Shown piece after piece: positions 1 to 63,538 of a stretch of 63,538 nt of DNA; positions within the stretch are counted from its first letter, which is position 1, and every line of letters starts with the position of its first letter. The notes beneath the pieces were generated by a model. That model did not search any database. It had not been told where the DNA came from and saw only the letters and a list, made by a program, of their open reading frames with translations. The stretch comes from Phocaeicola plebeius (lineage in GTDB: Bacteria; Bacteroidota; Bacteroidia; Bacteroidales; Bacteroidaceae): contig NZ_QSQT01000019.1 of assembly GCF_003437535.1 (NCBI RefSeq), positions 1-63,538 of the forward strand, written 5' to 3'. A program made the position numbers and the translations under genes.

Positions 1-48
1 CTGAACGGATATCACCGGAAATGCTGAACGGGTATCCGCCGGAATATG
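1..48. repeat. Two tandem copies of a ~24-bp repeat at window edge
   Basis: Two imperfect copies lie side by side at 1-23 and 24-48. Each starts CTGAACGG, then (A/G)TATC, then CCGGAA and ATG. Each holds a near-palindrome of the form CGGATATCCG. The array is cut by the window edge, so more copies may lie to the left. Function unknown. Confidence 0.5.
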
Positions 49-78
49 CACATTAACGTGCAACTTAAAAAACTAAAT

Positions 79-1407
79 ATGAAGATAATAAATTGGACAT
101 TACTTTTTCTTGTAATGTTTTTTTGTTGCTTAGATAGCGTGAAAGCAAATCCATTACAGCAAGATACTATAAGGGATGTAACTTATCAACTTTATCCGTT
201 GGGTGTTGCATGCCGTAACAATGATATGGCAACCATAAAACGGCTGCTTGCAGGAGAAGATGAACCTATGGCAATGGGTAACGATTTTTATGAGTTTGAT
301 ATATTTTATACGGCAATTTACTTTGACAAAGAAGATGTGCTGAAATATGCTCTTGCCAGATATAAGGATATTAATAATAGATTATATAGTGACGAATACG
401 GGCTGACGCTCTTGACATACGCCTGTAAATTGTCTAACGTGAGGTTAGCCCGTATATTGCTGGAGCATGGCATTAGCGTAAATGGTTACCAGAGTCCATA
501 CGATACATATAAAGTATATCCGATTATGGAAGCCATTGCCAATAATAACATAGAACTGGTGAAATTGCTTTTAGAATATCACGCAGATCTTAATATAAAA
601 GACAGTAACGGCAACACCCCTCTTGCTTTAGCAAAGGAAACAGGTGCAAAAGAAGTAGAAGATTTGCTTTTGCAATGGATGAAGCAACATACTTTCGGAC
701 AAAGCTATAAGGAAACTATTCAAGAGGAGATTGATGCAATAAACGAAATGCCTTTGTGGATTGCATACCTTGTTCCTTTGGATAGTTTAGGGAAAGTGAT
801 AGAGGATGAATATATGGAGTTTAATCAAATCCATTCATACAAAATCTTAGATGATGGTCAAATCAAGAATGCCAATATATTGTTCACGATGTATTTTGAT
901 AGCGATAACAAAATAAGAAAAGTATTTAAGCGATGGGCTGACGGGGGAGCATTGCATAGTATTGCATATTATAATTCTAATGGGCGATTGGTATATGGAA
1001 TATATAATAAAGGCGATGAAACTCACGGAAAGTTGTATGCTGACGCTTCGGGTTTTCACATAGAGCATTTTCCTGAAGAGAATGAATGTAACGATTGTTT
1101 TGAAGCATACTTATTCCTGTCTACGAAAAGCATAGAAGCTCAATATAATATAATATTACAGAGCTCCTCAAATGCTAAAAGGACGACTTTTATACCACAA
1201 ATTGGAGATAGTGCCATACTATGTAGTTCTTACATTTATTCTTTACCTGATGGAGAAAAAACTACCAAAGGTGAGGATGGCATAGCAGTCCAATTTGGAA
1301 TGCCTGTTGTCATAAGTGAATTAACAAATGGCTGGTGCAGAATAAATTCCATTTTTAATGCTCCTATTGGTTATATATCTATTCAAGACATTGAAATCAT
1401 TAAGTAA
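79..1407 (+). CDS. Secreted ankyrin-repeat protein
   Basis: The 442-residue product starts MKIINWTLLFLVMFFCCLDS, a typical signal peptide ending near VKA; the upstream ATG at 46 would add a charged stretch before it and is less likely. About residues 40-200 form ankyrin-like repeats, for example the segments around GLTLLTYACK and GNTPLALAKE. The middle part resembles tandem strand repeats, and the C-terminal ~70 residues (QIGDSAILCSSYIYSLPDGE onward) look like a bacterial SH3 domain, with W-C-R-I and G-Y-I-S motifs. Location is probably periplasmic. No partner can be named; ankyrin proteins usually bind other proteins. It is monocistronic and precedes the TetR gene. Confidence 0.7.
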   Translation: MKIINWTLLFLVMFFCCLDSVKANPLQQDTIRDVTYQLYPLGVACRNNDMATIKRLLAGEDEPMAMGNDFYEFDIFYTAIYFDKEDVLKYALARYKDINNRLYSDEYGLTLLTYACKLSNVRLARILLEHGISVNGYQSPYDTYKVYPIMEAIANNNIELVKLLLEYHADLNIKDSNGNTPLALAKETGAKEVEDLLLQWMKQHTFGQSYKETIQEEIDAINEMPLWIAYLVPLDSLGKVIEDEYMEFNQIHSYKILDDGQIKNANILFTMYFDSDNKIRKVFKRWADGGALHSIAYYNSNGRLVYGIYNKGDETHGKLYADASGFHIEHFPEENECNDCFEAYLFLSTKSIEAQYNIILQSSSNAKRTTFIPQIGDSAILCSSYIYSLPDGEKTTKGEDGIAVQFGMPVVISELTNGWCRINSIFNAPIGYISIQDIEIIK

Positions 1408-1551
1408 ATATATAGTAAGCAACTAACAAGGCCGAGATAACAACTTAACACTATTGATTACCAGGCTATAACTGATTACAACATAATTATAAATTCAAAA
1501 TATAGATATATGATTATATGTGCGATATGTGATTAAATCAAATTAATCATG

Positions 1552-1559
1552 TATCTTTG
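1552..1559 (+). promoter_or_regulatory. -7 box of the TetR gene promoter
   Basis: TATCTTTG matches the Bacteroidetes -7 consensus TAnnTTTG and lies 29 bp before the start codon at 1588. No clear -33 TTTG was seen at ideal spacing. Confidence 0.6.
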
Positions 1560-1587
1560 GGAGAAAGATGGATTATAATATATAAAT

Positions 1588-2202
1588 ATGAAAACAAATA
1601 GGGACGAAATATTGGAGAGTGCTTTTCAGTTGTTTATGGCAATGAATTATGAGCGTGTAAGTCTGCAAATGATAACTAAAAAGGTAGGGCTTACTAAAAC
1701 AGGTATATTTAATTATTACCCTACCAAACTTGATTTGTTTATAGCCGTAGCTGATAAGTTCCTTTTTAAGGTGCAGGACCCTAAAAACAAATATGAGATA
1801 CATGATGGCACTTTCAGGGATTTTATTCAGAAGTATGTTCAGGGTGTGAAGAATGCGATGGCTAAGATTGTCAATTTAGGCAATTTAAGTAAAGATATTA
1901 TGCCAGGTAAATCTCCTAATGCCGGATATTTGCATCTTTTGCAGCAAGTAAGATTGTATTATCCGGATGGGGCAGGCAAGCTACAGGAAATGATTGAAAA
2001 TGATAAGGAGCATTGGCGTGTGGCTATACATGCTGCTGTTAAGAATGGGGAATTGAGAAAAGATATAGATGTGGAGAATGTGATACTGCTTTATCATCAT
2101 GTTTTCATGGGTATGTCTTATGAGATGTCTTTGTTTAACGGACTTGATACCGATTTGCTCTATTCAAGTTTTATGTGTTTGTATGATGCGTTGAAGCAAT
2201 GA
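1588..2202 (+). CDS. TetR-family transcriptional regulator
   Basis: The 204-residue product has an N-terminal TetR helix-turn-helix at about residues 5-50 (EILESAFQLFMAMNYERVSL, then ITKKVGLTKTGIFNYYPTK), with the usual F-x-Y-Y-x-x-K end of the recognition helix. The C-terminal ~150 residues are the all-helical ligand and dimer domain; its inducer cannot be read from sequence. Length is normal for the family. It very likely represses the gene at 2306, because two inverted operator-like sites lie at 2236-2253 and 2288-2305. The same repeat forms the loop of its own terminator hairpin, a compact design. Confidence 0.88.
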   Translation: MKTNRDEILESAFQLFMAMNYERVSLQMITKKVGLTKTGIFNYYPTKLDLFIAVADKFLFKVQDPKNKYEIHDGTFRDFIQKYVQGVKNAMAKIVNLGNLSKDIMPGKSPNAGYLHLLQQVRLYYPDGAGKLQEMIENDKEHWRVAIHAAVKNGELRKDIDVENVILLYHHVFMGMSYEMSLFNGLDTDLLYSSFMCLYDALKQ

Positions 2203-2225
2203 CATAAAATAATCCTTTTCAATTA

Positions 2226-2270
2226 AAAAAAGCAAAATATTACCGGTTGGTCATATTTTGCTTTTTTATT
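2226..2270 (+). terminator. Terminator of the TetR gene with an operator-like loop
   Basis: The stem pairs AAAAAAGCAAAATAT with ATATTTTGCTTTTTT and ends in a T run. The loop and upper stem contain TACCGGTTGGTCA, which is repeated inverted at 2288-2305. The element could therefore act as both a terminator and a repressor site. Confidence 0.75.
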
Positions 2271-2273
2271 TTT

Positions 2274-2305
2274 TATATTTGCAAAAATGACCAATCGGTA
2301 ATATT
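2274..2305 (+). promoter_or_regulatory. Promoter and TetR-type operator before the PH-like membrane gene
   Basis: TATATTTGC (2274-2282) is a good -7 box. It is followed at once by TGACCAATCGGTAATATT (2288-2305), which ends next to the ATG at 2306. This is the inverted copy, with one mismatch, of the site at 2236-2253. A repressor bound here would cover the transcription start. Confidence 0.72.
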
Positions 2306-2785
2306 ATGGAAAAGGAAAAATTTGAGAGCATAAACAAAACGTTCAATTACACTCCAAACAGTGTTTTTACGAATCAGTGGTCCAGTCTGGCATTTGGCAT
2401 AGGTATGGTTGTCGTTCCATTGATATATCCTTTCGGACTTCGTATCAGGCGTGTTCATATATTGTCGCCTACAGTATTGTCAACAATTCTTGTAATAGGA
2501 GGGATATTGCTTCTGTGGTTTACTTTGCAGAGTATGCGGAAGGCCAAAGCGTTGATTGCACAAGGAGGAACAATCAAGGTAGAAGGTAACAGAGTGACAT
2601 ATCCATCCATTGAAAAAGGCAAGGTGGAATATCGTTCATTCCTCATTTCAGATATAGAATATATTAAAGATGATGAAGATGAGAATCAGTGTAAGGTCAG
2701 TCTTCCTGATAAGTATGTGATTTTTGAAATCAAATATTTTGACTCATACGATGAGTTTGAAGAATTTCGTGCGATTTTAGGATAA
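2306..2785 (+). CDS. Small membrane protein with PH-like cytoplasmic domain
   Basis: The 159-residue protein has two hydrophobic segments at about residues 27-47 (SSLAFGIGMVVVPLIYPFG) and 55-77 (TVLSTILVIGGILLLWFTL), followed by a soluble tail. The tail has a strand pattern like a bacterial PH domain (GGTIKVEGNRVTYPSIEKGK, then FLISDIEYIKDD). It is probably an inner-membrane protein. It is the first gene after the TetR operator and its likely target. Function unknown. Confidence 0.6.
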   Translation: MEKEKFESINKTFNYTPNSVFTNQWSSLAFGIGMVVVPLIYPFGLRIRRVHILSPTVLSTILVIGGILLLWFTLQSMRKAKALIAQGGTIKVEGNRVTYPSIEKGKVEYRSFLISDIEYIKDDEDENQCKVSLPDKYVIFEIKYFDSYDEFEEFRAILG

Positions 2786-2811
2786 AATAACCAATTTAAA
2801 AACTTAATATT

Positions 2812-3495
2812 ATGATTAGACAATTTTTCAAGGTAACACTGGTAGTTTCAATGGTTGCATCGGTACTTGTTGGCTGTAATGGAAGTGAACCTTTAGGAAT
2901 GGGCTCAGAAGAGAGTATTTCGAAAATAAAGGAGCTCGTAAAAACCAATGTCGATATGAATGAAAACAAAATCTATGAATTACAATGGGAGGAAGATAAC
3001 GGTGAGCATAAGTTGGAAAATATGCTTTCAAGTATCACTGTTGGCTACATTGATAAAGAAAATAATGATTATAAACTTATTATAGAGTTAAAAGACGGAG
3101 AATTTGTTGCAGGTGAACCGGATAAGAATGAAAAATGGAAATATTCGTATGAAAAGTCAACGGCACTGAATCTTGACGATATAAATGCCGGTTTGCTGAA
3201 AAAAATGGTCAAAGAGGGATATGACTTGTTTATGACACAGGAAGATAGTACCCAATATGATCTTAAATCAGTCGGGAAGTATAGGTTCTACATTTATCCG
3301 GTAAAAGTCGGTCGTGAGCATTTGCTTGCTGAGAATGAATCTTTCAAAAAAGAATATACCACTATGGTTTCTTACTTCGACTTGAATTTTATCAAGAAAG
3401 ATGAGGCACCTGAAGTACGTGGAAAACATATATGGACCAATTACTATACCGCTTCATTTAAGATTGATGAAAACGGAGAGATAGGATTTTTTTGA
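2812..3495 (+). CDS. Predicted lipoprotein
   Basis: The 227-residue product has a lipoprotein signal, MIRQFFKVTLVVSMVASVLVGC, with lipobox LVGC and Cys at residue 22. The rest is acidic and rich in predicted strands, with no family I recognise. It follows the membrane protein by 26 bp and precedes the DUF1266 gene by 33 bp, so it is probably cotranscribed. It likely sits in the inner leaflet of the outer membrane or in the periplasm. Confidence 0.6.
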   Translation: MIRQFFKVTLVVSMVASVLVGCNGSEPLGMGSEESISKIKELVKTNVDMNENKIYELQWEEDNGEHKLENMLSSITVGYIDKENNDYKLIIELKDGEFVAGEPDKNEKWKYSYEKSTALNLDDINAGLLKKMVKEGYDLFMTQEDSTQYDLKSVGKYRFYIYPVKVGREHLLAENESFKKEYTTMVSYFDLNFIKKDEAPEVRGKHIWTNYYTASFKIDENGEIGFF

Positions 3496-3528
3496 TAGAC
3501 AAGAAGGCTAATTATAAATCAAAGTATT

Positions 3529-4518
3529 ATGGAAAACGGAAAAACGTATGGAAAACAGACTCCGGAAGAAATAGCAAGAGCCGCACAGGAAGCGGCTATC
3601 AAGTCAGCCATGGAACAGGCGCAATTAATGTTAGGAAACATACCAGGTATGAACATGCAGGACATGCAGGCACAGATTATGGCTCAGATGCAGGCTGCTG
3701 TTCCGAATCTTGTCGATATACAAACCCAACAGGCTACGATGGGGACATTAGGAGATGTGGATGCGGATACAGTATGTAATACTGGTATGAAAAACATGAA
3801 TGATGCTGCGGATATAACACAATCTTTGATGAACCTGGATTTCAACGCTGATGATTTCTTTGATGATAATGATAGCTGGGAGATTAAAAGAAGTAAGGAT
3901 GGTACCTTAAACAGTGAACAGCTTCGTTTGTTGGCTCTTGGGGCACCGATACTGGTCTATAATGATGAATATACAGATACCATAGGACACCAGGAGTATG
4001 TGGATTCATTGAAGGAACAGATAAGAAGCTGGTGGGAGGTAACTGACAGAGAGTCTGCCTTTGAAATTGTTGACTGGCTGCTTCGTGAAGGACATCATGC
4101 TGAAGCGGATAGGGTTCTTGCTGCCATGAGAAACGGGCAGGAAACCGAAGGTATTGATGAAGATAAGGTAGAAGATGTGTCGTTGATAACGGACTACATG
4201 TTGGAAAACAGTATCTGTGATATGAATTCTGTACCTCATACAGCCATTGCCTGGGATTTGGTACGTATTGTCAACCTCGGGCGTTGGGCTTTCCAGTGTG
4301 GTTATATTACAGAAGAAGATATGTGGAACATCATGTGTGTAGCGGATGAAACAGCTTCTGCAAATTTCTCTTCGTGGGAAGAATATGGCATGAGTTTCGT
4401 TTTGGGTCGTGGTGTATGGCACGGTGATACAGACGATTGTCAGACTGCATACGAGATTGTTGCGGAATTGCTGAAGAATGAAGATTCACCTTGGTTACAG
4501 CTTTCATGGAGTGATTGA
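3529..4518 (+). CDS. DUF1266 family protein with Met/Gln-rich N-terminus
   Basis: The 329-residue protein has a low-complexity N-terminal region (about residues 15-65) rich in Met, Gln and Ala, such as GMNMQDMQAQIMAQMQAAVP. The C-terminal ~200 residues carry the DUF1266 signature: LALGAPILVYN, a WW pair before a ligand-like loop, WLLREGH, then an aspartate-rich W-D-L-V-R helix, GYITEEDMW and a closing SWEEYGMSFVLGRGVW. The biochemical role of DUF1266 is unknown to me. The next gene carries the same domain, which suggests a local duplication. Confidence 0.72.
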   Translation: MENGKTYGKQTPEEIARAAQEAAIKSAMEQAQLMLGNIPGMNMQDMQAQIMAQMQAAVPNLVDIQTQQATMGTLGDVDADTVCNTGMKNMNDAADITQSLMNLDFNADDFFDDNDSWEIKRSKDGTLNSEQLRLLALGAPILVYNDEYTDTIGHQEYVDSLKEQIRSWWEVTDRESAFEIVDWLLREGHHAEADRVLAAMRNGQETEGIDEDKVEDVSLITDYMLENSICDMNSVPHTAIAWDLVRIVNLGRWAFQCGYITEEDMWNIMCVADETASANFSSWEEYGMSFVLGRGVWHGDTDDCQTAYEIVAELLKNEDSPWLQLSWSD

Positions 4519-4539
4519 TTATTTAAAAGAGCGGAAAAA

Positions 4540-5337
4540 ATGAGTTACGAATTTTATATAATGTCGGGTATTGCCGTTTTTGTAGGCTGTACGTGGCTGT
4601 ACCGGAAAGGTAAAGGGGCATACATGATGGTACGGAAAATCAGAAGTGCGTTTAAGGTTGTAAATATTAATCCGGCATCCTCTCTTGCCGATGAGCAATA
4701 TAAGAAGCTTGCTGTCGGTGCGTTGTATGCTTCACAGCAAGGAGTATACCAGAATTCTATAAAGACCGGTATAGACTATGAACTTCCACAGATACTTGGT
4801 GAATGGTGGGGAATCAAAAACAGTCAGGATGCCAGGGAAAAAATGGATTATTTGCTGGAAAAAGGATTCAGATATTATTTCCCTTATGTGTGGCAGGCTT
4901 TTCTTCTTTCCGACCCCAAGCAACAGGATGAGGTGTTTCAGCAATATATGGAGTCGCAGGAAGATTATGATAAGGCTGTATCTCAGCTTCAGAATCTGGA
5001 AGAGACTTATGATGAATTGCTTGAAAATAAAGTGATATCCTCAAAAGAAGACCTGAAACGTTATGGCGTTGTAGGATGGGATGCTGGTAGGGTATGCTTC
5101 CTTGCACGTGCCTGTTGCGAGATGTGTTATATCACAGAAGAAGAGGCTTGGCAGTATATTGACAGAGCGTACGACCTGGCACATCGGGAGCTCGCTTCAT
5201 GGCATGACTTGGCAATGAGCTATATCATAGGGCGCTCAATGTGGGGAGGAAAGAAATCCTATAATTCAGTAATGAAGGATAACGCCGATAAATTACTTTC
5301 CGATGAGAAAAGTCCGTGGGTAAGACTTCAATGGTAA
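4540..5337 (+). CDS. Membrane-anchored DUF1266 family protein
   Basis: The 265-residue protein starts with one membrane segment (YIMSGIAVFVGCTWLYR). It is followed by a DUF1266 domain with the family marks YASQQGVYQNSIKTGIDYE, GEWWGI, GWDAGRVCFLARACC, YITEEEAWQYI and SWHDLAMSYIIGRSMWGG. It is a divergent paralogue of the protein at 3529-4518 but has a membrane anchor in place of the Met/Gln region. The gap to the gene before is 21 bp. It may act at the inner membrane, partner unknown. Confidence 0.72.
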   Translation: MSYEFYIMSGIAVFVGCTWLYRKGKGAYMMVRKIRSAFKVVNINPASSLADEQYKKLAVGALYASQQGVYQNSIKTGIDYELPQILGEWWGIKNSQDAREKMDYLLEKGFRYYFPYVWQAFLLSDPKQQDEVFQQYMESQEDYDKAVSQLQNLEETYDELLENKVISSKEDLKRYGVVGWDAGRVCFLARACCEMCYITEEEAWQYIDRAYDLAHRELASWHDLAMSYIIGRSMWGGKKSYNSVMKDNADKLLSDEKSPWVRLQW

Positions 5338-5368
5338 CAATTGTGATATAGCAATAAAGGCTATTCTT

Positions 5369-5857
5369 ATGGCACGATTTGTCAATGACCAGCAAACAAC
5401 TGACAAGGAAGTGAAACGATTGTTTTCTGCCGGAGTACTGCTTCTGCTTGGCAAAGCGTATTCGGACGCTTATTCATGCTTTGACCGTATCCATGAGGAG
5501 CACTTCGAAGCAATGTACAACAAGGCATTATGTTGCTTTATGGTAAAATGGTATGACGAATGTTACAGATTGCTTTGTGAGGCGGAACGACTCCTGCATG
5601 GAATGGATATTGCATACGAAACGCAGTTGCCCGAAGCTTTTCTCCGCTACGATTATGATGAAGATTTCCCTTTTTATCCCATTCCGCAAGGTATTCCAGT
5701 GTTCGGGGCATACAAACAATTGCTTCGGTTGAAAGCGGAAACGGCTTTCCGGCTGCATTTATATAGTGAAGTGAAAGCTATTTCCGCTCGTCTGGGAGGA
5801 AAGTACAAATGCATAGAAAAATTGATAGACTTAAAAAATGGCAACAATGACTTGTGA
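5369..5857 (+). CDS. Short TPR-like helical protein
   Basis: This 162-residue all-helical protein has TPR-like pairs: AGVLLLLGKAYSDAYSCFDR, HFEAMYNKALCCFMVKWYDE and KQLLRLKAETAFRLHLYSEV. Its end overlaps the start of the ankyrin gene at 5838 by 20 bp, which suggests translational coupling. The role is probably protein-protein contact. No enzyme motif is seen. Confidence 0.6.
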   Translation: MARFVNDQQTTDKEVKRLFSAGVLLLLGKAYSDAYSCFDRIHEEHFEAMYNKALCCFMVKWYDECYRLLCEAERLLHGMDIAYETQLPEAFLRYDYDEDFPFYPIPQGIPVFGAYKQLLRLKAETAFRLHLYSEVKAISARLGGKYKCIEKLIDLKNGNNDL

Positions 5858-7424
5858 AGAAATATTCAGTCTGCATGCACCCGATACCGAAAATTCAGAT
5901 TTGTACGATGCTTACCGGAATGTACCGCTTGATAGTCGGGATGAAATGCATAAGAACAATACTCCTTTGCACACAGCCTGCTATTTTGCAGACATTACAG
6001 CTGTAGGTATCTTGTTGGAAAGAGGTGTGGATACGAATGCGAGAAACGATGACGGTGATACACCGCTGTGTGTCATGGCGAAGCGGAACTCCTGTCCGAA
6101 TGATACCCTGTATGCCGATATTTCCGGACTATTGCTTTACGAAGGGGCGAAGGTAACGCGCTCGGGTAAAAATACAACCGCTTTGATAGAAGCAGTACGC
6201 AATCGTCATTTTTTGATGGCCGATGTCCTTCTGATGTCGGGAAACCGTATTGATTCTACCGACTGGAATGGTGACAATGTGCTGCACGCTATTTGCGACT
6301 CCGCAGGATACATTGCAAACAATATTAAGTCCAGAAAAAAACGGATAGCTGACTTTGCTGAAAGATGGTACTCGGACAAGGACAAGCAGGAAACTTATGA
6401 AGAACTGGAAAGCCTTCTGGTATTGGACAAGCAGTGTTGCCATACTACAAGGATTATTTTGGAAAGCGGGCAGATAGATTCGGAGGAAAAGAACAATTGC
6501 GGGAAAACACCCTTTCTCATAGCGGCAGAAAGAGGCGCCCGGAAAATCGGGGCATTGTTGTCAGGACAAGACCCCGAAACAGACGAGCTTGCGGCCATTG
6601 CCGGTGGATTAGACCTGTTTCAGGCATTGTGGTATAGGGACGAAGAGGCTTTGGATGCTCTGCTACGTTCCGGTGCGGATACTCAAGTTGTGTGCGAGGA
6701 TAATGATATGACTGATTTCAAGGGAAAATCCCCGTTGGGATGCGCTTTGACATGGGAGAATTTTTCAGCAGCAGAGTTATTGCTGAGAAGAGGAGCTGAT
6801 CCGAATTTTAGGGATTCGGAGGAACGTACAGCCTTTGCAGTATGGATGAGTAACAGAGGGCATGGCTGTGAGTATAAGGAGCCATGCCTGCATTTTCTCC
6901 AATGCCTGACAGTGTGTGGGTGGGATTTGGAAAGTCCGGCCGACAAGGAAGGAAACACTGCCTTATCCGTGGCTTGTCGCGGGGCAAAATATGACACGGG
7001 AATATGGGCTGTTCGTTATCTCGTAGAAAACGGGGCAGATGTGAATGCACACAACATGCAGGGACAGACCCCTGCGATGAATCTTTATGGAGGACGTTAC
7101 TGGGATGGAAACATACCGCGTTTTTCAGGTTTCGCAAGGTCATATCCATACGACGGGCGAGCTTGTACGGAACAAGATGCGGAGACGCTTGAGGTGCTGC
7201 TTGAAGCTGGGGCAGACATCAATGTCAAGGACAAATGGGGTAATACTTTGTTGCATTATATAGCGGGAAGCTCGATGAGAGGTTCAAAGGAGGCGACCGA
7301 ATTGGTCATGGAGTTCGGTACTCCAGATGTGAGTGCTGTGAATAATGAAGGCTTGACGGCTTTGGACATCGCAGCGAAAAAAAATGACGAAACTCTTGTA
7401 AAATTTTTATTGAAATATAGTTGA
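5838..7424 (+). CDS. Large ankyrin-repeat protein, cytoplasmic
   Basis: The 528-residue protein has no signal peptide and about ten ankyrin repeats, marked by NTPLHTACYFADITAVGILL, DGDTPLCVMAKR, GKTPFLIAAERGARKI, KSPLGCALTWENFSAAELLL, GNTALSVACRG and GNTLLHYIAG. Long insertions between repeats are unusual, for example the charged helix around residues 155-200. It overlaps the TPR-like gene and is followed after 7 bp by a second ankyrin gene, so all three should be cotranscribed. Confidence 0.82.
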   Translation: MATMTCEEIFSLHAPDTENSDLYDAYRNVPLDSRDEMHKNNTPLHTACYFADITAVGILLERGVDTNARNDDGDTPLCVMAKRNSCPNDTLYADISGLLLYEGAKVTRSGKNTTALIEAVRNRHFLMADVLLMSGNRIDSTDWNGDNVLHAICDSAGYIANNIKSRKKRIADFAERWYSDKDKQETYEELESLLVLDKQCCHTTRIILESGQIDSEEKNNCGKTPFLIAAERGARKIGALLSGQDPETDELAAIAGGLDLFQALWYRDEEALDALLRSGADTQVVCEDNDMTDFKGKSPLGCALTWENFSAAELLLRRGADPNFRDSEERTAFAVWMSNRGHGCEYKEPCLHFLQCLTVCGWDLESPADKEGNTALSVACRGAKYDTGIWAVRYLVENGADVNAHNMQGQTPAMNLYGGRYWDGNIPRFSGFARSYPYDGRACTEQDAETLEVLLEAGADINVKDKWGNTLLHYIAGSSMRGSKEATELVMEFGTPDVSAVNNEGLTALDIAAKKNDETLVKFLLKYS

Positions 7425-7431
7425 GATTTGT

Positions 7432-8406
7432 ATGGATAACAATATGACTTTCCTGAATGCCTGCCGTAACGGTCAGAAAGGCATTGTACAGATATTCCTT
7501 AAAAAAGGTGGTATTGATGTGGACAAACGGGATGTAGAGGGTAATACTCCGTTATATCATGCTTGTCTGAAAGGATTCAGAGACATTGTGAATCTTCTGC
7601 TCGATAGCGATGCGGATGTTTCCATCGCTAACAACTGTTCGGAAACACCCTTACATGCAGTTGCAAGGAACGGGAATAAAGAGATAATTGGAAAGCTGAT
7701 ACAATATGGAGCGGATCTGGATGCTACGGATAATGAGGGACGAACTCCATTGATTCGTCTCCTTGATAACAAGCGTACCGATGCGGCCTTGTTTCTGATA
7801 GAACAAGGGGCAGACACAGAAATCACTGATAATTCTGGTCATAAGGCGATAGATTACGCTACTGCCCACGGGCTGAAAGAAGTTGTGATACGCCTGATAG
7901 TGGATGGAACAAGCGATATCCAAGGTAATACACCTCTCCATCAGGCGGTTTTCAATGGTCAATCGGAAATAGTCTGTTTGTTGCTCTCTACATCTCCCGA
8001 CATGATAGATGTAACGAATGATGCTGGGGAAACTCCTTTGCTCATCGCCTGCATGAAAGGAAACCTGACCATCGTTAATCTGTTGATTGATGCTGGGGCA
8101 GAAGTAAATAAAGCCCTTTTAAATGGAAATACCCCCTTGCACTTTGCAGCTGGGTTTGGAAATAAATTTATAGGCAATAGCCTGATAGCGGCACAAGCAC
8201 TGGTTAATGTTAAAAACAAGAATGGGGAAACGCCGCTTATTCTTGCTTCCAGGGAAGGCAACAATGAGTTTGTTGCACTGCTTGTGGCACATGGAGCAGA
8301 CGTAAACCTTGTGGATAATTTTCAGCAGACAGCATTGTATTATGCAGGTGAACGAGGCTATAATGAGATTGTGGAGACATTATTGATGGCAGGAGCTGAA
8401 GGATAG
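7432..8406 (+). CDS. Ankyrin-repeat protein
   Basis: The 324-residue protein is made almost wholly of about nine regular ankyrin repeats, such as GNTPLYHACLKGFRDIVNLL, SETPLHAVARNGNKEIIGKL, GNTPLHQAVFNGQSEIVCLL and GETPLILASREGNNEFVALL. No signal peptide or catalytic domain is seen. It lies 7 bp downstream of another ankyrin gene and is the last gene of the apparent 2306-8406 operon. It probably acts as a binding scaffold or as an inhibitor or immunity protein; that is inference only. Confidence 0.85.
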   Translation: MDNNMTFLNACRNGQKGIVQIFLKKGGIDVDKRDVEGNTPLYHACLKGFRDIVNLLLDSDADVSIANNCSETPLHAVARNGNKEIIGKLIQYGADLDATDNEGRTPLIRLLDNKRTDAALFLIEQGADTEITDNSGHKAIDYATAHGLKEVVIRLIVDGTSDIQGNTPLHQAVFNGQSEIVCLLLSTSPDMIDVTNDAGETPLLIACMKGNLTIVNLLIDAGAEVNKALLNGNTPLHFAAGFGNKFIGNSLIAAQALVNVKNKNGETPLILASREGNNEFVALLVAHGADVNLVDNFQQTALYYAGERGYNEIVETLLMAGAEG

Positions 8407-8474
8407 CACGGATAACACAACATAAAGCTCCGTTCCCTGCAAATCATTATGAATCATTTTCCTTATTATAAAAA

Positions 8475-9365
8475 ATGAACATGGAATTTATAAAACGACT
8501 AGCCAATAATCTGTTTGGCAAACGTAAAACGTATGATGCGAAAGAACTGGGTATCTTTTATTCTAAAGTTTGGAATTGCTGGAAAAATGAAAGCTATTAT
8601 TGGTTCACGTCCATGAAATTTTCAGTATATCGGGAAGAAACTTTTTTGTGTATAAATGGAGATTCAGATGCTCCATTTCAGCCACAGATATTCTGCCTGA
8701 GAGAGGTACTCAACAACTGGGAAGAAATACGCAGTCAGATAAGCAGAATTATACCTAAACATGTTCGTTATATAAAAAATAAGGAAGTTTTTATTTATTG
8801 GAAAGAGTGCTTTTACCCGGAGTCTGTCGATGTGTTTGGAGCTGGAACTAATGGAGTGAAGATTACTTTTTCCACATATGACTTAAATCATAGTTTCAGT
8901 TTTGTATGGAGAGATGGACATGTCCGTGATTTCGTTTTGGAAAACGAGGAAAAGGAAAATATTCCATATCCGGAGGCATACACGTATTATTTATTTGATT
9001 ATTTGTATTATATAGGCGAAATATGGGAAAAAAGCAATTCTCGGATGTGTGGCAGTATATTACTTTTTTGGTATTACACATTCATTTTTGTTATTCCTGT
9101 ATATTTTCTTCTGCTACATATACAAGAAATAGGTAGAGCTGATAATTTCCCATTGTATTATATAGGATTTAATTTCCTTTTTCCATTTCTATTTTCATGG
9201 GTTCGATACAGGAAGAAAAGAAAATCAGCTCTGATGAAACATTATCGTTATCCTAAGAAAATAAAGATTATCAGTGCTATTTTCTTTTTGTTGGTTCCAA
9301 TTGTAATATGTGGTTTAGAGATATGGATTTATGGTAAACAAGGATGGATTAATATTGTATATTGA
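8475..9365 (+). CDS. Membrane protein of unknown function
   Basis: The 296-residue protein has a soluble aromatic-rich N-terminal part of about 190 residues (for example YWFTSMKFSVYREETFLC). Three hydrophobic segments follow at about 195-215 (ILLFWYYTFIFVIPVYFLLL), 225-245 and 265-285 (AIFFLLVPIVICGLEIWIY). Start codons at 8475 and 8481 are both possible. It is AT-rich like its neighbours. No family recognised. Confidence 0.6.
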   Translation: MNMEFIKRLANNLFGKRKTYDAKELGIFYSKVWNCWKNESYYWFTSMKFSVYREETFLCINGDSDAPFQPQIFCLREVLNNWEEIRSQISRIIPKHVRYIKNKEVFIYWKECFYPESVDVFGAGTNGVKITFSTYDLNHSFSFVWRDGHVRDFVLENEEKENIPYPEAYTYYLFDYLYYIGEIWEKSNSRMCGSILLFWYYTFIFVIPVYFLLLHIQEIGRADNFPLYYIGFNFLFPFLFSWVRYRKKRKSALMKHYRYPKKIKIISAIFFLLVPIVICGLEIWIYGKQGWINIVY

Positions 9366-9415
9366 GAAGCTGTAAAACTGTTTGGTTTAAATTATTATAA
9401 TCATTTATAGGGATA

Positions 9416-9871
9416 ATGAACGTGAGGGATTATTCAACAGATGAGCTCTTGATGATGGCCAATAATGTAACTGAAGAGTATTCTGAAGAGGAAGTCAGAC
9501 TGGCAAAGAAAGAGTTATATAAGCGAGGAATAAATGACGAGTTAATAGCCGACATTGTGAAGGAGGAAGAAGAGGCTTTTATGAAAAGGTTGGATGCTGC
9601 TGCACGTGCGGAGCAGGCCCGGATAGATAAACGAAACGAAAAGAACAGGAATATAAGTTATCAATGGTGGGAATTACTGATTTTATTTGTATTTGCACCA
9701 TTTTATTTGTGCAGGAGATGTTATTTACCTCATAATTTTTTCCCGAAGTTGAGACAGTTGAGAGAAGAAAAATATGACCTGAAATTTAAACAACGGCTTA
9801 TTGCATTAATTGCTGGAGATATAGTATGGGTCCTTGCTTATTGGATTGAACGTGTAATCATGGGAAACTAG
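9416..9871 (+). CDS. Small membrane protein with acidic helical N-terminus
   Basis: The 151-residue protein has an N-terminal region (DELLMMANNVTEEYSEEEVR, then AKKELYKRGIND) that resembles short motifs in Bacteroidetes membrane proteins sensing damaged or incoming substrates, but this is not decisive. Two hydrophobic segments follow, WWELLILFVFAPFYLC and ALIAGDIVWVLAYWIE. It ends 1 bp before the convergent exonuclease gene, which closes the accessory cluster. Confidence 0.58.
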   Translation: MNVRDYSTDELLMMANNVTEEYSEEEVRLAKKELYKRGINDELIADIVKEEEEAFMKRLDAAARAEQARIDKRNEKNRNISYQWWELLILFVFAPFYLCRRCYLPHNFFPKLRQLREEKYDLKFKQRLIALIAGDIVWVLAYWIERVIMGN

Positions 9872-9872
9872 A

Positions 9873-10364
9873 TTACATAATTTCTCTGGCTATCCACGCG
9901 CAGGCTTCAGCATCGGCCAGTGCGTTATGATGGTTTTCCAGACGGTATCCGCAGGCTGCGGCCACGGTGTGCAATTGGTGGTTGGGGAGCTCCGGAAATA
10001 CTCTGCGTGCCACGCATAGAGTGTCATAAAACTCATAGTCGGGATAGTCCATCTGATAGACGCGGAAGACGGCTTTCAGGCAGCTTTCATCGAAAGGACG
10101 GTTGTGTGCCACGAGCGGCAGTCCCTCTATTAACGGCTCAATCTGTGCCCAAACGGCAGGAAATACCGGTGCGTCTTCGGTATCTTCACGGGTGAGTCCG
10201 TGTACCTGTGAGCACCAGTATGTGTAATAATTCGGTTCCGGATTGATGAGGGAATAAAAGGTATCGGCTATCTCGCCGTTGCGCACCACGACCACGCCTA
10301 CCGAGCATACGGATGAGCGCTGGTTGTTGGCGGTTTCAAAATCTATTGCGGCAAAGTCTCTCAT
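9873..10364 (-). CDS. DnaQ-like DEDDh 3'-5' exonuclease
   Basis: The 163-residue protein has all exonuclease motifs of the DEDDh family: ExoI DFET near residue 8, ExoII with VAHNRPFDESCL, and ExoIII with HNALADAEACAWI near the end. It would remove nucleotides from DNA 3' ends using two metal ions. It is short and lacks polymerase or clamp-binding extensions, as in stand-alone epsilon-like proteins. The EamA gene lies 22 bp upstream in the same direction, so the two may be cotranscribed. Confidence 0.85.
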   Translation of the reverse strand: MRDFAAIDFETANNQRSSVCSVGVVVVRNGEIADTFYSLINPEPNYYTYWCSQVHGLTREDTEDAPVFPAVWAQIEPLIEGLPLVAHNRPFDESCLKAVFRVYQMDYPDYEFYDTLCVARRVFPELPNHQLHTVAAACGYRLENHHNALADAEACAWIAREIM

Positions 10365-10386
10365 GTCTTTACTTGCTCTATATACG

Positions 10387-11277
10387 TTATCGCTTGGTCA
10401 CGGTAATCATGAACGTGACGGCTACCATGGCAATGGAAATGCCGACAATGATGTTGGTGGTCAGCGGTTCGCCAAACATCAGTGTGCCGACAATGATGGC
10501 GGTGATGGGTTCGAATACGCCGAGTACAGAAGCCTTGGTGGCTCCGATGTTACGGGAGGCAATGGCGAGGGTGGCCGTAGAAACGATGGTTGGCAGCAGG
10601 GCAAGTCCCACAAGGTTAAGCCAGTCTGCTTCGGTAGTGATTCCAGCCGTAATTGCAGTGTCGGAACTGAGGATTTTTCCGATAAAGACAATCGCTCCTA
10701 CCATGAGGGCATAGAAGGTGAGCAGGGAGTTGGATATGCCGGCAATGGCCTTGCTCCGGTTGATGATGACGATGAAGAGTGCATACACCAGTGCCGAGGC
10801 GATGGAGAGCAGCACACCGATGGGGTTGATGGTTTGTGAACCGTCACTCTGTGTCATGATGAGCACACCTCCGAAGGTGGCGGCAATGGCAAGCCATACC
10901 GGCCATGAGGGAACGACTTTCAGGAACACCATGATAATGGCCACGAGGACGGGGTAAAGGAATACCAGCGTAGTAGCCAGTCCGGAAGCGATGTATTCGT
11001 ATGCATCGAAAAGAAAGATGCTGCTGGAGGTGTAAAGTAGTCCGAGGACGAACAATACGCCGATTTGCTTTCCTGAAACCCGGAAACTCTGTTTGCGGAG
11101 CAGCAGGAACAGGCCTAAGAGCAGCACTGCGAAAGCGTAGCGGAAGAAAAGTATGGACTCAGTGGCGGCACCGTTCTTCATCAGCGGAACCGCAAATAAG
11201 GGATTTAATCCGTAAGTAATACCGGTGATAATTCCTGCCGGATAGCCGATAATGGCATTTTTGCTTAGTTTTTTCAT
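10387..11277 (-). CDS. EamA-family (DMT) transporter
   Basis: The 296-residue inner-membrane protein has ten hydrophobic segments in two halves, as expected for the drug/metabolite transporter superfamily. Typical family text includes FFRYAFAVLLLGLFLLLRK and, in the second half, VLGVFEPITAIIVGTLMFGE. The substrate cannot be inferred. It is preceded by its own promoter at 11310-11317 and followed by the exonuclease gene. Confidence 0.83.
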   Translation of the reverse strand: MKKLSKNAIIGYPAGIITGITYGLNPLFAVPLMKNGAATESILFFRYAFAVLLLGLFLLLRKQSFRVSGKQIGVLFVLGLLYTSSSIFLFDAYEYIASGLATTLVFLYPVLVAIIMVFLKVVPSWPVWLAIAATFGGVLIMTQSDGSQTINPIGVLLSIASALVYALFIVIINRSKAIAGISNSLLTFYALMVGAIVFIGKILSSDTAITAGITTEADWLNLVGLALLPTIVSTATLAIASRNIGATKASVLGVFEPITAIIVGTLMFGEPLTTNIIVGISIAMVAVTFMITVTKR

Positions 11278-11309
11278 GTGCGGGTAGATGTAATTGTGTA
11301 ATCGGGGTG

Positions 11310-11317
11310 CAAAATTA
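11310..11317 (-). promoter_or_regulatory. -7 box of the EamA transporter gene
   Basis: Read on the minus strand this is TAATTTTG, a match to TAnnTTTG, 33 bp upstream of the start codon. Confidence 0.5.
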
Positions 11318-11369
11318 ATTATTAAATGACAAACCTGCGCTTGTGACGGAGGAGATTCTTCCCGTGTGC

Positions 11370-12104
11370 CTACTTTCTGTAAATATATCTTGCCAGTCCG
11401 TAGATGTATCTCCGGAATCCCGGACGGTACTTAAGCAGACGGTCGAACCATTTCAGATGGTGGCTGGCAATACGTACGGCCCATCCTACATAATACATGG
11501 CAAACAGCGTACCTACTCCGATGATATGCCATTGCCATTTTCCGAAGAAGATGTAGCAGAAGACGATGCCGAGAAGCACCAGTGAAACGTCTACCACAAT
11601 CTTGACTTTCGGAAATTCTATGCCCGTCACCTTGCTGATGGCGACGGGAAAGCCTTCTCCAGGCATGGTCACGCTGCCGCATCTTACCTCCAGTGCAATG
11701 CCTGCTGCCAGGATGGTGCATCCGGCCAGTTGGGCCATGGCTTTCTCCCATATAGCTTCGGGTTGCAGCCATGAAAGAAGGTAGAGGTTCAGGTCGATTA
11801 ACATGCCGAATACAAAACCCACGAGCAACTGGAACAGTTGGACCGGGTCAAACTGCCGGCGGAGTACTCCCACTTGTCCCACTACCAGCAGGGCATTCAT
11901 GATGAAGGTGTATTGCCCGATGGTCAGTGACGGTGTCAGTCCGCCGGTTCCCGCATCATGAAATACATAGGGCAATACACTGATGACGCTTGCTCCCAGC
12001 ATGCTCTTTACGCAGGCGGCAATTCCCAGTGTCATGATGTACAAGGCAATGAAGAGCAGTAAGTGTTGCCAGGCAAAAGATATGATTTTTTCTTTTTTTG
12101 TCAT
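11370..12104 (-). CDS. YczE/YyaS/YitT-like integral membrane protein
   Basis: The 244-residue protein has five to six membrane segments. Its pattern (LGIAACVKSMLGASVISVLP, then VLRRQFDPVQLFQLLVGFVF and GMLIDL) is typical of the YczE/YitT-like family found in Bacteroidetes. The transport role is undefined. It lies 42 bp after the thioredoxin gene on the same strand. Confidence 0.7.
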   Translation of the reverse strand: MTKKEKIISFAWQHLLLFIALYIMTLGIAACVKSMLGASVISVLPYVFHDAGTGGLTPSLTIGQYTFIMNALLVVGQVGVLRRQFDPVQLFQLLVGFVFGMLIDLNLYLLSWLQPEAIWEKAMAQLAGCTILAAGIALEVRCGSVTMPGEGFPVAISKVTGIEFPKVKIVVDVSLVLLGIVFCYIFFGKWQWHIIGVGTLFAMYYVGWAVRIASHHLKWFDRLLKYRPGFRRYIYGLARYIYRK

Positions 12105-12146
12105 TTTTGATTGTACTTCGTGCGATGTTGTTTTTCGTGTGGATTA

Positions 12147-12446
12147 TTATCTCAGAAACGGATCAATCGTACTGAGCAGCTCAGCCTTCTGCATCACGCC
12201 GCTGGTTCTCCAGAGTACTTCCCCGTTGCGGAACAGCATGAGGGTAGGGACGGACTGAATCTGGTATTTCTGAGACAATACGCTGTGTGTGTCCACATCA
12301 ATCTTGATGATACGGATGCGGTCGCCCAGCACGTCTTTCACCTGTTTCAGAATCGGGTGCATCATTTTACAAGGTTGACACCAGGTGGCGAAGAAGTCCA
12401 CCAATATAAGCTGATTGCCTGTTACTACGTCATAAAAAGTTTCCAT
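12147..12446 (-). CDS. trxA: Thioredoxin
   Basis: This 99-residue protein is a complete thioredoxin fold. It has the active site ATWCQPCKMMHPIL (W-C-x-P-C) near residues 22-27 and the cis-proline loop QSVPTLMLF near residue 67. The CQPC centre differs from CGPC by one residue in the redox loop, as in many Bacteroidetes thioredoxins. It is cytoplasmic and reduces disulfides in partner proteins. It is transcribed from the divergent promoter region 12536-12598 shared with the AEC transporter. Confidence 0.88.
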   Translation of the reverse strand: METFYDVVTGNQLILVDFFATWCQPCKMMHPILKQVKDVLGDRIRIIKIDVDTHSVLSQKYQIQSVPTLMLFRNGEVLWRTSGVMQKAELLSTIDPFLR

Positions 12447-12535
12447 TGCTTTCGTTTTTAAGTGGTTCTATATAAACAAGGCTACCTCCCGAAAGAAATA
12501 GCCCGGTGTGTGTTCAATACGTTTAAAATGCGGTG

Positions 12536-12598
12536 CAAATGTACGAAAAGCCGATTAATGATGAACATGAAATAGTAAAGAAAAATCTGTATCTTTGC
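12536..12598. promoter_or_regulatory. Divergent promoters for trxA and the AEC transporter
   Basis: On the minus strand TACATTTG (12536-12543) is a -7 box for trxA. On the plus strand TATCTTTGC (12590-12598) is a -7 box for the gene at 12627. The 181-bp gap holds nothing else clear. Confidence 0.6.
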
Positions 12599-12626
12599 AC
12601 GACTTTTTTTAAGGTAAGAAGAAACA

Positions 12627-13535
12627 ATGGATGCAATCGTTACACAGATGATTATCCTGTTTATTCTGGTAATCATCGGCTATTATCTGAGTAAGAAGAA
12701 AATGATGGATGCGGATTTCGACCGCAAACTTTCGGGACTGGTTATCAACGTGACGTGTCCCAGTCTGATACTTTCGTCGGTGATGGGCGACACGCTTCCC
12801 GACAAGACGCTGATTCTGCCTTTGCTCGTGGTAGGTTTTGCTACCTACGTGGTGCTTATCGGGTTAGCCTTTCTGCTTCCGCGCTATTTGCCCGTCAAAC
12901 TGTCCGACCGCGGTATTTACAGTTTCATGTTGGCATTCGGCAATGTGGGTTTCATCGGCTATCCCATTGTGGCTTCCATTTTTGGAGCCAGTGCGGTGTT
13001 CTATGCCAGCATTCTTAATTTCCCCAGCACGTTGTTGATTTTTGTGTTCGGTACCCTGTTTATTTCAGGCGGTCAGGGAAAGATGCGTTTTGACTGGCGT
13101 ACTCTCTACTGTCCGGCCATGATTGCGTCGTACCTCTCCATTCTGATTGTCGTGACCGGATGGGTACCTCCCCGTGTCATCAGTACCCCGTTTGTCCTGT
13201 TGGGAAATGTCACCGTGCCTGCTGCGCTGCTCATCATCGGCTCGTCCATTGCCCGTGTACCCATTCGCCGGATGTTTGGCAATACGGCCATCTACCTGAT
13301 GTCGGTCTTGCGTCTGATGCTGGTTCCACTCCTTATTTTGTATCTCTCACGCCTTTGCCGGGTGGAAGAAACCATTGCCAATATCAATGTGGTGCTGGCG
13401 GCCATGCCCGTAGCTTCGTACGGCACCCTGTTCTGTATCCAGTATCAGAAAGGGGAGATCATCATGGCAGAAGGAACCTTCCTCACTACCTTGCTTTCCG
13501 TACTGAGCATTCCGTTGCTGACGATGTTCCTGTAG
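12627..13535 (+). CDS. AEC (auxin efflux carrier-like) family transporter
   Basis: The 302-residue membrane protein has about ten segments and the family hallmarks NVTCPSLILSSVMGD near residues 35-50, AFGNVGFIGYPIVASIFG near 105 and the second-half partner VPAALLIIGSSIA. In bacteria this family moves small organic acids such as malate or malonate; the substrate here is unknown. It converges with the AlkZ-related gene with a 2-bp gap. Confidence 0.85.
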   Translation: MDAIVTQMIILFILVIIGYYLSKKKMMDADFDRKLSGLVINVTCPSLILSSVMGDTLPDKTLILPLLVVGFATYVVLIGLAFLLPRYLPVKLSDRGIYSFMLAFGNVGFIGYPIVASIFGASAVFYASILNFPSTLLIFVFGTLFISGGQGKMRFDWRTLYCPAMIASYLSILIVVTGWVPPRVISTPFVLLGNVTVPAALLIIGSSIARVPIRRMFGNTAIYLMSVLRLMLVPLLILYLSRLCRVEETIANINVVLAAMPVASYGTLFCIQYQKGEIIMAEGTFLTTLLSVLSIPLLTMFL

Positions 13536-13537
13536 AC

Positions 13538-14206
13538 TTATTTCAGCAGGGCTGCATACGTCTTTTCGGATTCATGCGGCAGTATCTTCTGGAACTGGGT
13601 GAGCATCCGTTCGCGTGATTCCTGCGGACTGCGGTCGGGATGGCAGGCCTTCCGTCCAAAGAGACGTTCGGGCGTGGTGAGCAGTGACCAGCCCCAGCCA
13701 TATTCCCTTCCGTGGCGGTCGAGGGGGTAGATAAAATCCTCCGTCACAATGTAGCCACCCATTTCCAGTCGGGTGAGATAGGCATCGAAGCGGCTCCGCA
13801 TCCTTGGTCCGGTAAATCCGCATGCCGCACGCAGTTCCCGTGTAATCAGGCTGCCTTCGCATCTTAGTATGTCGAGGATGGTTTCTTCAATGCTTCCCGC
13901 CTCCGGATAAGGAAACAGACTCCGCCGGTAATTGCAGAAGTCGGGCCACCACTCGCGACTGATGAATGCGGCTTTGTCCTTGAAGAACTTGCCGTATGCG
14001 CAACCGCTTTCTTGCAGGATGGCACCTTTCCATTCCCAAAGCGGCCATTCCCATCCGCCGTCGGGCAAACGGGTATACTGGCAGTCTTCGTCCGTGACTT
14101 CTTCGGCCGACCATCCGGCGATGCCCATGCTTAGCAAGGGAAGGAAACCCGTTTCATTGATGTAGTCAATAAGTTCGGGACAGGAGTGTAGGAGTTCTTG
14201 TTTCAT
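13538..14206 (-). CDS. AlkZ-related winged-helix protein
   Basis: The protein is 222 residues from the Met that begins KQELLHSCPELIDYINE; the longer reading frame from 14242 adds 12 residues with no support. Conserved text includes GGWEWPLWEWKG, FISREWWPDFCNYRRS and EYGWGWSLLTTPERLFG. A winged-helix region around residues 115-165 (ITRELRAACGFTG) fits the AlkZ/YcaQ group, whose better-known members are DNA glycosylases acting on crosslinks. The catalytic QxQ motif of AlkZ was not seen, so activity is uncertain. Confidence 0.65.
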   Translation of the reverse strand: MKQELLHSCPELIDYINETGFLPLLSMGIAGWSAEEVTDEDCQYTRLPDGGWEWPLWEWKGAILQESGCAYGKFFKDKAAFISREWWPDFCNYRRSLFPYPEAGSIEETILDILRCEGSLITRELRAACGFTGPRMRSRFDAYLTRLEMGGYIVTEDFIYPLDRHGREYGWGWSLLTTPERLFGRKACHPDRSPQESRERMLTQFQKILPHESEKTYAALLK

Positions 14207-14286
14207 GGTTACGGTGATTTTTCCTTGTAAGATAATGAACAAAACTGATATATTTGCGTATTATTGTATGAAGCAAAACAGAATCT

Positions 14287-14493
14287 ATGACACCTCCTCC
14301 AATTGAACAATCCACCTGGGAAGCTCGCAGGGCGTATGTGATCGATGCCTGGAAGTGCCTGCACGATTGCGAGTCGTGCGGCAAGTGCCGCATCCTAAAA
14401 GGTAAGGATGCGGAAACTTTGTATGCCGACTACATTGAAGGCAAGCGTAGCTATATGGACGTGACGCTGGAGCTCCGGAACAAGAGTTATTAA
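14287..14493 (+). CDS. Small cysteine-cluster protein
   Basis: The 68-residue protein carries a C-x3-C-x2-C-x2-C cluster in WKCLHDCESCGKCRIL, which could bind iron-sulfur or zinc. It is divergent from the AlkZ-related gene with a short shared spacer. No family name recognised. The high density of conserved-looking Trp, Tyr and Cys codons argues that it is real. Confidence 0.55.
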   Translation: MTPPPIEQSTWEARRAYVIDAWKCLHDCESCGKCRILKGKDAETLYADYIEGKRSYMDVTLELRNKSY

Positions 14494-14559
14494 ATTTTTC
14501 TGGAGGTAGTGATGTCGCATGAATCACTTTGTCAGGCGTAGTTTTTTTCTGAAATCTTA

Positions 14560-15097
14560 TCAGCAATGGAACCCCATCTCGTAAGCTTCATTCAGCTTGC
14601 TGTGTCCGTTGATGGCGCGTGAGTCAGCTACTCCGCCGCAGAAAAGCGTACCGGCCAGGCGGCTCTTCGGGAAGCAGTCAATCCAGCCCGTGAGACCCGC
14701 TTCGGCACGTTGAGGAACCTCCGGCTCTTCTTCGGCTGCCACGGTCAGCATATAGACGTCGCGGAACTGGTAATCCAGGGTGTACATTGCATTCATACGG
14801 TCGATGAGTACTTTCATCTGTCCGCTCATCTCGAAATAATAAATCGGGGTAGCCCATACGATGACATCTGCATGCAGTACTTTCTGCATGATAGCGTCTA
14901 CATCGTCATTAATCACACACTTGCCCAATTTCTGGCAAGCTAAACATCCGCGACAGAAACGTATATCTTTTCCGATGAGTGAGATTTTTTTCTACTTCGT
15001 GGCCTGCCTGGAGGGCACCTTCTATGAATTTGTCGGCCAGCATGTCGCTGTTGGAACCAGCACGCAGACTGGTTGAAATCACAATTACTTTTTTCAT
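14560..15097 (-). pseudogene. Flavodoxin-family NAD(P)H-dependent oxidoreductase, frameshifted
   Basis: Two overlapping frames encode one flavodoxin-like reductase. The N-terminal piece (14909-15097) has the FMN-phosphate loop STSLRAGSNSDMLA. The C-terminal piece (14560-14928) has WATPIYYFEMSGQMKVLIDR and ends at GFHC. They join at a run of seven A on the coding strand (T run 14985-14991). With six A the text reads on as E-K-I-S-L-I-G-K-D-I-R-F-C-R-G-C-L-A-C, the cysteine-rich segment usual in this family. It is either a true pseudogene, a phase-variable or slippage site, or a base-calling error. Confidence 0.75.
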
Positions 15098-15298
15098 GTT
15101 ATCTTGTTTGGGTTGATTTTTTCTGATAAACTTTCTTCAAAGTTATGGATTTCTGTGCAGCTTTCCTCGTGTGTGGAGTGAAAATTATGCGTATAGAATA
15201 TCTCTTGAAAATTATTAAAGGCAAATAGTGGAGGTGTTACGGTTTATTTGTAATATTGCCACACTAAAAGAAATACTTGAATAACAAATAATACCGGT

Positions 15299-16594
15299 AT
15301 GAAAAATCAGCACATTCCGTATTCTTCAGCGATAAACGATATGATTTTCGACATCAAGAAAAAAGGTGTGGTAAGTTTTCCTAAAAAAGGGCTTGCAGAG
15401 AATGCCACTGATTTCTTCAATCAGATAATCAAGTGGCAGTTTCAGCATAAAGCAACCATTCAGGCTATACACAAGGCACTACTTGAGTATGTGAAACGTC
15501 CGGATGCCGTGTTTGCTATCCGTCTTTATGCAGATGCGCCAGGAAAGCAATATTTCTTGCTGCGCAGGGGATTCCTGTCTGAATATCAGGATGGGTTGAA
15601 AACCTTTTTCTGTGACAATACATTTGCCATGCCTTTTACTGCTTTGAAACTTTATGATAAGTGTTATACTGCATCCGATTTAGTGGAGCATCTCAATCAG
15701 AAAAATGTAGTGTGCGGCTTTAAAATAGACAAAGAAGAACGAAAACTTGCTTATTATAAGTGCAATAACTATAGCCATATTAACTTGAATGATTCGGGGT
15801 GGTATTTGGCGCATATTCTTCCTGTGGGTTATAATTTTGCCGGGAAACAACGGTTAACTAAGGTATTTCCTAATCCTAAAAGAGCGGAGTAGGAATTGGA
15901 CCCGGCACACATCCGGCGTGTCGACCGTTCATTTACGGAGAATGAATACGCTGTACTTGTAGCGCATTTTCTTCGCTTGGTACACCCTCTTAATTCTTTT
16001 GTGATACCTAAGCAAGACTATGTGGCTTATGATGGGAAAAACCTGGGTGAAGAGCAAGAGCTTATCAATATAGTGCAGGATTATGTGAAAGCGGGATTTC
16101 CTAAGGAATATGCCGAGCTGCAGACACTGATGCAGATTCCTGAGCAGGAAAAAGTGACGGACACGGTAGGCAAGATTCACTGGGCGGTATCGGAATATCA
16201 AATCAAGAAATGGAGGAAGACAATTTTTAAAGACAAGCCAAAGATAACTTTAAAGAAGCGCAGTAAGAAAGTGAAAGATCAATATGATGAGGATAAAGCG
16301 TATGCATTGGATAACAGGCTGAGTTCTGTTGGCAAGGCCACTTTTATAAAGCTTTATCCTTTGGTCAAGCAAAATCTGGATATTACCGTAGAAGAGGTAG
16401 AGAAGGTGTATCCTGAGTATAAGAAAGGTAAAGCAGAGAATGCAAAAAGGACCTGTTTGTCGTCTACACGCAGTATCATCCGAAACGGTTATGAGGCAGA
16501 GGCGCTGGAAATTATCGTAAATTCATCACGCATGGACGATGCGGTGATTCTAGAAGCGAAGAAATATCTGGAAGAATTGTACCAGAAAGATTGA
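15299..16594 (+). pseudogene. Unknown gene interrupted by an in-frame amber codon
   Basis: Two open stretches, 15299-15892 (197 codons) and 15896-16594 (232 codons), lie in the same frame and are separated only by TAG at 15890-15892. Text on both sides is fluent (NPKRAE, stop, ELDPAHIRRVD), so the original gene probably made a protein of about 431 residues. The first half has LRRGFLSEYQDGLKTFFCDN; the second is Lys-rich with helical DNA-binding-like parts. I do not recognise the family. Each half might still be made separately, since a TTG lies right after the stop. Confidence 0.62.
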
Positions 16595-16652
16595 TTTGCG
16601 GGGAACTCTTTAATGTGATTTCCTGAATGCCTGAAATATGAGGGACTTTTCG

Positions 16653-16660
16653 TATCTTCG
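16653..16660 (+). promoter_or_regulatory. Possible -7 box of the M49-like gene
   Basis: TATCTTCG is a one-base variant of TAnnTTTG and lies 23 bp before the start codon. Confidence 0.4.
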
Positions 16661-16682
16661 CAAACAAAACAATCAATGAAGT

Positions 16683-18332
16683 ATGGGAAAAAGAATGATT
16701 AATTTTTCGGCAGCCTTGTTGGGAGTTGCCACGATGGCTTCCAGCCTGTGCTCGTGCAGCAGCCAGCAGAAGGAATCGCCGATGAAAGCAAAGGTAGAGG
16801 AGTATGCATCTGTTGAACTTAAGTCTGATCTTGTGAACAACTTGAGCGACAAGGAAAAAGAGTTGGTGAGAATATTTTTCCAGGTGGGGAAAATTACCGA
16901 CGACCTTTTTTGGAAGCAGACATTCGGTGATAAAAGCAAGCTCGATACCATTACCGACAGCTATGCGAAAGAGTTTGCCATGATTCACTATGGCGCATGG
17001 AACCGTCTGGACAATAACAAGCCTTTCCTGGCTGGTTATGGCGAAAAACCGGATGTATGCAACTATTACCCGCTGGATATTACCGAAGCCGAGTTTAATG
17101 CCTTTGAAGATGAAAACAAGGACTCATGGTACACGGTTATCCGCCGCAACGAAGACGGTTCTCCAAAGAGCGTATGGTATCATGAAGCCTATGCCCCGGA
17201 AATAGAACGTATCTGTGCTTTGCTGGAGAAAGCGGTGGCACTGGCAGAGGACCCGGGCCTGAAAACCTACCTTGAAAAGCGTATCGAAGCATTCAAGACT
17301 GATGATTATCTGGCCAGTGACCTGGCATGGATGGACATGAAGGACAGCAAGATTGACTTCGTGACAGGACCTATTGAAACTTACGATGATAAGTTCCGTG
17401 AAACCAAGGCTTCGTACGAGTCGTTTATCCTGCTGAAGGATGAAGCCCGCAGCAAGGAACTGGCCAAGTTCGTAGCCATGCTTCCGGCCCTTCAGAAAGA
17501 GTTGCCCTGTCCGCCGGAATATAAAACCTTTGTGCCGGGTACCTCGTCCGACCTGAATGTGTATGATGCAGTGTACTATGCCGGCGACTGTAACGCGGGA
17601 AGCAAGACCATTGCCATCAACCTGCCGAACGACGAGCGGGTACATGCGCTGAAAGGTACACGCCGTCTGCAATTGCGTAACTCCATGAAGGCTAAGTTCG
17701 ACAAGATTCTGTTGCCTATCGGACAGCTTGTCGTTACGCCCGAACAGCAGAAATACCTCAACTTTGATGCGTTTTTCTGGAACGTGACTTTCCATGAAGT
17801 GGCACACGGACTGGGTGTGAAGCAGACTATCCGTACCAATGAAAGCGTAGATGCAGTGATGGGCACAGAGAAGACTTCCTGGGAAGAAGCCAAGGCTGAC
17901 ATTCTGGGCCTGTTCATGGTGACCAAGCTGATTGAGATGGGCGAAATCACGAACATTACAACTGAAGATGCGATGGCTACTTACATTGCAGGCATTCTGC
18001 GTTCAGTCCGTTTTGGAGCAGCTTCTTCACACGGAAAAGCCAATATGATGTGCTTCAACTACATGGAGAAAGCAGGGGCATTTTCACGCGATGACAAAGG
18101 TCAGTATGTGATTGATTTTGCAAAGGCCAAGGAAGCCATGAACGGTTGGGCCACGTTGATTCTTCAGACACAGGGCGACGGCAATGTGGAATTTGCGAAG
18201 AAATACAGAGAAAAGAACGGTGGAATCACTCCGGCACTTCAGGCCGACCTTGACCGGATTAACGGAGCAGGCATTCCTCGTGACATTACCTTTGTGCAGG
18301 GAGAAGAAGTGCTGTTAGGAAAAGCACAGTAA
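16683..18332 (+). CDS. M49-like (dipeptidyl-peptidase III type) zinc peptidase, lipoprotein
   Basis: The 549-residue protein starts with a lipoprotein signal (LLGVATMASSLCSC, lipobox LCSC). The zinc motif HEVAHGLG is near residue 370. A second zinc-ligand helix, SWEEAKADILGLF, is near residue 400, matching the EEC/AKA-E-type motif of M49. Canonical DPP III has HExxGH with one extra residue; this one has the shorter HExxH form. It would cleave peptides at the cell envelope. It ends before a strong bidirectional terminator. Confidence 0.78.
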   Translation: MGKRMINFSAALLGVATMASSLCSCSSQQKESPMKAKVEEYASVELKSDLVNNLSDKEKELVRIFFQVGKITDDLFWKQTFGDKSKLDTITDSYAKEFAMIHYGAWNRLDNNKPFLAGYGEKPDVCNYYPLDITEAEFNAFEDENKDSWYTVIRRNEDGSPKSVWYHEAYAPEIERICALLEKAVALAEDPGLKTYLEKRIEAFKTDDYLASDLAWMDMKDSKIDFVTGPIETYDDKFRETKASYESFILLKDEARSKELAKFVAMLPALQKELPCPPEYKTFVPGTSSDLNVYDAVYYAGDCNAGSKTIAINLPNDERVHALKGTRRLQLRNSMKAKFDKILLPIGQLVVTPEQQKYLNFDAFFWNVTFHEVAHGLGVKQTIRTNESVDAVMGTEKTSWEEAKADILGLFMVTKLIEMGEITNITTEDAMATYIAGILRSVRFGAASSHGKANMMCFNYMEKAGAFSRDDKGQYVIDFAKAKEAMNGWATLILQTQGDGNVEFAKKYREKNGGITPALQADLDRINGAGIPRDITFVQGEEVLLGKAQ

Positions 18333-18354
18333 CATCAGTTACTGAAACATAAAG

Positions 18355-18395
18355 AGCCTGCGGTTCAGATGCGTCTTTGAACCGCAGGCTTTTTT
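18355..18395. terminator. Bidirectional terminator
   Basis: A 13-bp perfect stem pairs AGCCTGCGGTTCA with TGAACCGCAGGCT and is followed by a T run on the plus strand. It lies between convergent genes. Confidence 0.9.
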
Positions 18396-18435
18396 ATGCC
18401 GTCATTCTCATGCCGCATGTGCAGGCATTGATTCC

Positions 18436-19386
18436 TTATTCTTTATCTGCCTGTCTTCTGAAAATCTGTGCCGCAATGCTGCCCGAGAAGTTGTGCCATA
18501 CCGAGAACATGGCTCCAGGTACGGCCGCCATGGGAAACAAGGCAAAATGAGTGGCGGCAAGTGAAGTGGCCAGACCTGAATTTTGCATGCCCACCTCGAT
18601 GGCGATGGCCGACCGTTTGGACGGCTCGCTTCCGACAAGAGAGGAGAGACCATAGCCCAGGGCCAGTCCGAGTACATTGTGCAGAATCACTGCTACGGCC
18701 ACTATCAGGCTGCAAGCTAGGATGCTGGCTGCGTTGTGCGCTACGATAATGCCGATGATGAACGCAATGGACAAGGTGGAAATCATCGGTAGCAGCGGTA
18801 CTATCCGTCGGGTGGTGCGCTGGAAGTAATGATTGGCGGCTACTCCCAGTACGATGGGTACTATTACCACCTGTACGATACTTAAAAACATGCCTGCCAC
18901 GTCTACTTCCACCGATTCTCCGGCAAGCAGCCATACGAGTGCAGGTGTTACGATGGGAGCTAGCAGTGTAGAGACTCCGGTCATGGCCACGCTCAGGGCT
19001 ACATCGCCTTTGGCCAGGTAGCAGATAACATTGCTGGCTGTACCTCCCGGACAACATCCCACGAGAATCACTCCTAAGGCGAGTTCTTCTGGCAGCGACA
19101 ATAATTTGCAGAGCAGCCACGCCAGCGAGGGCATGATAAGAAACTGTGCCAGTTCGCCGACGAGGATGTCTTTCGGATGTTGCAAGACTGGTCGGAAGTC
19201 GGACGGACGAAGCGTCAGTCCCATGCCGAACATCACCACGCCCAGCATCGGTGTGATGGCCGATGTATCTATCCAGTTGAATGAGGAGGGAAGGAAGAGA
19301 GCCACGGCCGTCACTAGCACCACCACAAGGGTGATGTGGGCTGCAATCCATGCAGAAATTTGGATGAGTTTATTTTTCATTGTCAT
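18436..19386 (-). CDS. Bile acid:sodium symporter (BASS) family transporter
   Basis: The 316-residue membrane protein has about ten segments. It shows BASS family marks: TPMLGVVMFGMGLTLRPSDF near residue 45, GCCPGGTASNVICYLAKGD near 110 and a glutamate-containing IAIEVGMQNSGLATSLAA near 265. These are sodium- and substrate-site regions in the family. The start may be the first Met or the Met two codons later. It is probably not limited to bile acids; bacterial members also move other organic anions. Confidence 0.87.
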   Translation of the reverse strand: MTMKNKLIQISAWIAAHITLVVVLVTAVALFLPSSFNWIDTSAITPMLGVVMFGMGLTLRPSDFRPVLQHPKDILVGELAQFLIMPSLAWLLCKLLSLPEELALGVILVGCCPGGTASNVICYLAKGDVALSVAMTGVSTLLAPIVTPALVWLLAGESVEVDVAGMFLSIVQVVIVPIVLGVAANHYFQRTTRRIVPLLPMISTLSIAFIIGIIVAHNAASILACSLIVAVAVILHNVLGLALGYGLSSLVGSEPSKRSAIAIEVGMQNSGLATSLAATHFALFPMAAVPGAMFSVWHNFSGSIAAQIFRRQADKE

Positions 19387-19403
19387 TTTTTCAAAATTGT
19401 CTG

Positions 19404-19411
19404 CAAAGCTA
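19404..19411 (-). promoter_or_regulatory. -7 box of the BASS transporter gene
   Basis: On the minus strand it reads TAGCTTTGC, 18 bp upstream of the start codon. Confidence 0.55.
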
Positions 19412-19574
19412 CAAAATTTCGTGCGAATCTTGGCGGGAATGTGGACAAAGTACTCCTCCTGACTCGTGGAATATGATTCAGCTTCTGCTGTATATGCAAA
19501 GCCAGCTCTGTCTGCCTTTTCCTAGAATCTGTAACATGGGTATATAGTCCGAGGATTTGTATACTATCCGTCAT

Positions 19575-20037
19575 TCAGCCCTTTTCTATTTTTGTATCGG
19601 TTAATTGATAATATTCTTAATCATCTTAAAAATATACACTTAAATATTTTATAATCAATATGTTATAAGAAAGGTGATTTTAGTGGAGAAACAAATAAGG
19701 AACAAAAATAGGAATTAAAGTGATTTCTCATTTTTCTATTTGCACTCTGTTTCTTTCTTTTCGTTTGTTTGCTTTCAGAGTGCATTCCGAGCAATTTTAT
19801 CTGCTCTCATCATTCGAAGAATTTGCTCCTAACTTTAACTAACAAATTATTTGCAGCTCATAAAGAGAATACAAATTATTATCTCTTGAAGTTGTATTGC
19901 TTGTAGCAAAGATAATCTTTTTTGTACAGGCAGCCAAAAATGCCTGCCTATATTTAGTTTAATTTAGTTTAGCATATATAAGGCTAACAAACTAAACCAA
20001 ACTGGATTTTCATGTTACTTTTTGTGATTTTCCCATT
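19575..20037. other. Gene-free AT-rich junction between chromosome and mobile region
   Basis: No credible gene lies in these 460 bp. I see a hairpin at 19928-19949 (AGGCAG with CTGCCT) followed by an AT tract, two direct copies of TTTAGTTT, and an inverted match of TTTAGTTT (19963-19970) with AAACTAAA (19989-19996). Gene style changes here from GC-rich chromosomal genes to the mobile region. An element end may therefore lie in this stretch, but no integrase site can be shown from one side. Confidence 0.4.
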
Positions 20038-20408
20038 CTACCCATACAGCCAAAAGAGAAGATAAGCTCTTGCCTCTTTTCTCTTTTCGCTGCGATACTC
20101 TTTTACTTCATAGCCACCTTTTACACACATCCGTACCGAGCAAACTCCCACATGCTCGCATATCAACTTTCGGTCTGCCCGATGGGAATTGTGTCGCAAA
20201 GGTATTTGCCATGTCTTTATTGTATGCAAGGTTGTAACCTGAAGGTTCACTACAAAATCTCCACGCTCCGCTTCGCAGAGGTAGTATTTTGTAGTGAAAC
20301 CCTGCATACATAGCCATGCCACCTGTTGAAGCGACATAATTTCAATCAAGCCCGAAAGTAAGTGAAATGCTACAGGAGGGAAAGTAACAAACTTAAAACT
20401 TGGTATTT
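20038..20408 (+). promoter_or_regulatory. Leader 1 of the repeated leader family
   Basis: This is the first and most divergent copy. CTTTT-rich boxes are at 20070-20130 and the GCAAAGGTA motif at 20196-20204. A large hairpin pairs GGTTCACTACAAAAT (20244-20258) with ATTTTGTAGTGAAACC (20286-20301), with outer TATGCA/TGCATA pairing. A purine tail GGAGGGAAAG ends just before the start codon at 20409. Confidence 0.65.
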
Positions 20409-20711
20409 ATGGCAAATTATGCAACCAACATTTTCCACGCAAGAACGGAAAATAAAACAGACCTCGACAAAATAGAGGCTTTCTTGGATGACACTTTCAG
20501 CGAATTTACCAATCGATATGGTGATAGTGTAGATGCAGAATTTTCCTCTCGTTGGGTGTATCCAGAAGAAGAAATCAAAAAATTGGTAGAATCGTTGGAG
20601 GACAAAGATAAAGTCTATATCAAGATTCTAACCTATGAATTTGAAGACGAGTACGTGAGCTTTAGAATATTCTCTCAGGGAGAATGGAAGGTCAAATTAG
20701 TAACTGAATGA
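20409..20711 (+). CDS. Small acidic cargo protein, unknown
   Basis: The 100-residue protein starts MANYATNIFHARTENKTDLD; an upstream TTG at 20400 is possible but poorer. It is acidic, with strand-helix texture and the motif FSSRWVYPEEEIKKLVESL. The opening resembles the N-terminus of Api92/DUF1281-like proteins (M-x-N-x-x-T-N), which suggests a small relative. It is the first gene behind leader 1. Confidence 0.6.
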   Translation: MANYATNIFHARTENKTDLDKIEAFLDDTFSEFTNRYGDSVDAEFSSRWVYPEEEIKKLVESLEDKDKVYIKILTYEFEDEYVSFRIFSQGEWKVKLVTE

Positions 20712-20734
20712 GTAGAAGAAGATAAAGTAAAATT

Positions 20735-20866
20735 ATGGTCTATCCTACACTTTGCTTATTCTATAAGAGACACACGGATGGAACGATTGTCGGTGATTTC
20801 GACAACAAAATCACTGTTCGTTTCATCTGTGGCAAAGAGAGAGTATTAAATACTGTGATGAAGTAA
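20735..20866 (+). CDS. Very small protein (43 aa)
   Basis: The ATG at 20735 opens a 43-codon frame reading MVYPTLCLFYKRHTDGTIVG and onward to NTVMK. It lies 23 bp after the previous gene and 27 bp before the next, in the same direction, so it fits as a cotranscribed small gene. It is too short for family assignment. Confidence 0.45.
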   Translation: MVYPTLCLFYKRHTDGTIVGDFDNKITVRFICGKERVLNTVMK

Positions 20867-20893
20867 TTTTTACAATTTTACAACATAGAAACC

Positions 20894-21223
20894 ATGACAC
20901 AGATAGCAATGAAATTCGTCCAATGGGATGTGCCCGAATTGGAAAAACTGAAAGATAGCAAGGTTTACAAATTACGGGAACGTCTTGATAATGGCGACAA
21001 GTTGAGTCGGGAAGAAAAGAACTGGCTCACCCGCAATGTGAAAGAGTGCTGCCATTTCAAAAGAGGTATCGCTTTAATGGGCTACCGTTTTGACTTCTCC
21101 GATGTTCTCAAACGGTATTTCGTGAAACAACATGGACATATTGCCGAATATTATGCCATTGACAAAACCGCACTACGTTCTGTCCTATATGGTCGAATTG
21201 AAGATATAATCGAAGTACAATAA
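20894..21223 (+). CDS. Small cargo protein, unknown
   Basis: The 109-residue protein has a helical, charged N-terminus (WDVPELEKLKDSKVYKLRER) and text RNVKECCHFKRGIALMGYRF, then YFVKQHGHIAEYYAIDKTAL. The same style occurs in small mobile-element proteins of Bacteroidales. It is cotranscribed with its neighbours behind leader 1. No function can be assigned. Confidence 0.6.
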   Translation: MTQIAMKFVQWDVPELEKLKDSKVYKLRERLDNGDKLSREEKNWLTRNVKECCHFKRGIALMGYRFDFSDVLKRYFVKQHGHIAEYYAIDKTALRSVLYGRIEDIIEVQ

Positions 21224-21237
21224 AAATCAAAAGAAGC

Positions 21238-21498
21238 ATGAAAGTAACAATTGAACACAGCTTTTGCCCCTATTGTGACGAGGTAACTGAACTTTATTTC
21301 CGAATCATTAACACGATTCTTTTTTCTGGCAATGAGGCGGAATTGCGTGAAAGCATGAGACAGTTGGAGAAAAAAACTCCACTTGATGAATATTTCACAT
21401 ACGGTTACGGTGCACGACACCTTTGGGTTTGCCAGCGACGTCCCAGCGACAAAACCAAAATATTCGAGCATCGTATTATGATGGTTGAATTTCAATGA
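21238..21498 (+). CDS. Small protein with CPYC motif
   Basis: The 86-residue protein has CPYC near residue 10 and a further Cys in HLWVCQRRPSDK near residue 64, which may form a zinc or redox site. It begins 14 bp after the previous gene and is the last of the leader 1 operon. Function unknown. Confidence 0.58.
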   Translation: MKVTIEHSFCPYCDEVTELYFRIINTILFSGNEAELRESMRQLEKKTPLDEYFTYGYGARHLWVCQRRPSDKTKIFEHRIMMVEFQ

Positions 21499-21499
21499 C

Positions 21500-22195
21500 A
21501 CCTTGGACAAATATCATCGACTGGCTGGAATGGAATCACCCATTTCAGCCTTACTTCCATTTTCCTTTTATAACTTTTTCTTTTGGCTGCGCCACTCCCT
21601 TTTGTAGAAACCAGCCATTCGCACAAAGCGAATTGGAAACCACTTTGTGAAAAGTCTGGTTCTTCCTGCCGTTTTTCCTTCCAGTTCCATTTTTTTTCGA
21701 TGCGGATATCACTATCCTCCAAGGATGGGCTACCTACGCTTCTGTCCACTCTTGGCTGACACATTCCTTATGCAGTGGCCTTTTTTCTGATTGGATGGTA
21801 TTCTGTTTGTTACAGTCTCAATTCAAGCCAGGCATGTCTCGCTTTGGCTTTGCTATTCTTCACTGACTTTCGGACGGATGTCTCGCCTTTGTGCCGACAT
21901 TTGGATTTGCTCTTTTTCCTTATCATTACCGGTTTACTTGTTTCCCATTTTCCATAATCGCTTTTTATCGAAGCAATCATCATTTTTCCTCTGCAAAGAT
22001 AGTATGCCGACGGGAACGACATGGTTGTCTTGACCAATGGCGTAGCCGCTTCAATCTTCCTTTATCGAGCCTTCGATTTTACCTGTGGCTAAAAATAAAG
22101 CGTATTGACGCGCTATCCTTGGTGCATCCCTTAAACGACATCTACTTTTTAGGCAGTGTAAAAATTGATTTAATAACTTCTAAAAGCAATTCAAC
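21500..22195 (+). promoter_or_regulatory. Leader 2 of the repeated leader family
   Basis: About 700 bp without a plus-strand gene. CCTTTTATAAC and CCCTTTTGTAG boxes lie at about 21563-21606. The TGCAAAGATA motif is at 21992-22001. It is followed by GGCGTAGCCGCTTCAATCTT, a TAGCC/GGCTA stem and an AGCG/CGCT stem. The canonical terminal hairpin is not obvious, so this copy is divergent. It precedes ssb. Confidence 0.6.
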
Positions 22196-22576
22196 ATGAA
22201 AAAGATTGAAAACAATTTCACAGTAACCGGATTCTTAGGTAAAGACGCTGAAATCCGAGAGTTCACCAACAGCAGTGTCGCACGTTTCCCATTGGCCGTA
22301 AGCCGTCAGGAAAGGAATGCCGAGGAAACCAACCGCATTTCAGCCTTTATGAATATTGAGGCTTGGCGTAAAAACGAGAATACTGGGTCATTCGACCAAC
22401 TGACCAAAGGTACGATGCTCACCATTGAAGGCTACTTTAAGCCTGAAGAGTGGACCGACAAGGTCGGTGTGAAGCACAATCGTGTTGTTATGGTGGCTGT
22501 CAAGTTTTATCCTCCTATCGAAAAGGAGGATGTTCCTGAAAAGCCGGTAAAGCCCGTGAAAAAAGGCAAAAAATAA
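22196..22576 (+). CDS. ssb: Single-stranded DNA-binding protein
   Basis: The 126-residue protein is a compact OB fold: NNFTVTGFLGKDAEIREFTN, then RFPLAVSRQERN, then FMNIEAWRKNE and a strand KGTMLTIEGYFKPEEW. The C-terminus is a Lys/Pro tail (KPVKPVKKGKK) and lacks the acidic DDDIPF-type tip of housekeeping SSB, so recruitment of host partners may differ. It likely coats the transferred strand or protects it after entry. It stands alone behind leader 2 and ends at a hairpin. Confidence 0.85.
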   Translation: MKKIENNFTVTGFLGKDAEIREFTNSSVARFPLAVSRQERNAEETNRISAFMNIEAWRKNENTGSFDQLTKGTMLTIEGYFKPEEWTDKVGVKHNRVVMVAVKFYPPIEKEDVPEKPVKPVKKGKK

Positions 22577-22595
22577 TTCTTGCCTTATCATGAAC

Positions 22596-22624
22596 AAAGC
22601 GATCTTTTGGTCGCTTTTGTTTTG
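22596..22624 (+). terminator. Terminator after ssb
   Basis: AAAGCGA pairs with TCGCTTT around a short loop, followed by TGTTTT. Confidence 0.6.
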
Positions 22625-22639
22625 CTCATGACCGGATTA

Positions 22640-23063
22640 ATACGCATCATACTTTTATAAGTGACTGTTGCGATGCCAAGCTCCAAATGAAATCTTCACC
22701 CGGTAATACTGTTATACTTAGCTCCACTTGATGAACAGGCAGATTACGATTTTCAATAGAAAAAAGAAGACTCTCTCAATTCCATACCTCTGAGCAGCTT
22801 TCCAGTCCCTCTTATAACCATATTTCTTCCCAAAAGTGAGGTTACGTCCGCCGTCCATTAATTTTACAGTGCGAAGTTAAGTCGGACGTGAACCTGCAAG
22901 GCGCGTTTCATTTGCAGTCAATGCCGTTCAAATGAAATCCTTCGGATTCCGCTTCCTCCTTGCATTGTTCCCTTCTTCCGCCTTGTGGTTTGCACGTAAA
23001 ATCAAATCCCACCGGACGAGGTAAAAGCCTCTGAAGGGAAGGGAAAATAAAAAATTAGAATGT
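22640..23063 (+). promoter_or_regulatory. Leader 3 of the repeated leader family
   Basis: Boxes CTTTTATAAG (22654) and CCCTCTTATAAC (22812) lie in the first half. A weaker GCGAAGTTAA motif is at 22871. A perfect stem pairs TTTCATTTG (22906-22914) with CAAATGAAA (22929-22937). GCACGTAAAATCAAATCCC is at about 22992-23010. The terminal hairpin GAGGT/GCCTC lies at 23018-23031, followed by GGGAAGGGAAAATAA. Confidence 0.75.
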
Positions 23064-23591
23064 ATGAAACAAATAATTTGGTCAAGTGATGCTCTATTGG
23101 ATGAAACAGCAAGAGAGTATTATCAAAATTTCAAGCGAGAAGAACTGGACGATGATGCCTACAAGGTCAGCGATGAAGAGTGGTCGGACGAAGTGTATAA
23201 TGAATTGGGGGATGAGCGGCAGAACCTAAACAAGGATGTCAATGGAGTCATTATTGCATTTGGAGATTTAGGATTGTGGAACGGACGCAAACAAGGCTAT
23301 CAAATTTTGGGTGACAACATTGCCGGGATATTACAATCTACCCAGTATGATGCAGAGTGGTACGGTGACGGCTACGATATACGAGGCCGTATGTCGCACC
23401 ATGATGGCACGAATTATGTTTTGTACCGTGTCGCTGAAAATCGTGACGACGCAGAACAGATTGCCGCAAAAATCTACAACTATGAAATTGACGAGAATGG
23501 TTTTCGCCAAGTTACACGTTCCCTCCACCCCTATGTGGCCGCAGTGTATGGCTGGAAAACTCTACAGGACAACCTCGTTCAGGTAAAATAG
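23064..23591 (+). CDS. Cargo protein, unknown, phage/plasmid-like
   Basis: The 175-residue protein starts MKQIIWSSDALLDETAREYY. It has an acidic first third and a conserved-looking core, NGVIIAFGDLGLWNGRKQGY, then WYGDGYDIRGRMSHHDGTNY. It resembles small proteins seen beside polyvalent and anti-restriction genes on mobile elements, but I cannot name a family. It stands alone between leader 3 and a strong terminator. Confidence 0.62.
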   Translation: MKQIIWSSDALLDETAREYYQNFKREELDDDAYKVSDEEWSDEVYNELGDERQNLNKDVNGVIIAFGDLGLWNGRKQGYQILGDNIAGILQSTQYDAEWYGDGYDIRGRMSHHDGTNYVLYRVAENRDDAEQIAAKIYNYEIDENGFRQVTRSLHPYVAAVYGWKTLQDNLVQVK

Positions 23592-23610
23592 CCTGTAACC
23601 TGTACTTAAA

Positions 23611-23652
23611 CAAATGCCGTAACGCTTTCTCAAGAGGCTGTTACGGCACTTG
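23611..23652 (+). terminator. Terminator
   Basis: TGCCGTAAC (23615-23623) pairs with GTTACGGCA (23640-23648), extended by ACAA/TTGT, and is followed by TTTT. Confidence 0.8.
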
Positions 23653-23699
23653 TGTTTTATGCCGTATATATTCTGCATAAAATGTGGTGGGAAACTATT

Positions 23700-24056
23700 C
23701 CTTTTTACACATTTATGAATGTTCCCGCCCAACTGTTGTAGGTGGCCGCTTGTGCCAGTTTCCTTTTTTAGACTCCGGCCCTCCTTTATAGCCCCATCCA
23801 GCTACCCCCTATATTTCTATCCCGCAAGCCTGGTTATTTCCCTGCAAAATTCGATTGCCGGCTGTCCGTCCTGTCAAGGACCGCTGACACTTGCTGCTGT
23901 AAAATCTTCCTCTCCGAAATATCGAAGAGTGTATTTTCCGCATCCTCCTTGCCCGTTCTGGCCGCCAATCCCGTGGGCAGAAAAATAATCAACCTTTCGG
24001 TACAGGAAGTATCGAAGGGAAATAAATAAAATATTAATCTTAAAATTTGAGGCATT
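23700..24056 (+). promoter_or_regulatory. Leader 4 of the repeated leader family
   Basis: Boxes CCTTTTTTAGAC and CCTCCTTTATAGC lie at about 23762-23792. CTGCAAAATTC at 23842-23852 is a degenerate TGCAAAGGTA. AATCTTCCTCTCC is followed by a CCGA/TCGA-type stem. GGGCAGAAAAATAATC comes next. The terminal hairpin CGGTAC (23998-24003) / GTATCG (24009-24014) is followed by AAGGGAAATAAATAAA. Confidence 0.75.
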
Positions 24057-24371
24057 ATGACATTCAGAGAATTTATGTTAGAGAACGGTTATGAATTGCA
24101 AACAACCTTTTGGAATGATTTTTCCATTGCTGACCGATTTGGTCTTTCGGCGATACAGGACACTTTCAACCGTGCTTTTAAGGAGTGGAAAGAGAACTAC
24201 AAGTATCTCACGGAACTGGTTTTAGTGCTTAACCATAAGATATGGCAGTATTATGAAACAAGGCCGGAAATTGCGACATTGTATAATACCCTTTGGGCAC
24301 AAGCCAGTCAATATGCAATGGAGTATCTGGAAGATGACGAGCTAAGCTATTATTATGATGTAACGGATTAA
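24057..24371 (+). CDS. Small acidic helical cargo protein
   Basis: The 104-residue, largely helical, acidic protein has aromatic-rich text such as TTFWNDFSIADRFGLSAIQD and the tail LEDDELSYYYDVTD. An acidic, aromatic, helical profile is common among small anti-defence and DNA-mimic-like proteins, but nothing specific is recognised. A weak AGCCG/CGGCT hairpin follows at 24404-24421. Confidence 0.6.
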   Translation: MTFREFMLENGYELQTTFWNDFSIADRFGLSAIQDTFNRAFKEWKENYKYLTELVLVLNHKIWQYYETRPEIATLYNTLWAQASQYAMEYLEDDELSYYYDVTD

Positions 24372-24399
24372 ATGTCCCAGCTCCTCCCACAGGAACAAA

Positions 24400-24789
24400 A
24401 GAAAGCCGGCTTTTGTCGGCTGCTCTTTGTGGTCATTCCCTTTTTTATCACTCCGTTTTACCCTTGTATAAAACGAAATTATTTCGTTTCAGGCTGCTAC
24501 CAGTCAGGACTTGTTTTTTCCTGTGCAAAGGTATTGCCACGGAAAAACATTCAAGTACCGCTACGCTATTTGAACACAATTTTTCAGTAGCTTTCCCGAT
24601 TTTCAATCGCTCAAATGTCGTATACGCTCCATACCGCAACTGTAAAAATTCTGTCCAAATTCCTTGCCTGCTTTTCCTTAAAGGCAATCTTGAATGCACG
24701 TAAAAATCAAATCCCGACTGGAGAAGCCTAAAAGCTTCCGAAAAAAGGGAAAAAAAGAACATGATGTTTAATAGCTAAATTTTAAAAGT
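24400..24789 (+). promoter_or_regulatory. Leader 5 of the repeated leader family
   Basis: CCCTTTTTTATCAC is at about 24438. TGTGCAAAGGTA is at 24522-24533. TCAAGTACCGCTACGCTATT is at 24551-24570. A long stem pairs 24568-24584 with 24644-24660 (15 of 17 positions). GCACGTAAAAATCAAATCCC lies at about 24696-24715. The terminal hairpin GAAGC (24723-24727) / GCTTC (24734-24738) is followed by AAAAAAGGGAAAAA. A five-codon mini-ORF (ATG at 24761) precedes the gene. Confidence 0.8.
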
Positions 24790-25290
24790 ATGGAAATTCA
24801 ATTTGTGATTGTTCGTTCAGAAAATGCAGAGTATTTGTGTCACAATGTAAATGGAACGTATGTGGATGTCAGTGACCCATCAACAGAATTTGTTTCTGGA
24901 GAGGATGATTTTCGCTTGGTAGATCCGGACAGCTCCCTAACGCGGAAAGAATACGAGTTTCGTGGAGAACGCTTTTATCTCATGCCTCAATTTTATGGCA
25001 ATGGCTGGTTAGCACTTACTTTGCAAAGTGTGGAAGATGAAACAGAGTATATCGTGCTATCCGTCAATTTGGAGAGCATGGATGCACTCGATTTGCCAGA
25101 CCGTACATTTATTGATGTGAATCATTATCCGGATGCAATGGAGTTTCTGGAGACAAATAATTTAGCGACCTATTCAGGTTACAAGCGTAGAAGCGGATTT
25201 GTGGAATATCCAATGGCGGTATTGAATCTTCCTTTGCTTTATCAGCACGCCCCGCAGATTTTCCAAGAGGCGAATATCGAATGTTTTTAA
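24790..25290 (+). CDS. DUF4313-like protein
   Basis: The 166-residue protein matches the DUF4313 pattern in its second half: SVNLESMDALDLPDRTFID, then VNHYPDAMEFLETNNLATYS and RRSGFVEYPMAVL. The N-terminal part is a strand-rich region with FYLMPQFYGNGWLALTLQS. Proteins of this type are common cargo on Bacteroidales and other conjugative elements; function unknown. It stands alone between leader 5 and a terminator. Confidence 0.68.
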   Translation: MEIQFVIVRSENAEYLCHNVNGTYVDVSDPSTEFVSGEDDFRLVDPDSSLTRKEYEFRGERFYLMPQFYGNGWLALTLQSVEDETEYIVLSVNLESMDALDLPDRTFIDVNHYPDAMEFLETNNLATYSGYKRRSGFVEYPMAVLNLPLLYQHAPQIFQEANIECF

Positions 25291-25324
25291 ATGGTTTTCT
25301 GAAAGTATGGTACTGATGACTACC

Positions 25325-25373
25325 AAAGAGATACCGTATCGGTTAAATCCTATCGGTATGGTATCTTCTTTTG
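25325..25373 (+). terminator. Terminator
   Basis: AGATACCGTA (25329-25338) pairs with TATGGTATCT (25357-25366) and is followed by TCTTTT. Confidence 0.75.
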
Positions 25374-25379
25374 CCCGAA

Positions 25380-25781
25380 GACAGGTGGCATCCCCCCTTT
25401 TTTACAGATTGCTCCGTGCCCACTTTTTTAATTTCCTTGTTTCCCTTTTATAGCAGCGTAACTGCCTGCTTCTCTTTTACAGCCCTTATGTAATGAATGT
25501 TGATGTTTCCTGTCGTTATCCAGACTTTCGCCCGGTCTTGTTTTCGTGTGCAAAATTACGGCGAACGAACGCTATCCAAGTATCGCTACGCTATCCGAAA
25601 TGAAATTTGACGTAATCTTCCTAAATCATAGATTTCGGTATTCATAAAATTTCATTTCCGATTCCTTGCACTGCGTTCCTGCTTCGTCGTTTGGGACGCA
25701 CATGAAAAACAACCCTTCCGGCAAAGTCGAAAGACTTGAAAAAAGGGAAAATAAAAAACTTAATTAAAAACGAAAACGAGT
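25380..25781 (+). promoter_or_regulatory. Leader 6 of the repeated leader family
   Basis: Three boxes (CCTTTTTTACAG, CCCTTTTATAGC, CTCTTTTACAGC) lie at 25397-25490. GTGCAAAATTA is at 25548-25558. CCAAGTATCGCTACGCTATC is at 25576-25595. A long stem pairs 25593-25608 with 25647-25662 (15 of 16). GCACATGAAAAACAACCC follows. The terminal hairpin AAGTC (25724-25728) / GACTT (25733-25737) is followed by AAAAAGGGAAAATAA. Confidence 0.82.
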
Positions 25782-26036
25782 ATGACAATAGAAGAAGTAT
25801 TACAGCACGATTTAAAATTCAGATATATGTTATTGGGTCGTTTGCAAGCCGACTGTGAATATTATCTTGGCTTTGGAAACAAAAGTTCTCGTCGTTTGTG
25901 GGCTGGTTCTGAAAAGACACAAATTGAATACATGACGAAAATTCACGACAGCTTCCGAGAAAACGAAAAACCCGAATGGCTGACAATGGAGCAAATCAAA
26001 GAATACAGCAATGCTATGGGAGTAACACAAGAATAA
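25782..26036 (+). CDS. LPD11-like small protein
   Basis: The 84-residue protein fits the large polyvalent protein-associated domain 11 pattern: LQADCEYYLGFGNKSSRRLW, then KTQIEYMTKIHDSF and KPEWLTMEQIKEYSNAMG. In larger proteins this domain is fused to many effector or anti-defence modules of phages and conjugative elements; here it stands alone. Function unproven. It is followed by a hairpin at 26045-26082. Confidence 0.75.
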   Translation: MTIEEVLQHDLKFRYMLLGRLQADCEYYLGFGNKSSRRLWAGSEKTQIEYMTKIHDSFRENEKPEWLTMEQIKEYSNAMGVTQE

Positions 26037-26044
26037 TTCAAAAA

Positions 26045-26082
26045 AAATACCGTAATGACCTTTAACGGAGGTGTTGCGGTAT
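26045..26082 (+). terminator. Terminator-like hairpin
   Basis: AATACCGTAA (26045-26054) pairs with TTGCGGTATT (26073-26082). No strong T run follows. Confidence 0.5.
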
Positions 26083-26094
26083 TACAGTATTACA

Positions 26095-26507
26095 AATAAG
26101 GGTCGGAGTTTGAGAACATACCCTCTTATAATTGAGAGGGTAATAATAATCCCTCTTTTATAATTATATCATTCTATTCCTTTTTTATATTTCTGCAAAA
26201 GGAATAGCATTCTTCTTTTATATTAATTATTTTTCATTTTATCTCCCATCTATTCTTCATCCTATCACCGGTTTGGTTTTATCAGATGCAAAGGTCGGCT
26301 ATCGCGCTTGATCCTGCTACTTGAAGTGTATTTCTTACAAAATTCTTCCTTCCTGCGCAAGAGTAATTTGGCAAGAAAAGTTGCCGTATGAAGCTGTATC
26401 GACATCCGTTTACCGCATCCATAAATCCCAAAACGGTTCAATCAGTAAAGAACCGACAATATGGGAAATAAAAGTTAATACTAACCAATTCTTTAAACAT
26501 TAAAATC
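26095..26507 (+). promoter_or_regulatory. Leader 7 of the repeated leader family
   Basis: Repeated CCCTCTTATAATT and TCCTTTTTTATAT boxes lie at 26130-26190. ATGCAAAGGTC is at 26286-26296. A long stem pairs TTTCTTACAAAATT (26331-26344) with AATTTGGCAAGAAA (26365-26378), 12 of 14. The terminal hairpin CGGTTC (26434-26439) / GAACCG (26450-26455) is followed by ATGGGAAATAAAAG. Confidence 0.75.
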
Positions 26508-27188
26508 ATGCCTAATTATGTAACAAACCGTTTAGAAATAAACGCAGACAGAGAAACAGTACAAAATGTGATGGATTTCTTAAAAGGAAAAACAGATGAA
26601 GACAGTACGCCTTGCTATATTGACTTCAACAACATTATCCCTATGCCAAAGGACTTACTGATAGAAGCGTCCACTTCTGGGGAATTTGGTATGCAGTATA
26701 TCATAGCACAGCAACGTAAACCGTTCAATTCACAGGACGACCTGAAAGTCATTCAATGGATGGAAATTCAGGAGGAAAAAGTCAGGGAAGAAGCATTACA
26801 ACTTGGAATGACATATCTGAAAAACTGGGGAAAATACGGTTATCCTACTTGGTATGAATGGTCTATCGCTAACTGGGGTACAAAATGGAATGCCTTTAAT
26901 CAGAATTTTGAAGAACCGAACGTGCTTTGGTTTGATACGGCTTGGGAAGGTGTGCCGCTGCTTATCCAAACACTCTCCGAAATATTTCCGGACGTCGAGT
27001 TTCAATATGCCTATGCGGATGAAGACCTTGGTTCCAACGTGGGCAAAGGGACTATCCGAAATGGAGAAACCGACATGACATTCCCCGATAGCGGAAGTAA
27101 CGATGCCTTTGAAATTGTCTTTTTCGTAAAACCGGGATTAGAGGAATACTTGGAACTGACAAACGAGGGGTATAGGTGGAAAGCCTAA
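26508..27188 (+). CDS. Api92-like (DUF1281) protein
   Basis: The 226-residue protein has both halves of the Api92-like fold: MPNYVTNRLEINADRETVQN and DFNNIIPMPKDLL at the start, WSIANWGTKWNAFN in the middle, and the ferredoxin-like repeat FDTAWEGVPLLIQTLSEIFP, then DVEFQYAYADED. Such proteins are widespread cargo of plasmids, phages and integrative elements; the molecular role is not settled. A truncated relative lies at 36373-36729. Confidence 0.8.
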   Translation: MPNYVTNRLEINADRETVQNVMDFLKGKTDEDSTPCYIDFNNIIPMPKDLLIEASTSGEFGMQYIIAQQRKPFNSQDDLKVIQWMEIQEEKVREEALQLGMTYLKNWGKYGYPTWYEWSIANWGTKWNAFNQNFEEPNVLWFDTAWEGVPLLIQTLSEIFPDVEFQYAYADEDLGSNVGKGTIRNGETDMTFPDSGSNDAFEIVFFVKPGLEEYLELTNEGYRWKA

Positions 27189-27362
27189 ACATCTCCGGAC
27201 AGACAATATCCGACATGTATTCAGGGTATATCTCAACCGATATATCCTGGACTCCTGTTGCCGGAAGCTCCGTTTATATTTATTCCATTCCACTTCCTTT
27301 TTACAATTTCACGCCTCTTGAACCAGTCTTTTTTGACCGTATTTACCCATCCCTTGGCTGGC

Positions 27363-27467
27363 CTACTTATCATCTTTGAAGCTGCTTTTACTGAAACCGC
27401 CAAACACGCCCTTCAAGAGCTTGCCGACAACCCAGAATACCAGCAATACAATTATAATATCTCCCAT
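27363..27467 (-). CDS. Small hydrophobic membrane peptide (34 aa)
   Basis: A 34-codon frame reads MGDIIIVLLVFWVVGKLLKG, then VFGGFSKSSFKDDK: one membrane helix followed by a basic, Ser/Lys-rich tail. It has its own -7 box (TATATTTG, 27524-27531) and a leader of about 50 nt. The profile matches small inner-membrane peptides, including type I toxins, but also structural small proteins. It lies just downstream of the resolvase-like gene on the same strand. Plus-strand frames in this stretch look like shadows. Confidence 0.5.
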   Translation of the reverse strand: MGDIIIVLLVFWVVGKLLKGVFGGFSKSSFKDDK

Positions 27468-27523
27468 AAGTCTTACTTTTATAGTTTTAACAATAATAAA
27501 AATACAAAATAATAACCGAAAAA

Positions 27524-27531
27524 CAAATATA
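27524..27531 (-). promoter_or_regulatory. -7 box of the 34-aa membrane peptide gene
   Basis: TATATTTG on the minus strand, 57 bp from the start codon at 27467. Confidence 0.45.
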
Positions 27532-27556
27532 CGATCCTGATTATCTGAAAATTCTA

Positions 27557-28201
27557 TCAGGAGTCACCTTCATTTGTTCCGTCCTCTTTCGGGTTCTGTT
27601 TGACACGCGGACCGCTGGTTTGGCCACGATCAAGTTTTACGCCATATTTATTGAGTATGCGCCAAATAGAACTTTTGCTGCTAAAACCGCTTGCAGCCCA
27701 AATGTCATCGAAAGAATGCCCGTTGATATACATATCCACGATTGTCTTATCTCGTTCAGCTTTAGGTAATACCTTCGGCACAGCCGGGGCTTTGATATTC
27801 TGGCGTAACTTCTCGACATGAGCGGAATATTTTCGTAGCGCGGCAATTTCTTCCGGAAATGCCCCTATTATCCACAACACATCGGCTGCTGTCGTACCGG
27901 GGAATAATTCACCGCGAGTATCAACTCTGTCATGAATGGATATGACACGTACAATTTTGATACGGCATAGTTCGATGAACGCGGCCAGTTCTCTTAAACC
28001 GCGTGCAGCATTGCTGAATTTGGATATGACTATTTCATCGCCCCTTTGAAGATTCGCCATAAGCTGTTTCCACATAGGTCTCAATGTTTCATGTTCAACT
28101 GTTTCCTCTACGATTTGTACACAACCATATCGCTGCATCCATTCTCTCTCAGCATCAAAACTGTCATTATTTTCCTTGAATATATAGCCAACTTTTGCCA
28201 T
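27557..28201 (-). CDS. Serine recombinase-like protein lacking the catalytic serine motif
   Basis: From the Met that begins AKVGYIFKENND the protein has 214 residues. The fold follows the resolvase N-terminal domain: MQRYGCVQIVEE, LMANLQRGDEIVISKFSNAA, RGLRELAAFIELC and VRVISIHDRVDT. The usual Y-A-R-V-S start is Y-I-F-K-E, so the nucleophilic serine is absent. A helix-turn-helix follows (MYINGHSFDDIWAASGFSSK, SSIWRILNKYGVK). It is probably a DNA-binding regulator derived from a resolvase. Its promoter at 28231-28238 sits inside a palindrome, which fits autoregulation. Confidence 0.72.
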   Translation of the reverse strand: MAKVGYIFKENNDSFDAEREWMQRYGCVQIVEETVEHETLRPMWKQLMANLQRGDEIVISKFSNAARGLRELAAFIELCRIKIVRVISIHDRVDTRGELFPGTTAADVLWIIGAFPEEIAALRKYSAHVEKLRQNIKAPAVPKVLPKAERDKTIVDMYINGHSFDDIWAASGFSSKSSIWRILNKYGVKLDRGQTSGPRVKQNPKEDGTNEGDS

Positions 28202-28225
28202 TTTAATATACACTGTTTTGATAAC

Positions 28226-28318
28226 AAGTGCAAATATAGCACTTTCATTTTAATCTAAAATCATATCGTGGCAAAAATCTCGCTAAATCCTTTTTTTAGC
28301 TTTTTTCTTGCACTTGTT
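28226..28318. promoter_or_regulatory. Promoter and operator-like repeats of the resolvase-like gene
   Basis: On the minus strand TATATTTGC (27-37 bp before the start codon at 28201) is the -7 box. It lies in a palindrome AAGTGC-N7-GCACTT at 28226-28244. The half-site TTGCACTTGTT recurs in inverted direction at 28308-28318. The plus-strand gene at 28436 starts beyond the second copy. Confidence 0.5.
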
Positions 28319-28402
28319 TTCATTGATAATCATATTATTAATATGATACCAAAAATTATACTAAATGCGATATAAAAGGGCTTTTACAATAAAAATAATA
28401 TA

Positions 28403-28410
28403 TAGATTTG
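28403..28410 (+). promoter_or_regulatory. -7 box of the mobilization block
   Basis: TAGATTTG followed by C lies 26 bp before the ATG at 28436. Two direct copies of GTTAAATATGAA surround the start. Confidence 0.5.
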
Positions 28411-28435
28411 CATCGTTAAATATGAATTGTTAAAT

Positions 28436-29485
28436 ATGAAAATTTTAAAATCATACTACAAGACTCCATCATTTTTGACTGGAAGATGTATCGTTTCATT
28501 GGCCATATTGGGCCTGATATCATGCAGCGATAGAAATGGCAAATCATTGTCTGAAGCTACGAACGATCCTGCCGGAATATACAGGGAGTACTTGTACAAT
28601 ATACGACGTCAGAAAGATTCCTCATTTCAAGTATTGACCAAGCATATCCTACAATGGCAAACAGTAAAAGACTCTGTTTTTAGGTATCTCCGGAATGATA
28701 CGCTCAGCCACCCCCATTCCAATCAGCGTGAAGAGTGTATCAGACTGCATGATTCTATCCGCACTGAGTTCTCACGCTTAGCCCTCTCAAAGACGCGTAC
28801 TTATCAGGAACTTTTGGCTCTCAAAGGAGAGTTCTCACCTTATAACAATGATGAGGAACTGCATCATGCCGCTGGAGAAATCCGCCCGTTTTTCAACTCA
28901 CTGGATAATCTTCCGCTTCATAAGGGTAACAAAGAGGAAATCCTTGCGGCTTACCGTATGTTACTGACCCGAACTATCCGTAACGGCATACATAGCCGCA
29001 ATGAACTGATTACTTATATCACTAAAGAAGATGCTATATTCCGTGCGTTCCTCTCTCACTTGCACGATTTCGAAGGTGAGAGTATGGCTGACATCACACG
29101 TGGTACTGAACAGTGTTGTTCGCAGATATTCTTTGCCGCTGAGAGAAAGGAGATTACCTATCGGGAGGCTATGCTTTATTTGACAATGCGCACCAATCGT
29201 CGCCAAATACAAAATATGCAGATTTGTATAGAAGATGTTCGGAACAAAAAAATCAAGACTTCTTCGCAAGCACATGCTTATATATGGATGCTTATCCACC
29301 CTTATACTTCACTGGACGGATTCTCTATGACATTGCTTTCCGATAAAGAACGGAAACAACTTGACAGGATGGCGGCACAGACACCTGTGGCGTTCAAAAC
29401 CTTGAGCCGAATCCTGCAATCGGAAAGTGGTCAACTGACTGAACTGCCAGGAATGCTTATGGATATTTTCATACAGACGCTCTAA
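28436..29485 (+). CDS. Lipoprotein of the mobilization block
   Basis: The protein is 349 residues from the ATG at 28436; a TTG nine bases earlier is less likely. It has a lipoprotein signal (CIVSLAILGLISC, lipobox LISC). The rest is helical with repeated His/Arg-rich segments such as EECIRLHDSIRTEFSRLALS and IFRAFLSHLHDFEG. No family recognised. It is followed closely by four more plus-strand genes leading to the MobV relaxase, so it may help mating or entry at the envelope. Confidence 0.6.
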   Translation: MKILKSYYKTPSFLTGRCIVSLAILGLISCSDRNGKSLSEATNDPAGIYREYLYNIRRQKDSSFQVLTKHILQWQTVKDSVFRYLRNDTLSHPHSNQREECIRLHDSIRTEFSRLALSKTRTYQELLALKGEFSPYNNDEELHHAAGEIRPFFNSLDNLPLHKGNKEEILAAYRMLLTRTIRNGIHSRNELITYITKEDAIFRAFLSHLHDFEGESMADITRGTEQCCSQIFFAAERKEITYREAMLYLTMRTNRRQIQNMQICIEDVRNKKIKTSSQAHAYIWMLIHPYTSLDGFSMTLLSDKERKQLDRMAAQTPVAFKTLSRILQSESGQLTELPGMLMDIFIQTL

Positions 29486-29496
29486 CAATATAAAAA

Positions 29497-29949
29497 ATGA
29501 ATATGTTACGACATTTTTTCAATGACTTTATGACATTTGTCCCTCTGCAACTACCGCAACTACTCGATGTGACGACAATGGAGGAAGCACAATTCTACGG
29601 TGACTACGCCCTACTGACCTTCCCGCTACGCGACCCTTACGATTTGGAGGAAGTGATGGATCTGTTTGAGGACGATATGGAGCTTATAACTCTCTACCAC
29701 CACATCCCCACGCACGCTGACAAATTCAGGCATAGCACCTGTGCATACTCCAACCCGGCATTTGGACAGATGTTCAAGATGAATTGCAAGACAGATGCAG
29801 ACGGTAAGGTAAATAGCATTCTTGTCACCATCTATGATTCTCTTGAGCAGATGTACGGCGAGCTGTGCCTTGATTTGGATCTTCATTCCAAAAGTGGCAC
29901 ATTCAAGTATAAGAAGAACAAAGACGATCTCTTGATGGATTTCCTTTAA
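29497..29949 (+). CDS. Unknown acidic protein of the mobilization block
   Basis: The 150-residue acidic protein opens MLRHFFNDFMTFVPLQLPQL after a possible two-codon extension. It has the core MEEAQFYGDYALLTFPLRDP and LHSKSGTFKYKKNKDDLLMD at the end. No signal or membrane segment. It lies 11 bp after the lipoprotein gene and 10 bp before the next gene. Confidence 0.58.
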   Translation: MNMLRHFFNDFMTFVPLQLPQLLDVTTMEEAQFYGDYALLTFPLRDPYDLEEVMDLFEDDMELITLYHHIPTHADKFRHSTCAYSNPAFGQMFKMNCKTDADGKVNSILVTIYDSLEQMYGELCLDLDLHSKSGTFKYKKNKDDLLMDFL

Positions 29950-29959
29950 TGGTCATGTT

Positions 29960-30355
29960 ATGCGGGACACACTATACCGACAAATGGTTTATTGGATTAG
30001 GGAATACCGGACATGGATAGAGGTTGTTGATGACAATTTCTATAAGGAGTATGCTTTGTCAAGAAACGGATATATCAATTACATTGTTTCCCGCACGTTG
30101 GTACTGCGGGCTTGCAAAGACAAAGGCTCATACGCCAAAGGCATGACATGGACAATTCCGGAACATAAACTGGATAAGGCATTGGCAGCCTACCGTAAGC
30201 AGGAGCATACGTTCAAGCAACGTATTAAGAAAGCAGCGATATACCTTTCACCGAGGGACGCCGAAGTTATCATCCTATTGGCCACCCACAATATTGTCCA
30301 ATTAGAGTTGATGATATCCCCCATTCAAATACGCGAGAAACCCTATTATTTATGA
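29960..30355 (+). CDS. Unknown basic protein of the mobilization block
   Basis: The 131-residue basic protein is rich in aromatic and Arg/Lys residues (MVYWIREYRTWIEVVDDNFY, then YRKQEHTFKQRIKKAAIYLS). Its last codons overlap the start of the next gene by 4 bp, so the two are probably translationally coupled. Function unknown; nucleic-acid contact is possible from charge alone. Confidence 0.57.
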   Translation: MRDTLYRQMVYWIREYRTWIEVVDDNFYKEYALSRNGYINYIVSRTLVLRACKDKGSYAKGMTWTIPEHKLDKALAAYRKQEHTFKQRIKKAAIYLSPRDAEVIILLATHNIVQLELMISPIQIREKPYYL

Positions 30356-30909
30356 TTTGGAATATACTACAACTTATCTTCTGTATAACGCTTTTCGTAT
30401 TGCCATTAGCATTGTACAAAAGCCACCGTTCTTTTATGGTAAGGTTCTACGATGCTATGATACACAGTGTAAAGGCTCGTAAACTATATGTACAGGTCGT
30501 ATTGATTCTGCTATTGCTCTTCCACTATGTTTACATCAGCGGACATGTTGGCGAGTTCGGTGTTTTTCTTTCAACTGCTATCTGTGCCACTATATATTCA
30601 TTTAGGAGAGCGGACAGATTGTTAAGAGGTTTATGTGACCGACCATGTATGTTTGTCATACTCTCATTGGTGGCTTTGGCCATCAGTTTTGTTCCACACT
30701 TGTACACAACGGCGGTAACTGCCGCCTATCTTCTTTTGGCTGCCCTGTTCTATCCCTCTGTTCGGGTTATGACCGAATTTCAGGACATAGGCATAATCTC
30801 TGAATGGATGAAATTCCCCAGACTATTAGCCGAAAGTTATTATGACCATCATCACGCGATATTGCCGCAAGATGCGGATAGCGGCAACACTGATATATCC
30901 GCACAATAG
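30352..30909 (+). CDS. Membrane protein of the mobilization block
   Basis: The 185-residue protein has about four to five hydrophobic segments: IFCITLFVLPLALY, LYVQVVLILLLLFHYVYISG, GVFLSTAICATIYSF, CMFVILSLVALAISFV and AVTAAYLLLAALFY. The C-terminus is soluble with a His-rich YYDHHHAILP. It overlaps the previous gene by 4 bp. It is an inner-membrane protein of unknown role. Confidence 0.62.
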   Translation: MIWNILQLIFCITLFVLPLALYKSHRSFMVRFYDAMIHSVKARKLYVQVVLILLLLFHYVYISGHVGEFGVFLSTAICATIYSFRRADRLLRGLCDRPCMFVILSLVALAISFVPHLYTTAVTAAYLLLAALFYPSVRVMTEFQDIGIISEWMKFPRLLAESYYDHHHAILPQDADSGNTDISAQ

Positions 30910-30927
30910 TAATAATTAAAAAATGAA

Positions 30928-31794
30928 ATGAAAATGAAAACCAAGCAGAAAATAGCTGTCCCTATATTGGCAGACAGAGAAGTATTTGACTACCTCAAGG
31001 AGAAAGTCGGTGAACGAAAAACAAAGACAGAAGCCTTCTGTGATTTATTGGATAAATCTTTGGCAGGTTTTGTTTCCCCTTTTTTAAGGAACAAAGGCTA
31101 CGAACTTCAACCCAACCAGTGCCACGTGACTGTTTCTGACCTTTCATCGGAATGGCATTGGCATAGGGCTACTGTCCGTTCTTTTTTGGATGTAATGGAA
31201 GAGTTCGGCTTGTTGAATCGCATCCGGCTTTCCAAAAGCGTCATCATTACCATGACTGTGCAAACCAGCCAATCCACGGAGTCTTGCAATGGACAGAAGA
31301 AGTTGAACCTTGCAGAACAGCTACGTGAGGCATTGTCCGATTGGATAATCGGCAAAGTGTCCCTTGACGAGATCGGAATCAAGTGTGAGCAACTTGTTCG
31401 TCGGGCAATGGATGAAGCTGGCATATGCGATAGCTGCCCATCTCCGGACAGTATCACTCGCATCAATCCGGCAGCGGATGATGATGAACGAGCTGTCAAG
31501 ATTCGTATGGTAGCTTTGGAGTGCATTACATTTGCCGCTATACAACGGGCACTGCGTAAGTCGAGATTCGATGACAGTACAGAGTTTATGGACTACTTCC
31601 GATTGGAATTGTATGGGGACTGGACAGGACTTATTGCAACTTCGAAAGGTATTGCCGGGCTTATTCTTGATGTAGATAGGGATGAAAATTCCGATTATGA
31701 TGAAGATGACAGGGAGTTCCTTAAAACGCTTTTTAAGCCTTTTCTGGCATTTGCGGCAAAGGCACAGGAGGCAACGTATCAGATTGGAGGTTGA
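30928..31794 (+). CDS. Winged-helix DNA-binding protein upstream of the relaxase
   Basis: The 288-residue protein has an N-terminal segment VPILADREVFDYLKEKVGER. A winged-helix-like region follows at about residues 55-105 (HVTVSDLSSEWHWHRATVRS, then FLDVMEEFGLLNRIRL). The rest is helical. Its position right before the oriT-like region and the MobV gene suggests an accessory relaxosome or replication-control protein. That role is inferred from context. Confidence 0.6.
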   Translation: MKMKTKQKIAVPILADREVFDYLKEKVGERKTKTEAFCDLLDKSLAGFVSPFLRNKGYELQPNQCHVTVSDLSSEWHWHRATVRSFLDVMEEFGLLNRIRLSKSVIITMTVQTSQSTESCNGQKKLNLAEQLREALSDWIIGKVSLDEIGIKCEQLVRRAMDEAGICDSCPSPDSITRINPAADDDERAVKIRMVALECITFAAIQRALRKSRFDDSTEFMDYFRLELYGDWTGLIATSKGIAGLILDVDRDENSDYDEDDREFLKTLFKPFLAFAAKAQEATYQIGG

Positions 31795-32000
31795 AAACAG
31801 AATGTATAACCGCAACAATCCACTTTTGTATCCAGTGAAGCCCCCCTGCCAGTTATAGAAGGCATCCGGGCTTGCCCGCCTGCCACGAACAAAGGGAAGG
31901 GGGAGCCTAATACCCCACCTGCCTGACGTTGGTGGGAAGGGTGTCCGAACAAGCAGCAAGCTGGGACACGGTAGATTGTCCGAAACAATATGAAAAACGT
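31795..32000 (+). other. Candidate oriT region before the MobV gene
   Basis: This 206-bp gene-free stretch holds inverted repeats usual for relaxase nick regions: CCCACC with GGTGGG at about 31914-31938, and GTGTCC with GGACAC at about 31940-31970 around a 17-base loop. It is much richer in G and C than its surroundings. MobV relaxases typically act just upstream of their own gene. The nick site itself cannot be placed. Confidence 0.55.
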
Positions 32001-33458
32001 ATGGCAAATCAAAAACAGGTACTCGACGTGCAGGTGTCGAAAGGGATTACCACCGCCCAAAGTAATGAACATCTGCGTGACCGTAGTGAAAAGGCAGAGA
32101 AGTACGCTATGAGTAAGGGAAATTATGATCCTACGCGTAAACGGCTGAACTTCGAGATTGCGCCCGGAGGTAAAATACATCCCATCGACACAAGCCGTAG
32201 CATTCCCAAACGGATGGCGGACATATTAAGTCACCGTGGAATCAAAGATCCTAATGAGGGGCTGCTCGAACCAAAATACCGCACGGTGGTAAATATCATC
32301 TTCGGCGGTTCACGGCAGCGAATGCAGGAACTTGCTTTCGGTACGCAACAGGTGGACTTTGAAAAAGGTGCGGACAATACCCGCATCGAACGGAAGCGTG
32401 ACATTGAACGCTGGGCCAAGGATGTTTATTCATTCGTTTGTGGCAGATATGGTGAGCAGAACATCGCTGCATTCATTGTACATCTGGATGAATTGAACCC
32501 GCATATCCACTGTACGCTTCTGCCAATCAAGGATAGTCGCTTTGCGTACAAGGAAATCTTCGCCGGTAAGGATAAGTTTGAATATAGTGCAAGAATGAAA
32601 CAACTTCATACGGACTTTTTCGCAGAAGTCAATACAAAGTGGGGAATGTCAAGAGGAACAAGCATATCCGAAACGGGTGCACGGCACAGAACGACTGAGG
32701 AATACCGCCGAATGTTGTCTGAAGAGTGTACAACAATCGAGGATAATATCAAACTCCATCAACAGGTATTGGGTGAACTTCAATCAGACATCCGGTTGGC
32801 AGAACGCAGAGTCAAAGGGCTTACGACAATGGTTAGCAATCTTGAAAAGCAGAAAACTGAAAAAGAAACCTTGTTATCGGCAGCCGAGTACAATTTAAAA
32901 GAAAACAAAGGCAATGCGGCAGAATTGGCAATCCAAATACAAATGTTGGAAAAAGAGCTGCAAGGAATCATCAGGCAACTGGCAGACAAGCAGGAAAAGT
33001 TGCAGACGGCTGACCGGCAACTCATCGAACTGAAAAAGGATATGGGAGCCATTGAAGAACGTACCGAAGAACTCAAAGAGGAGGCCTATCAATATTCCCG
33101 TGATGTACACTCCAAAGTGGATAGCTTGTTTAAAGACGTCCTACTGGAGAGTGTAATCAGCGAGTATCGTAACGCATCGGCACAAATGAATGTTTCAGAA
33201 CGGCAGCTCTTTGACGGTTCACTGGTACAGTCTATCGCCGAGCGGGGTACGGAAATCATGCACTGTGCGACAATGCTATTTCTCGGAATGGTAGATGATG
33301 CCACTACATTTGCCGAATCACATGGTGGTGGAGGCGGAGGGAGTGACCTCAAATGGGGACGCGACGAGGACGAGGACAATCGAGCATGGGCACTTCGCTG
33401 TATGAGGATGGCGAGCCGCATGATGCGCTCGACTATCGGCAAGAAATCTAAACGGTAA
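32001..33458 (+). CDS. MobV-family relaxase (Mob/Pre)
   Basis: The protein is 485 residues from the Met that begins ANQKQVLDVQVSKG; the longer frame from 31929 runs into the oriT-like repeats. MobV motifs are visible: an N-terminal segment ending TAQSNEHLRDR and the metal site AAFIVHLDELNPHIHCTLLP (H-x-D-E-x-x-P-H-x-H) near residue 170. A coiled coil covers about 250-390, and a Gly-rich GGGGGGS linker comes near the end. It would nick one strand at oriT and lead transfer. Confidence 0.9.
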   Translation: MANQKQVLDVQVSKGITTAQSNEHLRDRSEKAEKYAMSKGNYDPTRKRLNFEIAPGGKIHPIDTSRSIPKRMADILSHRGIKDPNEGLLEPKYRTVVNIIFGGSRQRMQELAFGTQQVDFEKGADNTRIERKRDIERWAKDVYSFVCGRYGEQNIAAFIVHLDELNPHIHCTLLPIKDSRFAYKEIFAGKDKFEYSARMKQLHTDFFAEVNTKWGMSRGTSISETGARHRTTEEYRRMLSEECTTIEDNIKLHQQVLGELQSDIRLAERRVKGLTTMVSNLEKQKTEKETLLSAAEYNLKENKGNAAELAIQIQMLEKELQGIIRQLADKQEKLQTADRQLIELKKDMGAIEERTEELKEEAYQYSRDVHSKVDSLFKDVLLESVISEYRNASAQMNVSERQLFDGSLVQSIAERGTEIMHCATMLFLGMVDDATTFAESHGGGGGGSDLKWGRDEDEDNRAWALRCMRMASRMMRSTIGKKSKR

Positions 33459-33511
33459 ATGGCATACGCCTTACACCAGATTAAAAGTATAACTAATGAA
33501 ATCATTGGAAT

Positions 33512-34954
33512 ATGACGAAACAAATTATTTTCATCTTCGCTTTGCTCTGCACGTTGCAGGCACAAGCAAGTGTACAACCCGTACAGAAGGACACTGTACG
33601 ACACACTATTCATTATGAAGTAGCGGAATTGCTTCAACCGATGCAGCCCGTCTATCTCAACGGGGTGCTACTTCCGGCATCTCGAACCGGCAACTGGTTT
33701 GTTAGCATATCCGGAGGTGCGACAGTTTTTCTTGGTACACCTCTCGGTTGTGAAGACCTTTTTGGACGAGTGAAACCTTCGTACAGCCTCGCCGTCGGCA
33801 AATGGTTTACTCCTTTGGTCGGCGCAAGGGTAAATTATAGTGGCTTGCAGTTTAAGGATGCACAATTATCTACGCAGGACTACCATTATATCCATGCAGA
33901 TCTCCTGTGGAATCTCCTTGGACGCAGATATGCCCGACAGGAACAGGTACGTTGGAGGCTTGCACCCTTTATGGGTGTCGGTCTGCTACATAACGCCACC
34001 AACGGGAACAATCCCTTTGCGCTTTCTTACGGCATACTAACACAATACCGTATTTCCAAACGGGTTAGTGCTATGCTGGAACTCTCTAACACAACTACAT
34101 TCCAGGATTTCGACGGATATGGCTATCCAAACCGTCTGGGCGATCACATGCTTTCGCTGACTGCCGGATTCACCTTTCATCTCGGTAAGGTCGGCTGGAA
34201 GCGCGCGGTGGATACGGCACCATACATCCATCGGAACGAACTGCTTGTCGATTATGGCAACTTCCTTTCGGAGGAGAACAGGCGTTATGTGGGACGTCAC
34301 AATCAAGATAAGCGAACACTCGTGGAATTAAAGAAAATTCTGGAAATCGAAGGACTACTCGATACATATAGCCATATCTTTGACAACGACGATATAACCG
34401 GATGCAGATATCCTATAAATAATTATAGCGGTTTGAACTCGCTTCGTGCAAGATTGAAGCATAGCTATTGGGACGGGTCGTCACCTCTTGACACGACTAT
34501 TCTTCAGACAGAGAATGGAAAGCCATCATATAATTACACGGCTTCCCGAAATGTGCAGTCCGCCCATCAGGACACCCTCGCTATGGATTCCACGGTTCTT
34601 TCATACGCTGATGGAGAGTGCATCGGTACACCCATCTATTTCTTTTTTGCTCTCAATACGACACATCTGACGGATACCTCACAGAGGCTTAATCTTGACG
34701 AACTGGCTCGTGTAGCTAAGAAATACAGTTTATCCGTGAGGGTAACTGGTGCTGCTGACAGTTCTACAGGAACATCAAGTATCAATGATTCTTTGAGTAT
34801 ATCGAGAGCAGGTTTTATTACCGCAGAACTGGAACAACGTGGAATACCAGCCAAGCGGATTATCAGAGTTAGCAAAGGTGGAATTGCCGACTATACGCCC
34901 GTGGAAGCCAACAGACATACGAAAGTGGAGTTGTTTTTTCCAAAAGCGAAATAG
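33512..34954 (+). CDS. Outer-membrane protein with OmpA-like C-terminus
   Basis: The 480-residue protein has a signal peptide (KQIIFIFALLCTLQAQA). An eight-strand barrel-like region follows at about residues 50-230 (GNWFVSISGGATVFLG, then GDHMLSLTAGFTFHLG). After a linker comes an OmpA-family domain with FALNTTHLTDTSQRLNLDEL, LSISRAGFITAELEQRGIPA and ANRHTKVELFF. It should anchor the outer membrane to peptidoglycan. In mobile elements such proteins may stabilise mating contacts; this is inference. Confidence 0.8.
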   Translation: MTKQIIFIFALLCTLQAQASVQPVQKDTVRHTIHYEVAELLQPMQPVYLNGVLLPASRTGNWFVSISGGATVFLGTPLGCEDLFGRVKPSYSLAVGKWFTPLVGARVNYSGLQFKDAQLSTQDYHYIHADLLWNLLGRRYARQEQVRWRLAPFMGVGLLHNATNGNNPFALSYGILTQYRISKRVSAMLELSNTTTFQDFDGYGYPNRLGDHMLSLTAGFTFHLGKVGWKRAVDTAPYIHRNELLVDYGNFLSEENRRYVGRHNQDKRTLVELKKILEIEGLLDTYSHIFDNDDITGCRYPINNYSGLNSLRARLKHSYWDGSSPLDTTILQTENGKPSYNYTASRNVQSAHQDTLAMDSTVLSYADGECIGTPIYFFFALNTTHLTDTSQRLNLDELARVAKKYSLSVRVTGAADSSTGTSSINDSLSISRAGFITAELEQRGIPAKRIIRVSKGGIADYTPVEANRHTKVELFFPKAK

Positions 34955-34995
34955 AAATTTCGCATAATTGATGTTTAACTTTGTCATAATCAATG

Positions 34996-35028
34996 AAGCC
35001 TCTCCGCTGTGAAGCGAAGAGGCTTTTT
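34996..35028. terminator. Terminator after the OmpA-family gene
   Basis: AAGCCTCT pairs with AGAGGCTT, followed by a T run. Confidence 0.8.
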
Positions 35029-35083
35029 CGATATGGTACACGTGAAGTTCGCCATTTTCCTACTGTCAGAACCAGAATGAAAA

Positions 35084-35257
35084 TTATTTCGATGCTTCAA
35101 GTGACTCTTTTCTGAACTGTTTGAGAAGTTTTTCAAGTTCAAGTGATACTTTGCGGGCACGAGTTCCGGCAGCTTTGTTGCCTTTCTCCATCTGGAGGTT
35201 GGCATCTTTTGAGAATTGATCGAACAATTCACAGATTTGTGTAAATGTTTTTTCCAT
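35084..35257 (-). CDS. Histone H1-like DNA-binding protein
   Basis: A 57-residue protein reads MEKTFTQICELFDQFSKDAN, then NKAAGTRARKVSLELEKLLK and QFRKESLEASK. This closely follows the small histone H1-like (Hc1-type) proteins of Bacteroides, with the core GNKAAGTRARK. It would bind DNA without sequence preference and compact it. It is transcribed alone from its own promoter at 35290-35297. A nucleoid protein on a mobile element may mask incoming DNA or silence cargo promoters. Confidence 0.85.
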   Translation of the reverse strand: MEKTFTQICELFDQFSKDANLQMEKGNKAAGTRARKVSLELEKLLKQFRKESLEASK

Positions 35258-35289
35258 TGTTATGTTCTTAATATTATATAATACGCTGG

Positions 35290-35297
35290 CAAAGATA
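35290..35297 (-). promoter_or_regulatory. -7 box of the histone H1-like gene
   Basis: TATCTTTG on the minus strand, 33 bp upstream of the start codon. Confidence 0.6.
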
Positions 35298-35329
35298 GCA
35301 AAAATATTTTTTTAGGACTTATATTAGCT

Positions 35330-35726
35330 CTGTTATATATTTCGCCTATAATATGATACCCCTTTTTATGTTTTTCCATTCTGAGTATTCCCTTATCGCA
35401 CCATCGGCAAATCTGGCCGAAGAGATTTTATATGCAAAGGTACAGTGTCCGGACGATTGTCAAGCACCGCTATGCTAACGGTTCCTGGATATTTTACGGC
35501 AGCCTTCCTCAAATCAAAGATTGACTTTCAGTCCCCTTCTCATTGCAAGGTATAAAAGGACAAGCCTGCTTCTGCTCTTACATTCGAAGGTTGGGTATTC
35601 CGTTCCATTCCATTTACTGTTTACTTGTCTTATCGCCCTTATTCCACTGTTAATCCTGCATAAAAATCAATCCCCGGCAAGAAGCCGAAAGAGCTTCAAG
35701 CAAAGGGAAATAATAAATCAAAGAAT
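35330..35726 (+). promoter_or_regulatory. Leader 8 of the repeated leader family
   Basis: CCCCTTTTTATG is at about 35359. TATGCAAAGGTA is at 35431-35442. TCAAGCACCGCTATGCTAAC is at 35460-35479. CTTCCTCAAATCAAAGATTG follows, then an insertion of about 60 bp absent from leader 10. GCATAAAAATCAATCCCC comes next. The hairpin GAAGC (35681-35685) / GCTTC (35693-35697) is followed by AAGGGAAATAATAAA. Confidence 0.8.
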
Positions 35727-36197
35727 ATGGGAAAATACGATTTTATCAAGTTGGGTAATCTTCTTTATTGGCATGACCCAGATAGTGGTCTGTCTAATGG
35801 GGTTTACCAAGTGGCTTCTATTCCGGAAAACATTGAAGAGGATAGCGTTATTTTGATTGCATCTGATACTTCGGAAGCGGAGGTTTTTCCTTCTGAATTA
35901 TCACCGATACATACCGGTAGAAGTCATAAAGAAGACTTTTTGCGTTGGAAAACAGAACGTGAAGCTGAAGGTATTGAGTTTTACGACCACCTTTCCAAGG
36001 TGATGGATACGGAAAACGACTTGAGTGTGGGAGATATGGTGGCGTTTACAAACGATTATGGAGTGATATTTGGACCTTGTGAGGTCTTAGCTTTTGGGAA
36101 TCTCTGTAATAGTGGCAGATGTGTATATATTGACAGTGATTCTTATTGGTTTCCTAACCGTCCCGACCAACTCACCATCATGAGAGGTGCGGAATGA
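35727..36197 (+). CDS. Cargo protein, unknown
   Basis: The 156-residue acidic protein starts MGKYDFIKLGNLLYWHDPDS. Two strand-rich sections (NGVYQVASIPENIEEDSVIL and NDYGVIFGPCEVLAFG) suggest a beta-barrel or SH3-like fold often used to bind other proteins. No family recognised. It is a single gene behind leader 8, ending at a hairpin at 36206-36234. Confidence 0.6.
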   Translation: MGKYDFIKLGNLLYWHDPDSGLSNGVYQVASIPENIEEDSVILIASDTSEAEVFPSELSPIHTGRSHKEDFLRWKTEREAEGIEFYDHLSKVMDTENDLSVGDMVAFTNDYGVIFGPCEVLAFGNLCNSGRCVYIDSDSYWFPNRPDQLTIMRGAE

Positions 36198-36205
36198 CAA
36201 TAACA

Positions 36206-36234
36206 TATCCACCTGTAGCCAAAGCGGGTGGATA
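36206..36234 (+). terminator. Terminator-like hairpin
   Basis: TATCCACC pairs with GGTGGATA; the flanking T run is weak. Confidence 0.55.
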
Positions 36235-36372
36235 GCATTTCCTTGTATTGTATATTCAGCCCGATTACTCTTATAGCCATGCTCCACCGAACTCCCACAA
36301 CCGGTCCTATTCCTTTTTTACTCGTCGTACTCCGTTTCTAAACAGTATAACACATTTATTGGCCTGACATTC

Positions 36373-36729
36373 TTGAAATTCACAACGGAAACGGCTTGGT
36401 TTCCGTGTGATGAAACACTTGAACTGGTATGTGAGAAATTCCCAACACTATGTTATTTCTATCAATCGGAAGAGTCGGGTCTGGCGGAGTACTGGACAAA
36501 TGACCAAGAGAGTAAATACTTTCCCGAAAAGTACATTGCAGACCTATGTACTCCAGACGACAAATGGTACAAGGAATATTTTGTCAACCAGACAGAAGTA
36601 TTCAAGTGGTTTGAGGTGATAAGCGGTCAGTCTGTCGAATCAATAACAGAAATTCTTGCTATTGCCGAACAACGGAAAGATGAAAACGACAATTCTTTCT
36701 GTAACATCTATGAATATGCCGCAGGCTAA
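36373..36729 (+). pseudogene. Truncated Api92-like cargo gene (C-terminal half)
   Basis: The frame starts only at TTG and encodes ETAWFPCDETLELVCEKFPT, which matches the second half of the Api92-like protein at 26508 (FDTAWEGVPLLIQTLSEIFP). The usual N-terminal half (M-x-N-x-V-T-N) is missing. Upstream, 36235-36372 keeps only the 5' pyrimidine boxes of a leader (CTCTTATAGCC and CCTTTTTTACTC). The rest of the leader and the gene start seem deleted in one event. This is the decayed cassette, leader 9. Confidence 0.65.
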
Positions 36730-37168
36730 GACTAATCCGATGCAGAAAACGAAATGACGGTATGCTGACAGCGTGCAGCGAACTATCATTATCCGATAAG
36801 CTTCTCTGATTTCATGCAGATTGGAGACTTTGTCGCCTTCAGTCCTTTTATACAGTCTCAGAGTGCTTCTCCAGTCTTTTATAGATATTCTTTATATCGC
36901 ATATCGGCAGTTCTTATCTGAGAGATTTTGTATGCAAAGATACAGCTTTAGAATGGTCGTCAAGTAACGCTGCGCTAACAGTTCCCGGATACTTGTGGCA
37001 GCCTTCCGCATATCGAAGATTTGGGTATTCCACTTCATTCCATTCACTGTTTACTTGCCTTATCCATCCTTTCCTTGCTGTCAATTTCGCATAAAAATCA
37101 TTCCTGACAAGAAGCCGAAAGAGCTTCAAGTAAAGGGAATAAAGTTTAATCATTTAAATTTCAAAATT
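36730..37168 (+). promoter_or_regulatory. Leader 10 of the repeated leader family
   Basis: CCTTTTATACAG and CTTTTATAGA boxes lie at 36842-36886. TATGCAAAGATA is at 36931-36942. TCAAGTAACGCTGCGCTAAC is at 36960-36979. CTTCCGCATATCGAAGATTT follows, then GCATAAAAATCATTCC. The hairpin GAAGC (37111-37115) / GCTTC (37123-37127) is followed by TAAAGGGAATAAA. It is closest to leader 8 but lacks its 60-bp insertion. Confidence 0.8.
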
Positions 37169-37654
37169 ATGCACAGCCGAATTTTTCAGATTTCTAAAAT
37201 GTGGATAGAAAAAGAAAACTATCTGAATGAAGACACTCTCCATCAAGGAGATGGCAGTTTCTATGACTATTGTGCGGAGATAGATGACGAAGAACGTAAG
37301 GAGGATATTCGTTATTTGGTCAATACTGCTCTACCAAAAGATATGTTCGAACTTGTAGGTGATGACACCATACGCTACATTGGTGGTGTGGAACAATGGA
37401 AAGAGAACTTTGTGACTAACATCCGTAAGAAAGCTGAAGCTATTACGACGGAAAATATGTTGGAGTTTGTAGGCCCTGTTTATCAACTTGAAAAGGCATT
37501 GGAAAATCCATTGGATATTGCGTATCATTTCTATTTGGACGGAGAGGGATACCAGTCATTTGCCGAAAAATCTTTTGCATTTATGGAGTTTGTCTGTACG
37601 CTTGAACCGGGAACGATACTCTATATCGGAGGAGTCATCGACTATCACTTCTGA
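37169..37654 (+). CDS. Cargo protein, unknown
   Basis: The protein is 161 residues from the ATG at 37169, which lies at the end of leader 10; the upstream in-frame start at 36995 would run through the leader and is rejected. Text includes MHSRIFQISKMWIEKENYLN, then ALPKDMFELVGDDTIRYIGG and YHFYLDGEGYQSFAEKSFAF. It is acidic with mixed helix and strand. No family recognised. Confidence 0.62.
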   Translation: MHSRIFQISKMWIEKENYLNEDTLHQGDGSFYDYCAEIDDEERKEDIRYLVNTALPKDMFELVGDDTIRYIGGVEQWKENFVTNIRKKAEAITTENMLEFVGPVYQLEKALENPLDIAYHFYLDGEGYQSFAEKSFAFMEFVCTLEPGTILYIGGVIDYHF

Positions 37655-37677
37655 TACTCCATATAATTTTTTTAAAG

Positions 37678-37706
37678 CCACCCGCAACTCAAGCGGGTGG
37701 TTATCA
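37678..37706 (+). terminator. Terminator
   Basis: CCACCCGC (37678-37685) pairs perfectly with GCGGGTGG (37693-37700), with a 7-base loop and short T-rich tail. Confidence 0.75.
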
Positions 37707-38085
37707 TCTTCCTATATAACAGTCCGGTTACTTTTATAGACCATGTTCTGCCGAACCTCTGTTACCAATTCACAGCCTCTTTTACCGATTCTATATTACC
37801 TGTTCTAATTGTATTACATTCTCACAGTCCCGACATGCACCATTGTTTGTTTCGTGCGCAAAGGTACGGTGGCAAACGATGTTCAAGTACCGCTGTTGCT
37901 ACCTGAAATGAAATTTGACGTAACCTTCCGCAATCACAGATTCCGGTATTCATAAAATTTCATTCCGGTTACTTGCTCATAGTTCTTGCATCCACCGTTG
38001 AAAATGCACATGAAACAACCTCTTGGGTAAAGTCGGAAGGCTTCAAGAAGAGGGAAATAAAAAACAACTTAAAAAAATAAATGCA
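37707..38085 (+). promoter_or_regulatory. Leader 11 of the repeated leader family
   Basis: CTTTTATAGAC and CCTCTTTTACCG boxes lie at 37730-37786. GTGCGCAAAGGTA is at 37854-37866. TTCAAGTACCGCTGTTGCTA is at 37882-37901. A long stem pairs 37901-37916 with 37955-37969, with one bulge. GCACATGAAACAACC follows. The hairpin AAGTC (38030-38034) / GGCTT (38039-38043) is followed by AGAGGGAAATAAAAAAC. Confidence 0.82.
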
Positions 38086-38280
38086 ATGAGAACTAAAACA
38101 CTCTACAGATGCGATGCACAGAAAATAGACATCAGTCGTTTCCCTAACTTTCACATAACAGGAAGTATAACCGGAATGAAGAAACTCTATTATGGCAAGA
38201 ATGCTCTATTGGTACGTTGCGGAAGCTGGATTTACAACGTGTCAAGTGAACCCGAAGTTTATTATAATATAGCACATTAG
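38086..38280 (+). CDS. Small cargo protein, unknown
   Basis: The 64-residue protein starts MRTKTLYRCDAQKIDISRFP. The start at 38086 is chosen because the in-frame region upstream is leader 11. A three-codon mini-ORF (ATG at 38081) overlaps the start and may tune translation. Text GMKKLYYGKNALLVRCGSWI suggests a small beta fold. It is the first of three tightly packed genes. Confidence 0.58.
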   Translation: MRTKTLYRCDAQKIDISRFPNFHITGSITGMKKLYYGKNALLVRCGSWIYNVSSEPEVYYNIAH

Positions 38281-38284
38281 TAGT

Positions 38285-38569
38285 ATGAAAAAAGGTTATA
38301 AAAAAGATTTTCAGAGTTGGAAAGGTATAGTAACTCTAAAATTACTTTGCTGCAATATAGCAGCAGGTCGTTTTGATTGGAAGAAATATTGTACGCCACA
38401 GCCTTATTGTGGTCAGGAGATTTGCGTTATACCGCTACATTGTTCTTATGGACAGATAGGCTACACTGTGTATTTCCCTTATTCTGATATGCCGGAAGTG
38501 GAATACGATTGGGAAATGAACAAATTAACTATTGACAAAAAGAATTGGGAGAATTATTTACAGAATTAA
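38285..38569 (+). CDS. Small cargo protein, unknown
   Basis: The 94-residue protein has several Cys residues (KLLCCNIAAG, then YCTPQPYCGQEICVIPLHCS) that could form a metal or disulfide site. It starts 4 bp after the gene before and ends 10 bp before the next. No family recognised. Confidence 0.57.
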   Translation: MKKGYKKDFQSWKGIVTLKLLCCNIAAGRFDWKKYCTPQPYCGQEICVIPLHCSYGQIGYTVYFPYSDMPEVEYDWEMNKLTIDKKNWENYLQN

Positions 38570-38579
38570 TATTAAAAAT

Positions 38580-38951
38580 ATGGCACAGAATTTTTATACC
38601 AAATGGCAGAACGCAATCCTTGCAGATGCAGGAGTCTATGTTTCAAAAAAATACCGCAGTTTCCAAACGGCCTTAGTACGTGAGATTTCCAAGTACGCAA
38701 CAGCCGTTGGCGCAAAAGTAACATTCAACTTAAAGGGGCATTATAATACCTCTTGTTTCATAGAACGTAACGGTAAATTCGTTTACATCAGTCACTCTTC
38801 CGGTTTGTCCCGAATGGGTAGCGGTGTAAAAATAGAACTCGATTCTTTCTTAATCCGGACAGCCCAACACGCGAAAGATTACAGAGGGGGACATAATCAG
38901 TATTGCGATATAACAAATTTACAGTCTATGATAGATAATTTGTTAGAGTAA
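38580..38951 (+). CDS. Small basic cargo protein
   Basis: The protein is 123 residues from the ATG at 38580. It is basic, with VSKKYRSFQTALVREISKYA, then GAKVTFNLKGHYNTSCFIER and YRGGHNQYCDITNLQ. It is often seen as a conserved unknown beside mobile-element cargo, though I cannot name a domain. Last gene of the leader 11 operon, before a strong terminator. Confidence 0.6.
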   Translation: MAQNFYTKWQNAILADAGVYVSKKYRSFQTALVREISKYATAVGAKVTFNLKGHYNTSCFIERNGKFVYISHSSGLSRMGSGVKIELDSFLIRTAQHAKDYRGGHNQYCDITNLQSMIDNLLE

Positions 38952-38974
38952 TAAAATAAATTCAAGAAAAGGTA

Positions 38975-39002
38975 CGGAGCAAACAGCTCCGCATCTTTTT
39001 CC
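38975..39002. terminator. Terminator between convergent genes
   Basis: CGGAGC (38975-38980) pairs with GCTCCG (38986-38991), followed by a T run. Confidence 0.8.
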
Positions 39003-39005
39003 GTT

Positions 39006-40688
39006 TTATCGGCGCATTCCGCCGCTGTACTCTGCTTCTTGTAGCTCTTCCCGGTATTCCTCCATATTATTCAGCTTTTCGTTCACGGTTTGCAGGTTGG
39101 CATCCAACGAAGCATTATGGTCGTATGGGAAACGATGTTGTGCGACAAGTCCCGCATTAGTAACCGGCCCGATATCTATCATGTCGGATTCTTTATTATA
39201 GCTGACATACAGCACATCACCATTCGGCATTTCAAATGCAGGAATCTTTTGTTGTGTCATGATAGCGAATTGTTCCGCAGCCATCTCCTTGGCTACCCCT
39301 TTTAATGTATCTCCAGCATGTTCGATACCATAACGCCTGATATGGTCGCGTACTTCCTTTTCCGTGAATTTCAGCATCACTTCATAAGTTCCCCCGACAC
39401 TCCCATTGTACACCACAGCAAAATCCTTGTCCTCAATCAAAAGATTGTCTCCTCGGTTCTGTATGGGAGAAGAATAAGTATATTCTTCGTTAATGCCGTT
39501 ACCGTCATAATACTCCTTGGCGAGAGTCAGCAGTCCTTCGTAGTCCCCCTTATCCTTGAATGCGTCCAACCGCATCGTGTCATCGGTAAGCTGAAGATAG
39601 GCCACGGAAGAATAATACACTTTTTCTTTCGGTGCTACTGTTTGCTCTTCATCAATGTTCTGCTCCAATTCCAGTGCAATCTTATCCACCTTTTGGGTAA
39701 TCAGAGAAGCCGCTCTTTTCACATCCAACAGAGTTGTCTTGATGAATTGTGGCGATTCCTTCAATTCGTCGAGCCATCCTTTGAGGTAGGCACAACTGTC
39801 CTCTTTTATATGTTTCGTCATGCCGTAACGTTGGGCAACCAATGCGCTGCCTAACTCGGCTACCAATTCTTCGCGCGCATACTCTGCCGAGCCGAAAGTT
39901 GTCGGCTTGATACGGTCGAGAACTCCTTCCGCACCGGTCGAGTGTGTCATCTCATGGAATAGTGTTCCATAGAACGCCTCTCCAGATTTGAACTGTTCCT
40001 TTTCCGGCACAACGATTTCATTTCTCGATATAGAGTAGTAAGCGTTATCCTGATGCTGTGGTTTGATCGGACAAATCCACAGATTGTCCTTTATCAGCGC
40101 ATCGACGGGAGCGAAGCTGAAATACTCTCCGTTCTCAATCTTCGGTAGCGAATACTCCTTTTCGAGTTTTTGCCACAGCTCCGGTCTTGCCTCCTGCAAG
40201 TTGGTCTGTGCCACGTTAAAGACTCGGAATACCTGCATCTTAGGATAAACATTGTATTCCTTCTTCTCGTTATCAGATAGTTTTTTGTAGTCATCATACT
40301 TAATCTTCTCACCAGAATCCTTGTGTATGCAGGTGAATGTAGTCAGCATGATTGGGAATGATTTCTCTCCACGAAGTACAGAAACACGAGGTTTCTCCTG
40401 ATTGTCCTTATCGGATTTGTTGAGCCGTTGTACACACTCAAAAGTGCAGAAGCGCGGAATCTTGTAACCTTCCTTTTCACAATGTATAAGCAACATAATG
40501 GCATTCATGCCATTATACTCGCGTCCGGAAAGATTGCAGGGCCATTGTAACGCTTCTTCTGTGAACCATGGCTTTCTCCAATCCTTACGGATACTCTCGA
40601 TTTTCTCAATCATCATTTCAGCGAAGAGGTCTAATGCTTTATCTTCGCTGTTCGGCCCGTCCGTGTGCTGTTTTTTATATCCGGCCAT
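39006..40688 (-). CDS. ArdC-like antirestriction/ssDNA-binding metallopeptidase
   Basis: The 560-residue protein has the ArdC N-terminal ssDNA-binding region at about residues 15-150 (LFAEMMIEKIESIRKDWRKP, then LSGREYNGMNAIMLL). A zincin domain follows, with HEMTH at 245-249 and a downstream EELVAELGSAL near 275. The C-terminal third is an extra unknown region, with LTLAKEYYDGNGINEEYTYS. ArdC proteins protect transferred DNA against host restriction. It is the last gene of the long minus-strand operon. Confidence 0.83.
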   Translation of the reverse strand: MAGYKKQHTDGPNSEDKALDLFAEMMIEKIESIRKDWRKPWFTEEALQWPCNLSGREYNGMNAIMLLIHCEKEGYKIPRFCTFECVQRLNKSDKDNQEKPRVSVLRGEKSFPIMLTTFTCIHKDSGEKIKYDDYKKLSDNEKKEYNVYPKMQVFRVFNVAQTNLQEARPELWQKLEKEYSLPKIENGEYFSFAPVDALIKDNLWICPIKPQHQDNAYYSISRNEIVVPEKEQFKSGEAFYGTLFHEMTHSTGAEGVLDRIKPTTFGSAEYAREELVAELGSALVAQRYGMTKHIKEDSCAYLKGWLDELKESPQFIKTTLLDVKRAASLITQKVDKIALELEQNIDEEQTVAPKEKVYYSSVAYLQLTDDTMRLDAFKDKGDYEGLLTLAKEYYDGNGINEEYTYSSPIQNRGDNLLIEDKDFAVVYNGSVGGTYEVMLKFTEKEVRDHIRRYGIEHAGDTLKGVAKEMAAEQFAIMTQQKIPAFEMPNGDVLYVSYNKESDMIDIGPVTNAGLVAQHRFPYDHNASLDANLQTVNEKLNNMEEYREELQEAEYSGGMRR

Positions 40689-40693
40689 ATCCT

Positions 40694-41305
40694 TTACTGA
40701 TTGGAATTAGACGAATCTGCTACATACTGTACAAGTTCTTCCACCTTGCATGAAACATTCAGCTTTCCGTTATATGCCGAAAGGGATATTTCACCTTTGG
40801 CATCCACTCGCACGCCCGGCTGTAACCATGCTTCGCGTTCTTTGCCAAAACAGAAAAAACGTACCCATTGGTATTCAAAGCCATCCTCTACTTTCTCCGT
40901 ACTGAATGCCGAAAACATTGTGTAAGGCTGGTCTTTCTTATCCCTTTTTTCCTCGATATGCTGCCCGACCTTACCTCGAAATACTAATTCGCCCTTGACC
41001 GTATCTTTCGCATCTGCCGTAGCTGTACGAATTTCGTTAATAAAAAGATTGAAATAAAGTTTGTCACCACGGTGTTTGAGATACATTGTCCCCGAAACCT
41101 CGATGCGGGAACCATTTCGATATTTGGAAACCTCCTTTCCGGCAGTATCTTTGCTGACATCCACCTCAATAGGCATAGTCTTCCCGTCAGTGTCAGGGAT
41201 CATTACTCGAAGAGGAAAAACCAGGAACGTTTTCCCTTCCTTATTGGTGCGTATCGACGCATCACGTCCGATAACGCCACATACCGTAACATTACATTTT
41301 ATCAT
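40694..41305 (-). CDS. SSB/OB-fold-like protein
   Basis: The 203-residue protein appears to hold two OB-like halves: NVTVCGVIGRDASIRTNKEG with KTFLVFPLRVMIPDTDGK, and a second one with GELVFRGKVGQHIEEKRDKK, YQWVRFFCFGKEREAWLQPG and VRVDAKGEISLSAYNGKLNV. It lacks an acidic SSB tail. It differs in length and text from the 126-residue SSB at 22196. It likely coats transferred single strands together with ArdC. It lies 5 bp upstream of the ArdC gene. Confidence 0.7.
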   Translation of the reverse strand: MIKCNVTVCGVIGRDASIRTNKEGKTFLVFPLRVMIPDTDGKTMPIEVDVSKDTAGKEVSKYRNGSRIEVSGTMYLKHRGDKLYFNLFINEIRTATADAKDTVKGELVFRGKVGQHIEEKRDKKDQPYTMFSAFSTEKVEDGFEYQWVRFFCFGKEREAWLQPGVRVDAKGEISLSAYNGKLNVSCKVEELVQYVADSSNSNQ

Positions 41306-41387
41306 TTCTATTGTCTTTTAATGTGATACATAATCACCCGACAACTGTGTTGCCATGATTTGTTGTTGAACTGCTAAATCATTGCTC

Positions 41388-41564
41388 TTAATCGGGTGCT
41401 CGTATCATTGCCCAGATCAGCCATCCGGCAAGGAACAGTTGAACGCTCACGATAATGAGCGTTGCTACCCAGCCGAAGAGTTGGTAGCAGAGCAGGACAT
41501 ACAAGGCAAGGTAGGACAGTCCGAACAGACATCTGCATAGCTGTATCATCACGCATTTTACCAT
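41388..41564 (-). CDS. Small membrane protein (58 aa)
   Basis: A 58-codon frame reads MVKCVMIQLCRCLFGLSYLA, then LYVLLCYQLFGWVATLIIVS and QLFLAGWLIWAMIRAPD: two membrane helices with a basic start. It lies 12 bp after the peptidase gene stop on the same strand. A frame in another register over the same DNA has no such pattern and is taken as a shadow. Likely a small inner-membrane part of the conjugation or entry apparatus. Confidence 0.6.
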   Translation of the reverse strand: MVKCVMIQLCRCLFGLSYLALYVLLCYQLFGWVATLIIVSVQLFLAGWLIWAMIRAPD

Positions 41565-41576
41565 ATCGCCACGCTT

Positions 41577-43133
41577 CTATCTTTTTAGGTTCTCTGTCTG
41601 TCCCTGCTGTTGGGACATCCCTTGTTCAAAATTCTGTGAAGCCGCTTCCGAGAGGATAACCGTATTCAGCATACCGGTTACACGTATCCTTTTGGCTTCT
41701 TCTGTGAGAGTATTGTTATTCAGTGTTGCCGACAGACGGCTTAACTCCGCAGTAGTCAACTCACGTGACATGCGCAGTTCTCCATTGTTCACTCGCAGAA
41801 TAGCCTTTCCATTTTCACTGATTGCCAGTTCGCAGTTTTTCATGCCCGGTAATAATGATTTCAGATTGATGCGTCCACTATCCATTTGTTTGGATATGGC
41901 AGTCTTTTGCTCCTCCTCGTTCTTGTTGTCGATTTGTACGGCCAATAGCATAAGGGAACTAAAGGCTGTCATCGCCATCTCTACTATAGGGTCATTGCAT
42001 CCTGACATTCCCACACCGCTATCCTCTGACGAAAGCAACTTCTTCATCCATCCGTCGGGCGAAAGGTTTTTGCCGGCGGCATTCTCTTCTGTTCCTTTAT
42101 ATCGGGTGAGCAGGCTGTTCCCGTTGTGCAACACTTCCAATTTGATATTACCTTTCTGTGCGATTTCAGTCAGATAAGCCGCAGGGTCGATGTCACGCTT
42201 TGTTCCGTCTGCATAGAAGTTTGTCACGCCGAAATGTAGATGTTCGCCCGTTGTACGTGTACCTGTGTTGCCCGATGTGCCGAGCTTCCCACCGGCTTGT
42301 ACTACATCACCGACCTTTACAGTAACCTCCTTAAGGTGCATATAAGTACATTGTACCTTGCTGCCATCCGTTCTGGTATATTCCACAGTCAGCGATTTTC
42401 CACCGGGCGTGTTCTTATTCTGATTCACAGCCACCACCTTCCCGTTGTTCTCAGTAGCCAGTACCGCATCGCCATTGCAACGGATATCAATTCCCTTGTG
42501 CATCTGTTGTTTCGTGTTGTCCATCGGATCTTGCCGCATACCGAAAGGCGAGGTAACAAAAAGAAACTCTTCACGCTCTACCGGGAATGAGTACTTCGCA
42601 CCATACTCTGAATTTTCAGACGTTCGGAGAGGATTATGTTCCGTACCGAACCGCTTACCCTGTGTCTCCATTTCCTGCATCACCAGTTTGTCATACTGCT
42701 GTAAGCCATTTTGCTCTATAATCCGTTGCAGACTCTCGGCATATTCTCCGCCTGTGGCATAACCGGCCTGTTCGATATTTTGTGTCCAACCCTTGTAATC
42801 GTCGGGCGAAAGTGCAAAACATTGGGCATAGCGGCTGTTTTCTTTTAAAAAACGGGAGTGGTGTTCGTATGAATCACCCACACTGTCATAACTGCAAAAC
42901 TTCTCATTCGGCTTATCGTCAGTATATATACCATACCTTCCTCCTTCGGCAATCCATGCAGGCGTAGCCTTGATGCCAAAATGATTGTTCTCGTTTTGCG
43001 CCAAACGGCTTTGCCCGTTGGAACTTTCCAGTATGCCTTGTGCCAACGTCACGGATGCGGGGATTCCGTACCGGCGCATCTGCTCCATAGCATACTCTGC
43101 ATATTTCATTGCGTATTGTTGGTTCTTGCTCAT
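41577..43133 (-). CDS. Bifunctional glucosaminidase and M23 peptidase
   Basis: The 518-residue protein has an N-terminal glucosaminidase domain (about 1-150; YGIPASVTLAQGILESSNGQ, then NNHFGIKATPAW). An intact M23 domain follows (about 185-320; MHKGIDIRCNGDAV, then TYMHLKEVTVKVGDVVQAGG, closing GEHLHFGVTNFY). It would cut both glycan and peptide bonds in peptidoglycan. No signal peptide is seen, unusual for such an enzyme; export may go through the conjugation machinery. Confidence 0.85.
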   Translation of the reverse strand: MSKNQQYAMKYAEYAMEQMRRYGIPASVTLAQGILESSNGQSRLAQNENNHFGIKATPAWIAEGGRYGIYTDDKPNEKFCSYDSVGDSYEHHSRFLKENSRYAQCFALSPDDYKGWTQNIEQAGYATGGEYAESLQRIIEQNGLQQYDKLVMQEMETQGKRFGTEHNPLRTSENSEYGAKYSFPVEREEFLFVTSPFGMRQDPMDNTKQQMHKGIDIRCNGDAVLATENNGKVVAVNQNKNTPGGKSLTVEYTRTDGSKVQCTYMHLKEVTVKVGDVVQAGGKLGTSGNTGTRTTGEHLHFGVTNFYADGTKRDIDPAAYLTEIAQKGNIKLEVLHNGNSLLTRYKGTEENAAGKNLSPDGWMKKLLSSEDSGVGMSGCNDPIVEMAMTAFSSLMLLAVQIDNKNEEEQKTAISKQMDSGRINLKSLLPGMKNCELAISENGKAILRVNNGELRMSRELTTAELSRLSATLNNNTLTEEAKRIRVTGMLNTVILSEAASQNFEQGMSQQQGQTENLKR

Positions 43134-43144
43134 TTCCTTACTCC

Positions 43145-45394
43145 TTATCTATGAAAACCTCTGTGTGTTTCTTGTTCCTCCATGTCACTTATAGCAACCC
43201 GTGCCCCGGCACGGACGAGCTTAGACAGATAGTTGTCGAGCTGCTCCGTTGAAAATTCCGTTGAAGCCGTAATGTCCCCTTCCGGATACTCTTTTAGGGT
43301 TATGCCCAATATCTTTGCACCCTGTACCGCATCTTCGTTATAGAGCCGATAACCATCTTTCGTGCGAAGCAGTTGCAAGGCATCGGGATGATTCGCTTTA
43401 AGTTTGTCCCACAACTGCCGTTCCGGTGAAATACCCTTGTTGTCTGATTCCGTCCGTTCCTGCGCTACCGTTTCTATCGGCCACAACTCTGCTTCTTTCT
43501 GTTGTTTCTCTCCGGTGTGTGCCTCCTGCGATTGTCCTTTTTGTAGTACGTCTGCGAATAAGGTAGCTGCCAAATGACGTTTGTAGCTGTCACGCTCTTC
43601 CGCTATCCACATCCGCTGCCACTGTTGCGGAGTGACACTTCGGGCAGGCTGTTTCTGCCCATCAATAGTTGCGACGCATTGTATGCCGTCTTGTTTGGTT
43701 TTGAAAACCGAAACACGCTGGATACGGTTCAAGTCTATTTCCGGCATTTCGCTGCTGAACAAATCCACCTTCAGGTCAGGTTTGACCTCGGCCAGCGCAT
43801 AATACTTGTGCGCCAGTTCCATCCGAACCTTACCGATGTTATCCATTGCTTGCTTGAGTGTTGAAAAGAAGCGGTTTATATCTTCTTTATCAGGATAGAT
43901 GCTATATCCGCTCTTATTTTCGGGTTTGATATAAAGTGCCCATCGTTTCTTATCATCTTGAATCATCTCTACGTGGTCAAATCCGATCTCATTCGCCTGT
44001 TTGACCGCTGACGCCACGTCCAGTGTGGAGAGCTTCTCCATTGCCCAATTCTTCAGCCGGGCCAGCATAATTATCTTCTCGGCAAAATAACTGTCATCGG
44101 GTCGATAACCTAATGCACCATCCGTATTGTAGAAGCGTACCTGCTCGATTCCATCTTTCTGCAACGCTCGCATGATACGTCCCTTGTTCATTCCCGGTAT
44201 CTCGTTATCTGCCTCTGTAGAAGCCCCTGCTGGAAGAATTACATCTGCGGTTTTTGCCTGTGGGTCAATAACAAGCACAATTTTTTTCGTTTCTTTATCC
44301 GGATGCTGCCGAATCTCGTTCGACACAAAATAATGTTTGGGCATTTGCTCCTGCATGGTTGAAGTGTCTCGCCGGTTGCGCATGGTGGCGTATTCGATTT
44401 TCTCGCCCCGTTCCGCTTTATTGATTACTTCGATGGCATTGTTTACGTCACTTTCGAGAGCGTCCATCAAGTTCGGGTTCTCTTTTAGCTCCCGGCACCA
44501 GTATTCCACTGTCTTCAGACTTTCTTCAGACAACCGTGCTGGCAACCCCAGTTCCAACATTTTAATCCCTGAAGCCAGTTCCACTACCAACCGTTCCTGT
44601 CTGACAGCATCCTCCGAAGGAGCCACACCGTTCTTCATCACCATACCTTCACGCGCTAATCGTTGTTGGTGTCCGGTAGCACTCACGATTTGCCGCAAGG
44701 CTTCCTGTATATAGTCGTGATAATGTCTGAACTCTCTTTGTCGCGGCATATAGACCGCATCCTTATCTGTTTCGTAGTGGGGTACACCGCTTCCATCCAA
44801 ACGAACAGGCACAAGGTTGTCTCGCATCCTCAGTAGGAAGTCGTTGAATTGAATATGCAACCGTCGGTTGTCAGCTTCCGTATATCCTCTTTCCACTGCA
44901 CTTCCATACCGCCGCAACGTCGTTTCGTATCGCTCCTTATCCACGTAGGGTAGTGTCGTCTGGTCAATGTTGAACAAAGTGCGAATTTCACGGTTATGTA
45001 CACCTTTATATAATTTTTGTTCCTCTTCATACAGTTTCATGTAGTCATCACGACTGATAACCTGTTCTGGATTATTGCGGTGAACGTACTTGTTCCAATT
45101 ATAAAACAAAAATGGAACGCCTTGCTCATTCTCACGCACCGAGGCTCCTTGTGCCTTGGCATCGCTGAATAGCGTGAACTGGTTGGTTTTGCATCCATTT
45201 TTATCAGAATGCAGCGTCATGAATAGTGCATTGAATGCGCTGACAGAAACACCCTTTGGATAGAAGCGCGGGTATCCCTTTCCTGATGCGTTGAGCCAGT
45301 GTCCACCGGCATTCGAGGCTTCACTCAAAGCCGTAGAAAGCAAGGTGATTTGTTTTTCCTCGGCTTTCTTTTCGATTTGCGATTTTTCTTTCAT
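43145..45394 (-). CDS. Polyvalent protein with ArdC-like N-terminus and MutS domain I-like C-terminus
   Basis: The 749-residue protein starts with an ArdC-like region: GHWLNASGKGYPRFYPKGVS, then VSAFNALFMTLHSDKNGCKT and VPFLFYNWNKYVHR. The middle is long and helical with no catalytic HExxH. The last ~90 residues (LLRTKDGYRLYNEDAVQGAK, ILGITLKEYP, LDNYLSKLVRAGARVAISDM) follow MutS domain I, the mismatch-contact module, without the MutS ATPase. This mosaic is typical of polyvalent proteins delivered with or protecting transferred DNA. Confidence 0.65.
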   Translation of the reverse strand: MKEKSQIEKKAEEKQITLLSTALSEASNAGGHWLNASGKGYPRFYPKGVSVSAFNALFMTLHSDKNGCKTNQFTLFSDAKAQGASVRENEQGVPFLFYNWNKYVHRNNPEQVISRDDYMKLYEEEQKLYKGVHNREIRTLFNIDQTTLPYVDKERYETTLRRYGSAVERGYTEADNRRLHIQFNDFLLRMRDNLVPVRLDGSGVPHYETDKDAVYMPRQREFRHYHDYIQEALRQIVSATGHQQRLAREGMVMKNGVAPSEDAVRQERLVVELASGIKMLELGLPARLSEESLKTVEYWCRELKENPNLMDALESDVNNAIEVINKAERGEKIEYATMRNRRDTSTMQEQMPKHYFVSNEIRQHPDKETKKIVLVIDPQAKTADVILPAGASTEADNEIPGMNKGRIMRALQKDGIEQVRFYNTDGALGYRPDDSYFAEKIIMLARLKNWAMEKLSTLDVASAVKQANEIGFDHVEMIQDDKKRWALYIKPENKSGYSIYPDKEDINRFFSTLKQAMDNIGKVRMELAHKYYALAEVKPDLKVDLFSSEMPEIDLNRIQRVSVFKTKQDGIQCVATIDGQKQPARSVTPQQWQRMWIAEERDSYKRHLAATLFADVLQKGQSQEAHTGEKQQKEAELWPIETVAQERTESDNKGISPERQLWDKLKANHPDALQLLRTKDGYRLYNEDAVQGAKILGITLKEYPEGDITASTEFSTEQLDNYLSKLVRAGARVAISDMEEQETHRGFHR

Positions 45395-45413
45395 CGTTTA
45401 TTTGATTATAGGA

Positions 45414-47198
45414 TTATTGAATACCCCGTGGGCGCACGATGGTTTCCAGTTTTCCGTCCTCATAATTCCGTGCGGCAGCCTGGCGAAGCTGGTCGTTCTT
45501 GGCAAGGACAGCATTTGCCAGCGTGTTCAAAGGCAATGCCCCGGTACGGTAGGCTTCTGCTACAATCGGTGACAACTGGATGGTACACGGTACTCGGTCT
45601 ATCGTGGCAATCAACGTACTATCTTGCAATACAGGGTTTACTATACGTGGGTTCAGAGTTTCATTTGTATAGCGTCGGTACTGCACATTGTTCTCATTTG
45701 TTACGTTCAGTTTTCCCTCTGTTCGTTCTTTCAAGGCTTCGTGTCCTGCCTTATTCAACAAGTTCATACCTCCCAGGCCTATCAGGAGCATTTTCAGCAA
45801 CGGGTTACGCACAAACATACCCGCCACAATGCTCGCTATCGGTAACATATTGTCTTCCAAATGCAATGATTCTGTCTTGCCTGTGAATATTCCCAGTAGA
45901 ACATCAGGGAGCATGGCCATTACATAACCGAGATTGCCTGTGATATTACCTATGCCATCCAGTCCCAGCATACCAAGCAGTCCGCCCCAACCGTTTCCCT
46001 GTGCTACTTGCGCACTTTGTATCGTTTGTACATGTTGTTCCGCATCATTGGCAGGAACAACAGTTTCATACTTCTCTTCTTTCATAATTTCATCCTGTTC
46101 TGTCCTGACCATTTTCGCTTTGTCACATTGTTCCAAAGACTGCAAGTAGGCTTCTTCCTGTCCGGGAGCAACAACAATCGGCACATCCTTGTACCGTTCC
46201 TCATATTTCTGTTCTTCCTTGCTCTGTACATTCGGCCACAATAAACCGCTATTCTGGTTTTGTGTCCATTCCATGAAGCCAAAGTCCATGACAGGGATTT
46301 TCTTTTTCAGTTGCTTGTTGTCTGTACCAATCGCCGTGTTCTCTTTGATTTGTATTTGGGCTGCCTCTTTGCGAAAATCGTCGAATACGTTTCTGTCTCT
46401 GCCGAACACTCCTTTACTGATGCACTGTTCTACTGAAAGGGTATCAGGCTTCTTGCCTTCAAAACGATTGGTGATGGCTGCAATAGCCACATCTGCACCG
46501 GTAAACTTTGCCAGTGTCGTCCATGAACCAGTACCACCCATCATCAGGGTATCTGCGGCTGTGCCCAACATCCATCCCGTACCTTTTTCCCATCTGTTCG
46601 GGCGGTAAGCTGCTTCGCCTCGTGCCTCTATTTCATCGGTCAGCGGTGAACGGCTTAACGTCTGCGATAATCCCAGCAGACTCGATTCGGCAGCCTTTCG
46701 GATGATGTAGTCAGCGGAAGACTTGGGCATACGTTCTTTCACCAACCGGTCAATCATCAGTTCCTCTATTCGGTGGTCCATATAGGCATAGGCGAGGTCA
46801 CAACCGAGCTGTTCTGACAACTCATTGTAACGTGCCCTTCCGATTTCCTGCACGACGGTATCCCGCCACTGCCCGGCCATATACGCAAGGTCTTGCTGCA
46901 TTTCCTCGGAACCGGTAATCTCCGTCTTGCACATCTCGATATAGTCCTCTGTTGTTTTGGAGTTCCATTCGCCTGTGACCTTGAGTGCTTGATAGGGGTC
47001 GCTCATTGGTTGTGCCGAAGATGCCATCATACTGAGAATACCACCTAAAGAGGTGGAATATTCTTTCATTTCCTCTCCCTGATTCCGTATGAGGTCAGTC
47101 CGCGTTTTTGACATGATGGGTGCGATATGGCAGTTGAAATAGTCGTTCACGAGGCGTTCCATTTCTGCAAACCGTCCGCTATGCTTGATTCCGTCCAT
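45414..47198 (-). CDS. Large conjugation-region protein with membrane segments
   Basis: The 594-residue protein has a helical N-terminal half (MERLVNDYFNCHIAPIMSKT). Weakly hydrophobic Gly-rich segments lie near residues 210-240 (GTGWMLGTAADTLMMGGTG) and near 400-480 (LDGIGNITGNLGYVMAMLPD, then IASIVAGMFVRNPLLKMLLI). The end resembles DUF3945-type tails (YTNETLNPRIVNPVLQDSTL). It probably belongs to the transfer apparatus. No family assignment. Confidence 0.55.
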   Translation of the reverse strand: MDGIKHSGRFAEMERLVNDYFNCHIAPIMSKTRTDLIRNQGEEMKEYSTSLGGILSMMASSAQPMSDPYQALKVTGEWNSKTTEDYIEMCKTEITGSEEMQQDLAYMAGQWRDTVVQEIGRARYNELSEQLGCDLAYAYMDHRIEELMIDRLVKERMPKSSADYIIRKAAESSLLGLSQTLSRSPLTDEIEARGEAAYRPNRWEKGTGWMLGTAADTLMMGGTGSWTTLAKFTGADVAIAAITNRFEGKKPDTLSVEQCISKGVFGRDRNVFDDFRKEAAQIQIKENTAIGTDNKQLKKKIPVMDFGFMEWTQNQNSGLLWPNVQSKEEQKYEERYKDVPIVVAPGQEEAYLQSLEQCDKAKMVRTEQDEIMKEEKYETVVPANDAEQHVQTIQSAQVAQGNGWGGLLGMLGLDGIGNITGNLGYVMAMLPDVLLGIFTGKTESLHLEDNMLPIASIVAGMFVRNPLLKMLLIGLGGMNLLNKAGHEALKERTEGKLNVTNENNVQYRRYTNETLNPRIVNPVLQDSTLIATIDRVPCTIQLSPIVAEAYRTGALPLNTLANAVLAKNDQLRQAAARNYEDGKLETIVRPRGIQ

Positions 47199-47212
47199 AG
47201 TGTATTATATGT

Positions 47213-47516
47213 TTATCCTATTCTATTCATTAATAATTGCTCTTTTGTCTGCTCGATGGCGTTGTGGTAAATTTCCATCTGTTTGGGATAAAACTCTTCC
47301 AGCCATACATCCTTCTCGATGTTGTCGTGAATGAAGCGTATCGCTTGTTCTCGCTCAATCTCCACCGATGCTTCGCCCTCTTCCCGGTTATTGAACCATG
47401 CTTTCGTCCACCAGCGCACACCGGCCCGGTCAGGATATACCGTGACTGCTCTCGGTATGTCAAAGCTCTGGATGTCTATGTCTAATTCTGCCAGTGGGTC
47501 AATGATACCACTATGG
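47213..47516 (-). CDS. Frame-shifted C-terminal part of the M23-like protein
   Basis: This frame reads LYDEALTHSGIIDPLAELDI, then AVTVYPDRAGVRWWTKAWFN and ends LLMNRIG. It has a stop immediately upstream and no good start codon in its first 30 codons. It connects in the -1 direction to the end of the gene at 47518-48348 across a run of nine A. It is therefore best read as the C-terminal ~100 residues of that protein, made either by ribosomal slippage or after loss of one base. Confidence 0.65.
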
Positions 47517-47517
47517 G

Positions 47518-48348
47518 TCAGGGCTTCGTCGTAGAGTTTTTTTTTACATCATCGCCCATCGTCGATAAGTACACGCCATGCCGTAGGGCAAGGTAATGCA
47601 GGAAGTCCGCAATGAGTAGGTTCTGCACCTTACAAGCAAGCGGCATTGCTTTATGTCCCAGTCCGAGTGGGTTGGATATACTTGGCATATTTTCATAGAA
47701 ATATTCTTTGACTGCTCCCATTGTAAAGACATGGCGGAGTGACTGCTCCGTATGTGGAGGAAGTCGGTATGCACCACGCTGTAAGTCTTCCATGTAGTAG
47801 GGCAGGAAACGTAGCATCAATTCCTCTATTTCCTGTCTGTCCTGCTCGTAATCGGTGGTCAGTGCCATCTCCATGTTGGGAGATGTTGCCGCTTCGCCTC
47901 CATCAGCATGACACAATGCTTGGATATTCCCATACAGCATGGTTAGAAATTCCAGCGGATTCAGTTCCTCACCCTTGAAGCGTATCCCGATATGCAGCTT
48001 GTCACCGCTTAAAGCTACAGTCTGTCCGGCCTTGACACGCTGTCCGAACTGGGCGAAGACATTTGACAAATGCCCATAGGTCACTTCATACTCCCCATAG
48101 CGTATAGTTTGGCAGATGCCGAGTATAGGGTCATTGCCTATACCTGACACGATACCGCTGGCGACAGCCGCCAGTGTGTAACACCGTACATCGAAGTCGA
48201 TGCCATGATGAAAATATGTTTTGCCCGTTGTCGGATCGGTTTGTTCGCCATAGCCGAGCGATAGTTTCACATCCTTGCCCTTCCGTTCTTCAAAAGGCAT
48301 ACAGTATCCACTTTCGGATTGCAGGATCATTTCTTCTGTATATTTCAT
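47518..48348 (-). CDS. M23-like protein, degenerate, with possible -1 frameshift extension
   Basis: The zero-frame product has 276 residues. The M23 fold is visible: TYFHHGIDFDVRCYTLAAV, then VTYGHLSNVFAQFGQRVKAG and SGDKLHIGIRFKG. The last motif has K-L-H in place of the H-x-H pair, so one zinc or catalytic His is missing. Near its end the coding strand has GTA AAA AAA AAC, a canonical A-AAA-AAC slippery site (T run 47537-47545). A -1 shift continues into 47213-47516, giving about 378 residues. It may be a structural peptidoglycan-binding part. Confidence 0.7.
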   Translation of the reverse strand: MKYTEEMILQSESGYCMPFEERKGKDVKLSLGYGEQTDPTTGKTYFHHGIDFDVRCYTLAAVASGIVSGIGNDPILGICQTIRYGEYEVTYGHLSNVFAQFGQRVKAGQTVALSGDKLHIGIRFKGEELNPLEFLTMLYGNIQALCHADGGEAATSPNMEMALTTDYEQDRQEIEELMLRFLPYYMEDLQRGAYRLPPHTEQSLRHVFTMGAVKEYFYENMPSISNPLGLGHKAMPLACKVQNLLIADFLHYLALRHGVYLSTMGDDVKKNSTTKP

Positions 48349-48374
48349 TATGTGATTATATTTGATTCTTATTC

Positions 48375-49019
48375 TTATCTTTTCATCCCCCCGCTATTCG
48401 TCTGTTCTTCAACGGGAAGAGCGGGTGTCTGTATTCGTTGTATGCTTCTCGTATCAGGTGTGCGGAAAATACCGGCATTGTTACCGATAAGCATCATGCC
48501 GAGAAATGCACCGGCAATCTTGCCCAGCCAGCCGAAGCGTCCGAATATAAGAAATGCTGCTGCGACCAGTCCCGCTATACTCAATCCCGACACGTTACCC
48601 TGTCCGAGATTACGGAAAATGTTACCGAACATATCGGAAACTCCGCCATTGGAGACTTGCCGTAGAAAATTCGATACTCCACCCAGTTTTGAGTCTATGC
48701 CGGCTACCGTACCGCTGACGGAACCGACTGCTTCTCCGGCTTTGCTTGTCAGTTCTCGCACACCGTCCGCTGCATCTGCAAGGGTATCCGTAGCCGATTT
48801 CCCTATGACCGCATCGCTTACGATATGTACCACGCTCTTATCTGTGGTTAGTTTCTCCCAACCCACATAACCGACTGCACCGCCGATGGCTGCGGTCTTG
48901 ACGGCTTGTCCTGTGCCCCGTAAGGTTTGTGAAGGATGCAGTGCAGCATGTCCCATACTTCTTCCGGTAGCTTTTGCTGCTTTGCCGCCATATTTTAATA
49001 TTGAATCCCAAATTCCCAT
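48375..49019 (-). CDS. Conjugation-region membrane protein
   Basis: The 214-residue protein is Gly/Ala-rich. Its amphipathic first half (YGGKAAKATGRSMGHAALHP, then AADGVRELTSKAGEAVGSVS) and one clear membrane segment near residues 145-175 (GLVAAAFLIFGRFGWLGKIA) suggest a pore- or phage tape-like membrane part. The small tail PALPVEEQTNSGGMKR is soluble. No family recognised. Confidence 0.55.
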   Translation of the reverse strand: MGIWDSILKYGGKAAKATGRSMGHAALHPSQTLRGTGQAVKTAAIGGAVGYVGWEKLTTDKSVVHIVSDAVIGKSATDTLADAADGVRELTSKAGEAVGSVSGTVAGIDSKLGGVSNFLRQVSNGGVSDMFGNIFRNLGQGNVSGLSIAGLVAAAFLIFGRFGWLGKIAGAFLGMMLIGNNAGIFRTPDTRSIQRIQTPALPVEEQTNSGGMKR

Positions 49020-49031
49020 ATCATTACATTT

Positions 49032-49718
49032 TTAAGGTCTTACATTCTTTCCAATCTGTCGCCAACGTCGCTTGGCTGCGTCCACGATACTACGTTTATC
49101 AGCTTCGGGACGTGCACCCTCGTCGATTTCCCGCCAAATGTCGCCCATTGTCGTGTACTTTACCGCTTTGGTCAGTCGTTGCAGCTTTGTGTTCATAGTT
49201 TTGAGCTTTGGACGGATGCCAAAGACAATTTCCATACGCTCTTTTTCCGTCATCTTGTTCTCCGAAAGGCACGCTGTGCGTATATCGTTCACTATTTCCA
49301 CGCTGTTCATCATCAGTTCCCTATAAATCTTGTTGCGCTGTGTGGATAGGGCTACGGCAAGCGTATTGGCTGGACTTCGCTTCAATTGTTTGGTGAAGTC
49401 GCCCATATTGTCTGTCAGCCTCGATACCTCATAATAGAACCCATAAGTTTGCGCCGCATAGCAGACTATTGACCGGAAAGAGTTTAGATAGTTATTAAAC
49501 TCTCGTTGCAGGTCTGTTGTCGCCTGCACTTCTTCTTTTGTCCAAATATGTCCGGTGGTCTGCATCAGCATGACCTTTTCCTGATTCTTCAGCTCCTTCT
49601 CTGCCTTTTCGGTATATACTGCAATCATTCCGGCCAGTACAGGGTCATTCTGCGCTTGTACCTCACCGATACCGGTAAGACACAGCAGTAATATACTTAT
49701 CCAAATTGTCCATTTCAT
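49032..49718 (-). CDS. Periplasmic conjugation-region protein
   Basis: The 228-residue protein has a signal peptide (WISILLLCLTGIGEVQA) and a helical body (AVYTEKAEKELKNQEKVMLM, then LQREFNNYLNSFRSIVCYAA). Its layout parallels the next protein (49731-50426), with a shared helical end of the type YTTMGDIWREIDEGARPEAD, so the two look like diverged paralogues. It may form an envelope-spanning transfer structure; this is inference. Confidence 0.58.
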   Translation of the reverse strand: MKWTIWISILLLCLTGIGEVQAQNDPVLAGMIAVYTEKAEKELKNQEKVMLMQTTGHIWTKEEVQATTDLQREFNNYLNSFRSIVCYAAQTYGFYYEVSRLTDNMGDFTKQLKRSPANTLAVALSTQRNKIYRELMMNSVEIVNDIRTACLSENKMTEKERMEIVFGIRPKLKTMNTKLQRLTKAVKYTTMGDIWREIDEGARPEADKRSIVDAAKRRWRQIGKNVRP

Positions 49719-49730
49719 AACTGATATATT

Positions 49731-50426
49731 TTATCGGACGAGAGCTGCCGCCCTGTGCCAATGGGACAGAGCCATACGAGCTGCCTCACCGTTGTCACGG
49801 TCAAGCATTCCTGCCGTTACGTTGTTCCACACATCATTGAAAGTATAGTACCGTATGCTCAAATAGAGCAGATGTAACTTCCGGCTAAAATCCGATAGTT
49901 GGTCGTTCAACGCCCATAGCGTCTTGCTGCGTTCTGCCCCCGTAAGCATGTTTTCGTTGCTACCTTTGGCCACAGCGTCATTCAGCAATGTAAAAACAGA
50001 GACAAGTTCCGTTGCTGTTTCTATATAGAGGTTGTTCATGTTCATACTGGCCACAATGCCCTGCGGATTGTTTTGGATGGCCTTGCCTAATTTCCCCAGC
50101 GTGAGGAAAATCCGCACACCGTCATTGTAGAGATGCGTACAGGCTTTCAGTGATGAAGCGTAACCGCTTGCTGTCTTGAGGTAACTGTTGTACTGCTTCT
50201 CCCACTTGTGGATTTGGTTGAACTCGGTAGCGATGCTGTTTTGGAGCAAGGCTGTTTGTGTCTGTCCCTTTATTTGTTTTTCAATCTGCCCGTTTATCAG
50301 TTCGTTACCTTCGGCCAATGCAGTCCATTCCAACGGATTGGAAGCCGCAATTTGGGCTTCTGCCACCTGTGGAAGCAGGCATACCAGCGAGGCAACCAGC
50401 CCCAGACTAATGATTCGTGATTTCAT
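49731..50426 (-). CDS. Periplasmic conjugation-region protein, paralogue
   Basis: The 231-residue protein has a signal peptide (LVASLVCLLPQVAEA) and a helical body (FNQIHKWEKQYNSYLKTASG). The C-terminal region YYTFNDVWNNVTAGMLDRDN matches the paralogue at 49032. The pattern resembles TraI/DUF4141-type periplasmic proteins of Bacteroides conjugative transposons, but the match is weak. It overlaps the gene before by 20 bp. Confidence 0.58.
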   Translation of the reverse strand: MKSRIISLGLVASLVCLLPQVAEAQIAASNPLEWTALAEGNELINGQIEKQIKGQTQTALLQNSIATEFNQIHKWEKQYNSYLKTASGYASSLKACTHLYNDGVRIFLTLGKLGKAIQNNPQGIVASMNMNNLYIETATELVSVFTLLNDAVAKGSNENMLTGAERSKTLWALNDQLSDFSRKLHLLYLSIRYYTFNDVWNNVTAGMLDRDNGEAARMALSHWHRAAALVR

Positions 50427-50892
50427 ATATTCCCTTTTTTCGTTTGTTAGTTTCTACCCGTTCACGGATAATTGACACGAGGTCGTCCCTATGGAAGATA
50501 CCGATCAGGTCAAGACGGGGCGTGTTTCTGTCCATTGAAAGGATACGTACGGTTTTCAGCCCACAAAATTGTTGCAGCAGGCTTTGGTGCTCTTGAAAAT
50601 CCACGATACGATATAGCTCCATATAATCCACTTTGCGACGGATAATACCGTATTCACTGACAAGTTGTTCCGTGCCGATGCAATAACGGATTCGCCGCAG
50701 GTAGAGATAACGGTAGAGTAACAGTAACGAGAGTATCAAGGCAATTACTGTGGCAATAGCTGTCAATGGCAGCCCTTCCATGCCTCCGTACACCCATACA
50801 GTGCCGCACAGCACGAGAGTGGGCAGCTCGTTGATGACAAATTGCCCGGTATGTGGATGGATGACAATGGTTTTGTGACAAGTTCTCTGCAT
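50407..50892 (-). CDS. Membrane protein with bacterial PH domain
   Basis: The 161-residue protein has two adjacent hydrophobic segments at about residues 22-60 (LPTLVLCGTVWVYGG, then LTAIATVIALILSLLLLYRY). A bPH2-type domain follows (YCIGTEQLVSEYGIIRRKVD, then YMELYRIVDFQEHQSLLQQF, RNTPRLDLIGI). It is an inner-membrane protein, perhaps a scaffold for the transfer apparatus. Confidence 0.7.
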   Translation of the reverse strand: MQRTCHKTIVIHPHTGQFVINELPTLVLCGTVWVYGGMEGLPLTAIATVIALILSLLLLYRYLYLRRIRYCIGTEQLVSEYGIIRRKVDYMELYRIVDFQEHQSLLQQFCGLKTVRILSMDRNTPRLDLIGIFHRDDLVSIIRERVETNKRKKGIYEITNH

Positions 50893-50904
50893 AGGTTTTA
50901 TGGA

Positions 50905-52596
50905 TTATCGGTGAAAACGGGAATGAAAGTCTTCTCTCATTCCGGAAAGAGAATTGGTTATATCCACTTCCAACCGGGCAAGTTCTTCCCGTATCTTGTA
51001 CATTTCCTGAAAACCCTTATCTGACATTCCTTGGTCATTGGTTTCAAAGGAGAATATTACTCTGTCCGCACGTTCAAGACGCTTTCGCACAGCCTCATGG
51101 TCTGCTTCGTCGTATAATCCGTTTCGGATATGTTCCGGATTGACTTCGGGCAAATCGGACAAGGCATGATTCAGCGTGGCTTTACCGCTGATCTCCCAAT
51201 CGTCAAGGTTGTCCTTCTCTGGTTTTATCCGTTTGCCGAGTAGCTGGTCGTTCCAATCCTTATAACCCTCTGCGGCAGATTCATACAAGATGCATCCTGT
51301 AGCTTCCGGACCGGAAATGGAAGCATCAATCGCTTTTTCGATGGCTTCCAGATTGCTTCTCATTTTCTCTAATTCTTCCTCACTGGCAGAACCTTCGTCA
51401 CGAGCCATGTCGTACTCATCCATACAAACCATTCTCATTTCCTGTAGATAGCCGTCACCAATTCCCATGTCGTCACGCTCCCCATTCTTCAAATTTTGTT
51501 TTGCATCATTTATACCCAGAATGGCTGTAATCTTTTCAAAATTGAATGGTTCAAGTTCTATTTCATACTGTGAATAGTCTTCGCTGTTGTTCTGTACAAT
51601 CAGTCTGCCGGTTTGTGACAGACAGGTGGAGAAGTTCCAGCCTGCATGAGTGAGAGCAAAGTGGATAGCATAGACTTGTCCGGCACGGTCATGATCGAAG
51701 CAAAGATGATGTGAGGCATGGGGAGTTGCTTTTATCGCTCCTATGAATTGCTGCTGGCTCGGTGCCCCTCCGGTAGAGATGAATACCGCCTTTCGCAGAT
51801 CCTTGTTCTGTGCCTGATGAAGTTGGTAATATGCCATCGCATCATAAGCACTTTCGAACCAATAGATATGTTTGGCGGAGATGAGAGAAGTGCGGGCAGG
51901 GCTGGCAATCCACAGTCCCTCGCTTGAATTGCTCCCTGCGGCTTTGCCTTTGTAGCTGCCGCTCCCGTCCATACGGGCACGTCCTCGTTCTTCAAGTCCC
52001 ACAATCGCTCCGTCGCCTTTGGGCAGGGTTAGTGGAAAGGACAGGTTCGTGTAGGTCGCACCGTCCTCCCGATGTTTCGTAGCCAGATAAAAATGCCGAT
52101 GGAAGGCATATTGTGTATAAAGGTCGATACCTCGGCTTTTAAAATAAGGATAAAATTTTTTCTGCGTTTCCCGATTCTGCGGATTGAACTTATGAATGTC
52201 GTAATCCGCTATGTCAAATGGCTTTACATCTCGTTTAGGGTTCACTATTCGGGTTTTCCGTTCAGTGACAGGAATGTTCAGTAATCTGTTACAGACAAGA
52301 TTCACCAGTCTGTCCGGAGACATACCCGCATGGTACTCCGTGAAAAAGTGCGGATGCTCCTTGATGAAGGAAATGATGTTATAAACTTTCTGTTGTTGTG
52401 CGTGGAAACAGCATTTTCCTTGTTGTGTCACAATAAATTTGTCACCACGGATACGTCTGCCGTCGCTGTCCAAACGAACATACGAGGGATAGCGCAGACC
52501 GTCACGACGGTTCAGGTGATACCCTGCGTCAATCAATACGTCCTGGATGTTTAGTCGTTGCAGAAAGTCATCGTATGTAAGGTCTCCGTCTCTCAT
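50905..52596 (-). CDS. Toprim-containing primase-like protein
   Basis: The 563-residue protein has an N-terminal DnaG-like region (FLQRLNIQDVLIDAGY, then GDKFIVTQQGKCCFHAQQQK). A Toprim domain follows near residues 255-325: the acidic first motif YWFESAYDAMAYYQL, then FISTGGAPSQQQFIG and LCFDHDRAGQVYA (D-x-D). It would prime complementary-strand synthesis after transfer, or relate to topoisomerase-like control. No helicase domain is present. The C-terminus is helical and acidic. Confidence 0.78.
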   Translation of the reverse strand: MRDGDLTYDDFLQRLNIQDVLIDAGYHLNRRDGLRYPSYVRLDSDGRRIRGDKFIVTQQGKCCFHAQQQKVYNIISFIKEHPHFFTEYHAGMSPDRLVNLVCNRLLNIPVTERKTRIVNPKRDVKPFDIADYDIHKFNPQNRETQKKFYPYFKSRGIDLYTQYAFHRHFYLATKHREDGATYTNLSFPLTLPKGDGAIVGLEERGRARMDGSGSYKGKAAGSNSSEGLWIASPARTSLISAKHIYWFESAYDAMAYYQLHQAQNKDLRKAVFISTGGAPSQQQFIGAIKATPHASHHLCFDHDRAGQVYAIHFALTHAGWNFSTCLSQTGRLIVQNNSEDYSQYEIELEPFNFEKITAILGINDAKQNLKNGERDDMGIGDGYLQEMRMVCMDEYDMARDEGSASEEELEKMRSNLEAIEKAIDASISGPEATGCILYESAAEGYKDWNDQLLGKRIKPEKDNLDDWEISGKATLNHALSDLPEVNPEHIRNGLYDEADHEAVRKRLERADRVIFSFETNDQGMSDKGFQEMYKIREELARLEVDITNSLSGMREDFHSRFHR

Positions 52597-52600
52597 AGGT

Positions 52601-54169
52601 TTACCTCCCTCTTCTCATTTCATTAATATCTTGATTCATCTGTGCCTCGAAATTACGGATGGCCACATCTCTCGGTGTATCTACACCGGGCTTGAAGTAT
52701 GGATGTGGCGGTCCGCTGAAACGTTCGCCATAGAACTCCGGAGAGTGGTGGTGATGGAAGCCATGTGCGACTTCCGATGCCACCACAGCACCGGCGGTAA
52801 GGGCAGCGAATATCTTCACGCCAAGCCCCTTGTTCGCTTCAGGACGTGTCTTCATATCCACCTCGTTGAAAATCTTCGAAAAAAGTTTCATCCGGTGGTA
52901 ATCATCCACAGCAAGAAACTTGTCGTAGTCTTTCTGGCTGATTTCGTGGCTGATGACCTGTCCGTCAATAACAGCGGACATCTTGTATTTACCCTCCGTC
53001 TGTGCCGGTTGCACGGCAATGTCACTGACCTCTACTTCCCGGCCATGTTTCTCCTCACGATACCAGCCTTTGCTTTCGTTGAGTAGTTGCAGGTCACGAC
53101 CGTCCACGGCTGCACCGATACTGCCCTGTATGTATTCCTGCCGCATCGGAGTTTCTTGCTGCATGAATAATTCTTGTTCCTGCCGCTGCCGTTCTTCCAG
53201 TTCATGCCGCACTTCGGGATGCAGGCCGATACTGATGCGTTGTTCGCTGTTGAGCTGTTCCATCGTTACTTTATCGGCAAAGTCCGCTCCGATAATGCCG
53301 TTCAGCAGATCCAGCCGTTTCTCCACAGGTTGTTCCTCGATGGATGCGGTAGCCAGTTTTTTCACTTCTTCTTCCGTCAGGTCATAGACCATATCGGCAT
53401 TGACACTTTCCGATTGTACGGTCAGTGTCCTCCGTTCCATATCCACGATAAGACCGTGCGAAGTAAGGCACTCCGACCATTTCTCGTTGGAAAAATAGAC
53501 TGGTGAAGCAATCAACTCCTTGTATGCTTGTGCCGGTTCCTTGCTGCGCGGACGGCTGACAAGCGGTGTAATGACCTCCTGCAAGTTCTTCAATACATCT
53601 TGCTGTACAATGGGTTGCTCCTGTTGACCGCCTTTGTAGTAAAAGCCGTAGCCACCCGATTGCAGTTCGCCGGGCTTCATGCGCCCGTCTGGGCGTTCGG
53701 GTACGATGGATGGCCCCGGAAAGAAAAGCTGCCCACCAACTCTGCGTAGGTGGAAACCCCACTGTTCGCGTGGTGTCCAACCAAGGAATGGAGGGGGCAT
53801 ACCCAGTCGCCCCATGTGTCCGTACTCACCGATACCGATGCGGTAGCCATGTAGCCCCATCGCCACGCGACCGTTGGCATTGCGGGCATGGACGAAATTT
53901 TTCGGCATATAGAAATCTTTTCCTATGATACTCGTGAGTATGTTGTAGGCTTTCTTGTTGGCCGTATTCGTTCCCCAGTCCGTCAGAGCCAACATCTGTC
54001 GTTCTGTTATAGGATAGACCAATAACGGTGAATCATGCCCTTGCACAATCAGCCGGTAGCCGCCTCCGTCAAATGCGACATGGGCTTGAAGTCCGTTACG
54101 CATCAGTAGATTGCGCATTTCGGGTTGCAAGTCCATCTGCCGAGGATTAGTATTTGTTCGTATCGTCAT
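52601..54169 (-). CDS. Large conjugation-region protein, unknown
   Basis: The 522-residue soluble protein holds internal duplications: two copies of a DUF3945/DUF4099-like text (MRNLLMRNGLQAHVAFDGGG, then VYDLTEEEVKKLATASIEEQ). It has a Gly-rich segment with LGMPPPFLGWTPREQWGF and a His-rich stretch (AHGFHHHHSPEFYGERF) near residue 465. It lies 4 bp upstream of the primase-like gene. No enzyme recognised. Confidence 0.55.
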   Translation of the reverse strand: MTIRTNTNPRQMDLQPEMRNLLMRNGLQAHVAFDGGGYRLIVQGHDSPLLVYPITERQMLALTDWGTNTANKKAYNILTSIIGKDFYMPKNFVHARNANGRVAMGLHGYRIGIGEYGHMGRLGMPPPFLGWTPREQWGFHLRRVGGQLFFPGPSIVPERPDGRMKPGELQSGGYGFYYKGGQQEQPIVQQDVLKNLQEVITPLVSRPRSKEPAQAYKELIASPVYFSNEKWSECLTSHGLIVDMERRTLTVQSESVNADMVYDLTEEEVKKLATASIEEQPVEKRLDLLNGIIGADFADKVTMEQLNSEQRISIGLHPEVRHELEERQRQEQELFMQQETPMRQEYIQGSIGAAVDGRDLQLLNESKGWYREEKHGREVEVSDIAVQPAQTEGKYKMSAVIDGQVISHEISQKDYDKFLAVDDYHRMKLFSKIFNEVDMKTRPEANKGLGVKIFAALTAGAVVASEVAHGFHHHHSPEFYGERFSGPPHPYFKPGVDTPRDVAIRNFEAQMNQDINEMRRGR

Positions 54170-54194
54170 AGTCTGATGTTATGATGGTTACTTG

Positions 54195-54419
54195 TTATGC
54201 GTTGCCGTATTTCATAGCCGCTTCCAATTGTTCGTCTTTGAAACGGACAAACCCGGCGGCAGAATCTTCGCAGACCGTGAGTCCTTTTGCCTCACAGTAA
54301 TGGGCGTACTCCTCCTGCCACTCGGCAGAAAAATGGTTGATGTAATCGAGCCAGCCGTATTCGCCGCTCTGCATCTTCTCGACGAGAATCTCTTCGGGAT
54401 AATATATCTGTTGTGCCAT
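54195..54419 (-). CDS. Small acidic protein
   Basis: The 74-residue protein reads MAQQIYYPEEILVEKMQSGE, then YGWLDYINHFSAEWQEEYAH and YCEAKGLTVCEDSAAGFVRF. This composition is typical of small companion proteins in Bacteroidales conjugative elements. It is cotranscribed between the DUF4099 gene and the 522-residue gene. Function unknown. Confidence 0.62.
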   Translation of the reverse strand: MAQQIYYPEEILVEKMQSGEYGWLDYINHFSAEWQEEYAHYCEAKGLTVCEDSAAGFVRFKDEQLEAAMKYGNA

Positions 54420-54439
54420 ACGCTTATATTAAATAGGTT

Positions 54440-55198
54440 TTATTTGTGAATACCTGCCATTCGGTTACGCTCACCGCTTTTCTTCTGTTCGTTCCACAGT
54501 TCTTCGGTGTATTCCTCCTCTGGAACGTAGTCGAGATTGCCGTCATCATCCATCACCCAGCAACCGTAGCAACCGAAGGTGTACTTATCCCATTCACGCT
54601 TGGGTTGCTCTTTCCATTTCTGCGCGTCACCTGCGCAGAAACGGATGCCCGTCTTGTTGTGAAGGTCGATGCCTACCGTGACAGGTTCGCCATCCACTGC
54701 CACCGTCAGAGGCTCACCATGCTGCATTCCGTTTACTTCTACTGTACCTAAGTACATTACCTCTGCCAGCACTTTCAGGTTACGGGCGATGATGGGTGTC
54801 GGAACATACATCACCTGTTTTGTTTCCTCGTCGATTTGCACGAAAGCTTTACTGCGTCGTCCGTCCGCCATAGCCACGTCTGCAATGATGGATTTGCCGT
54901 CAAGCAACTGTTTTTGCTGCTCCTCGTTGTAGCATTCCAGTGGTGACGACTTCAGTGTGGGATAAAAAACCACATCCACCTCGCCGCTATCCATACGGAT
55001 AAAGGCAAACCGACTGCGACTCTCGATTACTTCGCCATTCTCGTTAGTGACACGCATGGGCAGTACCGGCGAGTAGCCGCCTTTCCCGATTTCTTTCAGG
55101 ATACACAGGGGCAAATCTTCAATCATTTCTTGGGTAAGTCCAAAGCGGGCCAATGTCGGATAAGGCAGTTCGTTGAACTCAAATTGTTCTTTTTTCAT
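54440..55198 (-). CDS. DUF4099 domain protein
   Basis: The 252-residue protein has the DUF4099 core: FEFNELPYPTLARFGLTQEM, then IEDLPLCILKEIGKGGYSPV, and DGKSIIADVAMADGRRSKAF, then VQIDEETKQVMYVPTPIIAR. In conjugative transposons this domain often sits in topoisomerase-linked or relaxosome proteins. It is the first gene of the long minus-strand operon, 31 bp after the promoter at 55230-55237. Confidence 0.78.
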   Translation of the reverse strand: MKKEQFEFNELPYPTLARFGLTQEMIEDLPLCILKEIGKGGYSPVLPMRVTNENGEVIESRSRFAFIRMDSGEVDVVFYPTLKSSPLECYNEEQQKQLLDGKSIIADVAMADGRRSKAFVQIDEETKQVMYVPTPIIARNLKVLAEVMYLGTVEVNGMQHGEPLTVAVDGEPVTVGIDLHNKTGIRFCAGDAQKWKEQPKREWDKYTFGCYGCWVMDDDGNLDYVPEEEYTEELWNEQKKSGERNRMAGIHK

Positions 55199-55227
55199 AT
55201 TCTGAACGATGTTATAAAATTATACTC

Positions 55228-55415
55228 AGCAAATATAGAGTGATTTCTTATCTGATGACTAAAACATTTCTTTATAAGTGATTATAAAGTGGTATTTTTA
55301 ATGTTTTGAATATGATTTTTCGCAAATAATCATATTCAAAATTGATTAAATAGTTATATTTGGAGAGAAAACAGTCGGCAATGGACAGACCATAAGAAGA
55401 GCGTGCTAACTTTGC
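55228..55415. promoter_or_regulatory. Divergent promoter region with a large palindrome
   Basis: On the minus strand TATATTTGC (55229-55237) is the operon promoter. On the plus strand TAACTTTGC (55407-55415) lies only 5 bp before the ATG at 55420, so that message may be leaderless. Between them, TTTTGAATATGATT (55304-55317) pairs with AATCATATTCAAAA (55328-55341). Two direct TATAAGTG/TATAAAGTG half-sites lie at about 55272-55291. Confidence 0.65.
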
Positions 55416-55419
55416 TGCC

Positions 55420-56079
55420 ATGAGAAAGATTTTATTATTGATGATGACGGGTGTCTCATTATGTATCACGCCAGCCAAAGCACAATTCAATACCGTTGCC
55501 GTTACCCCAACACGCTACAAGATGGAGGTATTGGATATGGGGTTAGACCAAGCGGAACCGGCATCCGAAAGCGAGATTTCCGTACAGGAAGTTTCAACAG
55601 GTATCCCGGTATCCGCAGATATGGATAAGAAAAAGTGGATGGATCGTTACTTGAGTGTAAGTTACCCGTTACGTTATATCAAGGTCACTTCGCCTTATGG
55701 CTACCGTAAGGACCCGTTTACGGGAAAGAGTAAATTTCATGGCGGACTGGACTTGCGCGCACGTGGCGACAAGGTGATGGCCATGATGGAGGGTGTGGTC
55801 GTGAAGGTCGGACAGGACAAGACTTCCGGCAAGTATGTAACCTTGCGGCATGGTAGGTACACCGTCAGTTATTGTCATCTCTCTAAAATTCTTATCGTCA
55901 AAGGGGCAATAGTTCATCCTCGTGATGTGGTTGGCATTACCGGCTCCACAGGACGCAGCACCGGCGAACACCTGCATATCACCTGCAAACTCAATGGCAG
56001 GAGTATCAGCCCCTCGCTTATACTCGATTATATCCAATCCATCCGGCAGGAGTGTATATCAGCATTGGCAGGTTTGTAA
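55420..56079 (+). CDS. M23 family peptidase, exported
   Basis: The 219-residue protein has a signal peptide (RKILLLMMTGVSLCITPAKA) and a complete M23 domain: FHGGLDLRARGDKVMAM, then VSYCHLSKILIVKGAIVHPR and closing GEHLHITCKLNG. Both H-x-x-D-type and H-x-H zinc motifs are intact, unlike the protein at 47518. It should cut cross-links in peptidoglycan to let the transfer channel pass. It is transcribed away from the long operon. Confidence 0.85.
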   Translation: MRKILLLMMTGVSLCITPAKAQFNTVAVTPTRYKMEVLDMGLDQAEPASESEISVQEVSTGIPVSADMDKKKWMDRYLSVSYPLRYIKVTSPYGYRKDPFTGKSKFHGGLDLRARGDKVMAMMEGVVVKVGQDKTSGKYVTLRHGRYTVSYCHLSKILIVKGAIVHPRDVVGITGSTGRSTGEHLHITCKLNGRSISPSLILDYIQSIRQECISALAGL

Positions 56080-56111
56080 AAGAGAAGTGAAAAGGGCTGA
56101 AAACGTTCCGG

Positions 56112-56948
56112 TTACTTTGTCATCCGTTCAATAATATGGGCAATATGGTTGCCCCAGACGTGTATTTGTACAAGGAGCATCGAAGGCATGGAGAGCGTCT
56201 TGCCATAGAAGATAGCCGCCACTACTTTGCCACCGCACCGTTCTATCTCTTCCTTGTAATCCACCACGCTTTGCCCGGTTGTCAGCACATCATCTATGAT
56301 GATAATCTCTTTCCCTTTGATTTTTCCGGTAATGAGGTAGTTTCGTTCGAGGATACGCTTCTCTCCACCTTTGGCCTCATGCAGGCTTTCTCGTGCATCG
56401 CAAATATCAACGTCGTACAGTCCTGAAGTTAAATCCTGTCGGTGCTTTCCGATGTACCAGTCGAGCCGTTTGAACCGTTGACCGTATTTTATCCAGTTGC
56501 TACACGGCATGAACATTATATGGTAAGGTCTCTTTTTCAGTTGCAAGGCATTCATACACGTTTTAAAGAACTCGATTCCGTGTATATCTCCTTGTTTGAA
56601 CTGGTAGATGGAATGGCAGAAAGCCCTCTGTTCATCATTGAGCAGCGCATTGTATCGTGACGGATAGTAATATCCGTAAAAGGAGATTCGGATGCCTCGT
56701 AACTTGAACGGCTTATGGGGAGAATGGCCATCAAACCGTTCGGGATGCAAGAGACAGAACATACGGCAGGCTTCCCGATGACCGGCCATTACCGCCAGAC
56801 GACAGTAACGTTCACGTTCCTCGCTCTTTTCGGTCAACCGTGCGGCGGCGAATGCCGCTTCTCCTGCTTTTCGTCGCCAGTAGCCGATAATATACCACAA
56901 TGCCCCAATTGTGAAAAGCAGGAGTATGAACAATAGTCTTGCATTCAT
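56112..56948 (-). CDS. Membrane-anchored phosphoribosyltransferase-like protein
   Basis: The 278-residue protein starts with a membrane helix (ARLLFILLLFTIGALWYIIG). A helical Arg-rich segment and a type I phosphoribosyltransferase domain follow, with the PRPP loop KEIIIIDDVLTTGQSVVDYK near residue 215 (two acidic residues then TTG). Most members act on soluble bases; a membrane anchor is unusual. It faces the M23 gene and has its own promoter. A second PRTase lies at 57945. Confidence 0.75.
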   Translation of the reverse strand: MNARLLFILLLFTIGALWYIIGYWRRKAGEAAFAAARLTEKSEERERYCRLAVMAGHREACRMFCLLHPERFDGHSPHKPFKLRGIRISFYGYYYPSRYNALLNDEQRAFCHSIYQFKQGDIHGIEFFKTCMNALQLKKRPYHIMFMPCSNWIKYGQRFKRLDWYIGKHRQDLTSGLYDVDICDARESLHEAKGGEKRILERNYLITGKIKGKEIIIIDDVLTTGQSVVDYKEEIERCGGKVVAAIFYGKTLSMPSMLLVQIHVWGNHIAHIIERMTK

Positions 56949-57076
56949 CGTATTTTTATTTGAATGAAGCAGCCCGTTTCAATCTGGTTATTTACAACAT
57001 TACGGTGTATTTCGACATAATCGGATATGGGGGTTATGGCTTCATTACTTATATCAAATTCGTTTTCACTCACTTG

Positions 57077-57084
57077 CAAAGTTA
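57077..57084 (-). promoter_or_regulatory. -7 box of the membrane-anchored PRTase gene
   Basis: TAACTTTG followed by C on the minus strand, about 130 bp upstream of the start codon at 56948. Confidence 0.45.
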
Positions 57085-57189
57085 GCAAAATCGTGGCACT
57101 AATCTAAAATAGCACCGATAATTTATAAGCCATATCACTTTTATATCATAAAGTCTTACCCATACAATTTCCTCTTTTAATTGTACATG

Positions 57190-57944
57190 CTCAACTTTTA
57201 TAGAAGATGTTCGCCCTGACCGGTACACGGCAAATGGCATACAAGTCTGCTATATGCTGTGTACCAGTCTTTGGGATAAAGCAAGGACGATGGCACATTT
57301 GCCACAAGTGTCAATCAAGCCAATCTGTTGTCCTTGCAGCGACCTCTGCTATCTGTTCTTTTGTAACCGGCAATGCCGTCTGTTTGTTTTTATAGCTTCG
57401 CCCCACACCATCAGCGGAGCGTCACAGGACTTGTCCGCAAGAGACATTCACTCACCTTATGGCAGCAGAGCTGCTATGGGGTGAGTGAAAGACTCTTTAC
57501 GGAAGCCAAACATGAAAAGACCGTACACCTCGGTCACAAACTGCCAAGGCTTACGCTTCGCCAGATTTGAGACTAAGTTGTATGGTCACTTCATCGGGAA
57601 GTTTGGACCGGCAAGCCACAGACGTTCCACTGCCCACCCATTCCTTTTATAAATCTTGCACCTATTCTACATGTCTATATGACAACCGCCTGTAGTAAGA
57701 AAGCATATTCTGTTTGTTGGTTAGCTCTGCTGTAGTCATATTTTCCGCAAAGTAAGCCGCCTTTTACCAAACATCAAATCGCCACTATCGCTGGAACGAA
57801 AAATCTTCCTCTGACACGTCAGAGCGTATTTCTTGTCGCCGTTTTGTCTTATCGGTATTCTTGGGCGGCAGTTGATGGCAGAAAATATCCCTCAGCAGGC
57901 TGAACAGCCTTCAAAAAGAGGGAAAAAGAAAAATTATCAGAGTT
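57190..57944 (+). promoter_or_regulatory. Leader 12 of the repeated leader family (long form)
   Basis: A 755-bp gene-free leader. A CCTTTTATAA box is at about 57651 and TTTTTATAGC at about 57387. A 43-nt hairpin at 57447-57489 pairs TTCACTCACC with GGTGAGTGAA, with an inner GCAGC/GCTGC stem. CCGCAAAGTAA is at 57746-57756. AATCTTCCTCTGACACGTCAG (a perfect CTGAC/GTCAG stem) comes next, then GGCAGAAAATATCCC. The hairpin AGGC (57897-57900) / GCCT (57907-57910) is followed by AAAGAGGGAAAAAG. Confidence 0.75.
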
Positions 57945-58511
57945 ATGGCAAAGACGATAGACATAGAACTTCAAAAACAGTTGGACAAGCCACAGGCATG
58001 GTTCTGCAAGTATTTTCCTGCACGCATACGCAATGTGAGTGAGCGTGAGATAGCAGACCGCAAGTTAGTCTTTGATTTCAAGGATGGACGGGCATACGAA
58101 GAGGTTGCTCAACGCACGGCAGCCAACATGACCGAACGTTATGGAACATCATGTACTAACATTGTATTTTCTCCCGTACCGGCATCCACCGATAAGAAGA
58201 ACGAGATACGTTACAAAGCATTCTGCCAAAGAGTATGCGAACTGACGGGAGCTATCAATGGTTATGACCATGTATCAGTGAGTGGTGAGAGGCTAACCAT
58301 TCACGAAAACCGTAAGGCAGAGAAAGAAATCCGTAAGGTAAACGTCATTGAGTTTGATTCGGCTTTTTTCAACGGCAGGTCTGTGGTAGTCTTTGATGAT
58401 GTGATAACCAAAGGGCTGAGTTATGCTACCTATGCCAATCAGCTTGAAAGCCTTGGTGCTAATGTACTCGGAAGTATATTCCTCGCAAGAACCCATTACA
58501 AAGTGAAATAA
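57945..58511 (+). CDS. Phosphoribosyltransferase-like protein
   Basis: The 188-residue protein has the PRTase PRPP loop SVVVFDDVITKGLSYATYAN near residue 150 and the earlier strand CTNIVFSPVPAST. It lacks a membrane segment. Its stop is separated by 1 bp from the next gene (SLOG), so the two are certainly cotranscribed and probably coupled. The ribose-phosphate substrate may be a nucleobase or a modified nucleotide; unknown. Confidence 0.8.
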   Translation: MAKTIDIELQKQLDKPQAWFCKYFPARIRNVSEREIADRKLVFDFKDGRAYEEVAQRTAANMTERYGTSCTNIVFSPVPASTDKKNEIRYKAFCQRVCELTGAINGYDHVSVSGERLTIHENRKAEKEIRKVNVIEFDSAFFNGRSVVVFDDVITKGLSYATYANQLESLGANVLGSIFLARTHYKVK

Positions 58512-58512
58512 T

Positions 58513-59016
58513 ATGACCCAGACAAAGTATGATAAGGCAGTGTCCGTTTGCTTCAGTGGACACCGCAATATTCCATTCCTATACAGGAAGCAACTGAAGC
58601 TGCAATTAAAGACAGCGATAACCAAGGCATACGCTGGAGGTTATCGTCATTTTTACTGTGGTTGTGCCATGGGGTTTGATATGCTGGCGGCAGAAGTTGC
58701 TCTTGCGTTGCAGTCCGAATTGTCAGGTCTGCAAGTTATTGCCGTAGTACCGTATCGCGGACAATCCGAGCGGTGGAACGATGCGATGAAAGCCCGGTAT
58801 GATACTATTCTCTGTAACTCGGATGATGTTATCATCCTGAGCGAACACTACTACCATGGCTGTTTGCTTCGACGCAACGACTATATGGTTTTTCACAGTT
58901 CGTCTCTTATTGCCTGGTATGACGGCAACCCCAAGGGTGGTACGTTTTATACTTATCGTAAGGCTACAGCGAATGGACTAAAAGTTCTAAATCTCTATGG
59001 CAGCTCAATCGTATAA
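58513..59016 (+). CDS. SLOG (DUF1273/YpsA-like) protein
   Basis: The 167-residue protein has the YpsA-type SLOG Rossmann fold: SVCFSGHRNIPF near residue 10, HFYCGCAMGFDMLAAEVALA near 50-70, then VVPYRGQSERWN and the second nucleotide contact LLRRNDYMVFHSSSLIAWYD. SLOG domains bind nucleotides or nucleotide-derived signals and recur in conflict systems. Pairing with a PRTase gene 1 bp upstream suggests that one makes or consumes a nucleotide the other senses. Confidence 0.85.
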   Translation: MTQTKYDKAVSVCFSGHRNIPFLYRKQLKLQLKTAITKAYAGGYRHFYCGCAMGFDMLAAEVALALQSELSGLQVIAVVPYRGQSERWNDAMKARYDTILCNSDDVIILSEHYYHGCLLRRNDYMVFHSSSLIAWYDGNPKGGTFYTYRKATANGLKVLNLYGSSIV

Positions 59017-59357
59017 CAGCCATCTTGTTTTCGCATATTCCGAGCCGTAGCGGTGACTCCTTTGCCATTCATGTAAAGGCTGTTTTGTCAGCCATAGCGT
59101 GATATGGCAAAGTACGCTATTAGTTCTGATGTATTGCCCGGCTTTACCTATGTGCCGGTTTAGTTGGTGTTGCTGTATTTTTATATCTTCGGAGGCTCCA
59201 TCCTCCTTATATCTTTCTCTACCTTTTTTAGTATTCGGCTTAAAAAGTAATATACTTGCCTTACTTTTCGCCTATTTAGCATGTTTAAGGCACGTCTTTT
59301 TATAAATAAGTGCAGCAATTGGTTGCTGCACTTTTGCTATAATATCTATTTGTCATA
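59017..59357. other. Gene-free spacer
   Basis: No credible gene. It has pyrimidine-rich tracts like the 5' parts of leaders (CCTTATATC, CCTTTTTTAG at about 59201-59230). It ends with a strong hairpin, AAGTGCAGCAA (59308-59318) with TTGCTGCACTTT (59323-59334), which serves the convergent genes as a terminator. It may be a decayed leader. Confidence 0.5.
59308..59335. terminator. Terminator between convergent genes
   Basis: AAGTGCAGCAA pairs with TTGCTGCACTT, followed by TTTT. Confidence 0.8.
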
Positions 59358-59843
59358 TTAGACCTTCCCGTACACCGTCCTCATTTTTCCGTCCACCAGC
59401 ACCTTATTTGACCGCACAATCCAAGCTCTGCCGTCATTCAATCCGCATTCCAATGCCTTTTCGCCGCCGCCGATTAGTACCGGAACGGTTGTCACTGTGA
59501 TTTCGTCCGCCAGCCCGTTATCCAAGAGTAAAGCCCCGATTTCCTCACCGTAAGCCACCACCATACCGTCGCCGTCTTCCTTCATCTGTCTCAGTTCTGC
59601 CACTGCATCTCCTTGGATGAACTTCACTCGTTCATTCTCCGTCAGGTCGATGCCGCCGTTCGTCACAACCAAAGTCTCTTTCGCCGTAATCGGCCAACCC
59701 AAATGGTTCATATAAATACGCAGGTAAGTTTCTTCGTCAATCAGCACACAACTGGAGGCATCCACAGCCGCATCAAAATGCTTGTCCGAAGGAGCCGGAC
59801 AACCGTCGATGGACTGATACACGTGCAAGGAAATCTGTTTCAT
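59358..59843 (-). CDS. RibD C-terminal/dihydrofolate reductase-like protein
   Basis: The protein is 161 residues from the Met that begins KQISLHVYQSIDG; upstream codons look untranslated. The reductase fold is visible in SIDGCPAPSDKHFDAAVDAS, then TLVVTNGGIDLTENERVKFI and VVAYGEEIGALLLDNGLADE, then ITVTTVPVLIGGGEKAL. Family members reduce pterin- or riboflavin-type substrates with NADPH; some act on antibiotics. It is shorter than true RibD (no deaminase part). Cargo with an unknown substrate. Confidence 0.75.
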   Translation of the reverse strand: MKQISLHVYQSIDGCPAPSDKHFDAAVDASSCVLIDEETYLRIYMNHLGWPITAKETLVVTNGGIDLTENERVKFIQGDAVAELRQMKEDGDGMVVAYGEEIGALLLDNGLADEITVTTVPVLIGGGEKALECGLNDGRAWIVRSNKVLVDGKMRTVYGKV

Positions 59844-60022
59844 ATTCAATGTGTTTTTAAGAATTATGTCCACCTTGCACCCTAAAGAACAGCATGAACC
59901 CACGCTATTCCGGAATAGAGGTACTGCCATACCTAAAAGGCAGATAAGCAAACCCTTGCTGTATAAACATACAGTATGAATATTTTGCTATACATCTTGT
60001 CTTTTTGATAAGTGTCAGTTTT

Positions 60023-60145
60023 CTATTCCAAGACGTTCAGTGAACGTATAATATGTATATCAATCTCCGCCTGTTTCCAAGCCGAGTATGAATCTTCCAT
60101 GTCACGACAATGACCGTACCCGAAAGTACCGTCTGCTGTCTTCAT
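60023..60145 (-). CDS. Small protein (40 aa), possibly a gene remnant
   Basis: A 40-codon frame reads MKTADGTFGYGHCRDMEDSY, then SAWKQAEIDIHIIRSLNVLE. A good -7 box, TATCTTTG, lies at 60151-60158, 6 bp upstream of the start. It is too short for a family. It may be the preserved end of a longer gene or a true small protein. Confidence 0.4.
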   Translation of the reverse strand: MKTADGTFGYGHCRDMEDSYSAWKQAEIDIHIIRSLNVLE

Positions 60146-60150
60146 TTTGA

Positions 60151-60158
60151 CAAAGATA
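60151..60158 (-). promoter_or_regulatory. -7 box of the 40-aa gene
   Basis: TATCTTTG on the minus strand immediately upstream of the start at 60145, so the message would have almost no leader. Confidence 0.4.
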
Positions 60159-60224
60159 ACGAAAGATTGGCGGATAAGCAAACAAAAAACATTGTTTTTC
60201 AGGTTGCCTGTTCCGAACTGCATT

Positions 60225-60680
60225 CTGCCTTATCAAAAAGACTTACTCATTCCCCATGATTTAATACAGTCGTCATTCTGCAATTATCAAGAGATGGGCC
60301 AATCCATCCGATTCCACCTCCCTTTATAGTTCACCTTCCTCCGATATAATACGGGCAATCCATTCCGATTGTCCGTTACCCTGTTTTACAGTTTTATTCA
60401 TCCCTTTCTATTTGATTGTCATTTATTATCGTTTTGCTGCTGCCGTGCGACCTCTCGTGGACTTATTTTCCCGCAAAGGTAATAGGCTGCTCCAATCTTG
60501 CCAATGCCGGCGTTCCGCTGCGAGTGAGCCGTAAAAATCTTCCTCTCCGTCTGTCGAGCGTATTTTTCCGCATCAGCCTTGTCAGATTGTTTCCGCCACC
60601 TTTTGGAGGCAGAAAAATAAATCCCAAAGGTCGCAAACAGGTTGAACAAAGGGAAATAGTAACAATAAAAAAATAACATT
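60225..60680 (+). promoter_or_regulatory. Leader 13 of the repeated leader family
   Basis: Boxes CCCTTTATAG (60322) and CTGTTTTACAG (60381) come first. CCGCAAAGGTA is at 60471-60481. AAAAATCTTCCTCTCCG and GTATTTTTCCGCATC follow. GGCAGAAAAATAAATCCC is at 60608-60625. An AAGGGAAATAGTAAC tail ends before the ATG at 60681. The block 60381-60623 is identical to 63296-63538. The terminal hairpin is weak in this copy. Confidence 0.82.
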
Positions 60681-60903
60681 ATGAAAACAGAGATTAGGCA
60701 GAATGGCAAAGTGATACTATCGAGTACAGACGATATATCCATTCCGATGATTTTCAAAAACTTAATGTGGTAAGAACTTTTCTGGAAACGACTATCAAAA
60801 CTATCTCAGAACAGTTTGTCAGGATATTGGTGTTACTACGGGGGCGATTGAGTATTATGCCGACAACGTTTTGATTGAGAAAGCAACTATTCCTGATTTT
60901 TAA
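60681..60903 (+). pseudogene. Frameshifted small cargo gene
   Basis: The ATG at the end of leader 13 opens MKTEIRQNGKVILSSTDDIS and stops after 30 codons. A downstream register continues fluently as CGKNFSGNDYQNYLRTVCQD, then IGVTTGAIEYYADNVLIEKA, and ends at 60903. Removing one A near 60764-60765 would give a single 73-residue protein. Thirteen bases later the next gene starts. Likely a recent inactivation. Confidence 0.55.
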
Positions 60904-60915
60904 AAACTATATACA

Positions 60916-61488
60916 ATGAAAAGGAAAGAGAAAGCAGCAGTAGATGAATTTGTTGCCCTTGTAGGAGGCAAGACATGGGAACCTGTACGCCATAAATGTA
61001 TGGGTAAATGGAGTGGTATGACCGATTACGGTTTTGTCATAGACGGACGGATAACGCTCTTTGTTTCCAATAGTATGGCATACTTTAAGAAACGGATTCG
61101 TGAGTGGATTAAGTCGATACATACTTTTGAAGCGAAGAAAGATTGCTATCTCCGCTTGCTACGTGAACAAATTGAAAAGGACAACGACAAGGCAAAGGAC
61201 GAAAAGTTAAATCCTGTCAGACTGATAGACATCGGTATCTTATCCCCCGAAAGCAATAGCCCGTTTGATTTTTTTGCCCCTTATGTGTTAGTCGAAATAA
61301 ACGGCAGGCGGTTCAAGCATCAAACAGCGGAGTTAAGTTGCGCTATTATGGTGGATAGTTTGGCAGGATACCTTGAAGAATGCAACTGCAAGGATATATA
61401 CACGGCAAGGGCAGTGCGTACACCTGACTACATTTTTTGCGGTGTGCGGTTTGACTCCCGTGATAATATGTATAAGATTGGAAAGTAG
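60916..61488 (+). CDS. Cargo protein, unknown
   Basis: The 190-residue protein is basic at the start (MKRKEKAAVDEFVALVGGKT) and mixed later. Text includes MGKWSGMTDYGFVIDGRITL, then YFKKRIREWIKSIHTFEAKK and SPFDFFAPYVLVEINGRRFK. It is the second gene behind leader 13. No family recognised. Confidence 0.6.
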   Translation: MKRKEKAAVDEFVALVGGKTWEPVRHKCMGKWSGMTDYGFVIDGRITLFVSNSMAYFKKRIREWIKSIHTFEAKKDCYLRLLREQIEKDNDKAKDEKLNPVRLIDIGILSPESNSPFDFFAPYVLVEINGRRFKHQTAELSCAIMVDSLAGYLEECNCKDIYTARAVRTPDYIFCGVRFDSRDNMYKIGK

Positions 61489-61494
61489 AGATTA

Positions 61495-61572
61495 ATGATG
61501 TCTGAAGAAGTTATTACTTACAACGATAACTCCAGTCGTTTTATAGGACGGCATCAGCATTTGACCTACTAA
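61495..61572 (+). CDS. Very small ORF (25 aa), doubtful
   Basis: The frame reads MMSEEVITYNDNSSRFIGRH, then QHLTY, starting 6 bp after the previous gene and ending inside the terminator stem. It may be a real tail gene or a remnant. Confidence 0.25.
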   Translation: MMSEEVITYNDNSSRFIGRHQHLTY

Positions 61573-61615
61573 ATACATAAGTTCCCAATTTACGATTGGA
61601 AACTTATGTATTTTT
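61571..61615. terminator. Strong terminator
   Basis: AAATACATAAGTT-CCCAAT pairs with ATTGG-AAACTTATGTATTT over about 18 bp, followed by a T run. It separates cargo from the convergent toxin-antitoxin block. Confidence 0.85.
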
Positions 61616-61627
61616 CTGTATGGAAAA

Positions 61628-61981
61628 CTAATCAAATAATCGCTGACTTATCATCCAGTCATTAAGCACGTCCGGATCTACACGATTTGTAAGATTCACA
61701 TTTTTACTCAAACAACCGATTTTCTCACCTCTTAAATAAATAACTGGTGGGGTTAATGTATTCGGATTGTATGGACTTAACGATGAACTGGGACTTCCAT
61801 ATATGGAATACCGATTCTTGAAAGATATACTTGAAAAGTGACTACCGTATATATTCTCGTTGTTGGATATGGAATCAGGAGTAGATGTGTTCAACGACAA
61901 TCTGCCTAAATACAAACCGTCATTTGCCAATAGAAACGATTCTTTCCTTGAAATTCTGGTATCTAAACCTATTCTATCCAT
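61628..61981 (-). CDS. Ser/Asn/Tyr-rich short-repeat protein
   Basis: The 117-residue protein has a repeat-like core (GLYLGRLSLNTSTPDSISNN, then ENIYGSHFSSISFKNRYSIY and GSPSSSLSPYNPNTLTPPVI) with the motif Y-G-S-x-x-S-S-x-S-x-x-N-x-Y. Such small proteins with repeated YGS..SS.S..N.Y texts are known as conserved hypotheticals. It lies 19 bp downstream of the toxin candidate, same direction, so it may be part of the same operon. Confidence 0.6.
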   Translation of the reverse strand: MDRIGLDTRISRKESFLLANDGLYLGRLSLNTSTPDSISNNENIYGSHFSSISFKNRYSIYGSPSSSLSPYNPNTLTPPVIYLRGEKIGCLSKNVNLTNRVDPDVLNDWMISQRLFD

Positions 61982-62000
61982 TCCCTATGATTTAACGCCA

Positions 62001-62486
62001 TTATTTAATAATGCCATAACGTCTTTTAGTTGCATTATCGAACACCTCTGTCGCTCTTAGAAACTGCATTACCCGTTCCCTGTCTTCGGAAATCAGGCAA
62101 CCTTTCAGTTTACCGTTCTTTTCCGTGATTTTTAATTTTGAAAGTTCGAATATATCGGAACAATCCAGCCAACTGTCATAGTCCAGAATATCACGATAGT
62201 TCCGAACCATCAAAGGATATTGGCAGTCCAGTAGCTCTTCCGACCTCTTGGAAGAATCTATTTCCGAATTTATCAGTAAGGCACCGATAGCGACACCTTC
62301 CGGAGTAAAGCCGATAATAACAATATATTTATTGCGGTCTTTATATCCGTCTTTTAGTATCAGTCCGTCCTCTTCGTCCAAGGGGACATAAATAATATCA
62401 CCAATTTTGACTGATGACATATCTACTTGCTCAGCTTTGGCCATTATAGCTTTCAGCTTTTCCAATGCACCGGTTTTGTCGTCCAT
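62001..62486 (-). CDS. Toxin candidate of a Panacea toxin-antitoxin system
   Basis: The 161-residue protein has an SH3-like barrel of PemK/MazF type: SSVKIGDIIYVPLDEEDGLI, then DRNKYIVIIGFTPEGVAIGA and LLINSEIDSSKR. A helical C-terminus follows. It starts 6 bp after the DUF4065 antitoxin gene, the usual operon order for such pairs. The target (RNA, membrane or another) cannot be read from the sequence. Confidence 0.65.
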   Translation of the reverse strand: MDDKTGALEKLKAIMAKAEQVDMSSVKIGDIIYVPLDEEDGLILKDGYKDRNKYIVIIGFTPEGVAIGALLINSEIDSSKRSEELLDCQYPLMVRNYRDILDYDSWLDCSDIFELSKLKITEKNGKLKGCLISEDRERVMQFLRATEVFDNATKRRYGIIK

Positions 62487-62491
62487 TTGAT

Positions 62492-63049
62492 TTAAGATAA
62501 AGCGTTCTTGACAATCTGCTTTTCTCGGATATAATCTACCATGTCCTTGGTAGCTTTTCCTGCCCGGGCTATATCTATAATGGTAATGAAGTTTTTTTGA
62601 GGATCATCCTGAATGCGTGTCATCGCTTCTTCCCATGCCGAGTCATGCGACAAATCGGACAAGTCATAAGGGTCTGTATCCTTATATTTAGCGATAGCAG
62701 CGTCAAGACAACGTTTGTTGGCACCTGATATATAGTCCATATCGGGTACGGCAGAAGTATATACCTTCTTGTCACGAACCTCTATGTCTGAAAGGAACTC
62801 GTCAAAATTCCCATCCAAGGGTTTGCCTTCTGCAATTTGCAGTGCCTTGTAGGTATAGGCTGGCACCGGGCCATGCTTCAATGCTCTGAAAGAGTCTTCG
62901 ACAATCACTTTGCCATATTTGACAAGATGGTCCTGTTGGGCAAAATAAAGTATTTTAAATAACTTTATATAGTCCACTCCTTGAGTGAAACTCTGCATGA
63001 TGTAGAGTACCACTGCTCTTATTTTAGCAATCTGTATAGCTGTTTTCAT
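62492..63049 (-). CDS. Panacea/DUF4065 (SocA-like) antitoxin
   Basis: The protein is 185 residues from the Met that begins KTAIQIAKIRAVVLYIMQSF; the longer frame from 63082 crosses the promoter. The Panacea fold is evident: GVDYIKLFKILYFAQQDHLV, then VEDSFRALKHGPVPAYTYKA. Panacea antitoxins neutralise very different toxins, and are often swapped among partners. The promoter is at 63072-63079. Confidence 0.8.
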   Translation of the reverse strand: MKTAIQIAKIRAVVLYIMQSFTQGVDYIKLFKILYFAQQDHLVKYGKVIVEDSFRALKHGPVPAYTYKALQIAEGKPLDGNFDEFLSDIEVRDKKVYTSAVPDMDYISGANKRCLDAAIAKYKDTDPYDLSDLSHDSAWEEAMTRIQDDPQKNFITIIDIARAGKATKDMVDYIREKQIVKNALS

Positions 63050-63071
63050 TTCAAAAAAATCTATGCGATTA

Positions 63072-63079
63072 CAAAGATA
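63072..63079 (-). promoter_or_regulatory. -7 box of the toxin-antitoxin operon
   Basis: TATCTTTG on the minus strand, 23 bp upstream of the antitoxin start. Confidence 0.6.
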
Positions 63080-63148
63080 CAACTAATTTGCTGAATAATA
63101 CGCTCATGATACAAAAAAAATAGTCCGTTGCATTTTTTTACGACATTT

Positions 63149-63538
63149 AATATAGTCGTCATTCTGAGAGTAATAGTCTGCAATTATCAAGAGATGGGCC
63201 AATCCACCCGATTCCACCTCCCTTTATAGTTCACCTTCCTCCGATTATAGTACGGGCAATCCGTTCCGATTGTCCATTACCCTGTTTTAACACCCCTGTT
63301 TTACAGTTTTATTCATCCCTTTCTATTTGATTGTCATTTATTATCGTTTTGCTGCTGCCGTGCGACCTCTCGTGGACTTATTTTCCCGCAAAGGTAATAG
63401 GCTGCTCCAATCTTGCCAATGCCGGCGTTCCGCTGCGAGTGAGCCGTAAAAATCTTCCTCTCCGTCTGTCGAGCGTATTTTTCCGCATCAGCCTTGTCAG
63501 ATTGTTTCCGCCACCTTTTGGAGGCAGAAAAATAAATC
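63149..63538 (+). repeat. Leader 14, near-exact copy of leader 13, cut by the window edge
   Basis: The stretch repeats 60260-60623 with two small insertions in its first half. The last 243 bp (63296-63538) are identical to 60381-60623. It carries the same boxes, CCGCAAAGGTA motif (63386-63396) and GGCAGAAAAATAAATC. A cargo gene is expected right after the window. Confidence 0.9.

What the first reader, a model, noticed from the sequence alone, without database searches (positions are those of the whole stretch)
20038..63538. A family of ~14 structured non-coding leaders in front of cargo genes
Seen: nearly every plus-strand cargo gene or short operon starts behind a 250-700 bp gene-free leader (20038, 21500, 22640, 23700, 24400, 25380, 26095, 35330, remnant 36235, 36730, 37707, 57190, 60225, 63149). 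They share parts in fixed order: 2-3 CTTTTATAG-like boxes, TGCAAAGGTA, CAAGTACCGCTACGCTA, an imperfect long stem, CTTCC...GTATT, GCACGTAAAAATCAAATCCC, a small hairpin and AAAGGGAAATAA, then ATG within 15-50 bp. The downstream proteins are unrelated, so selection acts on the leader itself. Inference: one regulator or one transfer-linked signal controls a dispersed accessory regulon. I do not know this element as a named RNA or DNA family.
Basis: partly seen in the sequence, partly recalled or inferred. Interest (0 to 1): 0.9.

Follow-up and report, generated by a model that had tools for sequence, protein, structure and literature searches.

The report
Hairpin promoters for single-stranded transferred DNA
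A mobile DNA element of gut bacteria carries more than a dozen hairpins that look like promoters working only while the element's DNA is still a single strand, as it is on entering a new cell, which would let it switch on its first genes at once.

Summary
The leaders are real: 13 hairpin copies plus one remnant, all on the plus strand, each before a start codon or the window end. They are probably not RNA leaders.

On the minus strand, TGCAAAGGTA reads TACCTTTGCA, the Bacteroides -7 box (TAnnTTTG); conserved CAAG is a -33-like CTTG 17-20 nt away. On double-stranded DNA this promoter points away from the gene. In a hairpin of the single minus strand it points into the gene. The -7 box is conserved on one arm only and faces an internal loop; the -33 box is paired and conserved on both arms. 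The stem covaries over 58 sequences; G.T and A.C mismatches are equally frequent, which argues against RNA; rightward double-strand promoters are depleted upstream.

The oriT-like hairpin beside MobV suggests minus is the transferred strand, hence the template. This resembles Frpo, the single-stranded-DNA promoter of plasmid F, without sequence similarity and with another sigma consensus. A second sequence family of the same design occurs on Bacteroides plasmids.

Unproven: no transcript was measured; pMV158 precedent points to the opposite strand; most relatives found lie where they would enter last; the model recovers 7 of 13 window copies. I rate it a new variant of a known kind.

The parts
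20190..20345 (-). c1 hairpin (functional strand minus); gene downstream 20409-20711 (+, 100 aa, no Pfam match)
   Evidence: fold; z -7.3; -7 box at 20197
21985..22170 (-). c2 hairpin before SSB; no clear -33 box
   Evidence: z -3.4; not found by R1
22196..22576 (+). single-stranded DNA-binding protein gene (SSB)
   Evidence: Pfam SSB E 5.7e-15
22862..23005 (-). c3 hairpin; gene 23064-23591 (+)
   Evidence: R1 30.2 bits
23838..23995 (-). c4 hairpin; gene 24057-24371 (+); -7 box has one mismatch
   Evidence: R1 17.1 bits, E 0.27 (not significant on its own); z -3.1
24515..24705 (-). c5 hairpin; gene 24790-25290 (+, DUF4313)
   Evidence: in R1 training set
25540..25713 (-). c6 hairpin; gene 25782-26036 (+, LPD11)
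   Evidence: in R1 training set
26285..26430 (-). c7 hairpin, weak and divergent; gene 26508-27188 (+, Api92/DUF1281_C-like)
   Evidence: z -1.0; not found by R1
31795..32000 (-). putative oriT: covarying hairpin directly 5' of GGTATTAGGCT on the minus strand, upstream of MobV
   Evidence: inference
32001..33458 (+). MobV relaxase
   Evidence: NCBIfam MobV E 9.9e-51; Pfam Mob_Pre
35424..35667 (-). c8 hairpin; gene 35727-36197 (+)
   Evidence: in R1 training set
36235..36372 (+). remnant: boxes only, hairpin and gene start lost; intact relative at L012 20513-20692
36924..37098 (-). c9 hairpin; gene 37169-37654 (+)
   Evidence: in R1 training set
37848..38015 (-). c10 hairpin; genes 38086-38951 (+)
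   Evidence: in R1 training set
57740..57890 (-). c11 hairpin; genes 57945-59016 (+, relative of a plasmid phosphoribosyltransferase, and YpsA/SLOG)
   Evidence: not found by R1
60467..60622 (-). c12 hairpin; ATG at 60681 (+)
   Evidence: arms pair but not in the lowest-energy fold; 245-nt exact repeat with c13
63382..63538 (-). c13 hairpin, cut by the window end; by order, the matching leader of NZ_OY725888.1 precedes an N-6 DNA methylase
25435..25480 (+). example of the CTTTTATA-type boxes upstream of a hairpin (role unknown)

Best explanation
Each leader is a single-stranded-DNA promoter of the Frpo kind, adapted to the Bacteroidota primary sigma factor. When the conjugative element enters a recipient as single-stranded minus-strand DNA, the leader folds back on itself. 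Its left arm supplies the non-template strand, with CTTG (-33) and TAnnTTTG (-7); its right arm supplies the template, which runs on into the gene. The -33 region is double-stranded; the -7 region is already open, because the opposite arm does not pair with it. Host RNA polymerase would bind, start near the foot of the stem (around GTAAAAATC) and copy the gene before a second strand exists. Once the DNA is double-stranded the hairpin is gone, the same boxes point leftward, and the gene is off. Shown here: pairing, covariation, box placement, strand bias, gene adjacency. Inferred: minus = transferred strand, polymerase binding, start site, early expression.
For: -7 and -33 consensus of sigma-ABfr: TAnnTTTG and TTTG (PMC7366714 passages). 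In 53 of 57 distinct relatives both boxes occur with a 17-20 nt spacer (26/23/3/1). -7 conserved on the left arm only; opposite arm variable (28 rows). Mean unpaired probability 0.33-0.83 at positions 1-6 of the -7 box against 0.10-0.12 in CAAG (53 sequences). CAAG/CTTG paired in 57-58 of 58 rows. Covariation 0.306 vs 0.124; 453 vs 180 double-change cells; 0 of 500 shuffles. Mismatches: plus G.T 143, A.C 144. Rightward -7 boxes depleted upstream, 2 vs 10.8. 84 of 85 matches on the MobV strand, the other an overlapping antisense match. oriT-like hairpin 5' of a conserved GGTATTAGGCT on the minus strand. Second family with the same design on plasmids, where of the -7 box only the two nn positions vary (six sequences). 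Downstream genes recall F's leading region: SSB, ParB-like, methylase; F has SSB, ParB-like and methylase there.
Against: No transcript or binding data. pMV158 and IMESag-rpsI, the studied MOBV relaxases, nick the relaxase coding strand, which here would be plus, the wrong strand; my polarity rests on the order of hairpin and conserved flank only. If minus is right, 7 of 13 window copies lie in the early part and six would enter late; of the 84 relatives 66 (43 of 57 distinct) lie on the late side of MobV. Seven of 13 copies do not fold better than shuffles singly. c12 and c13 do not form the basal stem in their lowest-energy fold. R1 misses 6 of 13 window copies, the second family and F's Frpo. 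c2 and c7 lack a clear -33 (sequence read by eye). The G.T/A.C balance gives no positive preference for the minus strand.
Confidence: 0.75

Rival explanations
1. Structured RNA leader: a rightward promoter upstream transcribes the hairpin, which regulates the gene as a riboswitch-like or protein-bound RNA.
For: The hairpin covaries, and a short hairpin with an outer CCC/GGG pair sits before the start codon.
Against: G.T (G.U) mismatches are no more frequent than A.C; rightward TAnnTTTG boxes are depleted upstream; promoter boxes of the opposite strand are among the most conserved parts; no Rfam match at gathering score.
Confidence: 0.1
2. Leftward double-strand promoter for an antisense or small RNA; the hairpin is incidental.
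For: The boxes form a full leftward promoter on double-stranded DNA.
Against: Does not explain covarying stems through 53 pairs, conservation of the -33 on both arms, the unpaired -7, or an ORF just to the right in 57 of 57.
Confidence: 0.05
3. Single-strand initiation site only: RNA polymerase makes primers for second-strand synthesis at many places on the transferred strand; genes downstream are incidental.
For: Frpo is also said to trigger RNA primer synthesis (PMC9024699 passage); copies are dispersed along the element, including parts that would enter late.
Against: Strict placement 0-80 nt before an ORF and a conserved region up to the start codon point to mRNA. It may well be an added role.
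Confidence: 0.07
4. Invertible promoter: the segment between the short basal repeats flips and turns the gene on.
For: Bacteroides uses invertible promoters (recalled; titles and abstract starts), and the element encodes a serine recombinase (27557-28213).
Against: On the MobV strand of the window and 80 loci, as-found orientation 99 matches, 54 with the basal partner; inverted orientation 3 matches, 0 with the partner (not deduplicated). Read from the other strand the same hairpins give 75 and 47 for the mirror pattern and 3 and 0 for the as-found one, as expected. Pairing runs far beyond the basal repeats.
Confidence: 0.02

Closest known systems
Frpo/ssi single-stranded-DNA promoters of plasmid F and relatives
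   Same: Non-coding hairpin of the transferred strand rebuilding promoter boxes, upstream of SSB and other establishment genes, genes read from the transferred strand (passages; F region).
   Different: No sequence similarity (only 15-22 nt chance matches); -33/-7 boxes of the Bacteroidota sigma instead of -35/-10; 13 diverged copies in the window instead of two alike ones (88.8%, 92% in the paper); copies on both sides of the relaxase.
RNA-polymerase-primed single-strand origins (ssoA) of rolling-circle plasmids
   Same: Folded single strand recognised by host RNA polymerase (recalled).
   Different: They prime DNA synthesis and need not precede genes (recalled); these precede ORFs in 57 of 57 cases.
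Bacteroidales invertible promoters
   Same: Promoter boxes near inverted repeats in the same bacteria (recalled).
   Different: No inverted-state copy with a basal partner found; promoter lies in the arm, not between the repeats.

Membership tests
Frpo-type single-stranded-DNA promoter | Single strand folds into a stem-loop that rebuilds the -35/-10 (here -33/-7) boxes facing the gene | tested here: met
   prediction, and c12/c13 fold otherwise at lowest energy
Frpo-type single-stranded-DNA promoter | Structure kept by selection (compensatory changes) | tested here: met
Frpo-type single-stranded-DNA promoter | Template is the transferred strand | tested here: inconclusive
   oriT layout says minus; MOBV precedents say coding strand
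Frpo-type single-stranded-DNA promoter | Located in the leading region | tested here: inconclusive
   7 of 13 window copies if minus is transferred; 66 of 84 relatives lie on the other side of MobV
Frpo-type single-stranded-DNA promoter | Sequence homology to known Frpo | tested here: not met
   only 15-22 nt chance matches to F; R1 no match. So not filed as a homologous member; it works like one
Frpo-type single-stranded-DNA promoter | Transcription from single-stranded DNA by host RNA polymerase | not testable with these tools
   needs biochemistry
Known RNA family (Rfam) | Match above gathering score | tested here: not met
Invertible promoter | Both orientations occur | tested here: not met

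The most novel reading that the evidence does not exclude
Bacteroidota conjugative elements evolved, independently of Frpo and for a different sigma consensus, a dispersed set of a dozen or more hairpin promoters that are on only while the element is single-stranded and reverse direction when it becomes double-stranded, giving a whole-element regulon for establishment in the new host that also supplies primers for second-strand synthesis.
Probability: 0.45. Interest if true: 0.9.

Novelty: new variant of a known kind. Interest (0 to 1): 0.8.

Why it matters
The single-strand promoters in the papers I saw are enterobacterial Frpo sequences or candidates sought with known Frpo sequences and the -35/-10 consensus, an approach unlikely to find these. 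If the reading is right, Bacteroidales, which carry many conjugative elements in the gut, have their own version. The hairpins then mark establishment genes: many unknown proteins behind them become candidates for anti-defence or establishment roles, and the hairpin's direction predicts which strand is transferred.

Tried and rejected
Rfam search: nothing at gathering score. Order-level searches for downstream proteins gave little: 1 of 149 and 2 of 99 genomes. MAFFT over all 12 copies misaligns the arms, so the model was built from six well-aligned ones, five from the window and one from NZ_OY725888.1. Viral contigs: 3 relatives of MobV, not used. A -35/-10 scan of F's Frpo with a strict threshold found no pair; I rely on the papers for Frpo geometry. 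Small 5'-UTR hairpin: the consensus fold of 45 UTRs gives only three outer pairs, though inner stems appear in the nine window UTRs folded singly, weakly in c12. RNA leader, leftward promoter and inverton were considered and ranked low. The oriT polarity of pMMCAT could not be read; for it and for G184 only the 'relaxase usually last' rule (passage) was applied, by inference, and pMMCAT's second relaxase would give the opposite answer. Functions of most downstream proteins: no Pfam, NCBIfam or PADLOC match (not every protein went to every library).

Rows dropped: two antisense palindrome matches in A4 (left in the counts, removed) and one in A6 (left, removed); identical rows merged. For the UTR alignment 45 of the 52 distinct UTRs were given.
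Full report
WHAT WAS CHECKED. I read the 14 leaders. Thirteen hold hairpin arms over about 140-250 nt directly before a plus-strand start codon (or, for c13, the window end); the one at 36235 is a remnant whose intact relative lies in NZ_OY725888.1. The basal stem closes in the lowest-energy fold of 11 of 13. The copies are strongly diverged (42% mean column identity). Only three pairs among the 12 complete ones match each other by blastn at E 1e-5: c8/c9, c6/c10 and c4/c12.

THE KEY READING. TGCAAAGGTA on the plus strand is TACCTTTGCA on the minus strand. TAnnTTTG at -7 with TTTG near -33 is the sigma-ABfr consensus (PMC7366714, passages). CAAG, 17-20 nt to the right, is CTTG on the minus strand. 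So the typical leader carries a promoter that on double-stranded DNA points left, away from its gene (c3, c4, c7 and c11 have one mismatch in the -7 box; c2 and c7 no clear -33; read by eye). The left arm (-7 to -33) pairs imperfectly with the right arm that ends at GCACGTAAAAATC. In a hairpin of the single minus strand the left arm is the non-template strand, the right arm is the template, and the promoter points into the gene.

COMPARATIVE EVIDENCE. Six copies gave model R1. R1 finds 9 of 123 genomes of the family and 2 of 295 of the class, G001 included in both. A search for relatives of the MobV relaxase kept the best 80 of 94 loci, nearly all labelled Bacteroidota. In these R1 gives 85 matches at E 0.01 or better; 84 are on the relaxase strand and the other overlaps one of them on the opposite strand. 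They fall in 49 of the 80 loci and are 57 distinct sequences. Covariation score 0.306 against 0.124 in shuffles, and 453 cells with changes on both sides against 180; 0 of 500 shuffles reach either (58 distinct rows including one antisense row). Slid structures fall to 0.05-0.09. One of the five measures, further pair types, is reached by 23 of 500 shuffles here and by 319 of 500 in the smaller set. The tool warns that an alignment fitted to a structure leans towards it, and that related sequences can beat shuffles; the first alignment, made by MAFFT without the model, also passes (6 rows; 21 pairs with double change against 10.3), although its structure was derived from those sequences.

WHY DNA AND WHY A PROMOTER. 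(1) The -7 box is conserved on the left arm and not on the facing arm, and is the open part of the stem: mean unpaired probability 0.33-0.83 at its positions 1-6, against 0.10-0.12 in CAAG (53 sequences). (2) CAAG/CTTG is paired in 57-58 of 58 rows at each of its four positions. This is what a promoter needs: the -33 read as duplex, the -7 read on the non-template strand. (3) The spacer is 17, 18, 19 or 20 nt in 26, 23, 3 and 1 of the 53 sequences with both boxes; the other four of 57 depart at the TA. (4) Mismatch types in the stems: plus G.T 143, plus A.C 144; 79 and 77 in the smaller set. A selected RNA would be expected to favour G.U; the model's own scoring also favours it. (5) The 350 nt upstream of 57 hairpins hold 2 rightward TAnnTTTG against 10.8 in mononucleotide shuffles, so a conventional promoter for the gene seems to be lacking.

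A SECOND FAMILY. The 98-kb plasmid pMMCAT (NZ_CP072215.1), which carries relaxase and tra genes, has four copies of an unrelated hairpin; the next annotated genes are DUF2958, LPD28, phosphoribosyltransferase and PcfK, all on one strand, and two similar leaders stand before SSB genes (the lowest-energy fold of the 65445 copy differs). Blastn finds this family in 33 plasmid records, 109 places. Across two pMMCAT copies and four plasmid relatives (three at 76-79% identity, one at 95%), ACGGCAAAnnTAT is invariant except for the two nn positions, which are TT or GG, while the facing arm is highly variable. R1 does not find this family, so two sequence families share one design. Six of eight SSB upstream regions tested (window, G194, G196, G189, two of pMMCAT) share TTTT..GCAAAnnTA and a closing ..TAAAA; two plasmid ones do not.

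WHICH STRAND IS TRANSFERRED. Just upstream of MobV, 73 of 78 loci with enough sequence show AATACC followed by a short hairpin, 56 of them scoring four or more (pairs minus three per mismatch); most read AGCCTAATACCC. On the minus strand the hairpin stands 5' of GGTATTAGGCT. In relaxases of this fold the hairpin lies 5' of the nick on the transferred strand (recalled; pMV158's IR3 fits). That makes minus the transferred strand, running left, so c7 to c1 with SSB would enter first. Against this, pMV158 and IMESag-rpsI nick the relaxase coding strand. I did not resolve the conflict. On the minus reading 7 of 13 window copies are early; 66 of the 84 relatives (43 of 57 distinct) lie right of MobV and would enter late. 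Four of R1's six training copies are right-hand ones and the flanks held are at most 10 kb, which may explain part of this.

DOWNSTREAM GENES. SSB, DUF4313, LPD11, Api92-like, a relative of a plasmid phosphoribosyltransferase with YpsA/SLOG, an N-6 DNA methylase behind the leader that by order matches c13, and in G184 a ParB-like protein with a PF03432 relaxase on the same strand. F's leading region holds SSB, ParB-like, methylase and antirestriction genes; the region before its SSB gene and an 88.8% repeat of it I take for Frpo2 and Frpo1.

THE RNA PART. If transcription starts at the foot of the stem, the 5' UTR is about 60-85 nt, starts near GTAAAAATC and ends in AAAGGGAAATAA. In 45 aligned UTRs only an outer CCC/GGG pairing is recovered by consensus folding. 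I take it as a minor element of unknown role.

NOVELTY. Six papers were seen as passages (PMC11541004, PMC9849209, PMC7366714, PMC5863519, PMC5090054, PMC9024699; the first also as abstract and outline). Library searches combining Frpo, single-strand promoter or leading region with Bacteroides gave 0, 0, 4 and 2 papers; judged by title and abstract start these six do not treat the subject, and in the one opened Frpo and Bacteroidetes occur in unrelated passages. The library is open-access only, so this is not proof of absence. Samuel et al. used known Frpo sequences and the -35/-10 consensus; no word beginning with 'bacteroid' occurs in the held text.

Noticed in passing
window 20100-63300, e.g. 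25445, 36876, 37731, 57195: CTTTTATA boxes upstream of the hairpins: 37 in 57 upstream regions against 1.0 expected, and 0 of the reverse TATAAAAG; 31 of the 37 lie 46-133 nt before the hairpin. Role unknown.
   Followed up: partly
regions upstream of relatives in L078-L157: Leftward-type boxes CAAAnnTA are enriched upstream of the hairpins (26 against 6.9); possibly further hairpins or leftward promoters.
   Followed up: no
window 31795-32000: Conserved oriT-like region of a MobV family in Bacteroidales: AGCCTAATACC plus hairpin, then GTGTCC..GGACAC around a conserved ACAAGCAGCAAGCTGG.
   Followed up: partly
window 60379-60623 and 63294-63538: Two leaders share 245 identical bases, a recent duplication.
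   Followed up: no
window 36235-36729: Deletion that removed the hairpin and the start of the next gene, relative to NZ_OY725888.1.
   Followed up: partly
window 43145-45394: ArdC-like protein with a MutS domain I at its C-terminal end.
   Followed up: no
window 19600: The region shared at 99.6% with G001 starts here, so it is likely near the left end of the element.
   Followed up: no
window 57945-58511: Protein with a weak PADLOC match to ShosT (E 7.6e-12) and none in Pfam, next to a YpsA/SLOG gene; a related pair stands behind the other hairpin family on plasmids.
   Followed up: partly
window 46-9871: Cluster of ankyrin-repeat and DUF1266 proteins left of the element.
   Followed up: no
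apical parts of c4, c11, c12 and L013 20310-20440: Motif ATCTTCC-hairpin-GTATTT recurs in hairpins of different families (read by eye); possibly a protein site.
   Followed up: no
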